Shown: one piece after another, positions 1 to 64,000 of the stretch
Numbering within the stretch: the first letter of the stretch is position 1
Layout: each line of letters starts with the position of its first letter
Assembly: GCA_025560025.1 (NCBI GenBank)
Contig: CP048486.1
Span: 558,001-622,000, forward strand
Reading direction: 5' to 3'
Length of the DNA: 64,000 nt
From: Agrobacterium tumefaciens
Lineage (GTDB): Bacteria > Pseudomonadota > Alphaproteobacteria > Rhizobiales > Rhizobiaceae
Notes under the pieces: generated by a model
What the model saw: only the letters and a program-made list of their open reading frames with translations
Databases searched by the model: none
What the model was told of the DNA's origin: nothing
Position numbers and translations under genes: made by a program

Positions 1-204
1 TTCTATACCGAAAGCCTGAAACGCGCCTGGCGTGTGGGCGAGGCGCTGGAATTCGGCATGGTCGGCCTCAACACCGGCGCGATCTCCACCGAAGTCGCCC
101 CCTTTGGCGGCGTCAAGCAATCCGGCCTCGGCCGTGAGGGCGCACAGGTCGGCATCGAGGAATATCTGGAGATCAAGACGTTTCATATTGGCGGGCTTGC
201 CTGA
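1..204 (+). CDS. gabD: Succinate-semialdehyde dehydrogenase, C-terminal fragment
   Basis: Only the last 67 codons are inside the window; the gene starts before base 1. The translation contains [17 protein letters not shown] followed by a GIEEYLEIK tail, the conserved C-terminal end of NAD(P)-dependent succinate-semialdehyde dehydrogenases of the GabD type. The enzyme oxidises succinate semialdehyde to succinate, the last step of GABA and putrescine breakdown. That fits the amine oxidase and aminotransferase genes that follow. A Rho-independent terminator lies 22 bases past the stop. A related aldehyde dehydrogenase cannot be fully excluded because the catalytic Cys and Glu are outside the window. 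Confidence 0.85.
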
Positions 205-226
205 CGCCTGTTTTTCTCCCCGCCTA

Positions 227-253
227 AAGGGCCGCTCCGCGGCCCTTCTTTTT
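227..253 (+). terminator. Rho-independent terminator of gabD
   Basis: A perfect 9-bp stem (AAGGGCCGC / GCGGCCCTT) with a 3-base loop is followed by CTTTTT on the + strand, directly after the gabD stop. Confidence 0.85.
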
Positions 254-263
254 GTGTGGAGGC

Positions 264-289
264 AACAAAAAAGCGGCCTGAAGGCCGCT
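264..289 (-). terminator. Rho-independent terminator for the leftward HAD-oxidase unit
   Basis: Read on the minus strand, AGCGGCC-TTCA-GGCCGCT is followed by TTTTTTGT. It would end transcription coming leftward from the FAD oxidase at 429-1703. It lies next to the gabD terminator, so this convergent junction has one terminator per strand. Confidence 0.8.
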
Positions 290-314
290 GGAATATGGAG
301 ATGCCCCTCTCCTC

Positions 315-388
315 CGTCATCCTCGGGCTTGACCCGAGGATCCATTCTTCCGCGGCCGTGGATCCTCGGGTCAAGCCCGAGGATGACG
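315..388. repeat. Palindromic intergenic repeat, short form (copy 1)
   Basis: Perfect 30-bp inverted arms (315-344 and 359-388) flank a 14-base spacer. Each arm holds an internal palindrome, CCTCGGG-CTTGA-CCCGAGG, so the element can fold as two hairpins or one long cruciform. The ends read CGTCATCC / GGATGACG. A diverged copy is at 11217-11303 and longer relatives are at 45472-45586 and 58452-58565. The copy sits between two converging genes. It resembles the mosaic palindromic elements common between genes in Rhizobiales. Confidence 0.85.
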
Positions 389-428
389 TCGAGTGTGGAA
401 GCGGCCTCTCAGCGTCGACCCCCGACTT

Positions 429-1703
429 CTACTGAATCTTATCCAGCATCTTGTAATAGAGGCCCACGATCGGCAGGAACCACGGCTTGCCGAAATGACC
501 CGGCACCGCCGGCCATTCCAGCCCCTTCAGCGGGTTGTTATCCGGCCGCCCCAGAATGGCGTCGGCCATGATCATGCCGAGATGGGTGGAAAACTGCGCG
601 CCGTGGCCGGAATAGCCCATGGCGTACCAGACGCCGTCATGGAAACCGGCGCGCGGATAACGGTCCTTGGTCATGTCCACCAGACCGCCCCAGCAATAAT
701 CGATCGGCACATGCGAGAGCTGCGGGAAAATGCGATGCAGGCTTTCCGTCAGGATAGCACCGCTTTTGGCGTCCGAACGCTGGTCCGACGTGGCGGAAAA
801 GCGCGCACGGCCGCCGAAGATCAGCCGCTTATCCGGCGCGAGCCGGAAATAATTGCCGATATTCATCGAGTTGACATAGGTGCGGTTGCCCGGAACCGAA
901 GCCCGAACCTCCGCATCCGTCAGCGGTCGCGTCGCGATGATGAAGCTACCGACGGCGATGATGCGGCGACGGAAATAGCTAAAACCAGAGGGCGTGTAAG
1001 CGCCGGTCGCCACCAGAACATTGTTGGCCGTCACCTTGCCGCGCGGGGTTTCCAGTTCATAGGTTCTGCCGTTCTGGGTATGCTTCGTCACCGCCGCATT
1101 TTCGAAGATCACCGCGCCATGACGGCTGGCGGCTTCGGCGAGGCCGGCCACATAGCGGCCCATATGCATCATCGCGCTCTTCTTCGAGAGCATCGCGCCA
1201 TAAAAGGGCGAGCCTATCTCCGCCTTGAGATCGGCGGCGGAAAGAAGCGCCGTATCGGGATCGACCTCGGCATGCAGCGCCTCGAAATTCTTCGCCAGAC
1301 CTTCGAAATGCTGCGGCTTGGAGGCAAGCTTCAGCTTGCCCGAGCGGCGGAAGTTGCAATCGATGCCTTCCTCCGCGATCAGGCCCTCCAGCGTATCGAT
1401 GGAGGAATCGAGCGTCCGGTAAAGGGCGATCGCACGTTCCTTGCCAAGCTCGGCCTTGGCGGAGAGATAGGAATGGGCGAGACCATTGTTGAGATGCCCG
1501 CCATTGCGGCCGGAGGCGCCCCAGCCGACCCGTTCCCCTTCAAGAACGACCACCCGCGCGCCGGCCTTGGCCAGCTGGCGCGCGGCCCCGAGACCGGTGA
1601 AACCTCCACCGATGACGGCGACATCGTAATGACCTTCAACGGGACCTTGCGCGGCACCTGAAAATTGCGGCGCGGTATCGTGCCAATAGGAGACGAACTT
1701 CAT
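429..1703 (-). CDS. FAD-dependent amine oxidoreductase (PuuB/DAO family)
   Basis: This 424-residue protein is of normal length for the DAO family. After about 25 residues it has a dinucleotide-binding fold (VAVIGGGFTGLGAARQLAKAG, GxGxxG with a terminal acidic residue in VLEGE), then GWGASGRNGGHLNNG, typical of gamma-glutamylputrescine oxidases such as PuuB. The C-terminal WGGLVDMTKDRYPRAG and GYSGHGAQ stretches complete the FAD site. It likely oxidises an amine or N-acylated polyamine with O2. It is the second gene of a leftward pair, 15 bases after the HAD gene. Neighbouring gabD and an aminotransferase support a polyamine/GABA role; the true substrate is not visible from sequence. Confidence 0.8.
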   Translation of the reverse strand: MKFVSYWHDTAPQFSGAAQGPVEGHYDVAVIGGGFTGLGAARQLAKAGARVVVLEGERVGWGASGRNGGHLNNGLAHSYLSAKAELGKERAIALYRTLDSSIDTLEGLIAEEGIDCNFRRSGKLKLASKPQHFEGLAKNFEALHAEVDPDTALLSAADLKAEIGSPFYGAMLSKKSAMMHMGRYVAGLAEAASRHGAVIFENAAVTKHTQNGRTYELETPRGKVTANNVLVATGAYTPSGFSYFRRRIIAVGSFIIATRPLTDAEVRASVPGNRTYVNSMNIGNYFRLAPDKRLIFGGRARFSATSDQRSDAKSGAILTESLHRIFPQLSHVPIDYCWGGLVDMTKDRYPRAGFHDGVWYAMGYSGHGAQFSTHLGMIMADAILGRPDNNPLKGLEWPAVPGHFGKPWFLPIVGLYYKMLDKIQ

Positions 1704-1718
1704 GGTCCCGACCTTTCC

Positions 1719-2387
1719 TTACAATCCAACCACGCCTGCCAGGCCGGAAATATCGGCGATTTCGACATAACCGTAATAGGGATTGGCGGGCTCGTGGCCA
1801 CGATTGACCCAGACCTTGTTCTTGATGCCGAGATCATGGGCCGACATCAGATCGTAACGGAACGAGGAGGAAACATGCAGCATGTCTTCCGGACCGCAGC
1901 CCAGCATGTCGAACATATATTCGAAAGCCTTGAAGCGCGGCTTGTAGGCCTGTGCCTGCTCGGCGGTGTAAACCGCGTGGAAGGGCGCGCCAAGCTTTTC
2001 GACATTCGACATGATCTGCGAATTCATGGCGTTGGACAGGATGACGAGGGGAATTTCCTTCGCAACCTTGGCGAGCCCGGCCGGAACATCAGCATGCGGG
2101 CCCCAGGTCGGAACGCGCTCGTAAACGAAGGTGGCATCCTCATCCTTGAAGGCCACGCCATTGCGCTTGCAGCTGCGCGAAAGCGAATTGTGAACCACCT
2201 GGGCATAGGGCTTCCAGTCGCCCATGATCTCATCCAGACGATAGGCAGCAAAATTCTTGATGAACTGCTGCATCTGCGCTTCGTCGAGACGATCGCCATA
2301 GAGATCGCGGGCGGCCTCTGCCATCTGGAAATTGATCAGCGTGCCGTAGCAATCGAAGGAGATGTATTTCGGGCGGAAGATGGTCAT
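1719..2387 (-). CDS. HAD hydrolase, type II haloacid dehalogenase-like
   Basis: I chose the start at 2387 (222 residues) because AAGGA lies 9 bases upstream and the HAD motif I, SFDCYGTLINF, follows immediately. The longer in-frame extension covers promoter DNA. Motif II is LSNAMN, the lysine is in AYKPRFKAFEY, and the final motif is VSSSFRYDLMSAHDLG. L-2-haloacid dehalogenases have Ser-x-Asn there; here the Asn is Ser, so a true dehalogenase is doubtful and a phosphatase or other HAD activity is possible. It is the first gene of a leftward pair with the FAD oxidase, divergent from the acetyltransferase at 2710. Confidence 0.78.
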   Translation of the reverse strand: MTIFRPKYISFDCYGTLINFQMAEAARDLYGDRLDEAQMQQFIKNFAAYRLDEIMGDWKPYAQVVHNSLSRSCKRNGVAFKDEDATFVYERVPTWGPHADVPAGLAKVAKEIPLVILSNAMNSQIMSNVEKLGAPFHAVYTAEQAQAYKPRFKAFEYMFDMLGCGPEDMLHVSSSFRYDLMSAHDLGIKNKVWVNRGHEPANPYYGYVEIADISGLAGVVGL

Positions 2388-2709
2388 GTCGTCGTCATCC
2401 TTGCTTGGGGATCGGCCGTGCCGGAATGAATTGATCATAGAAAGCCTTTGCCCGGTCGGCGCACCGCAATTGCCATCAGCGGAAGCAGATTGTTGCGTAT
2501 GCAGCCGCCAGTTTGGCAGAGAGTTGCGTTGAGGCATACCGGAAGTAATCGTCGGTCCCCGGTTTAAGCCCGGATGCGGATAAGATGCGGCATAAGATGC
2601 GGCGGCGGATAAAAGCAACAGCGAAACATATCGAACCTTCCCATTTGTCGGGACAATCTTCTTCCCGCCTCGGTCTATCAATGAATAAGCAGAAAAATGG
2701 AGTTCCGGC
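2388..2709. promoter_or_regulatory. Divergent promoter region with a 12-bp tandem repeat
   Basis: This 322-base region between the leftward HAD gene and the rightward acetyltransferase has no convincing gene. At 2580-2603 the 12-mer ATAAGATGCGGC occurs twice with no gap, preceded by a partial copy (GATGCGG at 2573-2579). The AT-richer part nearest 2660-2705 probably holds the rightward promoter. I could not assign -35/-10 boxes with confidence. Confidence 0.5.
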
Positions 2710-3546
2710 ATGCAAGCGAGCCTGATCGATATCCAAACGTTTCAACCGGACCACCTCGACGCGGCCGTTGAACTTTCCCGTCAGGCCGGCTGGCCGCACC
2801 GGAAGGAAGACTGGGCGCTGGTTCTTTCCCTGAGCAAGGGTTTCGTCGCCGTGGAAAATGGACGCGTCGTCGGAACCGCCATGGCGACGATGCTCGGGGA
2901 TACCTGCGCCACCGTCAATATGGTGATCGTGGACGAGAGCATGCGCGGCCGCGGTCTCGGGCGTCAGCTGATGAAAGCAGCGATGGATGCAGCAGAAAAT
3001 CGCGAGTGCCGTCTGGTGGCCACGGCTGATGGCCTGCCTCTCTACGAAAAAATGGGCTTCGCCGCCTGCGGTGAAGTACTTCAGCATCAGGGCACTCCCG
3101 TACAGACAAACAGGCCGCAGGGTGTGGCCTGGGCGGAAACCATTGATCCGGTCGAACTTGCCGCACTCGATGCGCAGGCTTTTGGCGCGGACCGCACCGC
3201 GCTCTTTGCGGTGCTTGCCGAAAGGGCGCGTTTCGCACTTGTGCAGGAACAGGGCGTCATCAGAGGCTTTGCCGCACTTCGCGCTTTCGGACGCGGCGAA
3301 GTCATCGGCCCGGTGGTGGCAGAAAATGCTGAAATCGCGAAAGATCTGATCGCATTCGTGTTTTCGCAACGTCCCGGCGCTTTTCTTCGTGTGGACACCA
3401 CGGCCGACACGGGCCTTGCCCCCTGGCTTACCGAACACGGTCTTGGCCATGTCGGTGGCGGCATCGCCATGCGCCGGCCGAAGGCCGAAATCTCCGCCGA
3501 CAAAAAACTGAAAACATTCGCATTGACCAGCCAGGCGCTGGGCTGA
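2710..3546 (+). CDS. GNAT N-acetyltransferase, two-domain
   Basis: The protein has 278 residues. The N-terminal half is a complete GNAT domain: VNMVIVDESMRGRGLGRQLM, around residues 69-88, is the acetyl-CoA pyrophosphate loop (R-x-x-G-x-G at 79-84), followed by LVATADGLPLYEKMGF. The C-terminal half (about 145-270) is a second, diverged domain of the type seen in YitH-like double GNATs. The ATG is preceded by GGAG. It is 26 bases from the aminotransferase and probably shares its transcript. It may N-acetylate an amine intermediate of the neighbouring catabolic pathway; this is inferred from context only. Confidence 0.82.
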   Translation: MQASLIDIQTFQPDHLDAAVELSRQAGWPHRKEDWALVLSLSKGFVAVENGRVVGTAMATMLGDTCATVNMVIVDESMRGRGLGRQLMKAAMDAAENRECRLVATADGLPLYEKMGFAACGEVLQHQGTPVQTNRPQGVAWAETIDPVELAALDAQAFGADRTALFAVLAERARFALVQEQGVIRGFAALRAFGRGEVIGPVVAENAEIAKDLIAFVFSQRPGAFLRVDTTADTGLAPWLTEHGLGHVGGGIAMRRPKAEISADKKLKTFALTSQALG

Positions 3547-3572
3547 CCTGCAGGCTGAATCTGGAGAGACCC

Positions 3573-4946
3573 ATGTTAAGCAATTCACTGATCGAACTGG
3601 ACCGCGCCCATCTGGTGCACCCCGTCTCCTCCTTCCGCGGCCATGAAAAGCTGGGCGTGCGGGTGCTGCAATCGGCAAAGGGCGCCACGGTCACCGACAT
3701 GACTGGCCACCAGCTCATCGACGGTTTTGCCGGCCTGTGGTGCGTCAATGCCGGTTATGGCCATGACAGTATCGTCGAAGCGGCGGCAAAGCAGATGCGG
3801 GAACTGCCCTATGCGACTGCCTATTTCGACATTGGCAGCGAACCGGCGATCCGGCTGGCCTCGGAACTTGCGGACCGCGCGCCAGGCGATCTCAACCACG
3901 TTTATTTCACCCTTGGCGGTTCCGATGCGGTCGATAGCACCATTCGCTTCATCCGCTATTACTGGCACGCCAAGGGCCAGCCGCAGCGCGACCAGTTCAT
4001 TTCCATCGAACAGGGTTATCACGGCTCCACCACCGCCGGCTCGGGCCTCACCGCCCTGCCCGCCTTCCATGCCGGTTTCGGCGTGCCGTACGACTGGCAG
4101 CATAAAATCCCGTCGCATTACGCCTATCGCAATCCGGTCGGCAACGATCCGGCCGCCATCATTGCCTCCTCCCTGCAAATTCTGAAAGACAAGATCGAAG
4201 CCATCGGCCCTGATCGGGTCGCCGCTTTTTATGCCGAGCCCATTCAGGGTTCAGGCGGTGTTCTCGTCCCGCCGCCGGGCTGGATCAAGGCGATGCGTGA
4301 GCTCTGCCGTTCCTATGGCATCCTCTTCGTCGCCGATGAAGTCATCACCGGCTTTGGCCGCACGGGACCACTGTTTGCCTGTGCCGACGAGGATATCGTT
4401 CCGGACTTCATCACCGCCGCCAAGGGCCTCACCTCCGGCTATGTGCCGATGGGCGCCGTCTTCATGGCCGACCATGTTTATGATACAATAGCCGACTTTG
4501 CCGGCGATGCGGCCGTCGGGCATGGTTATACCTATTCCGCCCACCCCGTCAGCGCCGCCGTTGGTCTGGAAGTGCTGAAACTTTATGAGGGCGGGCTGCT
4601 GGAAAACGGCCGCCGGGCCGGTCAGCGGCTGATGGCCGGACTGGAAAGCCTCAGAAGCCACCCGCTGGTTGGTGACGTCCGTGGTCGCGGCATGCTCGCC
4701 GCCATCGAGCTTGTAACCGACAAGGAAAGGAAAACCCCGCTGCCGGCAGCGGCGGCCCCTGCACGCAAGGTTTTCGATCGCGCCTGGGAAAACGGTTTGA
4801 TCGTGCGCGCCTTCGCAAATGGCATCCTCGGTTATGCGCCGCCGCTCTGCTGCACCGATAGCGAGATCGACGCCATTGTAGAGCGCACCCTGAAGACGCT
4901 CGACCAGACGCTCGAGGACCCGGCCGTGCGGGCAGCGGTCGCCTGA
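3573..4946 (+). CDS. Class III PLP-dependent aminotransferase (SpuC/omega-transaminase type)
   Basis: The 457-residue length is typical of omega-amino acid:pyruvate and putrescine:pyruvate transaminases. Conserved sites seen are GLWCVNAGYGH near the N-terminus, the PLP-binding TLGGSDAVDSTIR (113-125), EQGYHGST (146-153), the Asp in FVADEVITGFGRTG (D255) and the Schiff-base lysine in TAAKGLTSGY (K284). The start is preceded by GGAGAG. The reaction would move an amino group from a diamine, beta-alanine or GABA to pyruvate, giving an aldehyde that a GabD-type dehydrogenase can oxidise. The adjacent gabD, PuuB-like oxidase and importer support this role. Confidence 0.87.
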   Translation: MLSNSLIELDRAHLVHPVSSFRGHEKLGVRVLQSAKGATVTDMTGHQLIDGFAGLWCVNAGYGHDSIVEAAAKQMRELPYATAYFDIGSEPAIRLASELADRAPGDLNHVYFTLGGSDAVDSTIRFIRYYWHAKGQPQRDQFISIEQGYHGSTTAGSGLTALPAFHAGFGVPYDWQHKIPSHYAYRNPVGNDPAAIIASSLQILKDKIEAIGPDRVAAFYAEPIQGSGGVLVPPPGWIKAMRELCRSYGILFVADEVITGFGRTGPLFACADEDIVPDFITAAKGLTSGYVPMGAVFMADHVYDTIADFAGDAAVGHGYTYSAHPVSAAVGLEVLKLYEGGLLENGRRAGQRLMAGLESLRSHPLVGDVRGRGMLAAIELVTDKERKTPLPAAAAPARKVFDRAWENGLIVRAFANGILGYAPPLCCTDSEIDAIVERTLKTLDQTLEDPAVRAAVA

Positions 4947-4962
4947 GGCGAAAGACGGAAAT

Positions 4963-4993
4963 CGTTGCGACACCTTCTCGAAATGTCGCAACG
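4963..4993. promoter_or_regulatory. Perfect 10-bp inverted repeat after the aminotransferase gene
   Basis: CGTTGCGACA (4963-4972) and TGTCGCAACG (4984-4993) are perfectly complementary with an 11-base loop. No T-run follows on either strand, so this looks more like an operator or RNA-processing hairpin than a standard terminator. It lies at the start of the 255-base gap before the second HAD gene; the rest of that gap shows nothing I can name. Confidence 0.5.
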
Positions 4994-5201
4994 CCGCACA
5001 TATTCGCAATATTCTGCTAAAGAGCCGATCCTTTTCGGCGAATCCGGCGTGCTGGAAGTGCCAAACTAACCTTAGAAAAAGCACTAAACACCACGAAAAC
5101 AGGTGTTTTGAAGAATGGGAACGGGGCAAGGATCCCGTCCGGGAACAGAATAAAATGCCGCAACCTCCCCAAGAGACGAGGCGGCACAGCGGAGACCGAC
5201 A

Positions 5202-5915
5202 TTGTCCAAAAAACTGAGCGACTTCAAATATATGAGCTTCGACGTGGTGGGAACCCTCATCGATTTCGAAGGCGGCCTGAAATCGACCCTGACACAGATT
5301 GGCGCCGAACACGGCGTTGAGGTCGATGGTGAAAAAGCGCTGGGTCTTTACCGCGCGGCGCGTTACTCCGATGCGACCGACCTGTTTCCGGACGATCTCG
5401 TCCGTGTCTACCTGATCATCGCTCCAGAACTGGGCTTGCCGGCGGAGCGCGCCCTTGGCGAGCGCCTGCGCGATGCTGCAAAGACCTGGAAAGGTTTCGA
5501 AGACAGCCGTGCCGCCATGGCAGAGCTTGCAAAGACGCATCGTCTGATCGCCATGACCAATGCCCAGCGCTGGGCTTTCGAATATTTCTCAAAGGAACTC
5601 GGCAATCCCTTTTATGCGGCGTTCACGGCGGATGATACCGGCACTGAAAAACCGGACCCCGCCTTCTTCGAAAAGGTTTTTGCCTTTGTTGAGAGCGAAG
5701 GCGCGTCGAAGGACGACATCCTGCATGTGGCACAAAGCCAGTACCACGATATCGGCATTTCCCGGAAGCTCGGCATGACCAATTGCTGGATCGAGCGTCG
5801 TCACGCCCAGAAGGGATATGGCGGCACGATCGAGCCGGAAAACTTTACCGAGCCGGACTATCACTTCACATCCATGGCCGGCCTGGCCGAGGCCGCGAAA
5901 CAGACAGGCGGCTGA
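5202..5915 (+). CDS. HAD hydrolase, type II haloacid dehalogenase-like (second copy)
   Basis: This 237-residue protein starts at TTG 5202, with GGAG 7 bases upstream. Motif I is SFDVVGTLIDFEG (Asp nucleophile and the family Gly-Thr), motif II is AMTNAQ and the lysine lies in GTEKPDPAFFEKV. Where L-2-haloacid dehalogenases carry Ser-Ser-Asn, this protein reads HVAQSQYHDI, so the halide-site residues are missing and dehalogenation is unlikely. It is distantly related to the HAD gene at 1719-2387. It precedes the oligopeptide-type importer by 94 bases and may act on an imported compound; its substrate is unknown. Confidence 0.78.
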   Translation: MSKKLSDFKYMSFDVVGTLIDFEGGLKSTLTQIGAEHGVEVDGEKALGLYRAARYSDATDLFPDDLVRVYLIIAPELGLPAERALGERLRDAAKTWKGFEDSRAAMAELAKTHRLIAMTNAQRWAFEYFSKELGNPFYAAFTADDTGTEKPDPAFFEKVFAFVESEGASKDDILHVAQSQYHDIGISRKLGMTNCWIERRHAQKGYGGTIEPENFTEPDYHFTSMAGLAEAAKQTGG

Positions 5916-6009
5916 ACCGCCTTTGCCTATCGCATGGCGCGAACTGGGACGCGACGTGCCGGAAATTTCTCAAGACGCATTTTAACAAATCATACAAAAG
6001 GGGAAGACC

Positions 6010-7620
6010 ATGAGTGACAGGATTACAAACTGGACCCGCTCCGACGATGCCGCCGTTGAACAGGCGATCCGACGCGGTGCAACGCGGCGCGAACTGCTTC
6101 ACATGATGCTGGCGGGCGGCGTGGCGCTTTCCGCCGGTTCGGCCATTCTGGGCCGCGCCTCGCAGGCCGTGGCGGCCACGCCCGTTTCCGGCGGTTCGCT
6201 GAAGGCGGCGGGCTGGTCTTCGTCGACGGCCGATACGCTCGACCCGGCGAAAGCCTCGCTATCCACGGACTATGTCCGCTGCTGCGCGCTCTACAACCGG
6301 CTGAGCTTCCTCGATGTTTCCGGCACGCCGCAAATGGAACTGGCCGAATCCATCGAATCGAAAGATGCCAAGACCTGGACGGTAAAACTGCGTTCCGGCG
6401 TTACCTTCCATGACGGCAAGGCGCTGACCGCCGACGACGTGGTCTACTCGCTGAAACGCCATCTCGATCCGGCCGTCGGCTCCAAGGTCGCCAAGATCGC
6501 CGCCCAGATGACCGGCTTCAAGGCTGTCGACAAGAGCACCCTGGAAATCACGCTTGCAAATGCGAATGCCGACCTGCCATCGATTCTGGCCCTGCACCAT
6601 TTCATGATCGTCGCCGATGGCACCACGGACTTCTCCAAGGGCAACGGCACCGGCGCCTTCAAACTCGAGAAATTCGAGCCGGGTGTGCGTTCGATCATGG
6701 CCAAGAATACCAATTACTGGAAGTCCGGCGGCCCGCACATCGACAGTTTCGAATTCATGGCGATTTCCGACGACAATGCCCGCGTCAACGCCCTTCTTTC
6801 CGGCGATATCCAGCTTGCTGCCGCCATCAATCCGCGTGCGCTTCGCCTGCTGGACAAGCAGGAAGGCGTCGTTCTGTCAAAGACGACATCCGGCAATTAT
6901 ACCAACCTCAACATGAGGCTGGACCAGGCGCCCGGCAACAATGCCGATTTCGTTGCCGGCATGAAGTCGATCGTCAATCGCGAACAGATCGTCAAGGCGG
7001 CCCTGCGCGGCCTCGGCGAAGTCGGCAACGACCAGCCGGTACCGCCGATGAACCCCTATCACAATCCGGATCTGAAGCCGAAAGCCTTCGACCCGGACAA
7101 GGCGAAGTTCCACTTCGAAAAGGCAGGTCTTATCGGCCAGTCCATTCCGGTGATCGCGTCGGATGCGGCAGCCTCTTCCGTCGACATGGCGATGATCATC
7201 CAGGCCTCCGCCGCCGAAATCGGCGTCAAGCTCGACGTACAGCGTGTTCCCTCCGATGGCTACTGGAGCAATTACTGGCTGAAGGCGCCGGTTCACTTCG
7301 GCAACATCAATCCGCGCCCCACGCCGGATATCCTCTTCTCGCTGCTCTACGCCTCCGACGCGCCGTGGAACGAAAGCCAGTACAAGTCGCCAAAGTTCGA
7401 CAAGATGATGCTCGAAGCACGCGGCATGCTGGACCTTGAAAAGCGCAAGCAGATCTACTTCGAACTGGAAACGATGATCGCCGACGAAGCCGGCACCATC
7501 ATTCCCGCCTATATTTCGAATGTCGACGCCATCAGCTCCAAGCTGAAGGGGCTGGAAGCCAATCCGCTTGGCGGCATGATGGGTTACGCCTTTGCGGAAT
7601 ACGTCTGGCTCGAAGCCTGA
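6010..7620 (+). CDS. ABC importer receptor, SBP_bac_5 family (Tat-exported)
   Basis: A 536-residue periplasmic binding protein of the DppA/OppA family. The unusually long N-terminal leader has a twin-arginine stretch, ATRRELLHMMLAGGVALSAG, before an ALA-type cleavage region near residue 55, suggesting Tat export of a folded protein. The family core follows: VKLRSGVTFHDGKALTADDVVYSLKRHLDP and a GTGAFKLEKFEPG stretch. RBS AAGGGGA precedes the ATG. It is the first gene of a rightward importer operon. The ligand may be a small peptide, opine or amine conjugate; context favours a nitrogen compound processed by the flanking oxidases. Confidence 0.88.
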   Translation: MSDRITNWTRSDDAAVEQAIRRGATRRELLHMMLAGGVALSAGSAILGRASQAVAATPVSGGSLKAAGWSSSTADTLDPAKASLSTDYVRCCALYNRLSFLDVSGTPQMELAESIESKDAKTWTVKLRSGVTFHDGKALTADDVVYSLKRHLDPAVGSKVAKIAAQMTGFKAVDKSTLEITLANANADLPSILALHHFMIVADGTTDFSKGNGTGAFKLEKFEPGVRSIMAKNTNYWKSGGPHIDSFEFMAISDDNARVNALLSGDIQLAAAINPRALRLLDKQEGVVLSKTTSGNYTNLNMRLDQAPGNNADFVAGMKSIVNREQIVKAALRGLGEVGNDQPVPPMNPYHNPDLKPKAFDPDKAKFHFEKAGLIGQSIPVIASDAAASSVDMAMIIQASAAEIGVKLDVQRVPSDGYWSNYWLKAPVHFGNINPRPTPDILFSLLYASDAPWNESQYKSPKFDKMMLEARGMLDLEKRKQIYFELETMIADEAGTIIPAYISNVDAISSKLKGLEANPLGGMMGYAFAEYVWLEA

Positions 7621-7631
7621 TAGACCATGGG

Positions 7632-7676
7632 GCCGGGCGTGAAAGCGCCCGGCAACCTTTCCGCTGGTGCGGAAAG
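7632..7676 (+). other. Two tandem hairpins between receptor and permease genes
   Basis: GCCGGGCG/CGCCCGGC (7632-7639, 7646-7653) and CTTTCCGC-TGGT-GCGGAAAG (7657-7676) form two strong adjacent stem-loops with no T-run. They lie in the 92-base gap after the receptor gene. In ABC operons such hairpins protect the upstream receptor mRNA or cause partial termination, giving more receptor than membrane protein. That role is inferred here. Confidence 0.65.
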
Positions 7677-7712
7677 CCTATTTGTCAGGCGGGTCGCAGC
7701 AGGAGCATGTGA

Positions 7713-8663
7713 ATGAACAGCCGGATATTATCCCTTATCGCCAGGCGGCTGGTCGTCATGCTGACGACCCTGCTTATCGTGTCATTTATCGTCTTTTCCG
7801 CCACCAGCCTGCTGCCCGGCGATACGGCGACGATCCTTCTCGGCCAGGCGGCAACGCCGGAGGCCGTGGCCGGCCTGCGCACCGCCATGCATCTTGATGA
7901 CCCGGCGCTGTTGCGTTTCGTCCGTTGGCTCTTCGGCCTGCTGCAGGGCGAACTTGGCACGTCCTACGCCAACAACATGGCGATCGCCGACCTTATCGGT
8001 CCGCGTTTCGTCAACTCCATGAAACTTGCGGGCATAACCACGGTCATTGCCGTGCCGCTGGCGCTGACGCTCGGCATCAGCGCGGCCATGCTACGTGGAA
8101 CGCTTTATGACCAGGCGGTCACCGTGCTGACCATCGGCGTCATTTCCGTGCCCGAATTCATGATTGCGACGCTCGCCGTTCTGCTTTTCGCCGTTTATCT
8201 GAAATGGCTGCCAGCCCTGTCGCTGGTCACAGAGGTCAATACCCTGTTCGATGTGCTGCGTGTTTACGCCATGCCGGTCATCACTCTTACCTTTGTCGTA
8301 TCGGCACAGATGATCCGCATGAGCCGCGCCGCCGTCATCGAGACACTCGATACGCCCTATGTGGAAATGGCGCTTTTGAAGGGCGCGCCGCGTATGCGCA
8401 TCGTGCTTCGCCATGCGCTGCCCAATGCCCTTGGCCCCATCGTCAACGCGGTCGCGCTGTCGCTTTCCTATCTCGTCGGCGGCGTCATCATCGTCGAGAC
8501 GATCTTCAATTATCCCGGCATCGCCAAGCTGATGGTCGATGGCGTCGCAACCCGCGACCTGCCGTTGATCCAGAGCTGCGCGATGATCTTTTGCGTCGGT
8601 TATCTTCTCCTCATCACCACCGCGGATATCATCGCCATCATGTCCAATCCGAGGCTGCGCTGA
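7713..8663 (+). CDS. ABC importer permease, DppB type
   Basis: The 316-residue inner-membrane protein begins with a single hydrophobic helix (RLVVMLTTLLIVSFIVFSATSLLPGD), the N-terminal hallmark of DppB/OppB permeases. Five more predicted helices follow. The EAA coupling loop is in VEMALLKGAPRMRIVLRHALPNALGP. The C-terminal NYPGIAKLMVDGVATRDLPLIQ is typical of the family. Its stop overlaps the next start as TGATG, indicating translational coupling with the DppC-type gene. Confidence 0.9.
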   Translation: MNSRILSLIARRLVVMLTTLLIVSFIVFSATSLLPGDTATILLGQAATPEAVAGLRTAMHLDDPALLRFVRWLFGLLQGELGTSYANNMAIADLIGPRFVNSMKLAGITTVIAVPLALTLGISAAMLRGTLYDQAVTVLTIGVISVPEFMIATLAVLLFAVYLKWLPALSLVTEVNTLFDVLRVYAMPVITLTFVVSAQMIRMSRAAVIETLDTPYVEMALLKGAPRMRIVLRHALPNALGPIVNAVALSLSYLVGGVIIVETIFNYPGIAKLMVDGVATRDLPLIQSCAMIFCVGYLLLITTADIIAIMSNPRLR

Positions 8664-9514
8664 TGGCCGACAATATCAAAACAACTTCGGGGACCTCGCG
8701 TTTGGGTTACAAGATCAACGCAGTCGGCGTTTTCGGCTTTCTCGTCATCTTCCTCTGGGCGATGGTCGCGATCTTCGCGCCCTATCTCATTCCGCATCCG
8801 GTCGGTGAAATCATCGATCTCGATTATTTCGGGCCCATGACCTCCGATCTCTGGCTCGGCTCCGACTATCTTGGTCGCGACGTCTTTTCCCGCATTCTCA
8901 TGGGCGCGCGTTTCACGGTCGGCATCTCGCTTGCGGCCGTCACCATCGCCTGCACCTCCGGCGTCGTGCTCGGCATGTGCGCCGCCGTGGTTGGCGGCTG
9001 GTTCGATGCGGTGCTCAGCCGGTTTCTCGATGCCGTGAATTCCATTCCGAGCAAGCTTTTCGGCCTTGTTGTCGTCGCCGCCGTCGGCTCCTCCATACCC
9101 GTGCTGATCATCACGCTCTCTGTCATCTATACGCCGGGCGCCTATCGTTTCGCCCGGGCACTCGCCGTCAATGTCAACACCATGGATTTCGTCACCGTCG
9201 CGCGCGTGCGCGGCGAGAGCCTGCTTTACCTTATCGGCTCGGAAATCCTGCCGAACATCATCCGCCCCGTGCTTGCCGATCTCGGCGTGCGCTTCGTCTT
9301 CATCGTGCTGCTTCTATCGGGCCTCTCCTTCCTCGGCCTTGGCCTGCAGCCGCCCAATGCAGACTGGGGCGCGCTGGTGCGCGAAAATATCGGCGGCCTG
9401 CCCTTTGCCGCACCGGCCGTGATCTTCCCGTCTCTGGCGATCGCCAGCCTGACGATCAGCGTCAACCTGCTGATCGACAATCTGCCGCAGAAAATCCGCG
9501 ACAGGAGCGAATAA
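8663..9514 (+). CDS. ABC importer permease, DppC type
   Basis: I placed the start at 8663 (283 residues), overlapping the previous stop by one base; the longer in-frame extension is antisense-like and lacks an RBS. It opens with the DppC N-terminal helix (GVFGFLVIFLWAMVAIFAPYL), then WLGSDYLGRDVFSRILMGARF, the family signature. The EAA loop is in VTVARVRGESLLYLIGSEILPNIIRP, and the LSFLGLGLQPPNADWGALV segment is diagnostic. The stop overlaps the next ATG (TAATG). Confidence 0.9.
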   Translation: MADNIKTTSGTSRLGYKINAVGVFGFLVIFLWAMVAIFAPYLIPHPVGEIIDLDYFGPMTSDLWLGSDYLGRDVFSRILMGARFTVGISLAAVTIACTSGVVLGMCAAVVGGWFDAVLSRFLDAVNSIPSKLFGLVVVAAVGSSIPVLIITLSVIYTPGAYRFARALAVNVNTMDFVTVARVRGESLLYLIGSEILPNIIRPVLADLGVRFVFIVLLLSGLSFLGLGLQPPNADWGALVRENIGGLPFAAPAVIFPSLAIASLTISVNLLIDNLPQKIRDRSE

Positions 9515-11169
9515 TGACCAATCTCGTTGAAATCCGTGGACTGAAAGTCGAGGCCACCACCGATTCCGGCCGCCGTGTCCAGATCATCAAGGGCGTCGAC
9601 ATCGATATCGCCGAAGGCGAGATCGTTGCGCTGATCGGTGAAAGCGGCTCCGGCAAGACCACCATCGCACTGACGCTGATGGGCTATGCCCGCCCCGGCT
9701 GCCGCATTTCCGGCGGCAGCGTCACGGTGGCGGGCCGGGACATGGTGCAACTGTCCGAAGCCGAGCGTGCCAGGATTCGCGGCACGAAAATCTCCTATGT
9801 CCCGCAGAGCGCCGCCGCCGCCTTCAACCCGGCGCAGAAGATCATCGATCAGGTCATCGAAGTCACACGCATCCATCATCTGATGCCGCCGCAGGAGGCA
9901 CGCGTCAAAGCGGTGGAACTGTTCAAGGCATTGTCGCTACCCAATCCGGAAACCATCGGCGAGCGTTACCCCCACCAGGTCTCCGGCGGCCAGCTGCAGC
10001 GTCTTTCCGCCGCCATGGCGCTGATCGGCAACCCGGAATTGGTCATCTTCGATGAACCGACCACGGCGCTCGACGTGACGACACAGATCGAGGTCCTGCG
10101 CGCCTTCAAGTCGGCGATGCGCAAGGGCGGCATCGGCGGCGTCTATGTTTCCCACGATCTTGCGGTCGTCGCCCAGATCGCCGACCGGATTGTCGTTCTG
10201 AAAGGCGGCGAGGTTCAGGAAACCGGTACGACCACCCAGATTCTGGAGAATGCGCAGCATCCCTATACGCGCGAATTGCTGACCGCCTTTAACGACAAGG
10301 TGCGTGCAGTCACCCCGCTCAAACGAAATGACGCGACACCGCTCCTCGATATCGAGAAACTGATCGCGGGCTACGGTACCAAGGGTGAAGACCGGATGCC
10401 GCTGGTGCGCGCGGTGGATTCCGTCAGCCTCTCTGTCTATCCCGGCCGCAATCTCGGCATTATCGGCGAGTCCGGCTGCGGAAAATCGACGCTGGCGCGT
10501 GCCATTGCCGGCATTCTGCCCGCCGCAAGCGGTCATGTCATCTTCGAAGGCCGCGAACTGGATACCGACGCACGACGACGCACGAGCGATCAACTGCGCC
10601 GTATGCAGATCGTTTTCCAATATGCCGATACCGCGCTCAACCCGTCGAAGCCCATTGAGGATATTCTCGGCCGGCCTCTGACCTTCTATCATGGCATGAA
10701 AGGCAAGGCGCGCGATGCGCGGATCGACCAGCTTCTCGATATGGTGAAGTTGCCGCGCTCCGTCCGCCACCGCCATCCCTCCGGCCTGTCAGGCGGACAG
10801 AAACAGCGCGTCAATTTCGCCCGTGCACTCGCGGCCGAACCGTCGCTCATCATCTGCGATGAAATCACCTCGGCGCTGGATACGGTTGTCGCAGCCGCGA
10901 TCATCGACCTGCTCGGCGAATTGCAACGCGAACTCGGCCTCTCCTACATCTTCATCAGCCACGATCTTTCAGTGGTGGAAACCATCTGCGACGAGATCGT
11001 CGTGATGTATGGCGGGAAGCAGGTGGAACATCTGGAGACCGAGGCGATCAAGGCGCCGACGCATCCCTATTCGAAGCTGCTCTTCTCCTCGGTGCCGAAA
11101 CTGGACCCGAAATGGCTTGATAATCTTCAGCAGGATGCGGAGCTGGTGCGGGCGTTTTCGAAAAGATGA
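9514..11169 (+). CDS. Fused double ABC ATPase (DppD-DppF in one chain)
   Basis: A 551-residue cytosolic protein with two complete nucleotide-binding domains. Domain 1 has Walker A GESGSGKTT (42-50), signature VSGGQLQR and Walker B LVIFDEP. Domain 2, from about residue 275, has GESGCGKST, signature LSGGQKQR and LIICDEI with the catalytic Glu. Each ends with the HPYTRELL or HPYSKLL sequence that DppD/F proteins carry near their C-termini. Both sites look intact. The fusion replaces the usual two genes, as in GsiA/YejF-type importers. It is the last gene of the importer operon starting at 6010. Confidence 0.9.
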   Translation: MTNLVEIRGLKVEATTDSGRRVQIIKGVDIDIAEGEIVALIGESGSGKTTIALTLMGYARPGCRISGGSVTVAGRDMVQLSEAERARIRGTKISYVPQSAAAAFNPAQKIIDQVIEVTRIHHLMPPQEARVKAVELFKALSLPNPETIGERYPHQVSGGQLQRLSAAMALIGNPELVIFDEPTTALDVTTQIEVLRAFKSAMRKGGIGGVYVSHDLAVVAQIADRIVVLKGGEVQETGTTTQILENAQHPYTRELLTAFNDKVRAVTPLKRNDATPLLDIEKLIAGYGTKGEDRMPLVRAVDSVSLSVYPGRNLGIIGESGCGKSTLARAIAGILPAASGHVIFEGRELDTDARRRTSDQLRRMQIVFQYADTALNPSKPIEDILGRPLTFYHGMKGKARDARIDQLLDMVKLPRSVRHRHPSGLSGGQKQRVNFARALAAEPSLIICDEITSALDTVVAAAIIDLLGELQRELGLSYIFISHDLSVVETICDEIVVMYGGKQVEHLETEAIKAPTHPYSKLLFSSVPKLDPKWLDNLQQDAELVRAFSKR

Positions 11170-11216
11170 GAGGCTTGAAGATAGCCGGACTGACGAGATA
11201 GACACACTGCATTCAC

Positions 11217-11303
11217 CTCGACGTCGTCCTCGCCCTTGAGGCGAGGATCCATCCATTTCGACGGCCTATGGATCCTCGGGACAGGCCCGAGGATGACGTC
11301 GAG
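11217..11303. repeat. Palindromic intergenic repeat, short form (copy 2)
   Basis: Outer arms 11217-11232 and 11288-11303 (CTCGACGTC... / ...GACGTCGAG) match with one mismatch. Inner hairpins contain GGATCCAT and ATGGATCC and two smaller CCTCG-type palindromes. It shares the ATCC-TCGGG and GGATGACGTCGAG blocks with copy 1 (315-388). It again sits between two converging genes, the fused ATPase and the AsnC regulator. Confidence 0.8.
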
Positions 11304-11339
11304 ATTGGGGATATCCTACTGAGGAAACGCCCTTTTATT

Positions 11340-11816
11340 TCAAAGCGGAAACAGGCTGGTCAGCGGCATATGGGATTTGACGATCGGTGATTTCAGCACC
11401 ACGAAGCTGAAATATTTGTCGATACCGACATCCATATCGATCAGGCGCTCCATGATCGACTGATATTCGACAATGCCGGAAGTCATGAATTTCAGCAGAT
11501 AATCGTAACCGCCTGAAACGAGGTGACATTCCACCACCTGGTCGATCTTTTCGATGACGCCCAGGAAGCGGGCGAAATCGATCTGGCGGTGGTTCTTCAG
11601 CGTGATCTCCGTAAACACCGTGAGCGTCTGGCCGAGCTTGTTGATGTTGATCTGCGCCGAATACCCTTCGATATAACCTTCGGCCTGAAGCTTCTTGACC
11701 CGCATCAGGCAGGGGCTTGGCGAAAGATTGACAAGCTCCGCCAGCTCCACATTGGTGATGCGTCCATTTTTCTGGAGTTCGTAGAGGATCTTGATATCGA
11801 TCCGATCAAGTTTCAT
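11340..11816 (-). CDS. Lrp/AsnC-family transcriptional regulator
   Basis: The protein has 158 residues from ATG 11816; a GTG directly upstream (11819) is an equally possible start. The N-terminal winged helix-turn-helix reads LDRIDIKILYELQKNGRITNVELAELVNLSPSPCLMRVKKLQAEGYIEGY, the Lrp/AsnC signature. It is followed by a RAM effector domain (VFTEITLKNH ... VVECHLVSGGYDYLLKF). Such proteins sense amino acids and usually control adjacent transport or catabolic genes. It is divergent from the FAD oxidase at 12046, with a 229-base shared promoter region, and converges on the importer operon. The oxidase is its most likely target. Confidence 0.9.
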   Translation of the reverse strand: MKLDRIDIKILYELQKNGRITNVELAELVNLSPSPCLMRVKKLQAEGYIEGYSAQININKLGQTLTVFTEITLKNHRQIDFARFLGVIEKIDQVVECHLVSGGYDYLLKFMTSGIVEYQSIMERLIDMDVGIDKYFSFVVLKSPIVKSHMPLTSLFPL

Positions 11817-12045
11817 CACGTGAGGAACCCCTTTTTTGTTTTTCTACTCGCGGCATAAAATTCTGACGCGGCATTGGAAATCTTATCACATGCGCCAGCC
11901 CTGTCGACGCGGGGATATTTTTTTTCATGCAGCATAAAGAGTTGCAGACATGGCCCTGAACAGCAGGAGATTCCGACAATCGGCCCAGTCTGGCAGCGTT
12001 TACCCGGTGACCAAGGTAAATTAGTAGGAAGATAAGGAGTCCGAC

Positions 12046-13371
12046 ATGCCTGCGCCGCTGCAACAGATCACGACCTCGCCGGAATTGCCGAAATCCGCGG
12101 ACGCCGTCATTATTGGCGGCGGCATCGTCGGCGTTTTCGCTGCCTATTATCTCGCCCGGCGCGGCCTGAAAGTGGCTCTTGTCGAAAAGGGCCTGATCGG
12201 CGCGGAGCAATCCAGCCGCAACTGGGGCTGGTGCCGGCAGCAGAACCGCGACGCCCGCGAATTGCCGATCTCGACACAGAGCCTGACGCTCTGGGATCAA
12301 TTTGCTGCCGAAAGCGGTGAGGACACCGGGTTTCGCCGCTGCGGATTGTTTTACCTGAGCGACAATGAGGCCGAACTTGCGGGCTGGGCGCGCTGGCGCG
12401 ATTTTGCCATCACCGCAGGCGTGACAACCCATATGCTGAGCGCGGACGAGGCGAGCGAACGTGGACGCAGCACCGGAAAACGCTGGAAGGGCGGCGTCTT
12501 TTCGCCGACGGATGGCACGGCCGATCCTTCGATGGCGGCCCCGGCCGTTGCACGCGCCATCATGAAGCTGGGCGGCACGGTGCATCAGAACTGCGCGGCG
12601 CGGGGTCTGGAAACGGAAAGCGGCCGCGTCAGCGCCGTCGTCACTGAAAAAGGCACGATCCGTACCAAGACGGCCATCATGTCCGGTGGTGCCTGGGCTT
12701 CGTCCTTCTGCCGCCAGCTCGGCATCCGGTTTCCGCAGGCCTCCGTCCGCTCTTCCATCCTGTCCGTCACACCAGGCGCGGAAGGTCTGCCGGATGCGCT
12801 GCACACCGCTGCCGTTTCCGCCACGCGGCGCAAAAACGGCGGTTATACCCTCGCCATCAGCGGCCTTGGACGCATCGATCCGACAGCACAGCAGATGCGG
12901 TTTGCGCGCGAATTCATTCCGATGTTCCTCAAGCGCTGGCGCAGCCTGCGGCCGGGTGGGCTTGAAGGTATTCGTGGCGGCCATGAAACGCTGAAACGCT
13001 GGCGGCTCGATGCGCCAACACCGATGGAGCGGGTTCGCATTCTCGATCCGAAACCCAATGCCGCCGCTATCCGCGAGACCCATAGAAGAGCACAGGAACT
13101 TCTGCCAGCGCTCCGCAGAATCCAGATTTCCGCTGCCTGGGCCGGTTTCATCGACAGCACGCCGGATGGCGTGCCCGCGATTGGCGAGACAAGTGAATTG
13201 CCCGGTTTCATCCTCGCCGCCGGTTTCAGCGGCCATGGTTTCGGCATCGGCCCGGGCGCCGGCCATCTGATCGCCGATATCGTGACGGGTTCAAACCCGA
13301 TCGTCGATCCTGCTCCCTATCACCCCAGCCGTTTCCTTGGCTCGTCATGGGGCAAGGTCGCTGATTTCTGA
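12046..13371 (+). CDS. FAD-dependent amino-acid/amine oxidase (DAO family)
   Basis: A 441-residue DAO-fold flavoprotein. The FAD-binding site is in ADAVIIGGGIVGVFAAYYLARRGLKVALVEKG, followed by QSSRNWGWCRQQNRD. The C-terminal AAGFSGHGFGIGPGAGHLIADI is the second FAD contact. It resembles D-amino-acid dehydrogenase and opine-oxidase subunit B proteins. It does not closely match the PuuB-like protein at 429-1703. It is transcribed away from the AsnC regulator, the usual layout for an amino-acid-inducible oxidase. The substrate may be a D-amino acid or secondary amine such as an opine; sequence alone cannot decide. Confidence 0.8.
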   Translation: MPAPLQQITTSPELPKSADAVIIGGGIVGVFAAYYLARRGLKVALVEKGLIGAEQSSRNWGWCRQQNRDARELPISTQSLTLWDQFAAESGEDTGFRRCGLFYLSDNEAELAGWARWRDFAITAGVTTHMLSADEASERGRSTGKRWKGGVFSPTDGTADPSMAAPAVARAIMKLGGTVHQNCAARGLETESGRVSAVVTEKGTIRTKTAIMSGGAWASSFCRQLGIRFPQASVRSSILSVTPGAEGLPDALHTAAVSATRRKNGGYTLAISGLGRIDPTAQQMRFAREFIPMFLKRWRSLRPGGLEGIRGGHETLKRWRLDAPTPMERVRILDPKPNAAAIRETHRRAQELLPALRRIQISAAWAGFIDSTPDGVPAIGETSELPGFILAAGFSGHGFGIGPGAGHLIADIVTGSNPIVDPAPYHPSRFLGSSWGKVADF

Positions 13372-13402
13372 TTCTTCTGTTTGAAGCGGCTGGCGGACAG
13401 AA

Positions 13403-13434
13403 CAATACCCGCAAAGCATAACCTGCGGGTATTG
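13403..13434. terminator. Possible bidirectional terminator hairpin
   Basis: CAATACCCGCA (13403-13413) and TGCGGGTATTG (13424-13434) form a perfect 11-bp stem with a 10-base loop between the converging genes ending at 13371 and 13460. There is no immediate T-run on either strand, so terminator function is inferred mainly from position. Confidence 0.55.
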
Positions 13435-13459
13435 CCGTCCGTCGCATTTTTTCGACCGG

Positions 13460-14395
13460 TCAGCTCTTCGGCAGGCCGGGTGGGTTGGTTCGCGATTCAG
13501 GTAAGGCCTCTTCCGCAAGCTGCCAGCGCTCCAGTATCTTCGCGTAAGCGCCGCTCTTGATCAGATCATTGGTCGCGAGCGTCAAAGCATCGGCCAGTCC
13601 CGAACCCTTGCGGGTGGTGATGGCGACGTCAGAGCGTTCCGGCCAGCCGGCGGACAGGGTTCCGACACGCTTGATGGTCTTGTCGCGCGCGGCGATGAAG
13701 ACCAGCTGCGCATGCGGCTGGACGATCACGTCCGCCCGCCCGGCAGAAAGCGCGACAAGCCGGGTGGCTTCGTCGTCGTAATATTGCAGCTCGAGCGGCT
13801 TTAGCCCCGCGGCGACATTCTCGTCGTTCCATTTCAGCAGGATACGCTCCTGATTGGTGCCGGCGCCAACGATGATCCTCAGACCGGCCGCATCCTTCGG
13901 TTCCCGGATGGCGGTAATGCCGCTGTCGGACTTGACGAAGAAACCATGCAGGCCCTGACGATAGGTGGAGAAATCGAACTTCTCCTTGCGCTGCTCTGTC
14001 ACCCCGACATTGGAGATGACGGCATCATATTTGCCGGAAGCAAGCCCCAGCGGCCAGTCGGCCCAGGCGACAGCCACCAGCTCCAGCTCGAGCCCGAGAC
14101 TGTCGGCTACAGCCAGGGCATAATCCGGATCGGCACCCACCACCGTCTTCGCATCCGTCGCATAGGTCGCGAGCGGCGGTCCTCCGGGGGCAACCGCGAC
14201 GGTGAATTTGCCCGGTGTGATGAATTTGAAATCTTTCGGAATGGCAGCAATCGCGCCAGGGTCTTTTTCAACCCTGATCCGGCCGGGCTGGTCCGGCGAC
14301 AGATCGAAAACATCCGTTGCAAAAGCCGATCCAAAACCGGCGACGGAAAGAAAAGCACCGAGCGTGGCCGAAGCGAGACGAGAGGTGAAGGTCAT
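13460..14395 (-). CDS. Amino-acid ABC importer receptor (SBP_bac_3), TcyJ/K-like, copy 2
   Basis: A 311-residue periplasmic protein with a Sec signal peptide (cleavage after FGSAFA, about residue 26). The SBP_bac_3 fold is shown by KFTVAVAPGGPPLATYATD, YDAVISNVGVTEQRKEKFDFSTYR and AGLRIIVGAGTNQERILLKW. It ends in ESRTNPPGLPKS, identical to the end of its neighbour at 14539-15477, so the two arose by tandem duplication. Two adjacent receptors at the end of an S-alkylcysteine-type operon mirror TcyJ and TcyK of Bacillus subtilis. The likely ligand is an S-substituted cysteine or cystine analogue. Confidence 0.85.
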   Translation of the reverse strand: MTFTSRLASATLGAFLSVAGFGSAFATDVFDLSPDQPGRIRVEKDPGAIAAIPKDFKFITPGKFTVAVAPGGPPLATYATDAKTVVGADPDYALAVADSLGLELELVAVAWADWPLGLASGKYDAVISNVGVTEQRKEKFDFSTYRQGLHGFFVKSDSGITAIREPKDAAGLRIIVGAGTNQERILLKWNDENVAAGLKPLELQYYDDEATRLVALSAGRADVIVQPHAQLVFIAARDKTIKRVGTLSAGWPERSDVAITTRKGSGLADALTLATNDLIKSGAYAKILERWQLAEEALPESRTNPPGLPKS

Positions 14396-14428
14396 TCTGG
14401 TTTCCCGATAAAATCACTGCGGGACGGA

Positions 14429-14459
14429 GGTAGCGCGGGCGGGAGGAGCCCGCGCTACC
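14429..14459 (-). other. Strong hairpin between the two duplicated receptor genes
   Basis: GGTAGCGCGGGC (14429-14440) pairs perfectly with GCCCGCGCTACC (14448-14459) over a 7-base loop. No T-run follows in the direction of transcription. It lies just after the first receptor gene and could stabilise its mRNA or lower read-through to the second copy. Confidence 0.65.
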
Positions 14460-14538
14460 GGCTGAGTGATGTCCCACCTTCAACTCAGCGTGTTGGCAAC
14501 CCAGCTCAGGGCGATTGAGCCCGCTGGAAAGTCGACCA

Positions 14539-15477
14539 TCAGCTCTTGGGCAGGCCGGGCGGATTGGTGCGGGATTCGGTGACGGCCTCAGAGCCAAGGT
14601 TCCAGCGGGCAAGAACCTTGCCGTAATTGCCGTTCTTGATCTGGGCATTCAGCGCCGCCGTGATGGCTTCGGCAATGCCGGCATCCTTTTTGGAGGCGAC
14701 GGCGATTTCGGCCGCTTCCGGCCAGCCGCCGGAAAAGGTGCCAACGAGCCTCGTCTTCTTCTGGCTTGCCGCCTGGAAGGCCGATGTTGCGTTGGGGCCG
14801 AGATAGGCGTCCGCGCGACCGGATTGCAGGGCGACATCAAGCACGGCCTGATCGTCGTAATATTGCACCTCGGTGTCGGCCAAGCCCTTGGCCTTGTTAT
14901 CCTTGATCCATTTCAGCAGGATCTGTTCCTGATTGGTGGCTGCACCGACAATGACCTTCAGCCCGGCCACGTCCTCGGGCTTGCTGACGGTCGTCACCTT
15001 GCTGTTATTGCCCACGTAAAAGCCGAGCAGGTCGTTGCGGTAGCTGGAGAAATCGAACTTTTCCTTGCGCGCTTCCGTCACCGTGATGTTGGAAGTGACG
15101 GCATCATATTTACCGGATGTCAGACCCAGCGGCCAATCGGCCCAGGCAATCGGAACGAGCTGAAGTTCAAGGCCGAGGCTGTCGGCAACCAGCTGGGCGA
15201 TATCCGGCTCCACGCCAATCGGCGTTTTCGTGTCGCTCGCATAATCGACCAGCGGCAAGCGGAACGGTACGGTCGCGACCGTCAGCTTTCCATCGGCGAT
15301 GAACTTGTGGCTGGTCGGAAGAAGCTTGATCGCCTCTTCCACTTTCTCGGCGCGCACTCGCCCCTTCTGTTCCGGAGAAAGATCGACCTCCTGTGCGTGT
15401 GCGGCCGGGATGAGCGCGGTGGTGGCGGAGAAAAGACCGCCGGCAAGCAATGATAATAGTTTCGATGAAAATGCCAT
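14539..15477 (-). CDS. Amino-acid ABC importer receptor (SBP_bac_3), TcyJ/K-like, copy 1
   Basis: A 312-residue periplasmic receptor with a Sec signal peptide ending near AAHAQ (about residue 28). The core motifs KLTVATVPFRLPLVDYASD, YDAVTSNITVTEARKEKFDFSSYR and AGLKVIVGAATNQEQILLKW parallel those of the gene at 13460-14395 over the full length. It lies 24 bases after the fused permease-ATPase gene and is in the same leftward transcript. Differences concentrated in ligand-lobe segments between the copies suggest two related ligands, as in the TcyJ/TcyK pair. Confidence 0.86.
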   Translation of the reverse strand: MAFSSKLLSLLAGGLFSATTALIPAAHAQEVDLSPEQKGRVRAEKVEEAIKLLPTSHKFIADGKLTVATVPFRLPLVDYASDTKTPIGVEPDIAQLVADSLGLELQLVPIAWADWPLGLTSGKYDAVTSNITVTEARKEKFDFSSYRNDLLGFYVGNNSKVTTVSKPEDVAGLKVIVGAATNQEQILLKWIKDNKAKGLADTEVQYYDDQAVLDVALQSGRADAYLGPNATSAFQAASQKKTRLVGTFSGGWPEAAEIAVASKKDAGIAEAITAALNAQIKNGNYGKVLARWNLGSEAVTESRTNPPGLPKS

Positions 15478-15501
15478 GTGAGTGTTTCCCTTGTTTTTTG
15501 G

Positions 15502-17307
15502 TTAGAGAACTTTTGCGAGGAATTCGGCGGTGCGGGGATGATCCGGGCTGCTGAACACCTTTTCCGGCGTACCCGTTTCGATGATGCGGCCCTGCTCCAT
15601 GAAGACGACCCTGTCGGAGACTTCGCGGGCAAAACCGATTTCATGGGTAACGATGATGAGCGTGACCCCGGAGCGGGAAAGCTCCTTGATGACATCAAGC
15701 ACCTCGTTGACGAGTTCAGGATCGAGCGCGGATGTCGGCTCGTCGAACAGCAGCACCTTCGGCCGCAATGCCAGCGCCCGGGCAATCGCCACGCGCTGTT
15801 GCTGCCCGCCGGAAAGCTGGCGGGGATAGGCGCCGGCTTTTTCGGCAAGGCCGACACGCGCCAGAAGATCGCGCGCCTCGGCCTCGGCCTGCTCTTTCGA
15901 AATGCCTCGAACGGCGATGGGCGCTTCGATGATGTTTTCAAGCGCAGTCAGATGCGGGAACAGGTTGAAGCTCTGGAACACCATGCCCACTTCGGCGCGG
16001 CGCTTGAGGATTTCCCGTTCCTTCAGTTCGTAAAGCGTGTCGCCCTTTTGACGATAGCCGACCAGTTCGCCGTCTATGGCGATGAAACCGTCATCGACGC
16101 GCTCCAGATGGTTGATGGAGCGCAGCAAGGTGGACTTGCCGGAGCCGGACTGACCGAGAATGGTGGTGACGCTGCCCGCCGGAATGGAAAGGCTGATATC
16201 ATCCAGCACCTTGAGCGACCCGAAGGATTTCGAAACACCGTGAATATTGACCGACCCGCCGCGATTTCCGAGCTGGAAGCTGGCGGCAGGCGTGGACACC
16301 GCGCGCTCTGCCCTTGTCGCAACCGACACCGCCGTTTCCACGGCTTCAGGCAAAGGCTTGCGTGGCAGAAAAGTGCGGTAGATCGTGGCGAACAGGGACG
16401 GCGGCGGGTTGCGCAGCGCACCGCGTGAAAAATGCCGCTCGATATGGTGCTGAACGATCGAAAGCGCGGTCAGGATCACCAGATACCAGACGGTCGCGAC
16501 CATCAGCAGCGGGATCACTTCCAGATTGCGGCGATAGATGATCTGGATGGTATAGAATAGCTCCGGCAGGGCTAGGATATAGACCTGCGACGTGCCCTTG
16601 GCGAGGCCGATGATATCATTGAAGGCGGTGGGCAGGATGGAGCGCATCGCCTGCGGCAGAACGATGCGGGACGCCTGCCGCCGCCGGGGAAGACCAAGTG
16701 CTGCGGCAGCTTCCAGCTGGCCCTGATCGACCGAAAGGATGCCGCCACGCACGATTTCGGATGCGAAGGCGGCCTGATTGAGCGTCAGCCCCAGAACGGC
16801 CGCCGCAAAAGGCGTCATCAGCTGCGTCGTATTCCAGCTGACGAAATTGATGCCGGTATAGGGAACGCCGATCGTCACCGTTTCATAGAGATAACCGAGA
16901 TTGTTGAGGATCAGCAGCAGCACGATCAAAGGGATCGACCGGAAAATCCAGATATAGGTCCAGGAGACGGCAACCAGCAGCGGCGAGCGCGAAACGCGGG
17001 CAAGCGCCAGCAGCGTTCCGAGCACAAAACCGAACAGCGCACCGAGCGCAGTGAGCAGCAGCGTCCTGCCAAGACCGACCAGCACCGGTTCGGCGAAAAA
17101 CCACTCTGCAAAGACATCCCAGCCCCAGCGCGGGTTGCCGAAGATGGAATGCAGAACGGCCGCTATGATAAGAACAGAGAAGACCGTGCCCACCGTTCGC
17201 AAGGGATAACGGGCCGGAACGATGCGAAAATGGGCATAACCGCCCTTTATCGGTTCACCCTTCTGCTCGCTCACCGCCACATGCGGAAAATCAGAGGCTA
17301 TCGTCAT
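15502..17307 (-). CDS. Fused amino-acid ABC permease-ATPase
   Basis: I set the start at ATG 17307 (601 residues); the extension upstream overlaps the acetyltransferase. Residues about 35-300 form a HisM/GlnP-type permease with an EAA loop in [25 protein letters not shown]. After a linker rich in Ala and Pro (about 310-350) comes a complete ATPase: Walker [11 protein letters not shown]-loop [16 protein letters not shown], signature [15 protein letters not shown], Walker [15 protein letters not shown] and IVTHE. These are normally separate proteins (TcyL/M and TcyN). No second permease gene is present, so the chain probably dimerises to give two permease and two ATPase domains. Confidence 0.88.
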
Positions 17308-17320
17308 CGGGAAAAACCTT

Positions 17321-17878
17321 TCACGGGTGGGCCGGGGAAGATTGCGGCCGGGCGGCCGGTATCGGCGTACCCTCCGCGCCAGAGGCGGAGGCGGCATCGG
17401 AAAGCCATTTTTCGAAAGGCAGCGTCTTGATCGTCTCGGGATCGGCAGTTGTGTCGAACAAAGCGCGATAGCCGTTGGTCAGATAAAGGCCCACCGCTTC
17501 CGGCTGACGGAAGCCCGTTGTCAGATAGGCGCGGGCATAACCCTGCCGGATCGCCTGCTGCTCCAACTCCTGAAGCACTATCTTCGCAAGCCCTTGCCGG
17601 CGGTAGGCCGAGTGGGTCCAGACCCGCTTGAACTCGGCGCTCTCTTCGTCGTAGCGCATGAAGGCACCGCCGGCGATCGCCTTGCCGCCGCGCAGCAACA
17701 ACAGGAAGTTGCCCGACGGTGGGCTGAAGGCCTCCGGCGGATATTTGTTCATTTCCGCCCTGGCGCCTTCCGCACTGAAATATGTGCCGTAGCGGCTGTC
17801 ATATTCGAACAGCAGCTCCTCCAGAAGCGGGGCTGCGAGCGGATCCTTGACCGATGTGTAGAGAAAACTGTCGCTCAT
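17321..17878 (-). CDS. GNAT N-acetyltransferase, SnaA/YtmI-like by context
   Basis: A 185-residue single-domain GNAT protein. [24 protein letters not shown] (residues 83-106) contains the acetyl-CoA-binding R-x-x-G-x-A at 93-98, and [26 protein letters not shown] completes the fold. It lies 23 bases after the M20 deacetylase gene and 13 bases before the permease-ATPase gene. In the B. subtilis S-alkylcysteine salvage operon an equivalent acetyltransferase N-acetylates the imported amino acid before oxidation. That role is inferred from the operon match, not from substrate-specific residues. Confidence 0.82.
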
Positions 17879-17901
17879 CTCGTTGTCCTAAATTCGTTGC
17901 A

Positions 17902-19089
17902 TCAGGAGAGATACGCTTCCGCCAGACGCACCCAGAAGCGCGCCGCAGGCGCGATGATGGCATCGTTGAAATCGTAGTGGGGGCTGTGCAGCGGCGCGCT
18001 TTCGCCATTGCCGACGAAGAGATAGGAACCTGGCCGCTCAAGCAGCATAAAGGCGAAATCTTCGCTCGCCGTTCGCGGCTGAAAGCCTTCGGCAACCTGT
18101 TCGGCGGGGAAATGCCGCTTGGCGACATCGCGGGCGAAAACCGTCTGCCTGACATGGTTGATGACGGGCGGGAAGCCACGGGAATAGGCGACATCGGCGG
18201 TTGCGCCGAAACTTTCGGCCTGCGCTTTCGCAAGGGCGGGAAGCCGCTCCTCCAGCCGGTCGCGAACGGCCGGCGAAAAGGCCCGGGCGGTGATCTGGAG
18301 TTCCACACTCTCGGGAATGACATTGGAGGCCGTGCCGCCATGAATGGAGCCCACCGTCAGTACTGCCATTTCACGCGGATCGACATTGCGCGAGACGATG
18401 CTCTGCAAGGCAGTGACAAAACTTGCCGAGGCGAGGACCGGATCGACCGTTTCATGCGGCGCCGCCCCGTGCCCGCCCTTGCCGATGATGCGCACCTTTG
18501 CCTTGTCCACGGAGGCCATGGCGGGCCCTTCGACGAAGCCGAATTGTCCGGTTTCGACACCCGGCCAATTGTGCAACCCGAACACAGCATCGACGGGAAA
18601 CCGCTCGAACAGCCGGTCCTTTATCATCGCCCTCGCGCCTGCACCGATTTCCTCGGCGGGCTGGAAAATCAGCGTCAGCGTACCGGAAAAACTCGATGTT
18701 TCGGCAAGGTAACGGGCGGCGGCGAGCAGGATCGTCGTGTGGCCGTCATGACCGCAGGCATGCATCACACCCTGCGTCTGGCTGGCATAGGCAAGGCCGG
18801 TCTCCTCGACGATGGGCAGGGCGTCGATATCGGCGCGAATGCCCAGACGTTTGTCACCGTGACCGCGTTTCAGGGTGGCGACGACGCCATGGCCGCCAAC
18901 GCACTCCGTCACCTCATATCCGAAAGACAGGAGATACCGGGCAACAAGCGCCGCCGTGCGTTTTTCCCCCAGCGAAAGCTCCGGATGCCGGTGGAGATCA
19001 TGCCGGATGGCGATGCTCTCCTCGATAAAGGCAAGGATTCCCCGTTCGGCGTCGTCCTGGGGACGCGCGCCGTCAATGCGGATATTCAT
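17902..19089 (-). CDS. M20 metallo-amidohydrolase, SndA/YtnL-like N-deacetylase
   Basis: A 395-residue cytosolic M20D peptidase/hippuricase-type protein with intact metal ligands: HACGHDGHTTIL (Cys and two His), FQPAEEIGAGA (Glu pair), VFGLHNWPG (His) and the C-terminal TASEDFAFML. SPHYDFNDAI supplies the last contact. RBS AGGAG is 9 bases from the ATG. M20D enzymes remove N-acyl groups from amino acids. Lying between the acetyltransferase and two monooxygenases, it is expected to deacetylate N-acetylcysteine-type products after the sulfur substituent is removed. Confidence 0.88.
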   Translation of the reverse strand: MNIRIDGARPQDDAERGILAFIEESIAIRHDLHRHPELSLGEKRTAALVARYLLSFGYEVTECVGGHGVVATLKRGHGDKRLGIRADIDALPIVEETGLAYASQTQGVMHACGHDGHTTILLAAARYLAETSSFSGTLTLIFQPAEEIGAGARAMIKDRLFERFPVDAVFGLHNWPGVETGQFGFVEGPAMASVDKAKVRIIGKGGHGAAPHETVDPVLASASFVTALQSIVSRNVDPREMAVLTVGSIHGGTASNVIPESVELQITARAFSPAVRDRLEERLPALAKAQAESFGATADVAYSRGFPPVINHVRQTVFARDVAKRHFPAEQVAEGFQPRTASEDFAFMLLERPGSYLFVGNGESAPLHSPHYDFNDAIIAPAARFWVRLAEAYLS

Positions 19090-19173
19090 GGTTCTGGTCT
19101 CCTGCGCCGCGCTTCACCCGCACAGCACGTTTAAATTTTCTTCGGGCGACAACAGCTGCCGCCCGGCCCTACC

Positions 19174-20514
19174 TCATGCGATAGCCTTGTCGGGGCCGCT
19201 TTCGGCGCGGGAATAGATGCTTTCCTTGAAAGGCAGGCCTAGGTGCTCACGCAGCGTTGCGCCTTCCAGATGCGGTTCGAAATAACCACGACGCTGAAGC
19301 ACCGGAATGACGAGGCGGATGAAATCGTCCAGCCCTTCGGCAATGACCGGGAAGCCCAGAATGAAACCATCGGCCGCATCGTGCTCCACCCAGCGGATGA
19401 TCTCGTCCGCCACCTTGTCCGGGGTTCCGATGAAGCCTTCACGCGGGGTTGCGGCTTCCAGTGCCGCCTCGCGCAGCGTCTGGTTCTTTTCCTTCGCACG
19501 GCGCTTGATGCGGTCGGTCGTCGAACGGAAGCTGTTCTTGCCGATATCTCCGAGTTCGGGGAAAGGCTCATCCAGCGGATAGACGCTGAAATCGTGATGG
19601 TCGAAGAAGCGGCCGAGATAGGCAAGCGCATCCTCGATGGTGATGAGGTTGCGGATGATGTCGTATTTCGCTTCCGCTTCCTCCTGCGTTTCACCGACAA
19701 TGGGTCCGATGCCGGGGAAAATCTTCACGTCGGAAGCGGACCGGCCCTGCGCGACAGCGCTCTGCTTCACACGTTTCAGGAATGTCTGGTTTTCCTCGAG
19801 CGAGGCGGAATTGGTGAAGACGGCATCGGCATGTTTGCCCGCAAGGCCGATACCGGCATCGGAAGAACCGGCCTGGAATACCACCGGTTGGCCCTGCGGC
19901 GAACGCTGGATGTTCAGCGGGCCTTCCACCTGGAAGAAACGGCCCTTGTGGCCGAGCGTGTGGAGTTTTTGCCGGTCGAAAAATTGCCCCGTATCACGGT
20001 TGCGCACGAAGGCATCGTCGTCCCAGCTGTCCCACAGCCCCTTGATCACCTCCAGATATTCATCGGCGATCTCGTAGCGCAGGGCATGTTCGGGATGGTT
20101 GCGGCTGTAGTTTTTCGCCGTGCCTTCGAGCGGCGTCGTCACGGCATTCCAGCCGGCCCTGCCGCCGCTCAGAAGATCGAGCGAGGCAAACTGGCGCGCG
20201 ATGGTGAAAGGGTCGCTGTAGGAGGTTGAAACCGTGCCAGCGAGGCCGATCTTCGACGTGACGGAAGCCAGCGCCGAAAGGACGGTCAAAGGCTCGAACC
20301 GATTGAGGAAATGCGGGATGGACTTGTCATTGATATAAAGCCCGTCGGCCACGAAGGCGAAGGCAATACCGGCTGCTTCCGCCTTCAGCGCTGTTTTCCT
20401 GAAAAAATCGAAGTTGACGCTGGCATTGACCGGGCTTTTCGGGTGCCGCCAGGCGTTCATATGCCCGCCCGGGCCCTGGAGCATGATGCCGAAACGGACT
20501 GTCTTTTTCGTCAT
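19174..20514 (-). CDS. NtaA/DszA-family flavin monooxygenase, CmoJ/YtnJ-like
   Basis: The start at 20514 has a perfect AGGAGG RBS and gives 446 residues. The N-terminus (RFGIMLQGPGGHMNAWRHP), FVADGLYINDKSIPHFLNRFEPLTVLSALA, LLSGGRAGWNAVTTP and PVVFQAGSSDAGIGLA place it in the FMNH2-dependent NtaA/SnaA/DszA group. From memory it agrees over long stretches with B. subtilis YtnJ (CmoJ), which oxidises N-acetyl-S-alkylcysteine. Reduced flavin must come from a separate reductase; one is encoded at 23301-23846. The next gene upstream ends 23 bases away, so the two monooxygenases are cotranscribed. Confidence 0.88.
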   Translation of the reverse strand: MTKKTVRFGIMLQGPGGHMNAWRHPKSPVNASVNFDFFRKTALKAEAAGIAFAFVADGLYINDKSIPHFLNRFEPLTVLSALASVTSKIGLAGTVSTSYSDPFTIARQFASLDLLSGGRAGWNAVTTPLEGTAKNYSRNHPEHALRYEIADEYLEVIKGLWDSWDDDAFVRNRDTGQFFDRQKLHTLGHKGRFFQVEGPLNIQRSPQGQPVVFQAGSSDAGIGLAGKHADAVFTNSASLEENQTFLKRVKQSAVAQGRSASDVKIFPGIGPIVGETQEEAEAKYDIIRNLITIEDALAYLGRFFDHHDFSVYPLDEPFPELGDIGKNSFRSTTDRIKRRAKEKNQTLREAALEAATPREGFIGTPDKVADEIIRWVEHDAADGFILGFPVIAEGLDDFIRLVIPVLQRRGYFEPHLEGATLREHLGLPFKESIYSRAESGPDKAIA

Positions 20515-20537
20515 GTCATTTCCTCCTGAGGACAAGT

Positions 20538-21539
20538 TCACGCCGCCCTGGAAAGGCGGTGTGTGGCCAGCAATTCGATCGAGGCAAGCCGCTGATCGGC
20601 TCCGACATGCGGCGGTTCAATGATGAATTCCTCGATACCGTGCTCATCGGAAAGCGCGCGCAGCGCCTTGTGAATATCCTCCGGCCCGCCATGCAGGACG
20701 TTGGGCTTGCGCTCCTCGATGCGATAATCGGTATCGCCGGACTGGCGGGCAAATTCTTCGGCCTGCTCACGGCGGCCAAGATTGAACGCCTTGCCGTCAC
20801 TGAGGAACACACGGTAGATGCGCTGCCCCTCAACCTGTTTTGCCGCATGGTCCGGATCGCTGGCGGTAAAGACCGAGAGGGCAAGGATCGGCGCTTTCCC
20901 GCCGCTTTCCTCGCGGAAAGCCGAGAGGCTGCTGCGAAGAACCTCCGGATCACCATTGAGATGACCGGCAAAGACAAAATTCCATCCTCTGGACGCCGCA
21001 AGCCTTGCGCTTTCAGGGCTGGCGCCGAGCAGAAATCTGTCCACCGCAACCGGCGGCACCGGTGTCGCCTGCAACCCGGCCTGCGTATGACCCTGCGGTG
21101 CAGCGCCCGAGAGGAACGTGGTGAGTTCACTGAGTGCCGTTTCGAAATCCGGCTTGCGGGCGGGGTCATAGGCTTGCTGCAAGGCGGACGTCGCAAGCGG
21201 CAGTCCGCCCGGCGTCTTGCCGATACCGAGATCGACCCGGCCGGGCGCCAGAGAAGACAGCACGTTGAAAACTTCAGCGACCTTGTATGGGCTGTAATGC
21301 TGCAGCATCACGCCTCCCGAGCCGACGCGGATACGGGAGGTCTTCGCCAGAATCCACGCAACCAGCGCCTCAGGCGCCGAACCGGCAAGCTCCGGCGAAT
21401 TGTGATGTTCGGCGACCCAGAAACGGCGGTAACCCAGTTCTTCGGCGCGTCTGGCGAGATTGATCGTGTCGCGGAACGCGCTTGCCGCGTTCTCACCCGT
21501 CGGAACCGGGCTCTTGTCCAGCAAACTGAGCGTATACAT
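20538..21539 (-). CDS. Luciferase-like monooxygenase, CmoO/YtmO-like
   Basis: A 333-residue protein from ATG 21539; GAGG lies 5 bases upstream, and an adjacent ATG at 21542 is too close to it. The opening LSLLDKSPVPTGE, FWVAEHHNSPELAGSAPEALVAWILAKTSRIRVGSGGVMLQHYSPYKVAE, and PGRVDLGIGKTPGG are typical of the MsnO8/YtmO class of luciferase-like oxidoreductases. It is the promoter-proximal gene of the leftward operon that runs to 13460. YtmO (CmoO) occupies a similar place in the B. subtilis S-alkylcysteine operon. Its exact reaction is not certain. Confidence 0.85.
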   Translation of the reverse strand: MYTLSLLDKSPVPTGENAASAFRDTINLARRAEELGYRRFWVAEHHNSPELAGSAPEALVAWILAKTSRIRVGSGGVMLQHYSPYKVAEVFNVLSSLAPGRVDLGIGKTPGGLPLATSALQQAYDPARKPDFETALSELTTFLSGAAPQGHTQAGLQATPVPPVAVDRFLLGASPESARLAASRGWNFVFAGHLNGDPEVLRSSLSAFREESGGKAPILALSVFTASDPDHAAKQVEGQRIYRVFLSDGKAFNLGRREQAEEFARQSGDTDYRIEERKPNVLHGGPEDIHKALRALSDEHGIEEFIIEPPHVGADQRLASIELLATHRLSRAA

Positions 21540-21542
21540 CAT

Positions 21543-21847
21543 CACCTCGCACGTCTTTTGATGCATACTTTGTCTACTGATTTTATATGCTAATAAAGGA
21601 CGTTCGTTCCACGTTGCGATGCGATCAGAGAAAATATTATTTCCCGCGATGTTTTCAGCAGTTGTCTTTGGCAAAGCAATCCACAACCATCAATACACTG
21701 GCGCAAAAAGGCAGGCAAAGAGGCGTTTCCGGTACCGAGCCCGGACGAAACGGGCTTGCGCCGGAATTCGGTAAAAACTACTTAGTAAGTTGAGAACAAC
21801 ATGATCCGGCATTCCAGACTATGCCGGCTCTCTTTTCGGATCATGCA
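21543..21847. promoter_or_regulatory. Divergent control region of the S-alkylcysteine-type operon and its Rrf2 regulator
   Basis: This 305-base region separates the leftward operon from the rightward Rrf2 gene. It is much more AT-rich than the flanking genes. TTGTCTACTG at 21570-21579, 30 bases before the leftward start, matches 8 of 10 positions of the TAGTCTACTA palindrome found at 54617. Perfect palindrome ACTTAGTAAGT lies at 21780-21790. Larger dyads at 21800-21845 precede the Rrf2 start. Confidence 0.6.
21800..21845. promoter_or_regulatory. Nested inverted repeats just before the Rrf2 gene, likely autoregulatory operator
   Basis: Outer arms CATGATCCG (21800-21808) and CGGATCATG (21837-21845) are perfect. 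An inner hairpin pairs CCGGCAT (21806-21812) with ATGCCGG (21821-21827). The two share bases, so only one can form fully at a time. The element ends 2 bases before the chosen ATG and would also occlude the start codon region in mRNA. Confidence 0.6.
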
Positions 21848-22297
21848 ATGCTGACCAAAAAAGGCAAATATGGGTTGAAGGCTCTTGTCGATCTGGCGCG
21901 GTTGCCCCAGGGCGAGACCGCCTTCGTGACCGAGATTGCGACCCGTAACAATATTCCGAAAAAATTTCTGGATACGATCCTTCTCGAGCTGCGCAACAGC
22001 GGCATCCTGCGCTCCAAGAAGGGACCGAATGGCGGCTATTCGCTCTCGAAAATGCCATCGGAAATCATGATCGGCCAGGTCATCCGCACGCTCGATGGGC
22101 CGCTGGCCCCCATTCGCTGTGCCAGCCGCACCGCATTTGAAGCCTGCGACGACTGTGACGATCCCGAGACCTGTCAGGTCAGGGTTTCGATGACGGACGT
22201 GCGCGACGCCATCGCAACAATCCTGGACAATATGACGCTCGCACAATTCGTCGCCAAGGACGGCCAGGACGCGCGGTCCATTCCTGCGGGCGAATAG
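21848..22297 (+). CDS. Rrf2-family transcriptional regulator (CymR/IscR type)
   Basis: I chose ATG 21848 (149 residues) because MLTKKGKYGLKALVDLA is the canonical Rrf2 N-terminus; an in-frame ATG at 21821 would add nine residues that lie in the dyad element. The winged helix (1-65) includes IATRNNIPKKFLDTILLELRNSGILRSKKGPNGGY. Four cysteines (C91, C100, C103, C109) near the dimer helix could bind an Fe-S cluster, though spacing differs from the three-Cys IscR pattern. It is divergent from the S-alkylcysteine-type operon, suggesting it senses sulfur or cysteine status as CymR does in Bacillus. Confidence 0.88.
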   Translation: MLTKKGKYGLKALVDLARLPQGETAFVTEIATRNNIPKKFLDTILLELRNSGILRSKKGPNGGYSLSKMPSEIMIGQVIRTLDGPLAPIRCASRTAFEACDDCDDPETCQVRVSMTDVRDAIATILDNMTLAQFVAKDGQDARSIPAGE

Positions 22298-22309
22298 GCG
22301 CTGCCTATT
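22293..22309. terminator. Small palindrome containing both convergent stop codons
   Basis: AATAGGC (22293-22299) and GCCTATT (22303-22309) pair around GCT. The TAG of the Rrf2 gene (22295-22297) lies in one arm and the TAG of the opposite gene (22305-22307) in the other. The two genes are only 7 bases apart, so any terminator function must overlap coding sequence. Confidence 0.5.
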
Positions 22310-23249
22310 GCCGGCGCAGATCGTCCCCCAAAGACGCAATCAGCCCGGATTCGCTTACGCCATCGATAAGGCCGAGGCGCGCCATCAGGATTTCCAGCGT
22401 GATGGCATTGTTCCTGACCGAGCGAAAGGTGACATTTTCCGCACCCACCTGCGCCGCATCGATATTGGCCGCCAGCCGAGAGATTTGCGCTTTCAGCAGT
22501 TCAATGGCGAGAAAGACTTCGCCAATGACTGGCCGTGTTTCGCCTTCGTCGGCCAGCCTGTCGATCAGGAGTGCGGAAAGCTCGCGCTGCTTTTCACCCA
22601 GTGCCACGGCCGCCTTCAAGAGAGTGGAAACGGAGGCGGCCAGATTTCCAGCCCCCTGGGCAAGGAACGCCACCTGATCGGCGCGCAGCAGGCCGTCCCA
22701 TGATGTATTGGGCCGATTGCGCAAAACGACGAGCAGCGTCTGCCCGGCTGCATTGACGGCCGGAACGACGATCCAGTCCGCATCGGCAGTGACCGATCGC
22801 ATGGCATCATCAGGAAGCCGCAAGGCATAGTCATCACCAGTCACCAGCACTGCCTGATCCACACCGGCGTCGGACGATGCAAGCGCAAATGTCTCACCAA
22901 GATCGAGGCGGGCAAAAAGAGCCTTGCGCTGCTCTTCGCTTCCCGCATTCCGGATGAATTCAAGCGCGGTGAAATGTTCGACGAGATCATGCGCCGCTGC
23001 CGCATCGGCCGCCGAAATAATCGAAAGCGCCTGCGAAAGAACGTCATTGGTTATATCCGCCCCACCCAACTCATTCGGAACGGAGAGGGCGAGGAGACCG
23101 GAACGGGCGATCCGCGCATGGATTTGCCCTGGACTTTCCACGGCGCATTTTTCAGCGATCATACGGGCGACGGTCAGGACATCGCCATCCGCGCCGAGAC
23201 GCGGGGGCACGAAACGAATTCTTTCGCCGAGTGGCGTGACGGATCCCAT
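22305..23249 (-). CDS. Short acyl-CoA-dehydrogenase-fold protein, SfnB/DszC-related
   Basis: The start at 23249 (314 residues) has GGGAG 5 bases upstream. HARIARSGLLALSVPNELGGADITNDVLSQALSIISAADAAAAHDLVEHF matches the N-terminal domain of SfnB/DszC flavin monooxygenases. It is about 80-100 residues shorter than the usual 390-410. It lacks the Arg-His C-terminal block seen in the DszC-like protein at 39539-40777, and the middle beta domain is weakly conserved. It may be a diverged or non-catalytic member. It follows the flavin reductase gene by 51 bases in a sulfonate gene cluster. Confidence 0.7.
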   Translation of the reverse strand: MGSVTPLGERIRFVPPRLGADGDVLTVARMIAEKCAVESPGQIHARIARSGLLALSVPNELGGADITNDVLSQALSIISAADAAAAHDLVEHFTALEFIRNAGSEEQRKALFARLDLGETFALASSDAGVDQAVLVTGDDYALRLPDDAMRSVTADADWIVVPAVNAAGQTLLVVLRNRPNTSWDGLLRADQVAFLAQGAGNLAASVSTLLKAAVALGEKQRELSALLIDRLADEGETRPVIGEVFLAIELLKAQISRLAANIDAAQVGAENVTFRSVRNNAITLEILMARLGLIDGVSESGLIASLGDDLRRQ

Positions 23250-23300
23250 GCTCAACTCCCTCAAAGAATGACCGCGTGAAAGCGCCGGAAAGGACGGCGC

Positions 23301-23846
23301 TCAGTCCAGCGAATGATACCTGCCGTTTTGATAGACCAGCGAGTGCCCAGAGCCGAGGCGGATTGCCTCGACCTTGCCGATGACGATGACGTGGCTGTGC
23401 CGCTCGATTGCCTCCTCGATGGTGCAGTCGATTGCGGCAACGGCATCCTCGAGAATGGGCGCGCCACTCGCCAGACGGGTCCATTCCGCGCCGCGATAAC
23501 GCTCTTCCCCTTTCAGGCCGCCGATGCCCGCAAACTGATTGGCGACGAACTGATGGTTCGGGCCGATAATATTCACCGCGAAATGACCGAAACGCTCCAC
23601 CACGGGCCATGTGGACGAGGAGCGGTTGAGCGCAACCAGAATTCTCGGCGGATCGACCGACAGGGCGGTGGCGGATGTCACCGTGGCGCCTGTGCGCGCA
23701 TCACCCTCGCCTGCCGTGATGACGCTGACGCCGCCGCCCAGCGTTCTGAGCGCCGCCTTCAGGCTGTCGGCATCCGGCGCCTTGCCGGAAACGGGATCGC
23801 GGAGATTGATGAATTGTTGATCCTTGGCCGCATATTGCAATGTCAT
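23301..23846 (-). CDS. NAD(P)H:flavin reductase (HpaC/DszD-type flavin reductase-like domain)
   Basis: A 181-residue flavin reductase. LKAALRTLGGGVSVITAGEGDARTGATVTSATALSVDPPRILVALNRSSSTWPVVERFGHFAVNII is the FMN-binding core, and the C-terminal VIVIGKVEAIRLGSGHSLVYQNGRYHSL closes the barrel. Such enzymes make FMNH2 or FADH2 for two-component monooxygenases. It is the only reductase of this kind in the window and could supply the many luciferase-like and DszC-like oxygenases. It replaces SsuE, which belongs to a different fold. Its own promoter region has an element shared with the ssuD unit (23916-23940). Confidence 0.9.
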   Translation of the reverse strand: MTLQYAAKDQQFINLRDPVSGKAPDADSLKAALRTLGGGVSVITAGEGDARTGATVTSATALSVDPPRILVALNRSSSTWPVVERFGHFAVNIIGPNHQFVANQFAGIGGLKGEERYRGAEWTRLASGAPILEDAVAAIDCTIEEAIERHSHVIVIGKVEAIRLGSGHSLVYQNGRYHSLD

Positions 23847-23915
23847 CGGTGGCTCCTGAAAACAGCTGATTTGTTCAATAGCTAACAGCGGCGGCGGGGT
23901 GTGAAATAGACATCG

Positions 23916-23940
23916 TTTTCCATAATCGTAATATTCTATA
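23916..23940 (-). promoter_or_regulatory. Paired AT-rich element before the flavin reductase gene
   Basis: TTTTCCATAA (23916-23925), 6 bases, then TATTCTATA (23932-23940), continuing to the palindrome TTCTATAGAA. The same two blocks with identical 16-base offset occur at 25644-25668 before the ssuD unit. It lies 70-94 bases upstream of the reductase start, where an activator or repressor site would be expected. Confidence 0.6.
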
Positions 23941-24013
23941 GAAATAATGTTTTATGTAGCCTTTCCCTTTGCCTTCGGGCATCCCGCCGCGTGGGTGTTG
24001 CCGGAAACCGCAA

Positions 24014-24038
24014 AGGAAAGACGGCAGAAACCGCCGTC
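24014..24038 (-). terminator. Probable terminator of ssuD
   Basis: On the minus strand GACGGC-GGTTTCT-GCCGTC is followed by TTTCCTTT, 11 bases after the ssuD stop. The stem is only 6 bp and the T-run is interrupted, so termination may be partial. Confidence 0.55.
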
Positions 24039-24048
24039 CCGTGATTGA

Positions 24049-25218
24049 TCAGGACCCGGACACCAGCTTGACGTTGCCGCCGTGGCCACCACCACCGAAA
24101 ACCTGTTTCGAACCGAAGGAGGAGCGGATCTGGTTGCGCGGACCATCAAGCCCGATTTCCGGGAACAGCAGTTCGGATATGCGATAGGCTTCCTCCAGAT
24201 GCGGATAGCCCGAGGCGATGACGGTATCGATGCCCAGAGCCTGATATTCCCGCAGCCGTGCCGCGACGGTCTTCGGCGAACCGACCAACGCCGTGCCCGC
24301 ACCCGAACGGACGAGACCGATGCCCGCCCACAAATTTGGGGAGACTTCCAGCCTGTCACGACGGCCATTGTGCAGCGCCTGCATTCTGGCCTGCCCAACG
24401 GAATCCGACGCCTTGGAAAAGGCCTCCTGCGCCGAAGCGATTGTTTCGTCGGAAAGCTTTGAAATCAGCTTTTCGGCATCGGCCCAGGCTTCCTCGTCGG
24501 TTTCGCGCACGATGAAATGCAGGCGAATGCCGAAGGTTACCTCCCGCCCCTTTTTCGCAGCGGCGGCGCGAACCTTGGCGATTTTTTCCGCCACCTGTGC
24601 GGGCGGCTCGCCCCAGGTCAGATATTTGTCGGTGATACCCGCCGAGAAATCGATACCGGCATCGGAAGAGCCGCCGAAGTAAAGCGGCGGACGCGGTTCC
24701 TGCACCGGCGGCAGGCCTAGCTTCGCGCCCTGCGCCTTGATGTATTTGCCGTCGAGATCCCCCTTGCCGGTTTCGATCAGCGAATTGAAGACCTGGAAGA
24801 ATTCGTCGGCGTGATCGTAACGCTCGTCATGCGGCAGGAAGATGCCGTCACCGGCCAGTTCCTGCGCGCTGCCGCCAACCACGATGTTGAGAAGCAGCCG
24901 CCCATGGGAAACACGGTCGAGCGTGGAGGCCAAGCGCGCATAATAAGCCGGCGAGGCGACGCCCGGACGGATGGCGACGAGGAATTTCAGCCTCTCGGTA
25001 TAGGCTGCGAGATTGGCAGCAAGGATGAAGGATTCTTCGCAGGCGACGCCGGTCGGAATAAGCACGCCGGAGTAACCCAGACGATCCGCAGCCTGCGCTA
25101 TCTCGCGAAAATAGCCGGGATCTGCCGGACGTGACAGATCGTCGGATCCCAGATAACTGCCATCGCCTGAGGTCGGTATGAACCACAGGAAATCGAGTGG
25201 TTTTTCAGCTTTGCTCAT
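24049..25218 (-). CDS. ssuD: FMNH2-dependent alkanesulfonate monooxygenase
   Basis: I placed the start at 25218 (389 residues), with AAGGA 8-9 bases upstream; this aligns with the known SsuD N-terminus ([14 protein letters not shown]). The family catalytic residues are all present: Cys in [12 protein letters not shown] (C60 here), His in [12 protein letters not shown] and Arg in [15 protein letters not shown]. SsuD splits alkanesulfonates to the aldehyde plus sulfite during sulfate starvation. No ssuABC transporter is adjacent, unlike in E. coli. It is preceded by a small unknown gene and followed by the flavin reductase. Confidence 0.93.
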
Positions 25219-25387
25219 CGACAGGTCCTTTGCAATCCGCCCATCGGGCAATGCGGCTTGATTATAAAAGGGTAGCCAATTCCCCGGCGCGTTTAAGAAA
25301 TTTTGTTCCAATTTCTCGACGGAGAGGAGAGTTTATCTCCACGGAAACAGGGCGGTTCGATTGGAAGGCGAACAATCTTCCCTGATG

Positions 25388-25585
25388 TCACAGGACCGGA
25401 TAGACGCCGAGCATCGCGAAATTCATTTCGCAGATCTCTTCCCGTTCGAGTTCGAGATCACTTTTTTCCTGCCGGAAGCGTCCGGAATGATCTAGCGGAT
25501 GAAGGTTGCCCTGTTCATCCTGGCGCGGTCGCCGCCACGTCAAACCAAACAGATTAAAAGTAAACGCATGAAATCCCTGCGGCAT
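25388..25585 (-). CDS. 65-residue protein of unknown function ahead of ssuD
   Basis: The ATG has an excellent RBS (AAAGGAGG, 6-base spacing), stronger than most in this window. It lies 55 bases downstream of an operator-like element, so I regard it as a real gene. The protein opens with MPQGFHAFTFNLFGL, has a basic segment WRRPRQDEQG, then a charged helix-like stretch RQEKSDLELEREEICEMN. It has no signal peptide or membrane segment and a single Cys. It could be a regulator, chaperone or partner of SsuD; I recognise no family. The 169 bases to ssuD contain nothing clear. Confidence 0.65.
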   Translation of the reverse strand: MPQGFHAFTFNLFGLTWRRPRQDEQGNLHPLDHSGRFRQEKSDLELEREEICEMNFAMLGVYPVL

Positions 25586-25640
25586 GTGCGCCTCCTTTGG
25601 TCAGCCCCCTCTATCCTCCGGCGAGCGCCGAAAATGGTCA

Positions 25641-25668
25641 ATATTTTCCATAAAATTACTATTCTATA
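25641..25668 (-). promoter_or_regulatory. Operator-like AT-rich element before the small gene and ssuD
   Basis: ATATTTTC at 25641-25648 begins a half-match to the ATATTTTC-N4-GAAAATAT palindrome. TTTTCCATAA (25644-25653) and TATTCTATA (25660-25668) repeat the paired element at 23916-23940 with the same spacing. It is 56-83 bases upstream of the small gene. The 13-mer TTCCATAAAATTA here recurs at 34430-34442 in the other desulfurisation promoter. Confidence 0.6.
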
Positions 25669-25795
25669 ATTGGCGGATCGCCGACAAATGTGGACTAAGG
25701 CTGTGGCGGCGGGAAAAATTCCGTTCCTAACCATCAGAAAGAGGGTGATCGCGCCGGCATCCGGCACGCTGGCTGCAAATTTCGAAGAATGACCG

Positions 25796-26977
25796 TTACG
25801 GCCAGGCAAAACGGCGCTTGAAAAGGAGCCCGGCAAAGGCGCCGAAACCGCAAAAAAACAGGAACACCCAGCCCGACAGCGCACCCGCATGGATGCCCGA
25901 CAACAGGACACCGATGGTGCAGCCAAGTGCTGTCATGCCACCCCATCCCATCAATACGCCACCGGCAAAACGTGTCGCCAAACCACCGGCTGAAGGCCAG
26001 GATGGCTGGAATTTTCCGGCAGAAAGGGCGGATGCAAAACTCGCAATAATCAATCCGCCGACGAAGACACCGTTTGGCGACAGGATCGTCGTTTTGACGG
26101 CGCTGATGCATCCCCTGACCGTATCAAGACCTGCAAGCGTTTCCGGCACCCAGCCTGCCGAAGCCCCGGCCGTTCTGACAAGACTGCCAAGTTCGGCCGT
26201 CACGCCAAGAGGTGCCACGCGGAAATAGGAAAAGGCGCTGATGGCCGCGACAAGCACCCCGGTTACGACGGGTGGCCAGCGTTCGACGAAAACGCTTCGA
26301 AGCGCCTGATGCAGCCGGCTTGCCGGGATCGTGGCTGAAGGAGCGGGAGGTGTCTTATCGAAAAAAAGAACGATGAAGATCAGGACAGCCAACAGAACAC
26401 AGGCGATCAGCAGCGCCGGGCCATATCCCAGATGGTGCGGTAACCAGACGGGAAGATCGTCGAAAATGCTCAGCGTGTAGAGGAAATTCCAGCTGAGAAA
26501 TGCCAGCAGAAAACCGAAGCCGGCGCCGACTATGACAAGCACCGACCCGAAAGCCCCCTCGCCCAGCCGGTAAAAATGTCCAGACAGACAGGAACCGGAC
26601 AGTGCCGCGCCCACGCCAAAGACAGTCGACGCAGCTGCCAAAATCCAGCCAACCGGACCAATATGTGCATTTGGCGGCAGGCGTCCGGGTTGCGGAACCG
26701 GCATCCAGGCCATGGTGACGATCTGGTAGAACACCACGCCGGCCAGAAGCGCGACAAGGATTGAAACAACACCGTCCGAGCGCTTGTTGTCGATGAAATC
26801 GCGAAAATTGCAGAGAAAGCAGAAGCGCCCGCGCTGCATCACAATGCCGAAAGCGGCACCGGCCAGAAGCGAGAACGCAAGCTGCCTGCCATTTTCAAAC
26901 GCCCCGAGCCGATAGGCCGCGACGGCCAGTGCGGACAAAATGGCAAGTGCCGCGAGGCGGAGTATGATCGAACGCAT
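25796..26977 (-). CDS. YeeE/YedE-family sulfur transporter (TsuA-like thiosulfate permease)
   Basis: A 393-residue, mostly hydrophobic inner-membrane protein with about nine to eleven helices. Family hallmarks are MQRGRFCFLCNFRDF (Cys53 and Cys56), LSGSCLSGHFYRLGEG (Cys130) and GWGGMTALGCTIGVLLSG near the C-terminus; conserved Cys residues relay thiosulfate in TsuA. I used ATG 26977; a TTG at 27004 is possible, and neither has a strong RBS. It follows the exported rhodanese gene by 78 bases. Together they suggest uptake and cleavage of thiosulfate or a related sulfane-sulfur compound. Confidence 0.85.
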   Translation of the reverse strand: MRSIILRLAALAILSALAVAAYRLGAFENGRQLAFSLLAGAAFGIVMQRGRFCFLCNFRDFIDNKRSDGVVSILVALLAGVVFYQIVTMAWMPVPQPGRLPPNAHIGPVGWILAAASTVFGVGAALSGSCLSGHFYRLGEGAFGSVLVIVGAGFGFLLAFLSWNFLYTLSIFDDLPVWLPHHLGYGPALLIACVLLAVLIFIVLFFDKTPPAPSATIPASRLHQALRSVFVERWPPVVTGVLVAAISAFSYFRVAPLGVTAELGSLVRTAGASAGWVPETLAGLDTVRGCISAVKTTILSPNGVFVGGLIIASFASALSAGKFQPSWPSAGGLATRFAGGVLMGWGGMTALGCTIGVLLSGIHAGALSGWVFLFFCGFGAFAGLLFKRRFAWP

Positions 26978-27055
26978 GAAATACCGGAGGTGTCGGAAGA
27001 ACAAATGCCGGCGCGCTTTGTCAGCGCACCGGCCTGAAGGTGAAGCGTCTTCGGC

Positions 27056-27985
27056 TTATTTCCCTGTCCACACCGTGCCGGTGGGATTGCTGATCGGAAC
27101 GCCGACCGCATTTCCGTATTCGGTCCAGGAGCCGTCATAGTTGCGGACGTCGTAGCCAAGTATCTTCTTCAGCGCGAACCAGGTGTGGCTGGAGCGTTCG
27201 CCGATACGGCAATAGGTGATAACGGGCGCCGAACCGTCGATACCCTTTTCGGCGTAAATCGCCTTGATCTCGTCTGCCGATTTGAAGGTTCCGTCCTTGT
27301 TGACGATGGTACCCCATGGAACATTGACAGCACCGGGAATATGGCCAGCGCGGACGGACAGCTCCTTGACGCCATCGGGGGCGAAAATCTTGCCCGAATA
27401 TTCATCCGCCGAGCGAATATCCACCAGCTTGATATTGTGCTTGCCCTCGGCCACCGCCACCACATCGATGAACCGCGCCCGGACCGATGTGTCCGGTTCG
27501 CCCAGCTTCAGCTTCGTTTCAGCCGTTGCCGGCGCGGATGTGTCCAAAGGCAGGCCCTGGGCTTCCCAGAGTTTGCGGCCACCATCGAGAAGCTTCACCC
27601 GGTCGCCCAGGCCATAAGTCTCGAAAATCCACGCGCCCCAGGCGGCAAACCAGTTGTTGTTGTCGCCATAAAGAACAATGGTGGTATCGTCACCCACACC
27701 GGCCTTCTGCAACAGGGACTGGAAATTTTCCCGCGCGGCGATATCGCGCCGCTCCCTGTCGACGAGATCCGTGTGCCAGTTGAGGTTCACCGCACCGGGA
27801 ATATGCCCGCGCTCGTAGACGCCGGTGTCGACGCTTACCTCAAAGACCCGCACCTTCGGATTATCGAGATTTTCCTTCAGCCAGTCCGCCGTAACCAGCG
27901 CGTCCGAAGCCCCGGCCGTGGCCAACGATACCGTCGACAACAACAATCCGCCGAGTGCCGACATTGCAAGCTTGATCCTGGACAT
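27056..27985 (-). CDS. Exported two-domain rhodanese (thiosulfate/mercaptopyruvate sulfurtransferase)
   Basis: The start at 27985 gives 309 residues with a Sec signal peptide (hydrophobic 8-22, cleavage after ATAGA, about residue 26). It has two rhodanese domains: the first (about 28-150) has no catalytic Cys, with Asp/Asn in LYGDNNNW. The second (about 165-295) has the active loop CRIGERSSHTWF, Cys259. CRIGERS resembles thiosulfate rather than mercaptopyruvate sulfurtransferases. As a periplasmic enzyme next to a YeeE-type permease it probably handles sulfane sulfur during uptake. An operator-like palindrome lies 76 bases upstream. Confidence 0.9.
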   Translation of the reverse strand: MSRIKLAMSALGGLLLSTVSLATAGASDALVTADWLKENLDNPKVRVFEVSVDTGVYERGHIPGAVNLNWHTDLVDRERRDIAARENFQSLLQKAGVGDDTTIVLYGDNNNWFAAWGAWIFETYGLGDRVKLLDGGRKLWEAQGLPLDTSAPATAETKLKLGEPDTSVRARFIDVVAVAEGKHNIKLVDIRSADEYSGKIFAPDGVKELSVRAGHIPGAVNVPWGTIVNKDGTFKSADEIKAIYAEKGIDGSAPVITYCRIGERSSHTWFALKKILGYDVRNYDGSWTEYGNAVGVPISNPTGTVWTGK

Positions 27986-28060
27986 TTCCTTACCCCTTCC
28001 TGATTTGATGACCGATGAAAGGTGACAACAAAACCCGATGGAGCGAAGAAACGCTTTTTC

Positions 28061-28080
28061 ATATTTTCTGTAGAAAATAA
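28061..28080 (-). promoter_or_regulatory. ATATTTTC-N4-GAAAATAT palindrome before the rhodanese-TsuA unit
   Basis: ATATTTTC (28061-28068), TGTA, GAAAATAA (28073-28080): 15 of 16 arm positions obey the palindrome. It is 76 bases upstream of the rhodanese start and is almost identical to the element at 29015-29034. Confidence 0.7.
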
Positions 28081-28215
28081 ATGCAGTCACTCAAAAACAA
28101 TCAAAAGGTGAGATTCAAAATTTTTTACGGAAATTTTGAATTAAAAACTCCCAAAGGTTGTAGTTAGGAGCGAATGGAGCCGACGCCTGAAGCGCATGCA
28201 TGGCGAATGGAAAAA

Positions 28216-28833
28216 CTATAGAGCTCCGGCATCTCCCTGCAGCAGCGCACCGTGCAGGGCAGGCAATCCGCGCTTCCTCGATCTTGTTGTCGAGATGTCG
28301 GACGCCGTTTTCAGGCGTTCGAAAAGAGCATAGCCCTCAGGCCACCGGCCGAAACCGGCAGCAATATTGATGTGTCCAACGGCGCCGAGGTTGACGAGAT
28401 CGCTTCCCCAGTCGGCAGCGGTGCTGGCCAGCTCTTCCGGGCTCATATAGGGGTCGTTCATGCTGCCCACGACAAGGCTCGGAAAGGCGAGCGGCGCTTG
28501 AGGAAATGCGCCGAAGCGGACGATGCAGGGATGCATTGCCTCCACCCGGTCGAGATGGGCGGGTGCCACCAGAAGCGCACCCTTGATCCTGCTGGCTATG
28601 GGTCGCGACGCCATGTTCGCGACCAGCAGGCAACCGAGACTGTGAGCGACAATATAGGCGCTTTCGGTTGTGGCGAGCGCCGCTTCGAGGCGACCGAGCC
28701 AATCTGCAAGAACCGGGCACTCCCAATTCTCCTGATCGACCAGCCGCGCCTCAGGATCATCCAGCAGCCAATGTCTCTGCCAATGTCCCTCGTCCGAACC
28801 ATTGAGACCAGGGACAATCAAGGTGGTACACAT
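28216..28833 (-). CDS. Small alpha/beta serine hydrolase (RBBP9/YdeN family)
   Basis: A 205-residue cytosolic hydrolase of normal family length. TLIVPGLNGSDEGHWQRHW is the family opening; the nucleophile is Ser in VAHSLGCLL, the acid is Asp in VGSMNDPYMS and the base is His in GAVGHINIAAGFGRWPEG. RBS GGAG is 6 bases before the ATG. Members are esterases of unknown physiological substrate. It is divergent from the SsuD-like gene at 29232 across a region holding both recurring sulfur-gene motifs, which hints at a role in processing an organosulfur ester or thioester. Confidence 0.86.
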   Translation of the reverse strand: MCTTLIVPGLNGSDEGHWQRHWLLDDPEARLVDQENWECPVLADWLGRLEAALATTESAYIVAHSLGCLLVANMASRPIASRIKGALLVAPAHLDRVEAMHPCIVRFGAFPQAPLAFPSLVVGSMNDPYMSPEELASTAADWGSDLVNLGAVGHINIAAGFGRWPEGYALFERLKTASDISTTRSRKRGLPALHGALLQGDAGAL

Positions 28834-28888
28834 GCCTACTCCGTTGTTTGCGGGCGGTGTGCGCCAAGAATGGTGACTTTCCCCATTT

Positions 28889-28898
28889 TAGTCGACTA
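28889..28898. promoter_or_regulatory. TAGTC-N-ACTA motif, perfect palindrome
   Basis: TAGTCGACTA is fully self-complementary and flanked by T and A tracts (TTTTAGTCGACTATTG). It is 56 bases upstream of the hydrolase start. Similar sites: 34441-34450, 54617-54626 and, weaker, 21570-21579. Confidence 0.65.
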
Positions 28899-29014
28899 TT
28901 GCCTTGCTCAGCTTTTCCGGCGTTAGGAAAAATCGAACCAGACATTGTCTCGTGAAAAGAAAATGCTTTCTCTGTTGCCGGTTCAACGCCACTTAACGGG
29001 AATCATTTCCTCAA

Positions 29015-29034
29015 ATATTTTCTATGGAAAATAT
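29015..29034. promoter_or_regulatory. ATATTTTC-N4-GAAAATAT perfect palindrome
   Basis: ATATTTTC (29015-29022), TATG, GAAAATAT (29027-29034): both 8-base arms are perfect. It is the best copy of this motif in the window and lies 198 bases upstream of the SsuD-like gene. Confidence 0.72.
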
Positions 29035-29231
29035 ATGCATATTAAAGCTTGGACGCGGAAAGCTTTTCCTCTGCCTCACCCCAAAAGAAACGCCGCTGCT
29101 TGGCCCACCGGGCGTCGGTTTGCCATTCTCACGCGATCGGAGGCTCTCGCCTGCCGAACCTGAAATGGCAAAGGCCCGAAGCCCGGCATCGTCATTTCAC
29201 CGCGACATAAAACGAAATACAGGCGGATAAT

Positions 29232-30302
29232 GTGAGCAGCACGAGCGAATTTCTCTGGTACATCCCCAATGATGTCAAACCCGGCCATCGCGGCGATGCC
29301 GTCAGCGAAAACCATAACAGCCTCGATACATTGACCAGCCACGCGACGGCGCTGGAGAATCATGGCTGGAAAGGCGCATTGCTTGGCACCGGCTGGGGCC
29401 GGCCAGATACGTTCACGGTGGCGGCAGCGCTTGCGGCGCGTACCACCACATTCGAGCCGCTGATCGCCATTCGCCCCGGATACTGGAAGCCGGCAAATCT
29501 CGCATCCGCCGCCGCCACGCTCGACCAGCTTTCGGGTGGCCGGGTGCGGATCAATGTCGTCTCGGGTCGGGACGAGCTTGCAGCCTATGGCGATGAAGAA
29601 GGCGATCAGGCGCAGCGTTATGCGCGCACCAAAGAGTTCATGCGGCTGGTGCGACGGCTCTGGACCGAGGAAGACGTGACATTCGAGGGTGACCACTTCA
29701 GGGTCAGGAACTCCACCGTGTCACCGCGCATCAAAGAGCGCGCCGGCCGGCCGCATCCGAAGCTGTATTTCGGCGGCGCTTCCGAGGCCGCCGAGCAGGT
29801 CGCGGCAACCGAGGCCGATGTGCAGCTCTTCTGGGGCGAACCACTTGCCGGCGTGGGCGAACGGATCGAGCGGCTCAAACATTTCAGCGAGACGCTCGGC
29901 CGCGACCTGCCGCCGCTGCAGTTCGGCCTGCGGATCACCACGCTGGTGCGCGAAACGACAGCCGAGGCGTGGCGCGATGCGGAGGCGAAGGTTGCCGAAA
30001 TGGCAGCAAACAACGGCGTACGCTGGAATGACCATCTTCAGGGCGTGGCCGTCGGCCAGCGCCGGTTGCTGGACTTGCACAGGCAGAGCGATGTGCTGGA
30101 CGACAATCTTTACACCGCGCCCGGCAAATTCGGTGGCGGCGGTGCCGCAACGACATGGCTGGTGGGTTCAGCGGAAGATGTTGCCGCATCGCTACGCAAA
30201 TACCGTGCGCTTGGCATTACCCATTTCGTGCTTTCCGACACACCCTATCTTCAGGAGATTGAACGGCAGGGCGACAAGCTTTTGCCGCTGCTCCAGAACT
30301 GA
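29232..30302 (+). CDS. SsuD-related flavin monooxygenase lacking SsuD catalytic residues
   Basis: A 356-residue protein from GTG 29232; the ATG two bases earlier is out of frame and followed by a stop. SEFLWYIPNDVKPGH, AIRPGYWKPANLASAAATLDQLSGGRVRINVVSG, LYFGGASEAAEQ and WGEPLAGVGERIERL place it in the alkanesulfonate monooxygenase branch. Compared with SsuD, the catalytic Cys position falls in GTGWGRPDTF (no Cys), the His in FGLRITTLVRET (Thr) and the Arg in APGKFGGGGAATTW (absent). A different substrate or mechanism is therefore likely. It stands alone, transcribed away from the serine hydrolase, and would need FMNH2 from a reductase. Confidence 0.82.
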   Translation: MSSTSEFLWYIPNDVKPGHRGDAVSENHNSLDTLTSHATALENHGWKGALLGTGWGRPDTFTVAAALAARTTTFEPLIAIRPGYWKPANLASAAATLDQLSGGRVRINVVSGRDELAAYGDEEGDQAQRYARTKEFMRLVRRLWTEEDVTFEGDHFRVRNSTVSPRIKERAGRPHPKLYFGGASEAAEQVAATEADVQLFWGEPLAGVGERIERLKHFSETLGRDLPPLQFGLRITTLVRETTAEAWRDAEAKVAEMAANNGVRWNDHLQGVAVGQRRLLDLHRQSDVLDDNLYTAPGKFGGGGAATTWLVGSAEDVAASLRKYRALGITHFVLSDTPYLQEIERQGDKLLPLLQN

Positions 30303-30318
30303 TGCGCGCGGCTTGGTC

Positions 30319-30346
30319 ATGGGCGGCCTGCAACAAAGCCGCCCAT
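30319..30346. terminator. Hairpin between converging genes, possible bidirectional terminator
   Basis: ATGGGCGGC (30319-30327) pairs perfectly with GCCGCCCAT (30338-30346) around a 10-base loop in the 55-base gap between converging stops. There is no T-run on either side. Confidence 0.55.
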
Positions 30347-30357
30347 ATGGTCGCCGG

Positions 30358-31533
30358 TCAGCCGCCGGCCGCCTTGATGCTCTGACGGCCGAGGATGGTT
30401 CGGATCATATGGCTCTGCGGCGCATGCGCCCTCGCCGTTATGGCGTCGCGATGATGGCGCTCAAGGTTGTAATCCCGGCGAAGGCCGCGATTACCGCCAA
30501 GCTCCAGCGCCAGATCGGTCACCGCCACCGCATTGTCGATCACCACATGACGGACAGCGAGCGCATCCGTTCCCACCCTTTCTCCCGCATCGATATCGCG
30601 GGCGACGGAGAGAAGCAGACGCCGGTTCGCCGCAAGCAGAACCTCGATCTGGCCGAGGCCTTCCTGAATGCGCGGAATGGAGGATAGCGGCGCACCGAGA
30701 CTGGCCGGGACATGGCCCGTGAGGTGCCGCAACAGGGCGTCACGCGCCGAAAGCGCAACACCGTGATAGACGGAGGCCAAAAGCACGAAGAAATTATAAC
30801 CGTCGGCCTCGTCGCGTCGCAGCGGCTCGTCCGCCGGCTGTTCGGCAACGAGATCGGCCAGCGGCACCCTTACCTCCTCAAGCACCAGATCGTCGCTTGC
30901 GGTCGCATACATGCCGGTCGCTTCCCACGCCTTTTCCTGCGTGATACCAGGTGCATCGAGCGGGACCAGAAGCTGGATGAGGCGCGGCTTCTCTTCTGTC
31001 GTCAGAGCAAGCACGATCGCCCATTTCAACCCCGGCAGGCCAGTGACGAAGCTCTTGCGGCCATTGACCACCCAGACATCACCCTCTATCCGCGCCGTCG
31101 TTTCCGGCAGGCCGCCATGGGCCGGCGAACCGATCCCCGGCTCCGCCTGTGCATTGTTCAGAAGCGCCGGCTCGCTATTATTGGCGGCCAGCACCTTTGC
31201 CGCGAGAGCTGCTGGCCACTTGCCGCGCCGGATCGCTGCATGGACGCTGTAATGCATGGCAAGGATGAGGGCGGTCGATGGGTCGCCCTTGGCGATGGCC
31301 GCAATGACCGCGTGGGCCGTTTCCATACCCTCTCCCCAGCCGCCATCCTTTTCAGCCGACACCAGTCCGAGCAGTCCCGACTTGAAAAGCGCCTCGAAAT
31401 TGGCGGCGGCGAATTCGCCGCTTTTGTCATGCTCCGCCGCGGTCAGGCTGAAATCTTCGGCAAGGGCGGCTGCGATGGCGACGGGGTTTGAGGCCTGCTC
31501 CGGGCGGGGAATGGCCGATAATGCGCCACTCAT
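30358..31533 (-). CDS. Acyl-CoA-dehydrogenase-fold flavin enzyme (SfnB/DszC-like)
   Basis: A 391-residue protein with a full three-domain acyl-CoA dehydrogenase fold. FKSGLLGLVSAEKDGGWGEG, ALILAMHYSVHAAI, WVVNGRKSFVTGLPGLKWAIV and the C-terminal ALELGGNRGLRRDYNLERHHRDAITARAHAP are visible. The catalytic Glu of acyl-CoA dehydrogenases is not in its usual context, and the His in AMHYSVH matches a DszC active-site position. It is probably an FMNH2-dependent sulfur or nitrogen oxygenase rather than a fatty-acid enzyme. Its ATG overlaps the stop of the DszB-like gene (ATGA), so the two are translationally coupled. Confidence 0.78.
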   Translation of the reverse strand: MSGALSAIPRPEQASNPVAIAAALAEDFSLTAAEHDKSGEFAAANFEALFKSGLLGLVSAEKDGGWGEGMETAHAVIAAIAKGDPSTALILAMHYSVHAAIRRGKWPAALAAKVLAANNSEPALLNNAQAEPGIGSPAHGGLPETTARIEGDVWVVNGRKSFVTGLPGLKWAIVLALTTEEKPRLIQLLVPLDAPGITQEKAWEATGMYATASDDLVLEEVRVPLADLVAEQPADEPLRRDEADGYNFFVLLASVYHGVALSARDALLRHLTGHVPASLGAPLSSIPRIQEGLGQIEVLLAANRRLLLSVARDIDAGERVGTDALAVRHVVIDNAVAVTDLALELGGNRGLRRDYNLERHHRDAITARAHAPQSHMIRTILGRQSIKAAGG

Positions 31534-32561
31534 GCAACCGCCCTTTCATTTGCCGTGACAAAACGGTCATCGATCCACGCATCGAGATCGAAGTCATTTT
31601 CAAGGAAGCCCCATTGATGCAGGAAATCCTTGTAATGGCCGACAGCGGCGACGAGCTCCGCATCGAGGCCGAGGCCAAGATGGCGGTGAACATCCGGCCC
31701 GTTGGCGGCCAGAACCTGCTCTTCAGTCGCACCCGCCTCGCGCGCGATGAAACGGCGGGTTTCTTCCGGGTGCTGTTCGGCCCAGAGCGAGGCCCTGGCG
31801 ATTGAACCAACCAGCCGCTCCACCAGGTCGGGGCGCTCATCGGCAAGCCGTCCGTCAACCGTCAGCACGCGCGGAGAACCGGAATTGATGCGGATTTTCG
31901 GGTCGGGGTGAAAACCGAACTCGGCCACCTGCACCGCTCCGATCAGGTTCGCGGCGGCGATACCAGCCGTTCCCTTCACGAAAACCGCATCGACGTCACC
32001 CCGCAACAGTGCGATGATTTCCTCGCCGAAGGATTGCCGGCGCTTCAGGCCGAACAGCGACGGCCCTTCCTGCGAGGCCAGCACCGAATCCTTGATGACG
32101 ATGTCCTTGAGTTCGACATCCTCTATCTTCAGCCCTTCCAGCGAAAGCGCCGAAACGATGCCTTTCAGCGCCGTCGCGCGCATGAAATCGACAATGCCTT
32201 CCGGCCGGCGCGGCACGCCGAAACGGCGGCCGACGAGATCGGAAAGCGAGCGGATACCGGTCTCCGGCAGGGTGATGATTGCCTGAAACTCATCCGTCCA
32301 GGTCACCCCGATAAGGCGCGTATTGCGCCCCTCCGAACGGGCTCGAATGGGAGGCACATTGCCGCCATGGCGGAAGGACCATTCCAGCGTGTGGTTGAAA
32401 TGGCTCTGTCGGACGGAACGGTCAGGCGAATCGATGATGGATTTCAACGCTATGCCGACCTCCTCAAAGGTCTGCTCGAGATAACCGAGCTGTGCCGCCA
32501 GCCCCACCGGCGTGGGCACCGGGCAGCGTGTGTACCAGATTTCAGAAAGTGACGTGCTCAT
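31530..32561 (-). CDS. DszB-like sulfinate desulfinase (copy 1)
   Basis: I chose ATG 32561 (343 residues). It would usually be labelled an SsuA/NMT1 binding protein, but there is no signal peptide. The N-terminus reads WYTRCPVPTPVGLAAQLGYLE, parallel to TYSNCPVPNALL in DszB (2'-hydroxybiphenyl-2-sulfinate desulfinase). QSHFNHTLEWSFRHGGNVPPI parallels the DszB His60-Arg70 segment. Cys13, His54 and Arg64 correspond to the DszB triad Cys27, His60 and Arg70, with the same 10-residue His-Arg spacing. The enzyme should release sulfite from an organic sulfinate in the cytosol. It lies between a Tat-exported receptor gene and an acyl-CoA-dehydrogenase-fold monooxygenase. Confidence 0.8.
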   Translation of the reverse strand: MSTSLSEIWYTRCPVPTPVGLAAQLGYLEQTFEEVGIALKSIIDSPDRSVRQSHFNHTLEWSFRHGGNVPPIRARSEGRNTRLIGVTWTDEFQAIITLPETGIRSLSDLVGRRFGVPRRPEGIVDFMRATALKGIVSALSLEGLKIEDVELKDIVIKDSVLASQEGPSLFGLKRRQSFGEEIIALLRGDVDAVFVKGTAGIAAANLIGAVQVAEFGFHPDPKIRINSGSPRVLTVDGRLADERPDLVERLVGSIARASLWAEQHPEETRRFIAREAGATEEQVLAANGPDVHRHLGLGLDAELVAAVGHYKDFLHQWGFLENDFDLDAWIDDRFVTANERAVA

Positions 32562-32628
32562 GGCTTTGGCCTCGATGAAAGGGAAAGGTCCCGGCCCGCC
32601 GCAAAGGGGGCCGGGTCTGGCGAGACGA

Positions 32629-34236
32629 TCAGGATGCGGCGATATGCGCGAAGGCGAGGCTTCCCGCCACACCTTCGGCGCCGACGGTGTGATCGGCGAT
32701 ACGCTTGTTGAAGATGGTAATTTCTGGTGCTGCGACGATATCAATTGCCGGCACATCATCGACGAGAATCTGCTGGATTTCCTTCCATTGCGCGACGCGC
32801 TTGTCCGGATCGATCTCGATGGCGGCGGCTTCGAGAAGCGCATCCACCTTCGGATTGCTGTAGGCCGCACCATTGGAGAAGGGCACGCCCTTCTTGAAGT
32901 TCTTCGACCAGTAAAGCCGCTGCACGCCGACGGTCGGATCGAAGAGATTGCTCATGCCCTCATAGGCAAAATCGAAATCGCGATCCGTGTAGATGCGTTT
33001 GGTATAGGTGGCGAAATCCTGCGTCCGCACCGTCACATCCACGCCGACCTTGGCCAGCGCCTGACGAATATAGTCCGCACCACGCGGATAGGCCTCGGTG
33101 CTCGGCACATAGTCCAGATTGAGCTTGAAACGGATGCCATCCGCACCGCGCTTGTATCCGGCCTCATCGAGAAGCGCTTCGGCGGCCTTCAGATCGATCG
33201 GGTAGGTCTTCAGATCATCCACGAACCATTTCGTCAGCTTCGGATTGATCGGCCCGGTGATGGTTGCGCCGTAACCGTAATTAACGGTGTTGAAGATGAC
33301 GTTGCGGTCGATCACATGCGCGAAGGCGCGACGGACGCGCACATCCTTGAACACATCCTTTTCGAGATTGAACTCCACGCGGCTGACGGAATTCGAATAT
33401 TGATAGCCGTTTGTCTCAAAACCGAGGCTGGGAAGCTCTTTCAGGCGGTCGAGATCGCTATAGGCGACCGGCGTGCTGGGCGCGAGATCGATCTCACCGG
33501 TTTCGATGGCAATCGCCCGGGCGGAAGCGTCCGGAATGAAGCGGACGATGAGCTTGTCGAGATAGGGACGCGGCGCATCCCAATAATCGGCATTACGCTC
33601 GAAAACGATATGGCTGCCGCGCACCCACTCCTTGAACTTGAACGGGCCGGTGCCGATGGGGGCGAGATTGACCGGGTTTTCGGTGACTTTCGTGCCTTCA
33701 TAGAGATGTTTCGGCACGATGGGTGTTTCGGCGGCGGCGAGCGCCGTTATCAGGTACGGCGCGGGTTTGGAAAGAACCAGAACCGCCGTCAGCTCGTCCG
33801 GCGTCTCGACAGCAGTGAGGTTCAGGAATGTATTGCGGCCGCGCGGATGCACTTCCTTGATGGTATTGATGGAGAACGCCACGTCAGCGGATGTGAAGGG
33901 CTTGCCGTCATGCCACTTCACGCCGGGCCTCAGATTGAAGGTGTAATGCAGACCATCCGCGCTCACTTCCCATGATTTGGCCAGCAGCGGCTTGGGATTG
34001 AGATCAAAATCATAGGTCAACAGCCCTTCGGTGACCTTGGGCGATATATAGACGGAATTATAGGCTGTGTGTGCGATCGTCGTCAGCACCGGCGGCTCCG
34101 ATGAGATGAGCAGGGTAGCCGTGCCACCGCTTGCCGGCTCCGCCGCGTTGAGCTTCAGCCCCGGCAGCGACACCACGCCAAGCGCCACGGACGCCAGCAG
34201 AAATCCACGCCGCGTCGTCTGGTTGAAAATAGTCAT
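32629..34236 (-). CDS. ABC importer receptor, SBP_bac_5 family, Tat-exported (sulfur island copy 1)
   Basis: The start at 34236 gives 535 residues; the extension upstream covers promoter DNA. The leader contains a twin-arginine motif, TTRRGFLLASVALG, and cleavage is expected after LNAAEP, about residue 32. FNLRPGVKWHDGKPFTSADVAFSINTIKE and GTGPFKFKEWVRGSH are family core motifs. LFDPTVGVQRLYWSKNFKKG is shared with the receptors at 43199 and 45616, making a three-member paralogous set. It is divergent from the permease operon at 34506 and most likely works with it. The ligand is inferred to be an organosulfur compound. Confidence 0.88.
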   Translation of the reverse strand: MTIFNQTTRRGFLLASVALGVVSLPGLKLNAAEPASGGTATLLISSEPPVLTTIAHTAYNSVYISPKVTEGLLTYDFDLNPKPLLAKSWEVSADGLHYTFNLRPGVKWHDGKPFTSADVAFSINTIKEVHPRGRNTFLNLTAVETPDELTAVLVLSKPAPYLITALAAAETPIVPKHLYEGTKVTENPVNLAPIGTGPFKFKEWVRGSHIVFERNADYWDAPRPYLDKLIVRFIPDASARAIAIETGEIDLAPSTPVAYSDLDRLKELPSLGFETNGYQYSNSVSRVEFNLEKDVFKDVRVRRAFAHVIDRNVIFNTVNYGYGATITGPINPKLTKWFVDDLKTYPIDLKAAEALLDEAGYKRGADGIRFKLNLDYVPSTEAYPRGADYIRQALAKVGVDVTVRTQDFATYTKRIYTDRDFDFAYEGMSNLFDPTVGVQRLYWSKNFKKGVPFSNGAAYSNPKVDALLEAAAIEIDPDKRVAQWKEIQQILVDDVPAIDIVAAPEITIFNKRIADHTVGAEGVAGSLAFAHIAAS

Positions 34237-34421
34237 GCGATACCCTCTCCTTGATTGAACCGGCGAAAAACCGGCAAACTGAACGGCCGCGTTTAGGAAG
34301 AAGTTTGTTCCGCAGACGAGAGCGAGCTTGGCATGAAGAACCAATCATTCTCATTAACAGGAATTATCTTTTCTTTATGGCGCATATTTCCGTAAATTTC
34401 AGAAAATAATTCTATTACTCT

Positions 34422-34452
34422 TTGACAAATTCCATAAAATTAGTCAACTAAT
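34422..34452. promoter_or_regulatory. TTGACA box and TAGTC-N-ACTA operator between receptor and permease genes
   Basis: ATTAGTCAACTAAT (34439-34452) is palindromic except for the central CA. A consensus -35 box TTGACA (34422-34427) lies 11 bases before it, so the motif would cover the -10 region of a rightward promoter, a repressor-like position. It is 54 bases upstream of the permease start and about 200 upstream of the divergent receptor. Confidence 0.65.
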
Positions 34453-34505
34453 ACCAGCGCCTTCAGGGGCCGATGTCATATTTCCACGCTTACGGACTGG
34501 AGCCG

Positions 34506-35495
34506 ATGTCGAATTCGAAACGGATTTTATCGCAGGCAAGGCGGGTTGCCATTCAGGCCATTCCGACGGTTCTCGGTATCGTCATCCTGAACTTCTTCCT
34601 GCTGCAACTGGCGCCCGGCGATGCGGCTGATGTGCTGGCCGCGGAAGCGGGTTCAGCGACCGTCGAGACCATGGCCGAAATCCGCAACCGCTTCGGGCTG
34701 GATCTGCCTGTCGTGCATCAGCTGATGAACTATCTCGGCAATCTCGCGCAGTTCAGCCTCGGCTTTTCGCCGCGTTACGGCATGCCGGTGGCAGACCTCA
34801 TCGGCCAGCGTCTGCCCGGCACACTCGCCCTGATGGGCGCAGCGCTCGGCATTGCGATTTTCGTCGGTGTGTTTCTCGGCTCGATCATGGCGCTTTTCTC
34901 CGGCAAGCTGCCGGACCGGATCATTTCCATCGGCTCGCTGATCTTTTATTCCGTGCCGGGTTTCTGGATCGGACTGATGTTGATCCTGACCTTCTCAGTG
35001 AAGCTCGGCTGGCTTCCCTCGGGCGGCGACAGCACCATCGGCAGCAGCCTCACCGGTCTCGACGCCCTGCTGGACAGGCTGCGTTATATCGTTCTCCCCG
35101 CCCTTTCGCTGGCGCTTTATTTTCTGGCCATCTATGCCCGCCTTACCCGTGCGGCGATGCTGGAAGTGAAATCTCAGGACTATGTGCGCACGGCGCGCGC
35201 CAAGGGCGTTTCTCCGCTCCGGCTCACCACGCGCCATATCCTGCGCAATGCGCTCATCCCCATCACCACCATGGCCGGCATGCATATCGGCGGCCTGCTC
35301 GGCGGCGCTGTCGTGGTCGAAACGGTCTTCAGTTGGCCGGGCCTTGGCCGTCTTGCTTTCGAAGCCGTCATGGCGCGTGATTTCAGCGTGTTGCTCGGCA
35401 TTCTGCTTCTCTCCTCCCTCGTCGTCATCATCGTCAATGCAGCCGTGGACCTATTGCAGGCCTGGCTTGACCCCCGCATCGGAGAAAGCCGATGA
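34506..35495 (+). CDS. ABC importer permease, DppB type (sulfur island)
   Basis: I chose ATG 34506 (329 residues) because the DppB N-terminal helix (AIPTVLGIVILNFFLLQLAPGD) begins 25 residues later; an in-frame ATG at 34473 is possible. The EAA loop is in VRTARAKGVSPLRLTTRHILRNALIPI, and FSWPGLGRLAFEAVMARDFSVL is the family C-terminal signature. The stop overlaps the next start by ATGA. It is the first gene of a rightward operon carrying a complete importer plus an aldo-keto reductase, a DszC-like enzyme and a LysR regulator. Confidence 0.9.
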   Translation: MSNSKRILSQARRVAIQAIPTVLGIVILNFFLLQLAPGDAADVLAAEAGSATVETMAEIRNRFGLDLPVVHQLMNYLGNLAQFSLGFSPRYGMPVADLIGQRLPGTLALMGAALGIAIFVGVFLGSIMALFSGKLPDRIISIGSLIFYSVPGFWIGLMLILTFSVKLGWLPSGGDSTIGSSLTGLDALLDRLRYIVLPALSLALYFLAIYARLTRAAMLEVKSQDYVRTARAKGVSPLRLTTRHILRNALIPITTMAGMHIGGLLGGAVVVETVFSWPGLGRLAFEAVMARDFSVLLGILLLSSLVVIIVNAAVDLLQAWLDPRIGESR

Positions 35496-36483
35496 ATTCC
35501 TCCCAGACCACCGCTGTCCTCGACACGGCCGAACTCGGCGTCGAAGACAACAATCCCAAACCGAAGAAACCGGAAGAAAAAGCCTGGCCCTATATCCATG
35601 CGCCGGATGCGCTTTCAGCCCGCTCCGTCTCCGTGCCCCGGCGCGGCCTGCGGCGGGAACTGAAAATCTTCCTCACCAATCCCAACGCCATCGTCGGGTT
35701 GCTGTTTCTCGCAACCGTCATCGTCACCGCGCTGATTGCCCCCTTGATCTATCCCGGGGATCCCCTGGAAATGGTGGCCCGCCCGTTCCTCTGGCCCGGC
35801 CAGAATGCCGCCTATCCGCTCGGCACCGATTCCATGGGCCGGGACGTTCTGGCCGGCATCGTGCATGGCGCGCGCATCTCGCTCACCGTCGGGGTCGTGG
35901 CGACGCTGATCGGCCTGACGATCGGCATCGCTGTTGGCGCCTTCGCCGGTTATTTCGGCGGCGTCATTGACGATATTCTCGTCAAGCTGATCGAAATCTT
36001 CCAGACCCTGCCGAATTTCGTGCTGCTGGTGGTGCTCGTCGCCATCGCCCAGCCGTCGGTCACCACAGTCACATCGGCCATCGGCATCATCACCTGGCCG
36101 CTGGTGGCGCGCCTCACCCGTGCGGAATTCCGCGCCATCCGCGAGAAAGACTATGTGCTCGCCGCCCGCAGCCTCGGTTACGGCCATGCGCGCATCGTCT
36201 TTCAGGAAATCCTGCCCAATGCGCTGCCGCCGATCATCGTCACCTCCTCCGTCATGGTGGCGGGCGCGATCCTCATGGAGGCGGCACTCTCCTTCATGGG
36301 GCTTGGCGATCCCAACCGTGTCTCCTGGGGATCGATGATCGGTTCCGGCCGTGATGTCATCCGTACCGCCTGGTATCTGACCGCCCTTCCCGGCCTTGCC
36401 ATCGTCTTCACCGTCATTTCGCTGAACCTCATTAGCGATGGCCTCAACGATGCGCTCAACCCCCGTTTTTCGGAGGAACGCCG

Positions 36484-36487
<4 letters not shown>
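35492..36487 (+). CDS. ABC importer permease, DppC type (sulfur island)
   Basis: A 331-residue permease with an unusually long hydrophilic N-terminal tail of about 60 residues (charged segment NNPKPKKPEEKAWPYIHAPD) before the first helix. Then come GTDSMGRDVLAGIVHGARISLTVG, the EAA loop AARSLGYGHARIVFQEILPNALPPI and ALSFMGLGDPNRVSWGSMI. The family usually has a 20-30 residue tail. ATGA overlaps link it to the genes before and after, indicating tight co-translation. Confidence 0.9.
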
Positions 36488-38395
<1,908 letters not shown>

Positions 38396-38413
38396 ACTGA
38401 AGGAGCAACCATA

Positions 38414-39469
38414 ATGGTCGACTATCGCTATCTCGGACGCAGCGCGCTGAAAGTTTCACCGCTGAGCCTCGGCACGATGATGTTCGGAGGCCCGACGCCG
38501 GATGACGTGGCCTTCCGCATCATCGACAAGGCGCGCGAGCAGGGCATCAACTTCATCGACACCGCCGATGTCTATCACGACGGCAAGTCGGAAGAAGTTG
38601 TCGGCCGCGGCATCAAGTCCACGCGCGATCACTGGGTTCTGGCGACGAAATTCGTCAATTCCCACACCAAGGGCCCAAACCTCGGCGGCCATTCGCGCAA
38701 ATGGGTGATCGAGACCGTCGAGAATTCGCTGCGCCGTCTCAACACCGATTATATCGACATCCTCTATTTCCACCGCGCCGTCTTCGATGCGCCGCTGGAA
38801 GAGCCGGTGCGCGCTATCGCCGATCTCATCCGTGCGGGCAAGCTTCGTTATTTCGGCGTGTCGAACTTCCGTGGCTGGCGCATCGCCGAAATTTCGCATC
38901 TGGCCGACCAGCTCGGCATCGACCGACCGGTTGCCAGCCAGCCGCTCTACAATATCGTCAACCGCACCGCCGAAGCCGAGCAGCTGCCGGCGGCCAATCA
39001 TTATGGCCTTGGTGTGGTGTCCTATTCGCCGCTCGCACGCGGTGTACTCACCGGTAAATACCAGCCGGGCGAACAGCCGGGCGCCGATACCCGTGTCGGC
39101 CGTGGCGACAAGCGTGTTCTGGAAACGGAATGGCGTCCGGAATCTGTCGAAATCGCCCAGAAAGTTGCAGCCCATGCCGCTTCGAAGGGCGTTTCGGCGG
39201 CGGATTTCGCACTCGCCTGGGTGCTGAACAACAAGTTCGTCACCGCCGCCATCACCGGCCCGCGCACCGAAGAGCACTGGGACGGATATATTCGCGCGCT
39301 CGATGTGAAGATCGATGCGGAAGATGAAGCGCTGGTCGATAGCCTCGTCACGACCGGCCACCCCTCCACACCCGGTTTCAACGATCCGAGCCATCCCGTC
39401 GAAGGCCGCGTGCCGCGCAATCTCGAGCCCGCACACCGCCCGGCGCTCAAGCCGCGGGCGGTCGCCTGA
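38414..39469 (+). CDS. Aldo-keto reductase
   Basis: A 351-residue NAD(P)H-dependent (beta/alpha)8 reductase. The catalytic tetrad is visible: Asp and Tyr in FIDTADVYHDGKSEE, Lys in WVLATKF and His in DILYFHRAVFD. VVSYSPLARGVLTGKY is the YghZ/YajO-type motif, and AAITGPRTEEHW supplies cofactor binding. RBS AAGGAG is clear. It is cotranscribed with the importer and a DszC-like oxygenase. It may reduce the aldehyde left when a sulfonate or thioether is oxidatively cleaved, or act on the imported substrate. Confidence 0.88.
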   Translation: MVDYRYLGRSALKVSPLSLGTMMFGGPTPDDVAFRIIDKAREQGINFIDTADVYHDGKSEEVVGRGIKSTRDHWVLATKFVNSHTKGPNLGGHSRKWVIETVENSLRRLNTDYIDILYFHRAVFDAPLEEPVRAIADLIRAGKLRYFGVSNFRGWRIAEISHLADQLGIDRPVASQPLYNIVNRTAEAEQLPAANHYGLGVVSYSPLARGVLTGKYQPGEQPGADTRVGRGDKRVLETEWRPESVEIAQKVAAHAASKGVSAADFALAWVLNNKFVTAAITGPRTEEHWDGYIRALDVKIDAEDEALVDSLVTTGHPSTPGFNDPSHPVEGRVPRNLEPAHRPALKPRAVA

Positions 39470-39538
39470 TCGTCCAGAAGACCATGCCTGCGGCGCGCCC
39501 GTGCCGCAGGCCCTCACATCCGCTCAGGGAAAACCGCA

Positions 39539-40777
39539 ATGTCCACTCCGAAACTGCAAACAACCACCACCGACAATTCCGGCGTACCGAGCCGTGACGA
39601 GATTCTGGCCCGGGCAAAGGACATTGCGGCCATCGCGGCCAAGGATGCCGCCCGTCGCGAACGCCAGCGAGAACTTCCCTTCGACATCTTCGCCCTTATC
39701 AAGGAAGCGAAGATCGGCACGCTGCGCGTTCCCGAAGCCAAGGGCGGACCGGGCGGCTCGATTGCCGACTATATCGAAGTGCTGATGATCCTCGGCGAAG
39801 CCGACAGCAATATTCCACACGCGCTTCGCAGCCATTTCAATTTCACCGAAAACCTCGCTCTCGCACCCATCGAGCTGGAGGACCGGCGGCATCTCGAACA
39901 TGTGCTTGCCGGCAAGCTCTTCGCAGGCGCCAGTACCGAACAGGGCACCAAGCGCCCCGGCGAAATCACCACCCGGCTGAGTGCGGATGGTGACCGTTAC
40001 CGGCTGAACGGCCGCAAATGGTATGCGACCGGCACGGCCTTTGCCGATTTCGGCACCTTCAGCGCCATTGGCGATGACGAACAACCGATTGGCGTGCTCA
40101 TTCCGCTCGATCGCGCCGGCATCACCATCCTCGACGACTGGGACAGCATGGGCCAGCGCATGACGGCGAGCGGCGGCGTCCTGCTGGAAAATGTCGAGGT
40201 GCTGCCGCATGAATTGACGACCCGCAAGCTCGGCAGCCAGATCGGCCGCCACAGCTCGGCCATGCGGCAGCTGCATCTCGCCGCCTCGGCCGCCGGCGCC
40301 GTTCAGGGCGCGTTGAAGGACGGCTTGGAGTATGTGTTGCGCCAGGCGCGCACCACGCTTCACAGCAGCGCCGAAACCGCCAATCAGGACCCCTTCGTGC
40401 AGAAGATGCTCGGCGAAATCAGCGCCGGCGCTTTCGCCGTGAAGACGCTGATCCGCGAGGCGGCGAGAACGCTCGACCGCACCGCCGCCGCCTTCGCCAC
40501 CGGGGACGAAGAGGCGATCGAGGCAGCCTTGCTGGAAGGCTCGCTCGCCACAGCCCGCACCCAGATCATCGCCTCGCAGCTGTCGCTGACGGTCGCCACC
40601 AATCTCTATGAACTCGGCGGCGGTTCGGCGACATCGAGCGAGCGGAATTTCGACCGCCACTGGCGCAATATCCGCACGGTCTACAATCACAATCCGCTTG
40701 CCCACAAGGCGCGGGTGATCGGGGACTATTATCTCAACGGCACCACGACGCATCTCCGGGAAGGCCGGGTGTTCTGA
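39539..40777 (+). CDS. DszC-like flavin-dependent sulfur monooxygenase
   Basis: A 412-residue acyl-CoA-dehydrogenase-fold protein close in layout to DszC (dibenzothiophene monooxygenase). ALRSHFNFTENLAL matches the DszC His92 region; YRLNGRKWYATGTAFADF and WDSMGQRMTASGGVLLENVEV parallel the flavin-binding beta domain. The C-terminal FDRHWRNIRTVYNHNPLAHKARVIGDYYLNG follows the DszC pattern. One of the two DszC active-site His in that block is kept (NHNP) and the other is replaced. The family catalytic Glu of acyl-CoA dehydrogenases is not evident. It probably oxygenates a thioether or sulfone using reduced FMN. Confidence 0.85.
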   Translation: MSTPKLQTTTTDNSGVPSRDEILARAKDIAAIAAKDAARRERQRELPFDIFALIKEAKIGTLRVPEAKGGPGGSIADYIEVLMILGEADSNIPHALRSHFNFTENLALAPIELEDRRHLEHVLAGKLFAGASTEQGTKRPGEITTRLSADGDRYRLNGRKWYATGTAFADFGTFSAIGDDEQPIGVLIPLDRAGITILDDWDSMGQRMTASGGVLLENVEVLPHELTTRKLGSQIGRHSSAMRQLHLAASAAGAVQGALKDGLEYVLRQARTTLHSSAETANQDPFVQKMLGEISAGAFAVKTLIREAARTLDRTAAAFATGDEEAIEAALLEGSLATARTQIIASQLSLTVATNLYELGGGSATSSERNFDRHWRNIRTVYNHNPLAHKARVIGDYYLNGTTTHLREGRVF

Positions 40778-40814
40778 CCATGCGGAAGATGCAGGCGGCA
40801 AAGGAGAAACAGCA

Positions 40815-41786
40815 ATGAGAACGGAGTTTATCGCTCCCGCCGCGAGCCGGGCGGCTTTTCGCCTGCCCACACTTTCCCGGCTGCCACCGCTGACCGCCTT
40901 GCGCGCCTTTGTCGTCGCCGCCCGCCATGCGAGCTTTTCGCGGGCGGCGGAGGAACTGCACGTCTCGACCGCTGCCATCGGCCAGCAGGTGCGAATTCTC
41001 GAAACCCATCTCGGCCAGCCACTTTTTAGCCGCCAGCGCGGCGAATTGCTGCTGACCGATGCCGGCAGCGCGCTTTATCCCGGCCTTGCCGACGCTTTCG
41101 AAACCATGATCGGCAGTCTTTCCGACCTGATGGTTTCGAACGCCCGGCCGCAGCTGAAGGTTCTGGCGGAGGGTTGCTTTGCCGCCCGCTGGCTGGCGCC
41201 GCGGCTTGGCAGTATCGTTCCGGCGCTCGGAGACGTGGAGCTTTCCATCGAATCCCTTGAAAGCGAAACCATCGACCTCACCCATTTCGATGCCGATTGC
41301 GCCATCGTCGCCACCCATGCGCAGATTCCGGGCTTCATTCATGAGCCGCTTTTCGCCGATACCGTCAGCGCCGTCTGCACCCCGGAATTCGCGGCCCGCC
41401 ATGGGCTTGCAGACGAACCGGAGCGCTTGCGGGATCTCGGCTTTGCGATGTTGCGTGGCAATGGCCTGGACCCGGCCTTCGAATGGGCGAACTGGCTTCG
41501 CGCCTGCCGCATTCCGCTCAGGCTTTCAGCGACCGGCCCGCGTTTTTCACGCCAGACGGCGCTGATAGAGGCAATCTCATCCGGCCACGGCATCGGCCTC
41601 GTGCGCCATTCCCTGATTTCGGAAGAGCTGAAAAACGGCCGGCTGATCGCTCCTTTTGGCGCACCGCAGCCGACCGCCAGCCGTTATCACCTGCTGACCA
41701 GTCCTGACAGGCGGCGGCTGCCGGAGGTCGCATCTCTACTCGCCCTGTTGCGCGAGGATATGCGTTCTCTCGAGGCCGCCGCCTGA
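40815..41786 (+). CDS. LysR-family transcriptional regulator (GcvA-like)
   Basis: A 323-residue LysR regulator. The N-terminal winged HTH reads LPPLTALRAFVVAARHASFSRAAEELHVSTAAIGQQVRILETHLGQPLFSR, of the GcvA subgroup. A periplasmic-binding-like effector domain follows (about 115-320). GGAG lies 8 bases before the ATG. It ends the rightward sulfur operon and converges on the monooxygenase at 41803 with only 16 bases between stops. A LysR-style dyad at 45240-45264 is a candidate target. Sensing of a sulfur metabolite (as CysB and Cbl do) is inferred. Confidence 0.9.
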   Translation: MRTEFIAPAASRAAFRLPTLSRLPPLTALRAFVVAARHASFSRAAEELHVSTAAIGQQVRILETHLGQPLFSRQRGELLLTDAGSALYPGLADAFETMIGSLSDLMVSNARPQLKVLAEGCFAARWLAPRLGSIVPALGDVELSIESLESETIDLTHFDADCAIVATHAQIPGFIHEPLFADTVSAVCTPEFAARHGLADEPERLRDLGFAMLRGNGLDPAFEWANWLRACRIPLRLSATGPRFSRQTALIEAISSGHGIGLVRHSLISEELKNGRLIAPFGAPQPTASRYHLLTSPDRRRLPEVASLLALLREDMRSLEAAA

Positions 41787-41802
41787 ACACGCCCGTCCCA
41801 CC

Positions 41803-43155
41803 TCAGGCGCGTTCCCTTTGCAACTCTCTGGCCGCATAGATATTTTCCGGCCGAGGCAGGCCATAATGGTCACGCAGCGTGTCGCCCTCGTAATCCTCGC
41901 GGAACAGCCCCCGCTGTTTAAGGATCGGCACGACCCCGTCAACGAAGTTGTCGAACCCGCCATTCAACCATGGCGGCATGATATTGAAGCCGTCGGCCGC
42001 GCCCTCGCGGAACCAGGTCTCTATCCAGTCCGCCACCTGCTCAGGTGTTCCGGAAATCACCTTGTGGCCGCGCCCGCCGGCAAGCCGGTGCAGCAATTGC
42101 CGGATCGTCGGATTTTCCCGGTCTATGACATCGAGAACCAGCTGATGCCGGCTGCTATCCGCCTGCGCCCGCGTCGCCTCCACGGCTTCCTTCGGCAGCG
42201 GCTGGTCGAGATCGGCCGATGAGAGATCGATGCCGGTGATGCGCTGCAATTGCCCGAGCGAAAAGGCTGGCTGGATGAGATCGTTGAAGGAAGCCTCGAG
42301 CCTGCGCGCCTCCTCTTCGGTTGACGCGATGAAGGGGCTGATGCCCGGCAGGATTTTCACATGGGCGGGATTGCGCCCCGTGGCCGCGACGCGCCGCTTG
42401 ATGTCGGAATAAAAAGACCGCGCACTCTCCAGAGTCTGATGCGCGGTAAAGATTGCCTCGGCATAATGGGCGGCGAAACCGCGCCCTTCCTCCGAGGAGC
42501 CGGCCTGCACATAGACCGGCCGGCCCTGCGGTGAACGCGGCACGTTCAGCGCGCCCCGCACCCGATAAAATTCGCCGTCGTGATTGGCAGGATGGATGCG
42601 GTCGGTATCGGCGAAAAGGCCGCTTTCTCTATCCGCAACAATGGCGTCATCTTCCCAGCTGTCCCAGAGCTTCGTCACCACATCCACGAACTCGATCGCC
42701 TGACGGTAACGATCCGCATGCGGCGGATGCTTCTGGAGATTGAAGTTGCCGGCGGCCGCATCCGCCGAAGTCGTCACGATGTTCCAGCCCACCCGGCCGC
42801 CGCTGATATGATCGACGGACGCGAATAGCCGCGCAAGATTATACGGCTCGTAATAGGTGGTGGAGGCCGTGGCGATGAAGCCGATCTTTTCGGTGACGGC
42901 GGCGAGAGCCGCCAGCATGGTGATCGGCTCCAGCCGGTGGCGAGCGGCATAGCGAATATTGGCGTCCAGCACCGGCGCATCGGCGAAGAAGATGGCATCG
43001 AGCTTCGCCGCCTCGGCCTTGCGGGCGATATCCTGATAGAGCTTTATATCGGTGACGCGATGTGGCTCGGAGTCCGGATGCCGCCAGGCCGCCTCGTGAT
43101 GTCCGCCCGGATAGATGAAGGCGTTAAGAACCAGCTTCTCGGATTTTCTGCTCAT
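41803..43155 (-). CDS. NtaA/DszA-family flavin monooxygenase (sulfur island)
   Basis: A 450-residue monooxygenase with the DszA/SnaA/NtaA pattern: LNAFIYPGGHHEAAWRHPDSEP, FFADAPVLDANIRYAARHRLEPITMLAALAAVTEKIGFIATASTTYYEPYNLAR, ISGGRVGWNIVTTS and PVYVQAGSSEEGRGFAA. The C-terminal SGTPEQVADWIETWF and FREDYEGDTLRDHYGLPRPEN are family features. DszA converts a sulfone to a sulfinate, the substrate of DszB, and two DszB-like enzymes are encoded nearby. It is the last gene of a leftward unit with a receptor (43199) and a DUF3088 gene (44834). Confidence 0.88.
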   Translation of the reverse strand: MSRKSEKLVLNAFIYPGGHHEAAWRHPDSEPHRVTDIKLYQDIARKAEAAKLDAIFFADAPVLDANIRYAARHRLEPITMLAALAAVTEKIGFIATASTTYYEPYNLARLFASVDHISGGRVGWNIVTTSADAAAGNFNLQKHPPHADRYRQAIEFVDVVTKLWDSWEDDAIVADRESGLFADTDRIHPANHDGEFYRVRGALNVPRSPQGRPVYVQAGSSEEGRGFAAHYAEAIFTAHQTLESARSFYSDIKRRVAATGRNPAHVKILPGISPFIASTEEEARRLEASFNDLIQPAFSLGQLQRITGIDLSSADLDQPLPKEAVEATRAQADSSRHQLVLDVIDRENPTIRQLLHRLAGGRGHKVISGTPEQVADWIETWFREGAADGFNIMPPWLNGGFDNFVDGVVPILKQRGLFREDYEGDTLRDHYGLPRPENIYAARELQRERA

Positions 43156-43198
43156 GGGAATGACCTCTTATTCGCTCTGAACCGAAGGGGGGAGGCGT

Positions 43199-44794
43199 TC
43201 ACGCCTCCTTCGTCACCCAGGCCTTTGCGAGATTGCCGCTGAGCCCTTCCGCCCCGGTCGCATAATCCTTGATGCGCACGCTGCCGACGACCGGCTGGAT
43301 GGGGGAAACAAGATTGATGACGGGAAGATCCCTGGCGATAACGGCCTGAAACTCCTTGAAGAAGGCGGCGCGTTTTTCGATATCCGGCTCCACCGCCGCT
43401 GCTTCCAGCAGCTGGTCCACTTCGGGATTGGCGTAGTGGCTGGCATTGGAAAATGGCAGGCCGATCTTGAAATTCTTGCTCCAGTAGACGCGCTGCACGC
43501 CCGCTGTCGGATCGAAGGTGTTGGAGAGAGATTCCACCGAAAGGTCCCAGGCGCGGTCGGTATAGACCACCTTCACATAGGTGCCGAAATCGAATTTCTG
43601 GATATCCGCCTCGATGCCGATTTTCGACAGCGCCTGCGCGATGAAATCCGAATAGGTCTGCGGATTGAAGGGGTTGGTGGTAACCCGAAGCTTGAAGCGC
43701 TTGCCGCCATCCTTGCGCGGAAAACCGGCTTCATCCAGCAGCTTTTCAGCCTGTGCGACATCGAACTTGGCAAACCCGATATCCGGATTGTGAAACTTCG
43801 CAAGGCCGGGGCTGATCGGCGTCGGCGATGGCACGGCATAACCATAAAGCACGGTATCGATGAGCGCCGGAACATCGATGGCATGGGCGATGGCCTGCCT
43901 GACCTTCAATTCCTTGAGATATTCATTCTCAAGGTTGATCACCAGCTGGTTCTGCTGGCCGGCATAGGCATAGATGCGGTCATCCACCTTCAGTGTCGGA
44001 ATGGATTTCAACCGCTCCAGATCGGCAAGCGCCACCGGGTTGGGGCCGATGTCCCCTTCCCCGGTTTCCAGCGCCGCCGCGCGGGCGCCCGCATCGTTGA
44101 TGAGGCGGATGATGACGCGGTCGAGATAAGGGCGCGGCGCATCCCAGTAATCGGCATTCTTCTCCAGAAGAATATGGCTGCCCGGCACCCATTCCTTGAG
44201 CACAAAGGGGCCGCTGCCGATGATCTGGGCCGGTTTCGGATTATCCGTCGGCTTGAAGGTCTCGAAGATGTGCTTCGGCACGATTGGCGATTCCGACGAG
44301 GCGAGCGCGGTGATCAGGCCCGGCGCCGGCTTGGAAAGCTTCACTTTCGCGACCAGCGGATCGGAGGCATCGACACTTTCAACATGCGAGAAAGTGGCGC
44401 GACCACGCGGATGGGCCTCCTTCAGCCGCAGGATGGAAAACTCCACATCTGCCGATGTCACCGGTTTGCCGTCGTGAAACTTCGCCTTCGGCTGCAGATG
44501 GAAGACATATTCCAGTCCATCGGCCGAAACGCTCCATTCCCTGGCGAGGCTCGGCTTGGGCGAAAGCTCGTAATCGTAAGTCAAAAGCCCATCGTAAATC
44601 TTCGAGCCGATAAACTGCGGACCGCCCGCACTGGTATTGATCGCCACGAGCTGGGTCGGCTCGGGAAAATAAACAATCTTCAGCGTCCCGCCCGAAACCG
44701 GCTCTTCGGCGGCGGCGAAAGAACCGCCCGGAAGCGCGACGAAAGCGCCGGCGGCAAGTGCAATTTTGTGAAACTGGCGTCTGGAAATGGTCAT
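43199..44794 (-). CDS. ABC importer receptor, SBP_bac_5 family, Tat-exported (sulfur island copy 2)
   Basis: A 531-residue receptor with a classical Tat leader, TISRRQFHKIALAAG, cleaved near SFAAAEEP (about residue 29). Core motifs include FHLQPKAKFHDGKPVTSADVEFSILRLKEAHPRG and GSGPFVLKEWVPGSHILLEKNADYWDAPRPYLD. The block TFDPTAGVQRVYWSKNFKIGLPFSNASHYANPEVDQLLEAAAVE, split by few substitutions, is shared with the receptors at 32629 and 45616. No permease gene accompanies it, so it probably feeds the single DppBCDF set at 34506-38395. Confidence 0.88.
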   Translation of the reverse strand: MTISRRQFHKIALAAGAFVALPGGSFAAAEEPVSGGTLKIVYFPEPTQLVAINTSAGGPQFIGSKIYDGLLTYDYELSPKPSLAREWSVSADGLEYVFHLQPKAKFHDGKPVTSADVEFSILRLKEAHPRGRATFSHVESVDASDPLVAKVKLSKPAPGLITALASSESPIVPKHIFETFKPTDNPKPAQIIGSGPFVLKEWVPGSHILLEKNADYWDAPRPYLDRVIIRLINDAGARAAALETGEGDIGPNPVALADLERLKSIPTLKVDDRIYAYAGQQNQLVINLENEYLKELKVRQAIAHAIDVPALIDTVLYGYAVPSPTPISPGLAKFHNPDIGFAKFDVAQAEKLLDEAGFPRKDGGKRFKLRVTTNPFNPQTYSDFIAQALSKIGIEADIQKFDFGTYVKVVYTDRAWDLSVESLSNTFDPTAGVQRVYWSKNFKIGLPFSNASHYANPEVDQLLEAAAVEPDIEKRAAFFKEFQAVIARDLPVINLVSPIQPVVGSVRIKDYATGAEGLSGNLAKAWVTKEA

Positions 44795-44833
44795 GTCTGT
44801 CTCCGAAAAAATCCGATATGCGGGCGCGGCAAC

Positions 44834-45184
44834 TCAGTGCAGCTGCGGGAACCCATGGCGCTCGGCGAGGATTTGCAAAATGCGTTTGGTGTCCTGAATG
44901 AAGTGCGTGTCGCCCTTGGCCGTCGCGTCGCTGGGCGCATCTCCTACGAAGATGAACAGCGGCAGCGACTGGTTTTCCTCGCCCACGGCTGCGATGACAG
45001 CCTCACGCGGGCGCTGGAAACCGACACGGCGGATATCGATCCCGGCGGCAAGGTCAGGAAAGGCGGCAAGCAGGCCTTCGATCTGGTTGCAATGCGGGCA
45101 GACGAAGCGGACACCGGGGTGTTTTGGGTCTTCAAAACCGGGGGCGATCAAAAAAAGCGTATCCTTGGCCATGGCATCCATCAT
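44834..45184 (-). CDS. DUF3088-family small protein with a CPHC motif
   Basis: A 116-residue protein matching the DUF3088 pattern: KDTLFLIAPGFEDPKHPGVRFVCPHCNQIEGLLAAFPDLAAGIDIRRVGFQRPREAVIAAVGEENQSLPLFIF. The CPHC pair (about residues 29-32) sits as in thioredoxin or glutaredoxin folds, so a redox role or handling of a thiol, persulfide or sulfite intermediate is plausible. CmoI (YtnI), a glutaredoxin-like protein of the Bacillus S-alkylcysteine operon, is a possible functional analogue; that is speculation. It is the first gene of a unit with a receptor and a DszA-like monooxygenase. Nearby ATGs at 45181 and 45172 could also be the start. Confidence 0.78.
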   Translation of the reverse strand: MMDAMAKDTLFLIAPGFEDPKHPGVRFVCPHCNQIEGLLAAFPDLAAGIDIRRVGFQRPREAVIAAVGEENQSLPLFIFVGDAPSDATAKGDTHFIQDTKRILQILAERHGFPQLH

Positions 45185-45239
45185 GAGGGTGAGATTTCCA
45201 GCTCACAGTGCAGACGGCCAGAGCGCGGGTCCAGAAAGC

Positions 45240-45264
45240 AATTCTTGCTTTGAAACGAAGAATT
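45240..45264 (-). promoter_or_regulatory. LysR-style dyad before the DUF3088 unit
   Basis: AATTCTT (45240-45246) and AAGAATT (45258-45264) are perfect inverted arms 11 bases apart, giving the T-N11-A arrangement of LysR-type sites. It is 56 bases upstream of the DUF3088 start. The LysR regulator at 40815-41786 is the nearest candidate binder. Confidence 0.5.
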
Positions 45265-45416
45265 CCTTTGCGCTAAATTATTGATGAAACTTATTTTTTC
45301 GAAATTTTTCACGGCTGGCATCGCTGTTTCGCCCGACCTGTTTCATGCGCAAAGTTTTTCCCTGAAACGGGCGTGCCGCGCGAAGGTGCAAAAAAGGATG
45401 GAAGGCGGATTTCGGC

Positions 45417-45445
45417 AATAAAAAACCCGGCAAAATTGCCGGGTT
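45417..45445 (-). terminator. Rho-independent terminator of the leftward desulfinase operon
   Basis: Minus strand AACCCGGCA-ATTT-TGCCGGGTT followed by TTTTATT, about 170 bases after the stop of the receptor gene at 45616. It separates the 51670-45616 transcript from the DUF3088 unit. Confidence 0.85.
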
Positions 45446-45471
45446 AATGTTGATGATCGCAGACCCCTCCT

Positions 45472-45586
45472 CCGTCATGCCGGGCTTGACCCGGCATCCA
45501 GCCACGGCGCGTCTGCGCCGTGAGAAGAGTCTCTTGCGATCAAGGACTTGATCGCGCTGGACCCCGGATCCAGTCCGGGGTGACGG
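45472..45586. repeat. Palindromic intergenic repeat, long form (copy 3)
   Basis: A 115-base element starting CCGTCATGCCGGG and ending CCGGGGTGACGG. It contains three hairpins: CCGGGCTTGACCCGG, CACGGCGC-GTCT-GCGCCGTG and CCCCGGATCCAGTCCGGGG, plus GATCAAG-GA-CTTGATC. It matches, in reverse orientation, the element at 58452-58565 over nearly its whole length. The outer blocks relate it to the short forms at 315 and 11217. Confidence 0.88.
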
Positions 45587-45615
45587 AGTTTGGATGAACC
45601 CGCTTTGCCAAACGC

Positions 45616-47205
45616 TCACTCGCCTTTCCAGGCCGTCGCCAGATCGCCATAAGCAATGTCGATAGTCGTCACGAGCGATTTCAGGCTGGTATTGCGCAGA
45701 ATGACGGTCGGCAAGGCGACGATGGAGAAATTCGGCAGATCGTCGCCGGTGATTTTCTGGATATCGTGGAACTGCTCCGCCCGTTTCGTCTCATCCACTT
45801 CAATCGCGGCGGCACGGAAAAGATCATCCACCTTTGGATTATTGTAGTGAGCGGCGTTGACATAGGGCGCAGGTTTCTTGATCCCGTCGGACCAATAGAG
45901 GCGCTGCACGCCCGCTGTCGGATCGAACAGCCGACTGATGCCGTTCACCGTCAGGTCAAAACCGCGCTCCGTATAGACCCGCTTGATGAAGGTGGCGAGA
46001 TCGCCCTCGACAATATCCACCTTCACGCCGAGTTTGCCGAAGGATGAGCGGAGATATTCGGAGGTTTTACGGAAGACGTCGGAAGGCAGGAAGGCCAGCC
46101 GCAGCGAAAAACGGGTGCCATCCGCGCCCTTCGGGTAGCCGGCCTTGTCCAGCAATTCGTTCGCTTTGGCGAGATCGAAGGGATAGGTGAAAGGCTTCTC
46201 GTCATTATAGGCGGTGAAGACAGCCGGAATGTTCGAACCGGCGGGTTTCGCCGTCCCGAAGAAAATGGCGTCGTTGATGAAATTGCGGTCAATGGCATGC
46301 GCCAAGGCGTGCCGGACCTCCTTTTTGGCAAGGATCGGATTTTCGAGATTGAATTCGAAGACGGCAGCATTGTTGAGATAGGAGTCGGTATAGACCTCAA
46401 CGGCAAGCTTCGGATTTTGCCGCAGACGCTCCAGATCGCTGTAGGACACATCGGCAGTATAATCCGCCTCGCCGGTTTCCACGGAAATGGTGGTGGAGGC
46501 CGAATCCGCGACGAAACGGGCCACGAAACCGTCAAGATAGGGAAGATCGGCCTGCCAGTAGTTCGGATTCTTCTTCAGCTTCACATAGCTGCCGCGCTTC
46601 CATTCCTCGAAGACGAAGGGGCCGGTGCCGACTGGCGCGTTCCCATTCGGGCTTTCATTGTAATTTTCCGAAGCATAGGCATGGGCCGGCAGAATGGGCG
46701 TTTCGCCACCGGTCAGCGCCCGCAGGAGATAGGGCGCGGGCTTGGAAAGCACCACCACGGCCGTCAGCGGATCGGGCGTTTCGATATCGGCAACATTGGC
46801 GAAGGTGATGCGTCCGCGTGGACCGACCTTCTTGAAGGCCAGCAGCGAAAATTTGACGTCCTGCGACGTGAAATCCTTGCCGTCATGCCATTTGACGCCC
46901 TTGCGCAGCCTGAAAGTGTGGCGCAGCCCGTCGGCCGATGTTTCCCAGCTTTCCGCCAGAACCGGGTGCGGTTTGAACTCACTGTCGAACCGTACCAGCC
47001 CTTCGAGGATTTTCGTGGAAATGGCACGGGTGCGCGTATTGGAATCGGAAAGCGGCACCAGCGTCGTCGGCTCGCCGAGACCCGCAAGAGTGACGATCCC
47101 GCCCTTTTTCGGCGTTTCCGCCGCCAGAGCCGGCAGGGAGGGCAATAGCATGGCCCCGGTTAGCGCTGCGCTCAAAAGCAATGTTTTACGTCTTGTAATA
47201 TCCAT
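45616..47205 (-). CDS. ABC importer receptor, SBP_bac_5 family, Tat-exported (sulfur island copy 3)
   Basis: A 529-residue receptor. The leader DITRRKTLLLSAALTGAMLLPSLPALAAE carries a twin-arginine motif; cleavage is expected after ALA, about residue 28. FRLRKGVKWHDGKDFTSQDVKFSLLAFKK and GTGPFVFEEWKRGSYVKLKKNPNYW are core motifs. LFDPTAGVQRLYWSDGIKK marks it as a paralogue of the receptors at 32629 and 43199. It is the last gene of the leftward operon that starts with the second DszB-like gene, 34 bases after the M20 gene. RBS GAGG precedes the ATG. Confidence 0.88.
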   Translation of the reverse strand: MDITRRKTLLLSAALTGAMLLPSLPALAAETPKKGGIVTLAGLGEPTTLVPLSDSNTRTRAISTKILEGLVRFDSEFKPHPVLAESWETSADGLRHTFRLRKGVKWHDGKDFTSQDVKFSLLAFKKVGPRGRITFANVADIETPDPLTAVVVLSKPAPYLLRALTGGETPILPAHAYASENYNESPNGNAPVGTGPFVFEEWKRGSYVKLKKNPNYWQADLPYLDGFVARFVADSASTTISVETGEADYTADVSYSDLERLRQNPKLAVEVYTDSYLNNAAVFEFNLENPILAKKEVRHALAHAIDRNFINDAIFFGTAKPAGSNIPAVFTAYNDEKPFTYPFDLAKANELLDKAGYPKGADGTRFSLRLAFLPSDVFRKTSEYLRSSFGKLGVKVDIVEGDLATFIKRVYTERGFDLTVNGISRLFDPTAGVQRLYWSDGIKKPAPYVNAAHYNNPKVDDLFRAAAIEVDETKRAEQFHDIQKITGDDLPNFSIVALPTVILRNTSLKSLVTTIDIAYGDLATAWKGE

Positions 47206-47239
47206 GGATGTTTCCTCTTGCAGGCTTGTTTTTAAATGT

Positions 47240-48439
47240 TCAAACGGGCTTCAGCCGGGTTTCCACCAGCCGGGCAAACAGAGTGGCACCGACGGGCAGA
47301 ATGGCGTCGTCGACGATGAAACCGGGATTATGGGCGGGCACCGTGCCGGAATGACCGAGGGTGAAAAACGCGCCGGGCGCGTGTTTCAGGAGATCGGCAA
47401 AATCCTCGCTGCCCATGAAGCGGCCGGGCTCGGTGGAAACGCGCTCGTCCCCCAGAACCTCACGCGCCACACCGGCGACGATCTCCACAGACGCATCGTC
47501 ATTGGTGAGAACCGAGAATATGTCGCGAATATCCACCTCGGCGGTGAGGCCGTGCGCCGCGGCAATGTGATCGGAAATCGTGCGGATGCGCTCTCTTATG
47601 AGTTCGCGCACGCTGTCGGAGAAGGCCCGAACCGTGCCGGCAATCGCGGCCGTTTCGGGAATGATGTTATAGGCCGATCCCGCCTCGATGCGGGTGATCG
47701 ACAGCACGGCAGGATCGGTCGGCGGCACGTTACGGCTGACGATGGTTTGCAATGCCTGGATCAGTTCACCCGTCGCCGGCACCGGGTCACGCGAAACATC
47801 GGGGTGAGCAGCGTGTGCCCCCCTGCCCTTCAGCCGGATATCGAAGAAATCCGCACCCGCCAGAATGGTACCGGGCGAAACCTTGAGATGATTGGGCGCG
47901 GCATGGGAGGAATTGTGCAGCCCGTAAATCTCGTCAACGGGGAAATCCTTGAACAGCCCATCGGCGATCATGGCGCGCGCGCCGCCAAGACCTTCCTCGG
48001 CCGGCTGGAAAATGAACACCACCGTGCCGGCAAAATCGCGGGTTTCCGCCAGATAGCGGGCGGTGCCGAGCAGGATGGTGGTGTGCACATCATGCCCGCA
48101 GCCATGAAACTTGCCGGGATAGACAGACGCATAGGGCAGACCGGTTTCCTCCGGCATCGGCAGGGCATCCATATCCGCCCTCAGCCCGATGGAGCGATTG
48201 CCCGCATGGCGGCCGCGTAGCACGCCGACCACACCGGTCTTGCCATAACCACGATGCACCTCGATGCCCCAGGAGGCGAGCTTTTCGGAAACAATGCCGG
48301 AGGTGCGGACCTCCTCGAAACCGATTTCCGGATGCTGATGCAGATCGTGGCGGATGGAGACGAGTTCGGGAACATAGGTCCCGATCCGATCTATGATTTT
48401 GGGTGCAGGCGTTTTGACGGGATCGACGGCGATATTCAC
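47240..48439 (-). CDS. M20 metallo-amidohydrolase (hippuricase type), desulfinase operon
   Basis: A 399-residue M20D enzyme starting at GTG 48439, with GAGGAG 6 bases upstream. The metal ligands are all present: KFHGCGHDVHTTIL, IFQPAEEGLGGARAM, IYGLHNSSHA, RFMGSEDFADLLK and VPAHNPGFIVDDA. It is only moderately similar to the M20 protein at 17902-19089, so the two probably act on different N-acyl compounds. Placed between an SfnG-like monooxygenase and an importer receptor, it could remove an N-acyl group from an imported S-containing amide or amino acid. Confidence 0.88.
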   Translation of the reverse strand: MNIAVDPVKTPAPKIIDRIGTYVPELVSIRHDLHQHPEIGFEEVRTSGIVSEKLASWGIEVHRGYGKTGVVGVLRGRHAGNRSIGLRADMDALPMPEETGLPYASVYPGKFHGCGHDVHTTILLGTARYLAETRDFAGTVVFIFQPAEEGLGGARAMIADGLFKDFPVDEIYGLHNSSHAAPNHLKVSPGTILAGADFFDIRLKGRGAHAAHPDVSRDPVPATGELIQALQTIVSRNVPPTDPAVLSITRIEAGSAYNIIPETAAIAGTVRAFSDSVRELIRERIRTISDHIAAAHGLTAEVDIRDIFSVLTNDDASVEIVAGVAREVLGDERVSTEPGRFMGSEDFADLLKHAPGAFFTLGHSGTVPAHNPGFIVDDAILPVGATLFARLVETRLKPV

Positions 48440-48529
48440 GGTATCTCCTCAGGGCAAAAAATATCGTTTTCGCAATCGGGCGATTGCGAAGTGTGGGTTT
48501 CGGGGCTGGAAAATGCAGCGGGAGAGGCG

Positions 48530-49714
48530 TCAGAACCTCAGGCCCGCCTCCTTCATCAGGGGCAGAATGCGCTCGGCGAAATAATCGAGGTCCTCGCGGA
48601 AATCGTAGAAATTCAGCTGAACCCCATCGATCCCGGCCTTTTTCAGACCGACAAGCTGCTCGACCACCTGCTCCGGCGAACCGATGATCTCGATATTGCC
48701 GCCAAGATTGCGCCCCTGCTTGTGGCGCGCATCGCCACGGCCGCGCCAGGCATGGGCATCGCTGTCGTAATTATTGGTGGCGAAGGCGCGGGTGCCGGGC
48801 TGCGGTTTTCCAGCCTCGATGGCATCCGCATAAGCGATCGCCTCCTTCTCCGTATCGCGGCTAACGATGATCGGATTGATGATCGTCTTTACCTGCCGGC
48901 CATAGGCCTTGGCGCGGTTTTTAATGTTTGCGACATGATCGGGAAGCGTTTCCAACGCGCTGTCTATATGCGCGCCGCCGGGCGAGGTGACGAAAACCAG
49001 ATCGGAATGCCGGGCGGCGAAATCGATACCCGCAGGTGATCCAGTCGCCGTCACCAGCGGTGGGCGTCCGAAAGCAGGCTTCGGCGTGATCCAGCCATTG
49101 TTGATCGCCCAGGGATTGAGTTTTCCCTCGTAGGAAAAATTCTCGGTCTCCCCCCACAGGCGATGCAGCACATCGAACAATTCGCCAGCCATGTCGTAAC
49201 GCTTGTCGTGGTCGATACGCTGCCAGCCAAACATTTCATGCTCGATGGCGCGGTGGCCGGTGACAATATTGATGCCCCAGCGTCCCTTGGCGATATGATC
49301 CAGCGTCGCGCCATATTTGGCGAGATGCAGCGGATGCAGCGGCCCATAAAGCACATGGATGGTGGAGATCAGCAGAATGTTCTTCGTGACCGCCGCCATG
49401 GCGCCAAGCGCGATGAAGCTGTCGAGCGAGGATTCGCCATCATAACCGCCCTTGGGCAGCCATTGCGTGCGACTGAAGGCGATTTCGAAACCAAGCTCTT
49501 CCGCGCGCTTCACCAGTTCGACATTATAATCGAAGGTCCAGCTGTTGCTGGTCGGCAGGCTGGAGAAATTGATGTCCTGCAGATTGAGGAACAGGCCCAG
49601 CATCAGCGGCTGCTTCACCGCCCGGCTGAGCGGGCTGTCTTCGAAATCGGCCGGGCTTTTCAGGTCGAGACCTTTCAGCTCGGAACCTTCAGGCAGCGGA
49701 GTAGTCAACGCCAT
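48530..49714 (-). CDS. Luciferase-like flavin monooxygenase, SfnG/RutA-like branch
   Basis: A 394-residue FMNH2-dependent monooxygenase. A 35-residue N-terminal extension precedes PLMLGLFLNLQDINF. FDYNVELVKRAEELGFEIAFSRTQWLPKGGYDGESSLDSFIALGAMAAVTKNILLISTIHVLYGPLHPLHLAKYGATLDHIAKGRWGINIVTGH, in pieces, matches the SfnG (dimethylsulfone monooxygenase) and RutA branch more than SsuD or DszA. GGNIEIIGSPEQVVEQLVGLKKAGIDGVQLNFYDF is the C-terminal part. SfnG converts dimethylsulfone to methanesulfinate, which fits an operon that also encodes a sulfinate desulfinase. Its start overlaps the previous stop by 10 bases. Confidence 0.8.
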   Translation of the reverse strand: MALTTPLPEGSELKGLDLKSPADFEDSPLSRAVKQPLMLGLFLNLQDINFSSLPTSNSWTFDYNVELVKRAEELGFEIAFSRTQWLPKGGYDGESSLDSFIALGAMAAVTKNILLISTIHVLYGPLHPLHLAKYGATLDHIAKGRWGINIVTGHRAIEHEMFGWQRIDHDKRYDMAGELFDVLHRLWGETENFSYEGKLNPWAINNGWITPKPAFGRPPLVTATGSPAGIDFAARHSDLVFVTSPGGAHIDSALETLPDHVANIKNRAKAYGRQVKTIINPIIVSRDTEKEAIAYADAIEAGKPQPGTRAFATNNYDSDAHAWRGRGDARHKQGRNLGGNIEIIGSPEQVVEQLVGLKKAGIDGVQLNFYDFREDLDYFAERILPLMKEAGLRF

Positions 49715-50595
49715 GTCTTTTCTCCCTCGGAATGATCCTGCGGGGTGGTTGCCAGCCGGACACGCAGATAGTCCTCCACGCTGCGGGGCAACCGGCCGGT
49801 AATCTGCTGGACGGTATTGTTGACGGACGCCGCAAGGCCTTTGCGGATAAGTTGGCCGAATTCGCCGATCGCCTTCTGTTCAAACGCGCCGATATGTGGC
49901 AGCAAGGCCGGGGCGGCATTGTCCGAAATTCCCACGGGCCGATGCTGGATGCGCGCCGCGATGCGGGCGATTTCCAGTGCCGACAGGGCTTCGGCACCGG
50001 TCAACACCAGGGTGCCGGAAACAGGTGCGCTTGTGGTGAGAGCATGAACCGCGACATCGGCAATATCGTCCGCATCGATGAAGGAGACAGCCGCGTCGCC
50101 AAAGCGGGCGGGCACATCCTCTCCCTTGCGCAACGCGGCGACAACGGGTTCCAGCGCAACCTGCATCCAGGCATTCGGCCGCAGCACGGTATACGCGATA
50201 CCGCTTGCGGCCAGATGCGCTTCCACCTGGGCATGCGCCGCCCCCGAAATGGAATATCCGGCGTTCTCAATGGTCCAGTCGGAGCCGGATATTTTCACGA
50301 TCCGCGACGCACCGGCTGAGAGGGCGGCATCGATGACCGCATTCTGGTCCGCCGCCAGCGTTTCACCGATGGGGGAAAGCAGAAAGACGGTCCCGATACC
50401 GCGCGAGGCCTCCTTCAGGCTGGCCGGGTCGGAGAAATTTCCCTCCGAGATATCGACCCTGTCGCCCCAGAGCTTGAGCGCATCCTCGCGCCTGCGGGTC
50501 AGCACCCGAACCTTCGCCTCTTTCTGCAAGAGACGGCTGACGACACGTCGGCCGAGCTTGCCGGTTGCGCCCGTTACAAGAATGGTGGCTGTCAT
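49705..50595 (-). CDS. NmrA/SDR-type NAD(P)-binding protein
   Basis: The start at 50595 (296 residues) has GAGGG just upstream. It begins with the Rossmann motif TILVTGATGKLGRRVVSRLLQ and continues VRVLTRRREDAL, IGTVFLLSPIGETLAADQNAVIDAALSAGASRIVKISG, the pattern of atypical short-chain reductases of the NmrA/QorR group. The usual SDR Tyr-x-x-x-Lys is not in its normal place. Function could be quinone or enal reduction or redox sensing. It is tightly packed between the DszB-like gene (7 bases) and the SfnG-like gene (10-base overlap), so it probably serves the same pathway. Confidence 0.82.
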   Translation of the reverse strand: MTATILVTGATGKLGRRVVSRLLQKEAKVRVLTRRREDALKLWGDRVDISEGNFSDPASLKEASRGIGTVFLLSPIGETLAADQNAVIDAALSAGASRIVKISGSDWTIENAGYSISGAAHAQVEAHLAASGIAYTVLRPNAWMQVALEPVVAALRKGEDVPARFGDAAVSFIDADDIADVAVHALTTSAPVSGTLVLTGAEALSALEIARIAARIQHRPVGISDNAAPALLPHIGAFEQKAIGEFGQLIRKGLAASVNNTVQQITGRLPRSVEDYLRVRLATTPQDHSEGEKTWR

Positions 50596-50602
50596 GACGC
50601 CC

Positions 50603-51670
50603 TCACTTTCCCGCACTGCGTTGCGCAGCATCTTGCTCGAAAGAAAGGGCGCGTGGATCGGCCCAGTCCTGCACATCGAAATCCGCCGGAATGAATTTCC
50701 ATTCCAGCAGGAAATCCTTGAAGTGGCTCAGTGCATCCAGCTCGGCCGGATCGAGATCGAGCCTCAGATTGCGGTATACATCCGGGCCATTCGCAGCCAG
50801 AACCGCCTCCTCGCTGACGCCGATCTCACGAGCAATGAAACGCACGGCTTCCGCCGGATTGTCATTTGCCCATTGGGCAACCCGCTGTACCGTGGCGACG
50901 AGTTCCGCCACCAGATCGGGCCGCTCATCGGCAAAGGTGGCGTCCACCGTCAAGGGGCGCGGCGTGCCATTGTTGATGCGGATTTTCGGATCGGGGTGGA
51001 AACCTGTCGACACCACGACCTGCGCACCGATGAGATTGGCGACGGTGACGCCTTCCGCGCCCTTGACGAAAAACGCATCGATCTGGCCCCGATGCAGCGC
51101 TGCAATCTCCTCGCCATAAGGAAACCGCCGGCGCAGACCATGGAACCTGTCGTCAGAAGGATCGAGCAACACCGGCTCTTTCGCCGTGAGATCGACAAGC
51201 TCGATATCCGCAACGGCGAGGCCCGAGACCGTCAGCGCCGAAACGATGCCTTTGAGCGATGTGGCGCGCTGGAAATCGATGGTTTCATTCGGGCGCTTCG
51301 GCAGGCCGATGCGCCGACCCTTCAGGTCACTGCCCCTGTTTATTCCGCTTGCTGGCAAAGCGATGACGGCCTGAAACTCGTCGGTCCTCGTCAGCCCCAC
51401 CAGCCGTGTTTTCCGGCCGCCTGATTTCGCCCAGATCGGCGGAATATTGCCGCCCTGACGGAAGGACCAGTCCAGACGGTGATCGAAATGGCTCTGGCGA
51501 ATGGCCGGATCGACCGCGTCGCGAATGGAGGAAACAGAGATTCCATGGGTGGAGAAACGTTTCTCGATCCAGCCCAGTTGCGCCGCGATGGAAAGCGGCG
51601 TGGGCGCCGGGCAGCGTGTGTACCATACGGTTACGGGTTGGGTTATCTGGCGAAGGGCGGCATCAGCCAT
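50603..51670 (-). CDS. DszB-like sulfinate desulfinase (copy 2)
   Basis: A 355-residue protein without signal peptide. VWYTRCPAPTPLSIAAQLGWIE places Cys20 where DszB has Cys27. RQSHFDHRLDWSFRQGGNIPPIW gives His61 and Arg71, matching DszB His60 and Arg70 with identical spacing. The rest (FQAVIALPASGINRGSDLKGRRIGLPKRP, FVKGAEGVTVANLIGAQVVVSTGF, DPKIRINNGTPRPLTVDATFADERPDLV) shares the two-lobe binding-protein fold. It is a full-length paralogue of the protein at 31530-32561. It leads the leftward operon, with an operator-like element 51 bases upstream. Predicted to free sulfite from an organic sulfinate. Confidence 0.8.
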   Translation of the reverse strand: MADAALRQITQPVTVWYTRCPAPTPLSIAAQLGWIEKRFSTHGISVSSIRDAVDPAIRQSHFDHRLDWSFRQGGNIPPIWAKSGGRKTRLVGLTRTDEFQAVIALPASGINRGSDLKGRRIGLPKRPNETIDFQRATSLKGIVSALTVSGLAVADIELVDLTAKEPVLLDPSDDRFHGLRRRFPYGEEIAALHRGQIDAFFVKGAEGVTVANLIGAQVVVSTGFHPDPKIRINNGTPRPLTVDATFADERPDLVAELVATVQRVAQWANDNPAEAVRFIAREIGVSEEAVLAANGPDVYRNLRLDLDPAELDALSHFKDFLLEWKFIPADFDVQDWADPRALSFEQDAAQRSAGK

Positions 51671-52028
51671 GGCGTTCGTCCTCGAAATTGCGATCTGGAC
51701 GGCACGCTACGCGCCATAAGATATTTTCTATAGATAAAGTGTACTATTTCAGGCGCGATTGGGGAAATTCGTTTCCATCTTGTGAGTGCTTCGCCAAGAA
51801 GACGGAATATCCTTTCGAGAATAGCAAGATTTCGGGTTGGTTTCCCCAGCCTGCCTCACCCATCTCTCACATTCGACCGCCGCTTGGGTGCTGCCACGGA
51901 TGAAAGTTTTTCTTCTCCGCGCAGCAAGGATTTTTAACTCGCGACCGGACCCCCGGCTGTTACGCTTCCCGCAATTGCGCCGGTCATACGGGCCGGCAAT
52001 CCAACAGACCTGAAAGAAACGTGGCAGC
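51671..52028. promoter_or_regulatory. 358-base divergent promoter region with recurring motifs
   Basis: The region between the desulfinase operon and the monooxygenase at 52029 has no convincing gene. At 51721-51738, ATATTTTC-TATA-GATAAAGT matches the left arm and core of the ATATTTTC-N4-GAAAATAT palindrome. AGTGTACT at 51738-51745 is a weak relative of TAGTC-N-ACTA. The left motif lies 51 bases upstream of the desulfinase start. The stretch 51800-52028 shows nothing specific. Confidence 0.55.
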
Positions 52029-53336
52029 ATGAGCAAGACCAAACGCCGGCTTAATCTCAATGTCGGCATCAACACCACCGGATACCTCGCCAATGCCTGG
52101 AAATACCGGAGCGGAGACCGGCACGACATCAACGACATAGGCTATTACCGGCGGCTGACGGAACTGGCCCACAAAGGCCGGTTCGACGCCGTTTTCCTCT
52201 CCGACCACCCGGCACTGCTGACCGACCCGGCAAGCCGCCCGTTTCACACCATCGATCCGCTCATTCTCTCGACATCGCTTGCCGCACAGGTGCCTGATAT
52301 CGGCTTTGTGGCAACGGTGTCCTCCACCTATAATTCGCCCTATAACTTCGCCCGACGGACCCAATCCATCGACCTCGTTACCGGCGGCCGGCTGATCGTC
52401 AATATCGTTTCTTCCTTCAATCCCAATGTCGCCGCCAATTTCGGCAACGATCCGCTGCCACCGCGCAGCGAGAGATATGCCAAGGCCACCGAATTTCTCG
52501 ATGTGGCGAAAAAACTCTGGTCGAGCTGGGATCCACGCCGCGAAGGCGAGGTGCCGGAAGAGCGTTTCTGGGATGCGGCAACAGCCGGAAGCATCGATCA
52601 TGAGGGGCAATATTTCCATGTCAAAGGCCCGCTCAACGTTCCGCGTGGGCCGCAGGGGCATCCCGTCATCGCGCAGGCCGGTGCCTCCGAAGGCGGCATC
52701 GATCTGGCGGCACGCCATGGCGAGATCATCTATTGCAACATCCTCTCCCGACCGGCAGGTCAGGCCTTCGGCAAAAAGGTGCGTGACCGCGCTGTCTCTT
52801 TCGGCCGCGATCCCGCCGGCATCCGTATCGTTCCCGGCCTTGTCGTCATTCTCGGCGAGACCCGTGAGGAAGCGCTGCGCAAGCATGAACTCTTCAGCGG
52901 GACAGGCTCTGAAGACGGGCTTCTGGTACGTTTCGCCAAAGAAAACGGCATTGATCCGCGCGACTTCAACCCGGATATAAAACTCGATGGCGAGCGCTTC
53001 ATTCCCGACCAGAACCGGCAATGGGCCGTTGGCATGGGACTTGGCCTTTCCGAACTGCTGACCCACGAAAAGCTCACCGCCCGTGAGGCCGTGCGCCGCT
53101 CCGAGGGGCACCACCGGCTGCTGCTTGGCACGCCGGAAGAGGTGGCGGATGGCATTATCGATCTCTGGCAGGACGGCACGGTGGACGGCTACACCCTGCA
53201 GCCGCCGCGCGCGCCGGACGATATTGCCGAATTCGTCGAAAAGGTCGTTCCGGTGCTGCAGGATCGCGGTGTTTACCCGCGCGAATATGAAGGCTCGACA
53301 ATACGTGACCGCTATGGCCTGCCTTATCCAGATTGA
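52029..53336 (+). CDS. NtaA/DszA-family flavin monooxygenase
   Basis: A 435-residue monooxygenase. LNLNVGINTTGYLANAWKYRSGDRHDINDIGYYRRLTELAHKGRFDAVFLSDHPALL, in parts, resembles the DszA/NtaA N-terminus. SSTYNSPYNFARRTQSIDLVTGGRLIVNIVSSF, HVKGPLNVPRGPQGHPVIAQAGASEGGIDLAA, and the C-terminal YPREYEGSTIRDRYGLPYPD complete the family pattern. It lacks about 15 residues compared with the proteins at 19174 and 41803. RBS is weak (GGCAGC). It is a single gene transcribed away from the desulfinase operon and shares its control region. Confidence 0.86.
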   Translation: MSKTKRRLNLNVGINTTGYLANAWKYRSGDRHDINDIGYYRRLTELAHKGRFDAVFLSDHPALLTDPASRPFHTIDPLILSTSLAAQVPDIGFVATVSSTYNSPYNFARRTQSIDLVTGGRLIVNIVSSFNPNVAANFGNDPLPPRSERYAKATEFLDVAKKLWSSWDPRREGEVPEERFWDAATAGSIDHEGQYFHVKGPLNVPRGPQGHPVIAQAGASEGGIDLAARHGEIIYCNILSRPAGQAFGKKVRDRAVSFGRDPAGIRIVPGLVVILGETREEALRKHELFSGTGSEDGLLVRFAKENGIDPRDFNPDIKLDGERFIPDQNRQWAVGMGLGLSELLTHEKLTAREAVRRSEGHHRLLLGTPEEVADGIIDLWQDGTVDGYTLQPPRAPDDIAEFVEKVVPVLQDRGVYPREYEGSTIRDRYGLPYPD

Positions 53337-53366
53337 ACGGCAGATACGGCACTGTTGAAGGTGTCC

Positions 53367-53407
53367 TCCCGCTAGTCCCGCTGGGGCGAGAATAGCGGGA
53401 GCGGGAC
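53367..53407. terminator. Interleaved inverted repeats between converging genes
   Basis: TCCCGCTA (53367-53374) pairs with TAGCGGGA (53393-53400), and the adjacent GTCCCGCT (53375-53382) pairs with AGCGGGAC (53400-53407). Two alternative stems therefore compete. It fills the 74-base gap between two converging stops and probably ends both transcripts. Confidence 0.6.
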
Positions 53408-53410
53408 ATA

Positions 53411-54439
53411 TTATTGGCCCGTCGCCACTTTCAAAACCGGCCGCCCGCCCGAAAGCTGCGGCAGGACGGCGGCGAAATCCGTGACGATCTGGCGATAATC
53501 TTCCGGCTGGAACTCATAGGGCAGTTCTAGACGGAATTCCGAGACGTGCGGCAGAACGGGATCGCGCGACAGCTTCTCCAGAATCTCGTCCGTCGTCCCA
53601 ACGATATCGGGCAGGAAAAGCGTGCGGCGCGCGCCATGCGGCGTGGTCGTGCGCTTGTCACGCTCGGCGGCGAATTCCTGATAACGGCGGCGGGTCGCAG
53701 GGCTGGCGCTATCTGTCGGCAGGATCACGCGGCCAAGAGCGACACGCGGCTGGCGCTCATGCGCCCATTCCTGCCGGAAGCGGCTGACCAGTGCCGCCTG
53801 CGCGGTCAGAAAATCATCGGTATTTTCGCCGCTGACGATATTCCCTGTCAGAAGATTGAAGCCAGCCTTGCCGGCCCAGCGCGCGGAATTCTGCGATCCG
53901 CCGCCATACCACAGCCTGTCCGTCAGCCCCTTCGCGACGGGCCGAAGGCGTGGCACCTGTGCGCCGGCTGCATTGCCCGCTTCCGTCTCACTGGAGAGCG
54001 GTTCCGATCTCAAAGCCCTCGCCAGCCTTTCGGCGCGGGCGTGGCTGTAGTCCGCATCGGGAACCGTATCGACATAATCCGAAATAAGATGGGCGAAGGG
54101 CGGTGCGCCAACGGAAACCCCGACATTCAATCGCCGACGCGACAGGACATCCACGGTGGCCAGATCTTCCGCCAGCCTGAAAGGATTTTCGTAACCAAGC
54201 TGAATGACAGCGGTGCCGAGGCCGATCCGTTTCGTGCGCTGCGATGCCGCCGCGAGGAAAGTAGCTGCCGATGACACGCCCCGTTCCAGATGGCGCTGGC
54301 GAACCCAGGCACTGTGATAACCCAGCGCCTCTCCGGCTTCGAAAAGCTGCAGGGTTTCTTCCAGCCCCTCAGCAGGATCATCATCGTGATAATTGCCGGG
54401 AACCAGAAAGGCGAAGTGGGAGATATGGGAAAGGGGCAT
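53411..54439 (-). CDS. Luciferase-like monooxygenase of unknown substrate
   Basis: A 342-residue protein of the bacterial luciferase superfamily. ISHFAFLVPGNYHDDDPAEGLEETLQLFEAGEALGYHSAWVRQRHLERGVSSAATFLAAASQRTKRIGLGTAVIQLGYENPFRLAEDLATVDVLSRRRLNVGVSVG, seen in segments, gives the N-terminal half. RLWYGGGSQNSARWAGKAGFNLLTGNI is the flavin phosphate region. It belongs neither to the SsuD nor the DszA branch. A TAGTCTACTA site lies 178 bases upstream. The gene stands alone, between converging and diverging neighbours. A sulfur role is inferred only from location. Confidence 0.82.
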   Translation of the reverse strand: MPLSHISHFAFLVPGNYHDDDPAEGLEETLQLFEAGEALGYHSAWVRQRHLERGVSSAATFLAAASQRTKRIGLGTAVIQLGYENPFRLAEDLATVDVLSRRRLNVGVSVGAPPFAHLISDYVDTVPDADYSHARAERLARALRSEPLSSETEAGNAAGAQVPRLRPVAKGLTDRLWYGGGSQNSARWAGKAGFNLLTGNIVSGENTDDFLTAQAALVSRFRQEWAHERQPRVALGRVILPTDSASPATRRRYQEFAAERDKRTTTPHGARRTLFLPDIVGTTDEILEKLSRDPVLPHVSEFRLELPYEFQPEDYRQIVTDFAAVLPQLSGGRPVLKVATGQ

Positions 54440-54616
54440 GGCTGTAAGGTCCGGAAATGAGTGTTGAAGCTCAGCAGCGCAGATGCAGCCATCCCCGTTC
54501 CGGACAGCCGTTCAATGCGGCGCATACCCATGCAGAATGCATGATGACAGGCACGGCTGGCACGGCATGTTCGTTTATAGTCCCGGCCATTGTTGAAAGA
54601 TCATTGCGCGATTCAA

Positions 54617-54626
54617 TAGTCTACTA
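54617..54626. promoter_or_regulatory. TAGTC-N-ACTA motif
   Basis: TAGTCTACTA, palindromic apart from the central CT, flanked by CAA and AAA. It matches the sites at 28889 (central CG) and 34441 (central CA). Confidence 0.6.
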
Positions 54627-54795
54627 AAATTATGGATTACTACCCCTCCTTTGGAATAGGCCGCGCTCACGCCTCCCGTCGGACCTTCTTCTCCGAATGG
54701 CAAGATATCCCTCAGTCGCCCTCTCAGATTGAAGAGCTGCGCAACACGGTGCGCAAATGGCCTTGATTTTCCGCACCAACATGTAATACAGATCA

Positions 54796-54830
54796 TCATA
54801 CATGTTGACAAATAACGCAGACATGTATGA
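54796..54830. promoter_or_regulatory. 10-bp inverted repeat over the promoter of the enolase-SGNH-receptor unit
   Basis: TCATACATGT (54796-54805) and ACATGTATGA (54821-54830) are perfect inverted arms around 15 bases. A consensus -35 box TTGACA (54805-54810) lies between them, and TATGAC (54826-54831) is a possible -10. The overlap suggests a repressor site. The block CATGTTGACAAA recurs with one change at 63940-63951 before the GntR gene. Confidence 0.68.
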
Positions 54831-54877
54831 CATTGCGGCAATCATAAACGCTGCGATACCTGCATGAGGGAGGAATT

Positions 54878-56026
54878 ATGATCATCACCGACGTCGAGGT
54901 CCGTGTTTTCCGCACGACGACCCGTCGCCACTCGGACAGCGCCGGTCACGCGCATCCGGGGCCGGCGCATCAGGTGGAACAGGCCATGCTGACCATCCGC
55001 ACCGAGGACGGTCAGGAAGGCCATTCCTTTACCGCGCCGGAGATCGTTCGCCCGCATGTTATCGAAAAATTCGTCAAGAAAGTTTTGATCGGTGAGGACC
55101 ATCGCGACCGCGAACGGCTATGGCAGGACCTTGCCCACTGGCAGCGTGGTTCGGCCGCGCAGCTGACCGACCGCACATTGGCGGTGGTGGACTGCGCGTT
55201 GTGGGACCTTGCCGGCCGCTCGCTCAACCAACCTGTATACAAGTTGATCGGCAGCTATCGCGATAAGGTGCTCGCCTATGGCTCCATCATGTGCGGCGAC
55301 GAGCTTGAGGGCGGGCTGGCGACGCCGGAAGATTACGGCCGCTTTGCCGAAACGCTGGTGAAGCGCGGTTACAAGGGCATCAAGCTGCACACCTGGATGC
55401 CGCCCGTCAGCTGGGCGCCGGATGTGAAGATGGACCTCAAGGCCTGCGCGGCCGTGCGCGAGGCGGTCGGCCCCGATATTCGCCTGATGATCGACGCCTT
55501 CCACTGGTATTCCCGCACCGATGCGCTGGCGCTTGGGCGTGGCCTCGAAAAACTCGGCTTCGACTGGATCGAGGAGCCGATGGATGAACAGTCGCTGTCT
55601 TCCTACAAGTGGCTTTCCGACAATCTCGATATTCCGGTCGTCGGCCCGGAAAGTGCGGCCGGCAAGCACTGGCACCGCGCCGAATGGATCAAGGCCGGCG
55701 CCTGCGATATTCTGCGCACCGGCGTCAACGATGTCGGTGGCATCACCCCGGCGTTGAAGACCATGCATCTGGCAGAAGCCTTCGGCATGGAATGCGAGGT
55801 GCATGGCAATACGGCCATGAACCTGCATGTTGTCGCCGCCACCAAGAATTGCCGCTGGTATGAGCGCGGCCTGTTGCACCCCTTCCTCGAATATGATGAC
55901 GGCCACGATTATCTGAAATCGCTGTCCGACCCGATGGATCGCGACGGCTTCGTGCATGTCCCTGATCGGCCGGGCCTTGGCGAGGACATCGATTTTACCT
56001 TCATCGACAACAACCGGGTGAGGTAA
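54878..56026 (+). CDS. Enolase-superfamily dehydratase/cycloisomerase (mandelate racemase family)
   Basis: A 382-residue (beta/alpha)7-barrel enzyme. Metal ligands are Asp206 in LMIDAFHWYSR, Glu232 in WIEEPMDE and Glu258 in VVGPESAA. Likely general bases are Lys169 or His171 in GIKLHTWMPP and His309 in ECEVHGNTAMNLH. The RBS GGGAGGAA is strong. Such enzymes abstract a proton next to a carboxylate, usually dehydrating or racemising a sugar acid. The sequence looks, from memory, nearly the same as a structurally solved Agrobacterium tumefaciens member of unknown function. It starts a unit with an SGNH esterase and an importer receptor; the substrate is probably imported by that system. Confidence 0.9.
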   Translation: MIITDVEVRVFRTTTRRHSDSAGHAHPGPAHQVEQAMLTIRTEDGQEGHSFTAPEIVRPHVIEKFVKKVLIGEDHRDRERLWQDLAHWQRGSAAQLTDRTLAVVDCALWDLAGRSLNQPVYKLIGSYRDKVLAYGSIMCGDELEGGLATPEDYGRFAETLVKRGYKGIKLHTWMPPVSWAPDVKMDLKACAAVREAVGPDIRLMIDAFHWYSRTDALALGRGLEKLGFDWIEEPMDEQSLSSYKWLSDNLDIPVVGPESAAGKHWHRAEWIKAGACDILRTGVNDVGGITPALKTMHLAEAFGMECEVHGNTAMNLHVVAATKNCRWYERGLLHPFLEYDDGHDYLKSLSDPMDRDGFVHVPDRPGLGEDIDFTFIDNNRVR

Positions 56027-56032
56027 CGGGCG

Positions 56033-56662
56033 ATGAAAACGGTGCTCGCCTTCGGAGACAGCCTCACCTGGGGCGCAGACCCGGCAACGGGTCTGCGGCA
56101 CCCCGCCGAACACCGCTGGCCGGAAGTGCTGGAGGCCGCGCTTTCCGGGAAGGCGAAGGTTCACCCGGAAGGGCTTGGCGGGCGCACCACCTGTTACGAC
56201 GACCACGCCGGCCCGGCCTGCCGCAATGGCGCGCGGGCGCTGGAAGTTGCGCTTTCATGCCACATGCCGCTTGATCTCGTCATCATCATGCTCGGCACCA
56301 ATGACATCAAGCCGGTGCATGGCGGGCGGGCGGAAGCCGCCGTTTCCGGCATGCGGCGGCTGGCGCAGATCGTCGAGACTTTCATTTACAAACCGCGCGA
56401 GGCCGTGCCGAAACTGCTGATCGTCTCCCCGCCGCCCTGCGTCGCAGGCCCGGGCGGAGAACCGACGGGCGGGCGGGATATCGGGCAATCGCTTAGGCTT
56501 GCGCCGCTTTACCGCAAACTCACCGCCGAACTCGGACATGCCTTCTTCGATGCCGGGTCGGTGGCCAGCGCCTCACCGGTCGATGGCGTGCATCTGGATG
56601 CGCCGGCAACGGCGGCAATCGGCCGGGCGCTCGCAGCTCCGGTCAGAGAAATTCTTGGCTGA
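56033..56662 (+). CDS. SGNH/GDSL-family hydrolase
   Basis: A 209-residue cytosolic esterase with all four family blocks: FGDSLTWG (Ser nucleophile, residue 9), GLGGRTT (Gly), MLGTNDIKPV (Asn) and DGVHLDAPA (catalytic Asp-x-x-His). It resembles arylesterase or carbohydrate acetylesterase members. It lies 6 bases after the enolase-superfamily gene with GAGG 9 bases before its ATG. It probably removes an acyl group from the compound handled by that enzyme. Confidence 0.88.
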   Translation: MKTVLAFGDSLTWGADPATGLRHPAEHRWPEVLEAALSGKAKVHPEGLGGRTTCYDDHAGPACRNGARALEVALSCHMPLDLVIIMLGTNDIKPVHGGRAEAAVSGMRRLAQIVETFIYKPREAVPKLLIVSPPPCVAGPGGEPTGGRDIGQSLRLAPLYRKLTAELGHAFFDAGSVASASPVDGVHLDAPATAAIGRALAAPVREILG

Positions 56663-56743
56663 TCCTGCGACGCCCGAGGAGGAACCGGGCGTGTGGATCA
56701 AAACGTGGAAAGGCCGTATGAACCGGCCGTATTGGGAGGAAAG

Positions 56744-58342
56744 ATGAAACATTTTCTTGCAACCGCAGCACTTGGCGCGCTGCTGATAGGCGCCATGCCG
56801 CTCAGCGCCCTTGCCGAAACACCGAAGGACCAGCTCATCGTCGCCACGACCATGAGCAATATCCTCACCCTCGATCCCGCCGCCATTACCGGCCGCGAGA
56901 CCGTGCAGGTTCTGAACAATGTCTATGACACGCTCGTCGTGCTTTCCCCGAAAGACCGCAGCGTTCAGCCACGCCTTGCCGAACGCTGGGAGATTGCCGA
57001 AGACCGGAAATCGATCCGTTTCCATCTGCGCGGCGATGCCAAATTCGCTTCCGGCAATGCCGTGACGGCCAAGGACGTGGCGTGGAGCCTGAAGCGGCTG
57101 CTCGCCCGCAACCTGGCTCAATCGTCCTTCCTGAAAACCCGCGGCTTCAAGCTCGAGGAAGCCGACAAGCTCTTCGTCGCCGAAAACGACCAGACCTTCG
57201 TGCTGAATATCCCGAAGCCCGACGATCCCAACCTTCTCCTGATGATCCTTGCGCAGAACGGCCCCGGCTCGATCATCGACAGCAAGACGGCGCTTGAGAA
57301 CGAGAAGGACGGCGATCTGGGCGGCGCTTGGCTGACGCTGAATTCCGCCGGCTCCGGCCCCTTCAAGCTGACGCAGTGGAAATCCAACGAATATATCATC
57401 CTCACCCGCAACGACGATTATTGGGGTGAGAAGGCAAAGATGAAGCGCATCCTGATGCGCCATCTGCCAGAATCGCAGTCGCAGCGGCTGATGCTGGAAA
57501 AAGGAGATATCGACGTTGCCTATTCCCTTCAGGCGCCGGACCTGAAATCGCTTGAGGCCGACAAGGCCGTCACCATCGAATCCACACCCGGCTCCGGTTT
57601 TTATTACCTCAGCGTTTCGATGAAGGATGAGAAATTCGCAAACAAAAAGGTGCGCGAGGCCCTGCGTTACCTGATCGATTACGACGGTCTCGACAAGGCG
57701 GTCATGCCCTATTACGGCAAGCTGCATCAGCGCTCGCTCAGCACCGGCGTGATGGGCGCGCTGCCGGATCAGGGCTATAAGCTCGACGTCGAAAAAGCCA
57801 AGGCGCTTCTGGCAGAAGCCGGTTATCCCAACGGTTTCAAGACGACGCTGCGCGTACTCTCGGAAGACCCCTTCATGAAGGCGGCAACGGCGATCCAGAA
57901 CACGCTGGCGCAGGCGGGCATTCAGGCCGAGCTGATCAGCGGCTCCGGCGACCAGATCTATGGCGCCATGCGCGAGCGGAATTTCGAACTGCTGCTCGGC
58001 CGCGGCGGCGGCGGCCAACAGCCGCACCCGGACAATAATCTGCGCTCCATCGCCTATAACCCCAACAATGCCGATGACGCCAAGCTCACCAATTACCAGA
58101 GCTGGCGCACCAGTTTCTTCGATGAGAAGCTGAACAAGATGATCGAGGCGGCGCTGGTCGAGCGCGACGTGGCGAAACAGACGAAGCTTTATGAGGAGCT
58201 GCAGGGCTATATGGACGAGATCGTCATGTCCATTCAGCCCTTCTCCGAAGTCATCGACACCGCAGCCTTCCGCAGTGACGTCAAGGGCATGATCGTCAGC
58301 CCCTGGCTTTCGCGGTTTGAAGAGGTGAGCAAGGAGCGGTAA
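56744..58342 (+). CDS. ABC importer receptor, SBP_bac_5 family (Sec-exported)
   Basis: The start at 56744 has the RBS GGGAGGA and gives 532 residues. The leader KHFLATAALGALLIGAMPLSALAE is a Sec signal peptide cleaved after ALA, unlike the Tat leaders of the other four SBP_bac_5 receptors in the window. FHLRGDAKFASGNAVTAKDVAWSLKRLL and GSGPFKLTQWKSNEY are family motifs. RGGGGQQPHPDNNLRSIAYNP is near the ligand site. It converges on the permease-ATPase genes at 58702-62210, which otherwise lack a receptor, so the two convergent units probably form one transporter. Confidence 0.9.
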   Translation: MKHFLATAALGALLIGAMPLSALAETPKDQLIVATTMSNILTLDPAAITGRETVQVLNNVYDTLVVLSPKDRSVQPRLAERWEIAEDRKSIRFHLRGDAKFASGNAVTAKDVAWSLKRLLARNLAQSSFLKTRGFKLEEADKLFVAENDQTFVLNIPKPDDPNLLLMILAQNGPGSIIDSKTALENEKDGDLGGAWLTLNSAGSGPFKLTQWKSNEYIILTRNDDYWGEKAKMKRILMRHLPESQSQRLMLEKGDIDVAYSLQAPDLKSLEADKAVTIESTPGSGFYYLSVSMKDEKFANKKVREALRYLIDYDGLDKAVMPYYGKLHQRSLSTGVMGALPDQGYKLDVEKAKALLAEAGYPNGFKTTLRVLSEDPFMKAATAIQNTLAQAGIQAELISGSGDQIYGAMRERNFELLLGRGGGGQQPHPDNNLRSIAYNPNNADDAKLTNYQSWRTSFFDEKLNKMIEAALVERDVAKQTKLYEELQGYMDEIVMSIQPFSEVIDTAAFRSDVKGMIVSPWLSRFEEVSKER

Positions 58343-58366
58343 GCTTGCTGCGTATTCTCGAATAAG

Positions 58367-58394
58367 AAAAGGCGCGGCTACCCCGCGCCTTTTT
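58367..58394 (+). terminator. Rho-independent terminator of the enolase-SGNH-receptor unit
   Basis: AAAAGGCGCGG (58367-58377), loop CTACC, CCGCGCCTTTTT (58383-58394): an 11-bp stem with T-run, 24 bases after the receptor stop. Confidence 0.9.
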
Positions 58395-58451
58395 GCTATA
58401 ACAAAGCCCCACTCACCCAAAATGTTAGGCGCAAGCGAAGCCTCCGCACTA

Positions 58452-58565
58452 CGTCACCCCGGACTAGATCCGGGGTCTAGTGCGATCAAGTCCTTGATCG
58501 CGAGAGAGTCCATTCACGGCGCAGACGCGCCGTGGCTGGATGCCGGATCTAGTCCGGCATGACGG
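58452..58565. repeat. Palindromic intergenic repeat, long form (copy 4, inverted relative to copy 3)
   Basis: Reverse complement of this 114-base element matches 45472-45586 nearly base for base, including CACGGCGCGTCTGCGCCGTG and GATCAAGGACTTGATC blocks and the outer CCGTCATGCCGG. Differences are mostly paired changes such as CTAG for CCAG in hairpin loops. It lies between two converging operons, flanked by their terminators. Confidence 0.88.
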
Positions 58566-58610
58566 CTCGCACTATGTCAGCAGCCGAGGCGCAGTTGGCG
58601 GCCCGCCATC

Positions 58611-58641
58611 ACAAAAAAATGCCCGGCAGGGAGGCCGGGCA
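58611..58641 (-). terminator. Rho-independent terminator of the leftward importer operon
   Basis: Minus strand TGCCCGGC-CTCCCT-GCCGGGCA followed by TTTTTTTGT, 60 bases after the stop of the ATPase gene at 58702. Confidence 0.88.
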
Positions 58642-58701
58642 AGGAAGGAGGATGTTATTATCGTGATGCCCCGGAGGAGGACGGTCACGTTCTTGGAGCC
58701 G

Positions 58702-59460
58702 TCACGCGCCTTCATATTCCAGCGAGGCGCCGATCAGTTCGCGCGCATAGGGATGCGTCGCGCCATTGCCGGCGATGGCGTCGCGCGGCAGGATTTCGGT
58801 GATTTCGCCACGCAGCATCACCGCGAAGCGGTCGCACATGTGATCGACCACGGCGAGATCGTGGGTCACCATGATATAGGTGAAGCCACGCTCTTCCCGC
58901 AGGCGCTGCAGCAGGTTGAGGATTTCCGCCTGCACCGAGACGTCGAGCGCAGACGTCGGCTCATCGAGCAGCAACAGTGACGGTTCGAGGATCAGCGCTC
59001 GGGCAATCGCCACGCGCTGCCGCTGGCCGCCGGAAAGCTGGTGCGGGAAGCGATCCAGAAAGGCGACGGGCAGGCCGACATCCGTGATGACCTTGCGCAT
59101 GCGCTCTTCCCGGTCGCCGAGCTTATGGATCGCAAGCGATTCCGAAAGCACAGTGCGCACCGACTGGCGCGGATGCAGCGACCCGTAGGGATCCTGAAAC
59201 ACCATCTGCAGCATGCGGCACCGCTCGATCAGCGGCATGTCACGCACCGACCTGCCATCGATGAGAATATCCCCGGTCCAGAAATCGTTGAGCATGGAGA
59301 TGCAGCGAAGCACGGTGGATTTGCCCGAGCCGCTTTCGCCGACCAGCCCGAAACATTCGCCCGGCTCGACGCGGAAGGATACGGAAGGCAGCACTTTCAG
59401 CGCGGTATGGCCGCTGCCGAAGGTGATGGAGAGATCGCGGGTTTCAACGGAAACGGCCAT
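58702..59460 (-). CDS. ABC importer ATPase, DppF type
   Basis: I used ATG 59460 (252 residues), overlapping the previous stop as TAATG with GGAGGAG upstream. Walker A GESGSGKST, Q-loop MVFQDPYGSLHPRQSV, signature [15 protein letters not shown], Walker [15 protein letters not shown] and VTHDLAVVDHM are intact. It ends soon after ATHPYARELIGASLEYEGA and lacks the C-terminal Cys cluster found in the DppF at 37460-38395, so it is about 60 residues shorter than typical DppF. Confidence 0.9.
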   Translation of the reverse strand: MAVSVETRDLSITFGSGHTALKVLPSVSFRVEPGECFGLVGESGSGKSTVLRCISMLNDFWTGDILIDGRSVRDMPLIERCRMLQMVFQDPYGSLHPRQSVRTVLSESLAIHKLGDREERMRKVITDVGLPVAFLDRFPHQLSGGQRQRVAIARALILEPSLLLLDEPTSALDVSVQAEILNLLQRLREERGFTYIMVTHDLAVVDHMCDRFAVMLRGEITEILPRDAIAGNGATHPYARELIGASLEYEGA

Positions 59461-60296
59461 TATACGTTCTCCTCCAGCCATTCGGGGCGGCGGTCCAGCA
59501 CCGCAAGCGGCGCGCGCGTGCCGCCGATGCGCGGCTGTGCAGCCAGAAGGCCGCGCGTATAGGGGTGCTGCGCCTGATCGAGATCGCGTGCGGCGAGCGT
59601 TTCCACCACCCGGCCGGAATACATGATGAGCACCCGGTCGCAGAAATTGCGCACGAGATTGAGGTCATGGCTGATCATGATCAGGCCGATGCCGCGATCC
59701 CGCACCAGACCGTCGAGAATATTCAGCACCTGCAGCCGCACCGTCACATCGAGCGCCGAGGTCGGCTCATCGGCAATGACGAGATCGGGGTCGGCAAGCA
59801 GCATCATGGCGATCATGACACGCTGACCCATGCCACCCGAAATTTCATGCGGATATTGCTCGTAAACACGGGCGGAATCGCGGATTTTCACCGCATCGAG
59901 CATGGCCAGCGCCTTTTCCCGGGCCTCGGCTTTCGAGACCTTGAAGTGGCGCAGATAGGTTTCCGTCACCTGATCGCCGACCCGGCGGATGGGGTTGAGG
60001 GAGAATTTCGGATCCTGAAGGATCATCGACATGCGCCGGCCTCGAACCTTCAGCATCTCCTTCTCATCGAGCGAGAGAAGATCGAGACCATCGAAATCCA
60101 GCCTGTCGGCGGTAATCGTCGCCGACGGCAAAAGGCGCAGCAGAGCCCGGCCGACGGTGGATTTGCCCGAGCCGCTTTCGCCGACGATGCCGAGCCGTTC
60201 CCGGCCAAGGGTGAAGGAGATGCCGCGCACCGCTTCAGTCGGCGAGCCGCCATAGCGGATGCGGAGATTTTCGACGTCGAGGATTGATTTTTCCAT
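59460..60296 (-). CDS. ABC importer ATPase, DppD type
   Basis: A 278-residue ATPase: Walker A GESGSGKST, Q-loop MILQDPKFSLNPIRRVGDQ, signature ISGGMGQRVMIAMM, Walker [16 protein letters not shown]-loop ISHDLNLV, and HPYTRGLLAAQPRIGG. Like its partner it ends without the Fe-S-type Cys cluster of longer DppD proteins. It is 4 bases after the DppC-type gene and overlaps the DppF-type gene by one base. Confidence 0.9.
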   Translation of the reverse strand: MEKSILDVENLRIRYGGSPTEAVRGISFTLGRERLGIVGESGSGKSTVGRALLRLLPSATITADRLDFDGLDLLSLDEKEMLKVRGRRMSMILQDPKFSLNPIRRVGDQVTETYLRHFKVSKAEAREKALAMLDAVKIRDSARVYEQYPHEISGGMGQRVMIAMMLLADPDLVIADEPTSALDVTVRLQVLNILDGLVRDRGIGLIMISHDLNLVRNFCDRVLIMYSGRVVETLAARDLDQAQHPYTRGLLAAQPRIGGTRAPLAVLDRRPEWLEENV

Positions 60297-60300
60297 GGCC

Positions 60301-61188
60301 CTATCTCCGGTTCATCTGCTTCGGATCGAGCGCATCCCGCAGGCCATCACCCAAAAGATTGAAGGCGAGGCTGACGGAGAGGATCGCAATGCCGGGGAAG
60401 GTCACCAGCCACCAGCTATCCAGCATGTAACGTCGTCCCGTAGCGATCATCGCCCCCCATTCCGGCAACGGCGGTTGCGCGCCGAGGCCGAGGAAGCCGA
60501 GGCCGGCGGCGGTGAGAATGACGGTCGCCATGTTCAGCGTCAGGCGGATGAGGACCGAGGGCAGACACATGGGCATGATCGACTTGACGATGATGCGCAG
60601 CGGCGATGCACCCTGAAGCCGCGCGGCGGCAATGTAATCCGCCTTGCGAAAGGTCATGGCTTCGGCACGGGCAAGGCGCGCGATCGGCGGCCAGGAGGTG
60701 AGCGCAATCGCGATGATCGCATTGTTGAGGCTGGGCCCGAGTGCTGCGACAAAGGCGAGCGACAGGATGAGGCTCGGGAAGGACAGGAAGATATCCGTGA
60801 TGCGCATCATCACCGTATCGAACTTGCCGCCGAGATAACCGGAAGCCGTGCCGACCAGAAGGCCGACGGGGCCGACGATGATCGAGACCAGCGAGATGAT
60901 GGTGAGCGTGATGCGCGCGCCCCAGAGAAGGCGGCTATAGATATCGCGTCCCAACTCGTCCGTGCCGAAGACGTGGCCATTACCCGGCGCCTGCAGCGTA
61001 TTGGCGAGATCCTGCGCATAGGGGTCATGCGTCGCAAGCCAGGGCGCGAAAATCGCGGCGATGACGAGCAGCAGCAGCACAGCCAGACCGAAGGCCGATG
61101 TCGGGCTTTTCAGGAGGAAAACGACGATGTTCTTCAGCGCGTTCAAGGGCACCGGAAGGCGGAAGGAGGTTTCTGTACGAGCCGTCAT
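60301..61188 (-). CDS. ABC importer permease, DppC type
   Basis: A 295-residue permease: N-terminal helix SAFGLAVLLLLVIAAIFAPWLATHDPY, FGTDELGRDIYSRLLWGARITL, EAA loop AARLQGASPLRIIVKSIMPMCLPSV and AGLGFLGLGAQPPLPEWGAMI. Six helices are expected. The start overlaps the DppB-type stop (TGATG). Confidence 0.92.
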   Translation of the reverse strand: MTARTETSFRLPVPLNALKNIVVFLLKSPTSAFGLAVLLLLVIAAIFAPWLATHDPYAQDLANTLQAPGNGHVFGTDELGRDIYSRLLWGARITLTIISLVSIIVGPVGLLVGTASGYLGGKFDTVMMRITDIFLSFPSLILSLAFVAALGPSLNNAIIAIALTSWPPIARLARAEAMTFRKADYIAAARLQGASPLRIIVKSIMPMCLPSVLIRLTLNMATVILTAAGLGFLGLGAQPPLPEWGAMIATGRRYMLDSWWLVTFPGIAILSVSLAFNLLGDGLRDALDPKQMNRR

Positions 61189-62210
61189 CAGCGGGTCCTC
61201 GGATCGAAAAAGCGGTAGAGAATGTCGGACAGGAGATTGAGCCCGATGAAGATGACGCCGACGATCAAAACGCAGGTCATCACCGCATTCATGTCGCCGA
61301 TGATAAGATTGCTGGTGAGATATTGCCCGAAACCCGGCCAGGCGAAGACGGTTTCAATGAGAACCGCCCCTTCCAGAAGCGAGCCGTAAGCAAGCGCAAT
61401 GATGGTGACGAGCTGCACGCGAATATTGCCGAAGGCATGCAGCCAAACCGTCTGCCGCTGCGACAGGCCTTTAACGCGGGCGGTCGTCACATATTCCTGG
61501 CCCAGCTGGTCCAGCATGAAGCTGCGCGTCATGCGGGTGATGTAGGCCGAGGAGGAATAACCCAGCAGAGCGGCGGGAAGGATGAGGTGGTTGATGGCTG
61601 ACCAGAAGACCTCCATATCGCCCGCCAGAAGACTGTCGATAAGCAGAAAGCCCGTCCGCTCCTCGACCAGACCGATATAGAACTGGTCCATGCGTCCACC
61701 GCCCCCGACAAGGCCGAGATGGGCGTAAAAAACAATCAGCGCAATCATGCCGGTCCAGAAGATCGGCATGGAATGGCCGAACAGGCTGAGCACCCGCACC
61801 AGATGGTCCTGCCAGCGATCCTTGTTGACGGCGGCATAAACACCCATGGGAATGCCGAGGCCGGCGCCGATCAGGATCGCGAAGGTCGCAAGTTCCATCG
61901 TCGCCGGCATGACCCTTATGATGTCTTCTATGACCGGGCGGCCGGTGCGGATCGAGGTTCCGAAGTCGCCGGTAAACACGTCTCCCAGATAATAGAAGAA
62001 CTGTTGCCACAGCGGACGATCGAAACCGAGCGCGTGATAGACCTGTTCATAGGTTTCGCGGGTCGCATCCTCACCCACGATCGCCCGCACCGGATCGGCG
62101 GGCATCAGGCGACCGATAAAAAAGGTCAACAGCAGCAATCCAAGCAGCGTAACCGCAATACTTCCGATCTGGCCGGACAGACCATACAGCGAAAGGCGTC
62201 TTTTTGGCAT
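61188..62210 (-). CDS. ABC importer permease, DppB type
   Basis: The start at 62210 (340 residues) has GGGAGGA 4 bases upstream; the longer in-frame extension crosses the operator. Opening helix IGSIAVTLLGLLLLTFFIGRLMPADPVRAIVGE, EAA loop TTARVKGLSQRQTVWLHAFGNIRVQL, and FAWPGFGQYLTSNLIIGDMNAVM are DppB features. It is the first gene of the leftward permease-ATPase operon. A 23-base dyad is centred about 65 bases upstream. Confidence 0.92.
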   Translation of the reverse strand: MPKRRLSLYGLSGQIGSIAVTLLGLLLLTFFIGRLMPADPVRAIVGEDATRETYEQVYHALGFDRPLWQQFFYYLGDVFTGDFGTSIRTGRPVIEDIIRVMPATMELATFAILIGAGLGIPMGVYAAVNKDRWQDHLVRVLSLFGHSMPIFWTGMIALIVFYAHLGLVGGGGRMDQFYIGLVEERTGFLLIDSLLAGDMEVFWSAINHLILPAALLGYSSSAYITRMTRSFMLDQLGQEYVTTARVKGLSQRQTVWLHAFGNIRVQLVTIIALAYGSLLEGAVLIETVFAWPGFGQYLTSNLIIGDMNAVMTCVLIVGVIFIGLNLLSDILYRFFDPRTR

Positions 62211-62520
62211 GATTCCTCCCTTGCCAGAGATCGACTGCGCGAATGACAAAGGCACAATCATGTCTGACAACTATGCGAAAGTTGTCACAGGTGTTGGGGG
62301 CTGTCAAGCGCATCCCGGTCAAATCCGCATTGGCCAAGTTCCGAAACATGTGCACGGGACGGAAATTTCGCACCGGGATCACGATGCTTTCGCTTCTGTC
62401 CTAGGGGAAATGACCTGTGTTGCCGCGACCGCCAAGGCCTGTATTCTCCCGCCTTGCGGAATGCACGGATGCCTGGCAGCTATGATGCCAATGACATCCA
62501 TGCCTTCAGAGGAGGAAAAT
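62211..62520. promoter_or_regulatory. 310-base divergent promoter region of the importer and LysE genes
   Basis: No gene is supported here, although an in-frame extension of the LysE gene is open. It holds the dyad at 62265-62287. A minus-strand TTGACA (62301-62306) could be the -35 box of the importer operon. Confidence 0.6.
62265..62287. promoter_or_regulatory. TGACAACT-N7-AGTTGTCA operator before the importer operon
   Basis: Arms 62265-62272 and 62280-62287 are perfectly complementary around 7 bases. The left flank reads CATGTCTGACAA, similar to CATGTTGACAA at 54801 and CATGTTAACAA at 63940. FadR-type GntR proteins bind short dyads of this kind, making the GntR regulator at 63179-63910 the natural candidate. 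Confidence 0.65.
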
Positions 62521-63153
62521 ATGGCTGACATGACGCTTCTGGCATTTGCCCTCGTCGCTTTCATCGGCATCGCGACGCCAGGTCCGACCGTTTTGCTGGC
62601 GCTCTCGAATGGCTCGAGATTCGGAATTCGCCGCGCTTTGACCGGTATGGCCGGCGCGGTTCTCTCCGATTTCGTCCTGATCGGTGCGGTTGCGCTGGGA
62701 TTGGGGGCTTTGCTTGCCGCTTCGGAATTCTGGTTCGGCGTCGTCAAATGGGTCGGCGTCTGTTATCTGGCCTTCCTCGGCATCATGCTTTTACGCTCAA
62801 GAGGCACGCTTGATGGGCTTCAATCGGCAGGAGCAGACGGAGCCGTCTCCACGCGCGCGATTTTCTTCAAAAGCTTCCTTGTGGCGGTGACCAACCCCAA
62901 GGGATACCTGTTCTTTTCGGCTTTCCTGCCGCAATTCATCGATCCCGCCGCCCCGCAAATCCAGCAATATGCGGTGCTGGCGCTGATCTTCGCCGGGATC
63001 GATTTCATCGTGATGTGCGGATATGCCCTGCTCGGCACGCAGGCCGTCAGGCTATTGCGAAAATCCGGAGCCCTGTGGCTCGACCGGGTTTGCGGCGGGG
63101 CGATTTTGACACTTGCCGCCTCCCTGGCTTTCTATCGACGGGCAAGCGCTTAA
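62521..63153 (+). CDS. LysE/RhtB-family amino-acid exporter
   Basis: I used ATG 62521 (210 residues), with RBS GAGGAGG. The protein is a typical six-helix LysE/RhtB exporter: TLLAFALVAFIGIATPGPTVLLALSNGSRFGIRRALTGMAGA (the family TPGP motif), then VKWVGVCYLAFLGIMLLRS and VAVTNPKGYLFFSAFLPQFI (NPK motif). It is divergent from the importer operon and convergent with the GntR gene. It may export an amino acid or homoserine-lactone-like product that builds up during catabolism. Confidence 0.9.
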   Translation: MADMTLLAFALVAFIGIATPGPTVLLALSNGSRFGIRRALTGMAGAVLSDFVLIGAVALGLGALLAASEFWFGVVKWVGVCYLAFLGIMLLRSRGTLDGLQSAGADGAVSTRAIFFKSFLVAVTNPKGYLFFSAFLPQFIDPAAPQIQQYAVLALIFAGIDFIVMCGYALLGTQAVRLLRKSGALWLDRVCGGAILTLAASLAFYRRASA

Positions 63154-63178
63154 TCCGCGGAGAAAACTCGTCTTTCTG

Positions 63179-63910
63179 TCAATCAGCGGCAGCGGTGCGG
63201 GAGCGCAGAAGCACCTTGTAGCGCTCAAGACTACCGCGCAGATGCGCTGCCATATATTGGCGCGCGGCATCGGCATCGCCTTCGATGATGGCGTCGACGA
63301 TCCTTGCATGCTCCTCCTGGAGATGCAGGTTGTAGTCCTTCGGACGCGACCCTGGCGCAGCACCCTGCAATTCACCGCGGGGAATGATGCCGGAGCGAAT
63401 AAGCTGAAGAAATTCCGGAAAACGCCTGTTCTGCGTCGCCTGTGCAATGGCCAGATGAAACTCGAAATCGGCATCCCGTGTCGGCAATCCGGCCGCGAGA
63501 CAGTCGCTGACACGCCCATGCGCATCGACAATCGCCTCCACCTGCACGGCGGAACGGCGCGATGCCGCAAGCCCGGCGGATTCAACCTCGAAAACGGTGC
63601 GCAATTCCAGCAATTCAATCACGGAGGAGATCCGCCCCACGGCGAGATCATTAAAAGGCACCTCCTTGGTTGGTTTCGCCTCCACGGCAAACACACCTGC
63701 CCCCTTGCGGGCCTCAACCAGACCATCCGCGCGCAGAATGGCGATGGCCTCCCGCACCACCGTGCGGCTGACCGAATATTCCCGCGTCAGCGCGCTCTCG
63801 CTCGGAAGACGATCGCCGGGGCGGAACACCCCCTCCGACAAATCCCGCCGCAATGCCGAACTGATCTTCGCCGCAAGCGAAATTTGCTTGGTGCTGCTTT
63901 CAACGTCCAT
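63179..63910 (-). CDS. GntR-family regulator, FadR subfamily
   Basis: A 243-residue regulator. The winged HTH reads ISSALRRDLSEGVFRPGDRLPSESALTREYSVSRTVVREAIAILRADGLVEARKGAGVFA. The FCD effector domain (about 95-225) has the metal-binding His and Asp pattern in DADFEFHLAIAQATQNRRF and EEHARIVDAIIEGDADAARQYMAAHL. Such regulators sense carboxylic or sugar acids. This suits the enolase-superfamily enzyme and importer nearby, whose promoters carry sites similar to one upstream of this gene. Confidence 0.92.
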   Translation of the reverse strand: MDVESSTKQISLAAKISSALRRDLSEGVFRPGDRLPSESALTREYSVSRTVVREAIAILRADGLVEARKGAGVFAVEAKPTKEVPFNDLAVGRISSVIELLELRTVFEVESAGLAASRRSAVQVEAIVDAHGRVSDCLAAGLPTRDADFEFHLAIAQATQNRRFPEFLQLIRSGIIPRGELQGAAPGSRPKDYNLHLQEEHARIVDAIIEGDADAARQYMAAHLRGSLERYKVLLRSRTAAAD

Positions 63911-63939
63911 TTCGGCCCACCTGTTTCAAACTTGTCTGG

Positions 63940-63952
63940 CATGTTAACAAAC
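63940..63952. promoter_or_regulatory. Possible GntR autoregulatory site
   Basis: CATGTTAACAAAC (containing the palindrome TGTTAACA) lies 30 bases upstream of the GntR start and within TTGT-N11-ACAA. It matches 11 of 13 bases of CATGTTGACAAAT at 54801-54813. The rest of the window to 64000 holds nothing further that I recognise. Confidence 0.5.
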
Positions 63953-64000
63953 ACCCGCCACATTGCAAGAGCCGGACGTCTCGACAGTTTTGCCGGCCAA

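What the first reader, a model, noticed from the sequence alone, without database searches (positions are those of the whole stretch)
30358..51670. Two DszB-type sulfinate desulfinases hidden among binding-protein look-alikes
The proteins at 31530-32561 and 50603-51670 have the SsuA-like fold but no signal peptide. Both keep CP(V/A)PTP near the N-terminus and a His-Arg pair 10 residues apart in SHF-x-H-x-L-x-W-S-F-R-x-G-G-N-(V/I)-P-P-I, aligning with Cys27, His60 and Arg70 of DszB. Automated annotation would call them sulfonate-binding proteins. Seen: the residues and missing leader. Known: the DszB triad and its role in the 4S pathway. Inferred: desulfination of an unknown sulfinate, giving sulfite for growth.
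Basis: partly seen in the sequence, partly recalled or inferred. Interest (0 to 1): 0.88.

Follow-up and report, generated by a model that had tools for sequence, protein, structure and literature searches.

The report
DszB-like proteins labelled as binding proteins
Two Agrobacterium proteins of a kind usually labelled as nutrient-binding transporter parts look like cytoplasmic enzymes that strip sulfite from oxidised organic sulfur compounds; they belong to a sister group of the desulfurising enzyme DszB for which I found no tested member.

Summary
Both keep DszB's Cys27, His60, Arg70 and Gly73, with Thr for Ser25. A profile of relatives without DszB hits DszB over its full length (120.8 bits) and SsuA partially (25.9 bits). 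In a selected 42-row tree, relatives plus DszB separate from 11 binding proteins (100/99; 99/98 without motif columns); a 106-row tree gave only 52. No export signal is seen. Of 238 full-length relatives, 229 have a single cysteine, always the motif one. Flavin monooxygenase-type genes lie within 5 kb in 27 of 35 relative clusters, against 2 of 13 binding proteins and 1 of 20 arbitrary places. The surrounding enzymes are sulfur-poor.

They are not DszB orthologues: 25-26% identity, no W155 segment, His for Tyr63. Best reading: desulfinases of an unknown, probably non-DBT sulfinate, ending a 4S-like route. Activity is untested and superposition could not be run. Some database names already say DszB. 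A new variant of a known kind.

The parts
31530..32561 (-). DszB-like desulfinase 1 (343 aa; P0001 from its residue 105)
50603..51670 (-). DszB-like desulfinase 2 (355 aa, P0002)
32523..32525 (-). codon of Cys13 (aligned with DszB C27)
32400..32402 (-). codon of His54 (DszB H60)
   Evidence: position computed from start 32561
32370..32372 (-). codon of Arg64 (DszB R70)
   Evidence: position computed from start 32561
51611..51613 (-). codon of Cys20 (DszB C27)
   Evidence: position computed from start 51670
51488..51490 (-). codon of His61 (DszB H60)
   Evidence: position computed
51458..51460 (-). codon of Arg71 (DszB R70)
   Evidence: position computed
30358..31533 (-). acyl-CoA-dehydrogenase-fold flavoenzyme, overlaps the end of desulfinase 1 by 4 bases; orthologues sit by relatives in other loci; possible S-oxygenating partner, but acyl-CoA dehydrogenase not excluded
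48530..49714 (-). SfnG-like FMNH2-dependent monooxygenase (best solved relative: dimethylsulfone monooxygenase); possible sulfone-to-sulfinate step
49705..50676 (-). NmrA/NAD(P)H-binding protein overlapping the end of desulfinase 2; possible reductase
39539..40777 (+). SfnB/DszC/MsuC-type flavin monooxygenase
52029..53336 (+). NtaA/DmoA-type LLM monooxygenase divergent from desulfinase 2
53411..54439 (-). LLM monooxygenase (no Cys, no Met besides the start)
41803..43155 (-). NtaA/DmoA-type LLM monooxygenase
32629..34344 (-). SBP_bac_5 solute-binding protein just upstream of desulfinase 1
34473..38395 (+). Dpp/Opp-type ABC importer (two permeases, two ATPases)
24049..25311 (-). SsuD alkanesulfonate monooxygenase (passes the NCBIfam cut-off), marks the sulfur-scavenging island
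25796..28090 (-). TsuA/YeeE-like sulfur transporter and rhodanese-domain protein

Best explanation
Both proteins are cytoplasmic enzymes of a sister clade of DszB that cleave the C-S bond of an organic sulfinate and release sulfite (or SO2) for assimilation under sulfur starvation. Proposed route, by analogy with the 4S pathway: an ABC importer brings in an organosulfur compound; acyl-CoA-dehydrogenase-fold flavin monooxygenases (39539, perhaps 30358) oxidise its sulfur; an SfnG/DszA-type LLM monooxygenase (48530 and others) opens the sulfone to a sulfinate; the DszB-like protein binds the sulfinate with the RxGG arginine and glycine, and the single Cys, polarised by the His-Thr pair (H60-S25 in DszB), protonates the sulfinate-bearing carbon. 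Shown here: homology, clade, residues, missing leader, context, sulfur-poor composition. Inferred: catalysis, reaction, order of steps, substrate. An aromatic or vinylic sulfinate other than the DBT product is most likely, because the calculated DszB mechanism is an electrophilic substitution at an unsaturated carbon and the DszB active-site residues W155 and (in nearly all rows) F203 are absent.
For: Profile without DszB: DszB 120.8 bits (E 5.4e-34, positions 5-341) against SsuA 25.9 bits, partial. Pairwise to DszB: 25% and 26% over nearly the whole length, E 2e-15 and 4e-19. Tree: relatives plus DszB against 11 binding proteins 100/99, 99/98 without motif columns. C/H/R kept in 119 of 120, 120 of 120 and, in the DszB set, 71 of 76. 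Thr at S25 in 78 of 83 rows. Single Cys, always the motif Cys, in 229 of 238 full-length relatives. No leader. LLM or acyl-CoA-DH-fold gene within 5 kb in 27 of 35 clusters, against 2 of 13 own binding proteins and 1 of 20 arbitrary places. LLM-desulfinase-ACAD order in Rhizobium acidisoli, as in the dsz operon of a control record; a sulfite dehydrogenase homologue nearby in S. meliloti. Sulfur-poor island. In the model of protein 1 the helix 48-56 carries His54, matching the DszB segment 55-62 that turns helical and brings in H60 when substrate binds (PMC6100217 passages).
Against: No member of the clade was found with a tested activity. About 26% identity leaves room for other chemistry. Tyr63 of DszB is His here and the 149-155 segment is missing. 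Five of 83 relatives carry Ser instead of Cys, although C27S inactivates DszB, so part of the clade may do something else. Eight of 35 clusters have neither monooxygenase type within 5 kb. The larger tree gave the split only 52%. The neighbour profiles were built partly from window genes and loci of the set. Sulfur poverty is not specific to enzymes: two of 13 own binding proteins have no Cys and no Met beyond the start. R70 was taken as structural in DszB by the authors cited.
Confidence: 0.8

Rival explanations
1. They are leaderless or otherwise exported receptors of an ABC importer for sulfonates or sulfinates, and do no chemistry.
For: Pfam and NCBIfam report only NMT1 and SsuA-type models for them, the SsuA ones below cut-off. 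SsuC-type permeases lie within 5 kb of 14 of 35 clusters. Natural Ser-for-Cys paralogues exist.
Against: No export signal; clade with DszB; of 24 binding-protein rows aligned, none shows the His or Arg and one a Cys in those columns; the one Cys retained is the DszB catalytic one; monooxygenase neighbours; the Dpp-type ABC genes of the window come with their own SBP_bac_5 proteins.
Confidence: 0.07
2. Same active-site parts but another reaction on an oxidised sulfur compound, for example opening of a cyclic sulfinate ester or cleavage of a sulfonate, rather than desulfination.
For: Tyr63 is His in 239 of 239 readable rows of the two search sets; W155 is absent in 83 of 83 and F203 in 78 of 83 rows; divergent subgroups lack monooxygenase neighbours.
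Against: The residues given a role in the DszB calculation (S25 as Thr, C27, H60, R70, G73) are kept; LLM-desulfinase-ACAD order as in dszABC.
Confidence: 0.1
3. They are true DszB orthologues and the organism desulfurises dibenzothiophene by the 4S pathway.
For: Triad and operon logic; some database names say DszB.
Against: 25-26% identity and a separate clade, missing active-site segment, and the two ACAD-fold neighbours score 79 and 122 bits against the DszC cut-off of 850.
Confidence: 0.03

Closest known systems
DszB / TdsB, 2'-hydroxybiphenyl-2-sulfinate desulfinase (Rhodococcus IGTS8, Paenibacillus A11-2; PDB 2DE2-2DE4)
   Same: Full-length homology, leaderless, C27/H60/R70/G72/G73 kept, Thr for S25, sulfur-poor, next to LLM and acyl-CoA-DH-fold genes
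   Different: Sister clade at 25-26% identity; no 149-155 segment (W155), F203 mostly absent; Tyr63 to His; single Cys in 229 of 238 relatives against 36 of 70 in the DszB set; substrate unknown
SsuA/TauA/NMT1-type binding proteins
   Same: NMT1/SsuA-type profile similarity, below the SsuA_fam cut-off
   Different: Of 24 aligned, none has the His or Arg and one a Cys in the motif columns; ten of 13 own ones have a leader-like N-terminus; they separate in the 42-row trees
Gordonia terrae C-6 bdsABC (benzothiophene desulfurisation; passages of PMC3868597 seen)
   Same: Desulfinase gene plus two flavin monooxygenase genes, low homology to dsz as the authors state, up-regulated on benzothiophene
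   Different: Conversion of benzothiophene to o-hydroxystyrene was shown there for the operon; its sequence was not at hand, so clade membership of its desulfinase is unknown
SfnG/MsuC/MsuD dimethylsulfone route
   Same: SfnG-like and MsuC/SfnB-like enzymes are in the window
   Different: That route, as I recall it, oxidises methanesulfinate to the sulfonate rather than desulfinating it

Membership tests
DszB-type Cys sulfinate desulfinase | Full-length sequence homology to DszB beyond the shared binding-protein fold | tested here: met
   profile without DszB: 120.8 bits over 5-341; SsuA 25.9 bits partial
DszB-type Cys sulfinate desulfinase | Catalytic Cys27 with His60 and RxGG Arg70/Gly73 | tested here: met
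   both window proteins
DszB-type Cys sulfinate desulfinase | Clade with DszB to the exclusion of binding proteins | tested here: met
   100/99, 99/98 without motif columns, in a selected 42-row set; only 52 in the 106-row tree with long branches
DszB-type Cys sulfinate desulfinase | Cytoplasmic (no leader) | tested here: met
   by sequence only
DszB-type Cys sulfinate desulfinase | Three-dimensional superposition of Cys, His, Arg on 2DE3 | not testable with these tools
DszB-type Cys sulfinate desulfinase | Sulfite release from a sulfinate | not testable with these tools
   no assay possible; no tested member seen in ten searches of the held open-access library
DszB proper (HBPS desulfinase, 4S pathway) | DszB subclade with S25/N26, W155 segment and F203 | tested here: not met
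   W155 absent in 83 of 83 and F203 in 78 of 83 relatives, both present in 16 of 16 DszB rows
DszB proper (HBPS desulfinase, 4S pathway) | Operon with a DszC orthologue | tested here: not met
   DszC model 79 and 122 bits against cut-off 850
SsuA family binding protein | NCBIfam TIGR01728 above its cut-off of 163.5 bits | tested here: not met
   72.3 and 79.8 bits; ten comparison binding proteins scored 96.8 to 249.8, five of them above the cut-off
SsuA family binding protein | Export signal | tested here: not met

The most novel reading that the evidence does not exclude
A large overlooked enzyme family, sister to DszB and mostly labelled 'ABC transporter substrate-binding protein' from rhizobia to Burkholderia and Streptomyces, is the missing sulfite-releasing step of many sulfur-starvation monooxygenase clusters. 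Its replaced pocket (His63, no W155 segment) would give it a substrate range beyond biaryl sulfinates, such as vinylic or small heteroaryl sulfinates from natural S-heterocycles. Paired paralogues (the two in this window; a Cys and a Ser form side by side in other genera) would work in one pathway.
Probability: 0.4. Interest if true: 0.78.

Novelty: new variant of a known kind. Interest (0 to 1): 0.6.

Why it matters
The papers that the searches listed treat DszB mainly as an enzyme for fuel desulfurisation. Passages of two papers, on a desulfurising and on a sulfolane-degrading bacterium, report that no dszB was found (PMC11852219, PMC6395730). A sister clade hidden under a transporter name offers a concrete candidate for such a step in soil bacteria; I did not check those two organisms for it. 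If true, many proteins would need a new name (1405 and 2194 hits at E <= 0.001 among 8000 scored candidates each, of unknown purity), and new starting enzymes would be at hand for a step described as slow in DszB (abstract of PMC12168087 in the listing). The test is one purified protein and a sulfite assay.

Tried and rejected
Reading the finding's coordinates on the plus strand gave stops; the genes are on the minus strand. Considered and rejected: chance motif (conservation); exported receptor; true DszB orthologue. A THI5-like pyrimidine synthase, suggested by the Pfam name NMT1/THI5, was not tested. A peptide reported from Chelatococcus (PMC4839641, passages) is identical to a stretch of IGTS8 DszB (sequence) and so says nothing about the 66%-identical Chelatococcus relative P0117. 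The N-terminal residues that a primer of PMC3868597 implies for the start of the Gordonia operon were looked for in the first 15 residues of the 318 proteins held and not found. RNA hairpin between 32629 and 32561: stable but not beyond shuffles (z -0.56). E. coli genomes: no DNA match to gene 1. The ACAD at 30358 stays ambiguous between acyl-CoA dehydrogenases and SfnB/DszC-type enzymes by family scores.
Full report
WHAT IS THERE. The window belongs to an Agrobacterium genome (97% identical relative in A. leguminum). Both genes of the finding are on the minus strand: 31530-32561 (343 aa) and 50603-51670 (355 aa). They are 55-56% identical to each other and are the only close relatives in their genome; the next match scores 31 bits against 422. 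Both start codons have a GAGG 8 or 9 bases upstream.

IS IT DSZB-LIKE? phmmer of protein 2 against the PDB sequences finds DszB (2DE2) at E 9.5e-12 and SsuA at 0.58. The alignment places Cys20 on C27, His61 on H60, Arg71 on R70 and Gly74 on G73; DszB Ser25 is Thr. A profile of 22 relatives without any DszB sequence finds DszB at 5.4e-34 over its whole length and SsuA at 3.9e-05 over a part. In the reverse direction, tblastn of DszB (P0123) hit 80 plasmid records, 40 of them listed: after one actinobacterial dszB they are mostly rhizobial, and the four that I opened among the next six (H62 to H64, H66) hold these relatives.

TREE. With 106 rows, the relatives (68), DszB (17) and binding proteins (21) each came out as one group, but the split between binding proteins and the rest had only 52% SH-aLRT, with several long binding-protein branches (of 129 rows I left out 17 near-identical Agrobacterium rows, 3 fragments or unalignable rows and 3 binding proteins that the profile did not match). 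With 42 rows that I chose to thin the set and avoid those branches, the split had 100/99, DszB 100/99 and the relatives 95/91. Without the motif columns these were 99/98, 100/99 and 93/87. Of the 11 binding proteins used, ten were scanned with NCBIfam: all match SsuA models, five above the SsuA_fam cut-off and five below it (96.8-117.7 bits); the window proteins score 72-80. The relatives are thus a sister clade of DszB, not part of it.

RESIDUES. Cys, His and Arg are all kept in 119 of 120 proteins listed by the P0002 search (the other lacks the region), 120 of 120 listed by a Streptomyces search, and 71 of 76 in the DszB search (four lack the letters, one has Gly for Cys). Of 83 relatives aligned from loci and searches (two broken or misaligned rows dropped; near-copies included), 78 have the Cys, 81 the His and 83 the Arg and both Gly. 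The five without Cys have Ser: four are one tandem paralogue in two genera of one family, one is in Burkholderia and lacks the His too. The calculated DszB mechanism uses C27 as proton donor with the H60-S25 pair, and C27S is inactive (PMC6100217, passages).

SULFUR ECONOMY. Of 238 full-length relatives, 229 have exactly one cysteine, in all 229 the motif Cys; the median of Met beyond the start is 0 and 1 in the two sets; in the DszB set 36 of 70 have a single Cys, always the motif one. Protein 2 has one Cys and no further Met. The 16 enzymes and solute-binding proteins that I computed from 24049 to 54439 hold 0-1.5% Cys plus Met, while three membrane proteins, an ATPase and a regulator there hold 1.8-3.9%; seven genes from 54878 on hold 2.9-5.0%. 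Of 130 background ORFs the median is 3.32%, with 2 at or below 0.9%. This is not specific to enzymes: two of 13 own binding proteins have neither Cys nor further Met. PMC8557817 (passages) describes a sulfur-sparing make-up for Dsz enzymes. A protein purged of sulfur that keeps one Cys at the catalytic place argues for catalysis.

NO LEADER. The Cys lies at a median of residue 13 and 15 in the two relative sets. In the first 30 residues none of 241 proteins reaches a mean Kyte-Doolittle value of 1.88 over ten residues (maximum 1.67), while ten of 13 own-genome binding proteins do from their first Met; the other three have uncertain starts or none seen.

CONTEXT. Within 5 kb, 27 of 35 relative clusters (70% identity, single linkage, 70 genes) have an LLM or acyl-CoA-dehydrogenase-fold gene; so do 2 of 13 own binding proteins and 1 of 20 arbitrary places in the same genome. 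The neighbour profiles were trained in part on window genes and loci in the set, which favours hits, and the fold alone does not prove a monooxygenase. Eight clusters have neither. Partner orthologues recur among 33 loci shown: the 30358 ACAD (46-61%) in seven other loci, and the 48530 SfnG-like enzyme in six more distant loci (53-59% in five, 74% in one). Rhizobium acidisoli has LLM, desulfinase, ACAD in the dszA-B-C order (control operon). S. meliloti has both types around an ACAD, then an FAD monooxygenase, an LLM and, on the other strand, a sulfite dehydrogenase homologue below family cut-offs. SfnG is the best solved relative of 48530; a probable monooxygenase, TdsC, methanesulfinate monooxygenase and DszC lead the list for 39539.

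STRUCTURE. AlphaFold2 models reached pLDDT 85.9 (protein 2) and 90.6 (protein 1); both alignments held DszB rows. In protein 1 the helix 48-56 carries His54, and 162-175 is of low confidence; in DszB the segments 55-62 and 187-204 become helical on substrate binding and bring in H60. The correspondence is by the alignment, not by superposition.

DISTRIBUTION. Own genome included, 26 of 39 Agrobacterium genomes have a member; by my count of the rows 23 have both types at full length. It is sparser further out: 6 of 199 in the family, 7 of 397 in the order, 7 of 398 in the phylum at E 1e-20, and 3 of 385 in the class at 1e-30 (overlapping samples). A Streptomyces query listed 120 top hits, largely from Streptomyces.

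SUBSTRATE. All 83 relatives lack DszB residues 149-155 including W155, 78 of 83 lack a residue at F203, and position 63 is His in 79 of 83; F61, W155 and F203 are named as active-site residues in PMC6100217. DBT sulfinate is therefore unlikely. PMC3868597 (passages) cites a Sinorhizobium strain, KT55, that desulfurises benzothiophene, and shows a low-homology desulfinase operon in Gordonia. This makes vinylic or small aryl sulfinates worth testing first, but nothing here links KT55 to these genes.

LIMITS. No activity, no superposition (fold search off). Some databases already name a few relatives as desulfurisation enzymes, so the idea is not wholly new; what is added is the clade, its residues, its context and the case for the two window genes.

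Noticed in passing
L057 377-2068 (-), L058 1809-3698 (+), L059 353-1414 (-), L060 320-1381 (-): Tandem paralogues with Ser at the Cys27 position and no cysteine in the aligned protein, beside an intact Cys copy, an LLM gene and SsuC-type permeases: natural C27S forms of unknown role.
   Followed up: partly
window 24049-54439: A sulfur-poor island: the solute-binding protein at 43199-44794 and the LLM at 53411-54439 have no Cys and no Met beyond the start.
   Followed up: yes
window 31530-32561 and 50603-51670; L048 7690-8727 and 9986-11017: Two paralogous types (mostly PPIR and PPIW after the RxGG motif) co-occur in Agrobacterium, S. meliloti and Ensifer, though single-type genomes exist; perhaps two sulfinates of one pathway.
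   Followed up: partly
L044 7812-9110 and L056 1411-2616: Divergent members (YTNCP or FTNCP) without monooxygenase neighbours within 5 kb; the one in L044 follows a homocysteine S-methyltransferase gene and ABC importer genes.
   Followed up: no
G593:C4:496127-497133 and G589:C2:468569-468871: The type-1 gene matches in two adjoining pieces or as a fragment in two Agrobacterium genomes that keep the type-2 gene.
   Followed up: no
window 25796-28090: TsuA/YeeE-like sulfur transporter with a rhodanese-domain protein downstream of the first desulfinase.
   Followed up: no
window 32562-32628: A GC-rich hairpin between the solute-binding protein gene and desulfinase 1, perhaps an attenuator; not stronger than shuffles.
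   Followed up: partly
Burkholderia cenocepacia BCAM0556 (literature): A gene named 'Dibenzothiophene desulfurization enzyme B' is listed in an NtrC-regulon table (PMC5491218, passage); its sequence was not compared.
   Followed up: no
Rhodococcus IGTS8_peg4802 (literature): A chromosomal protein called both SsuA and DszB, listed between SsuB and SsuD genes in a proteomics table of sulfur acquisition (PMC8557817, passage); perhaps a member of this clade, not compared.
   Followed up: no
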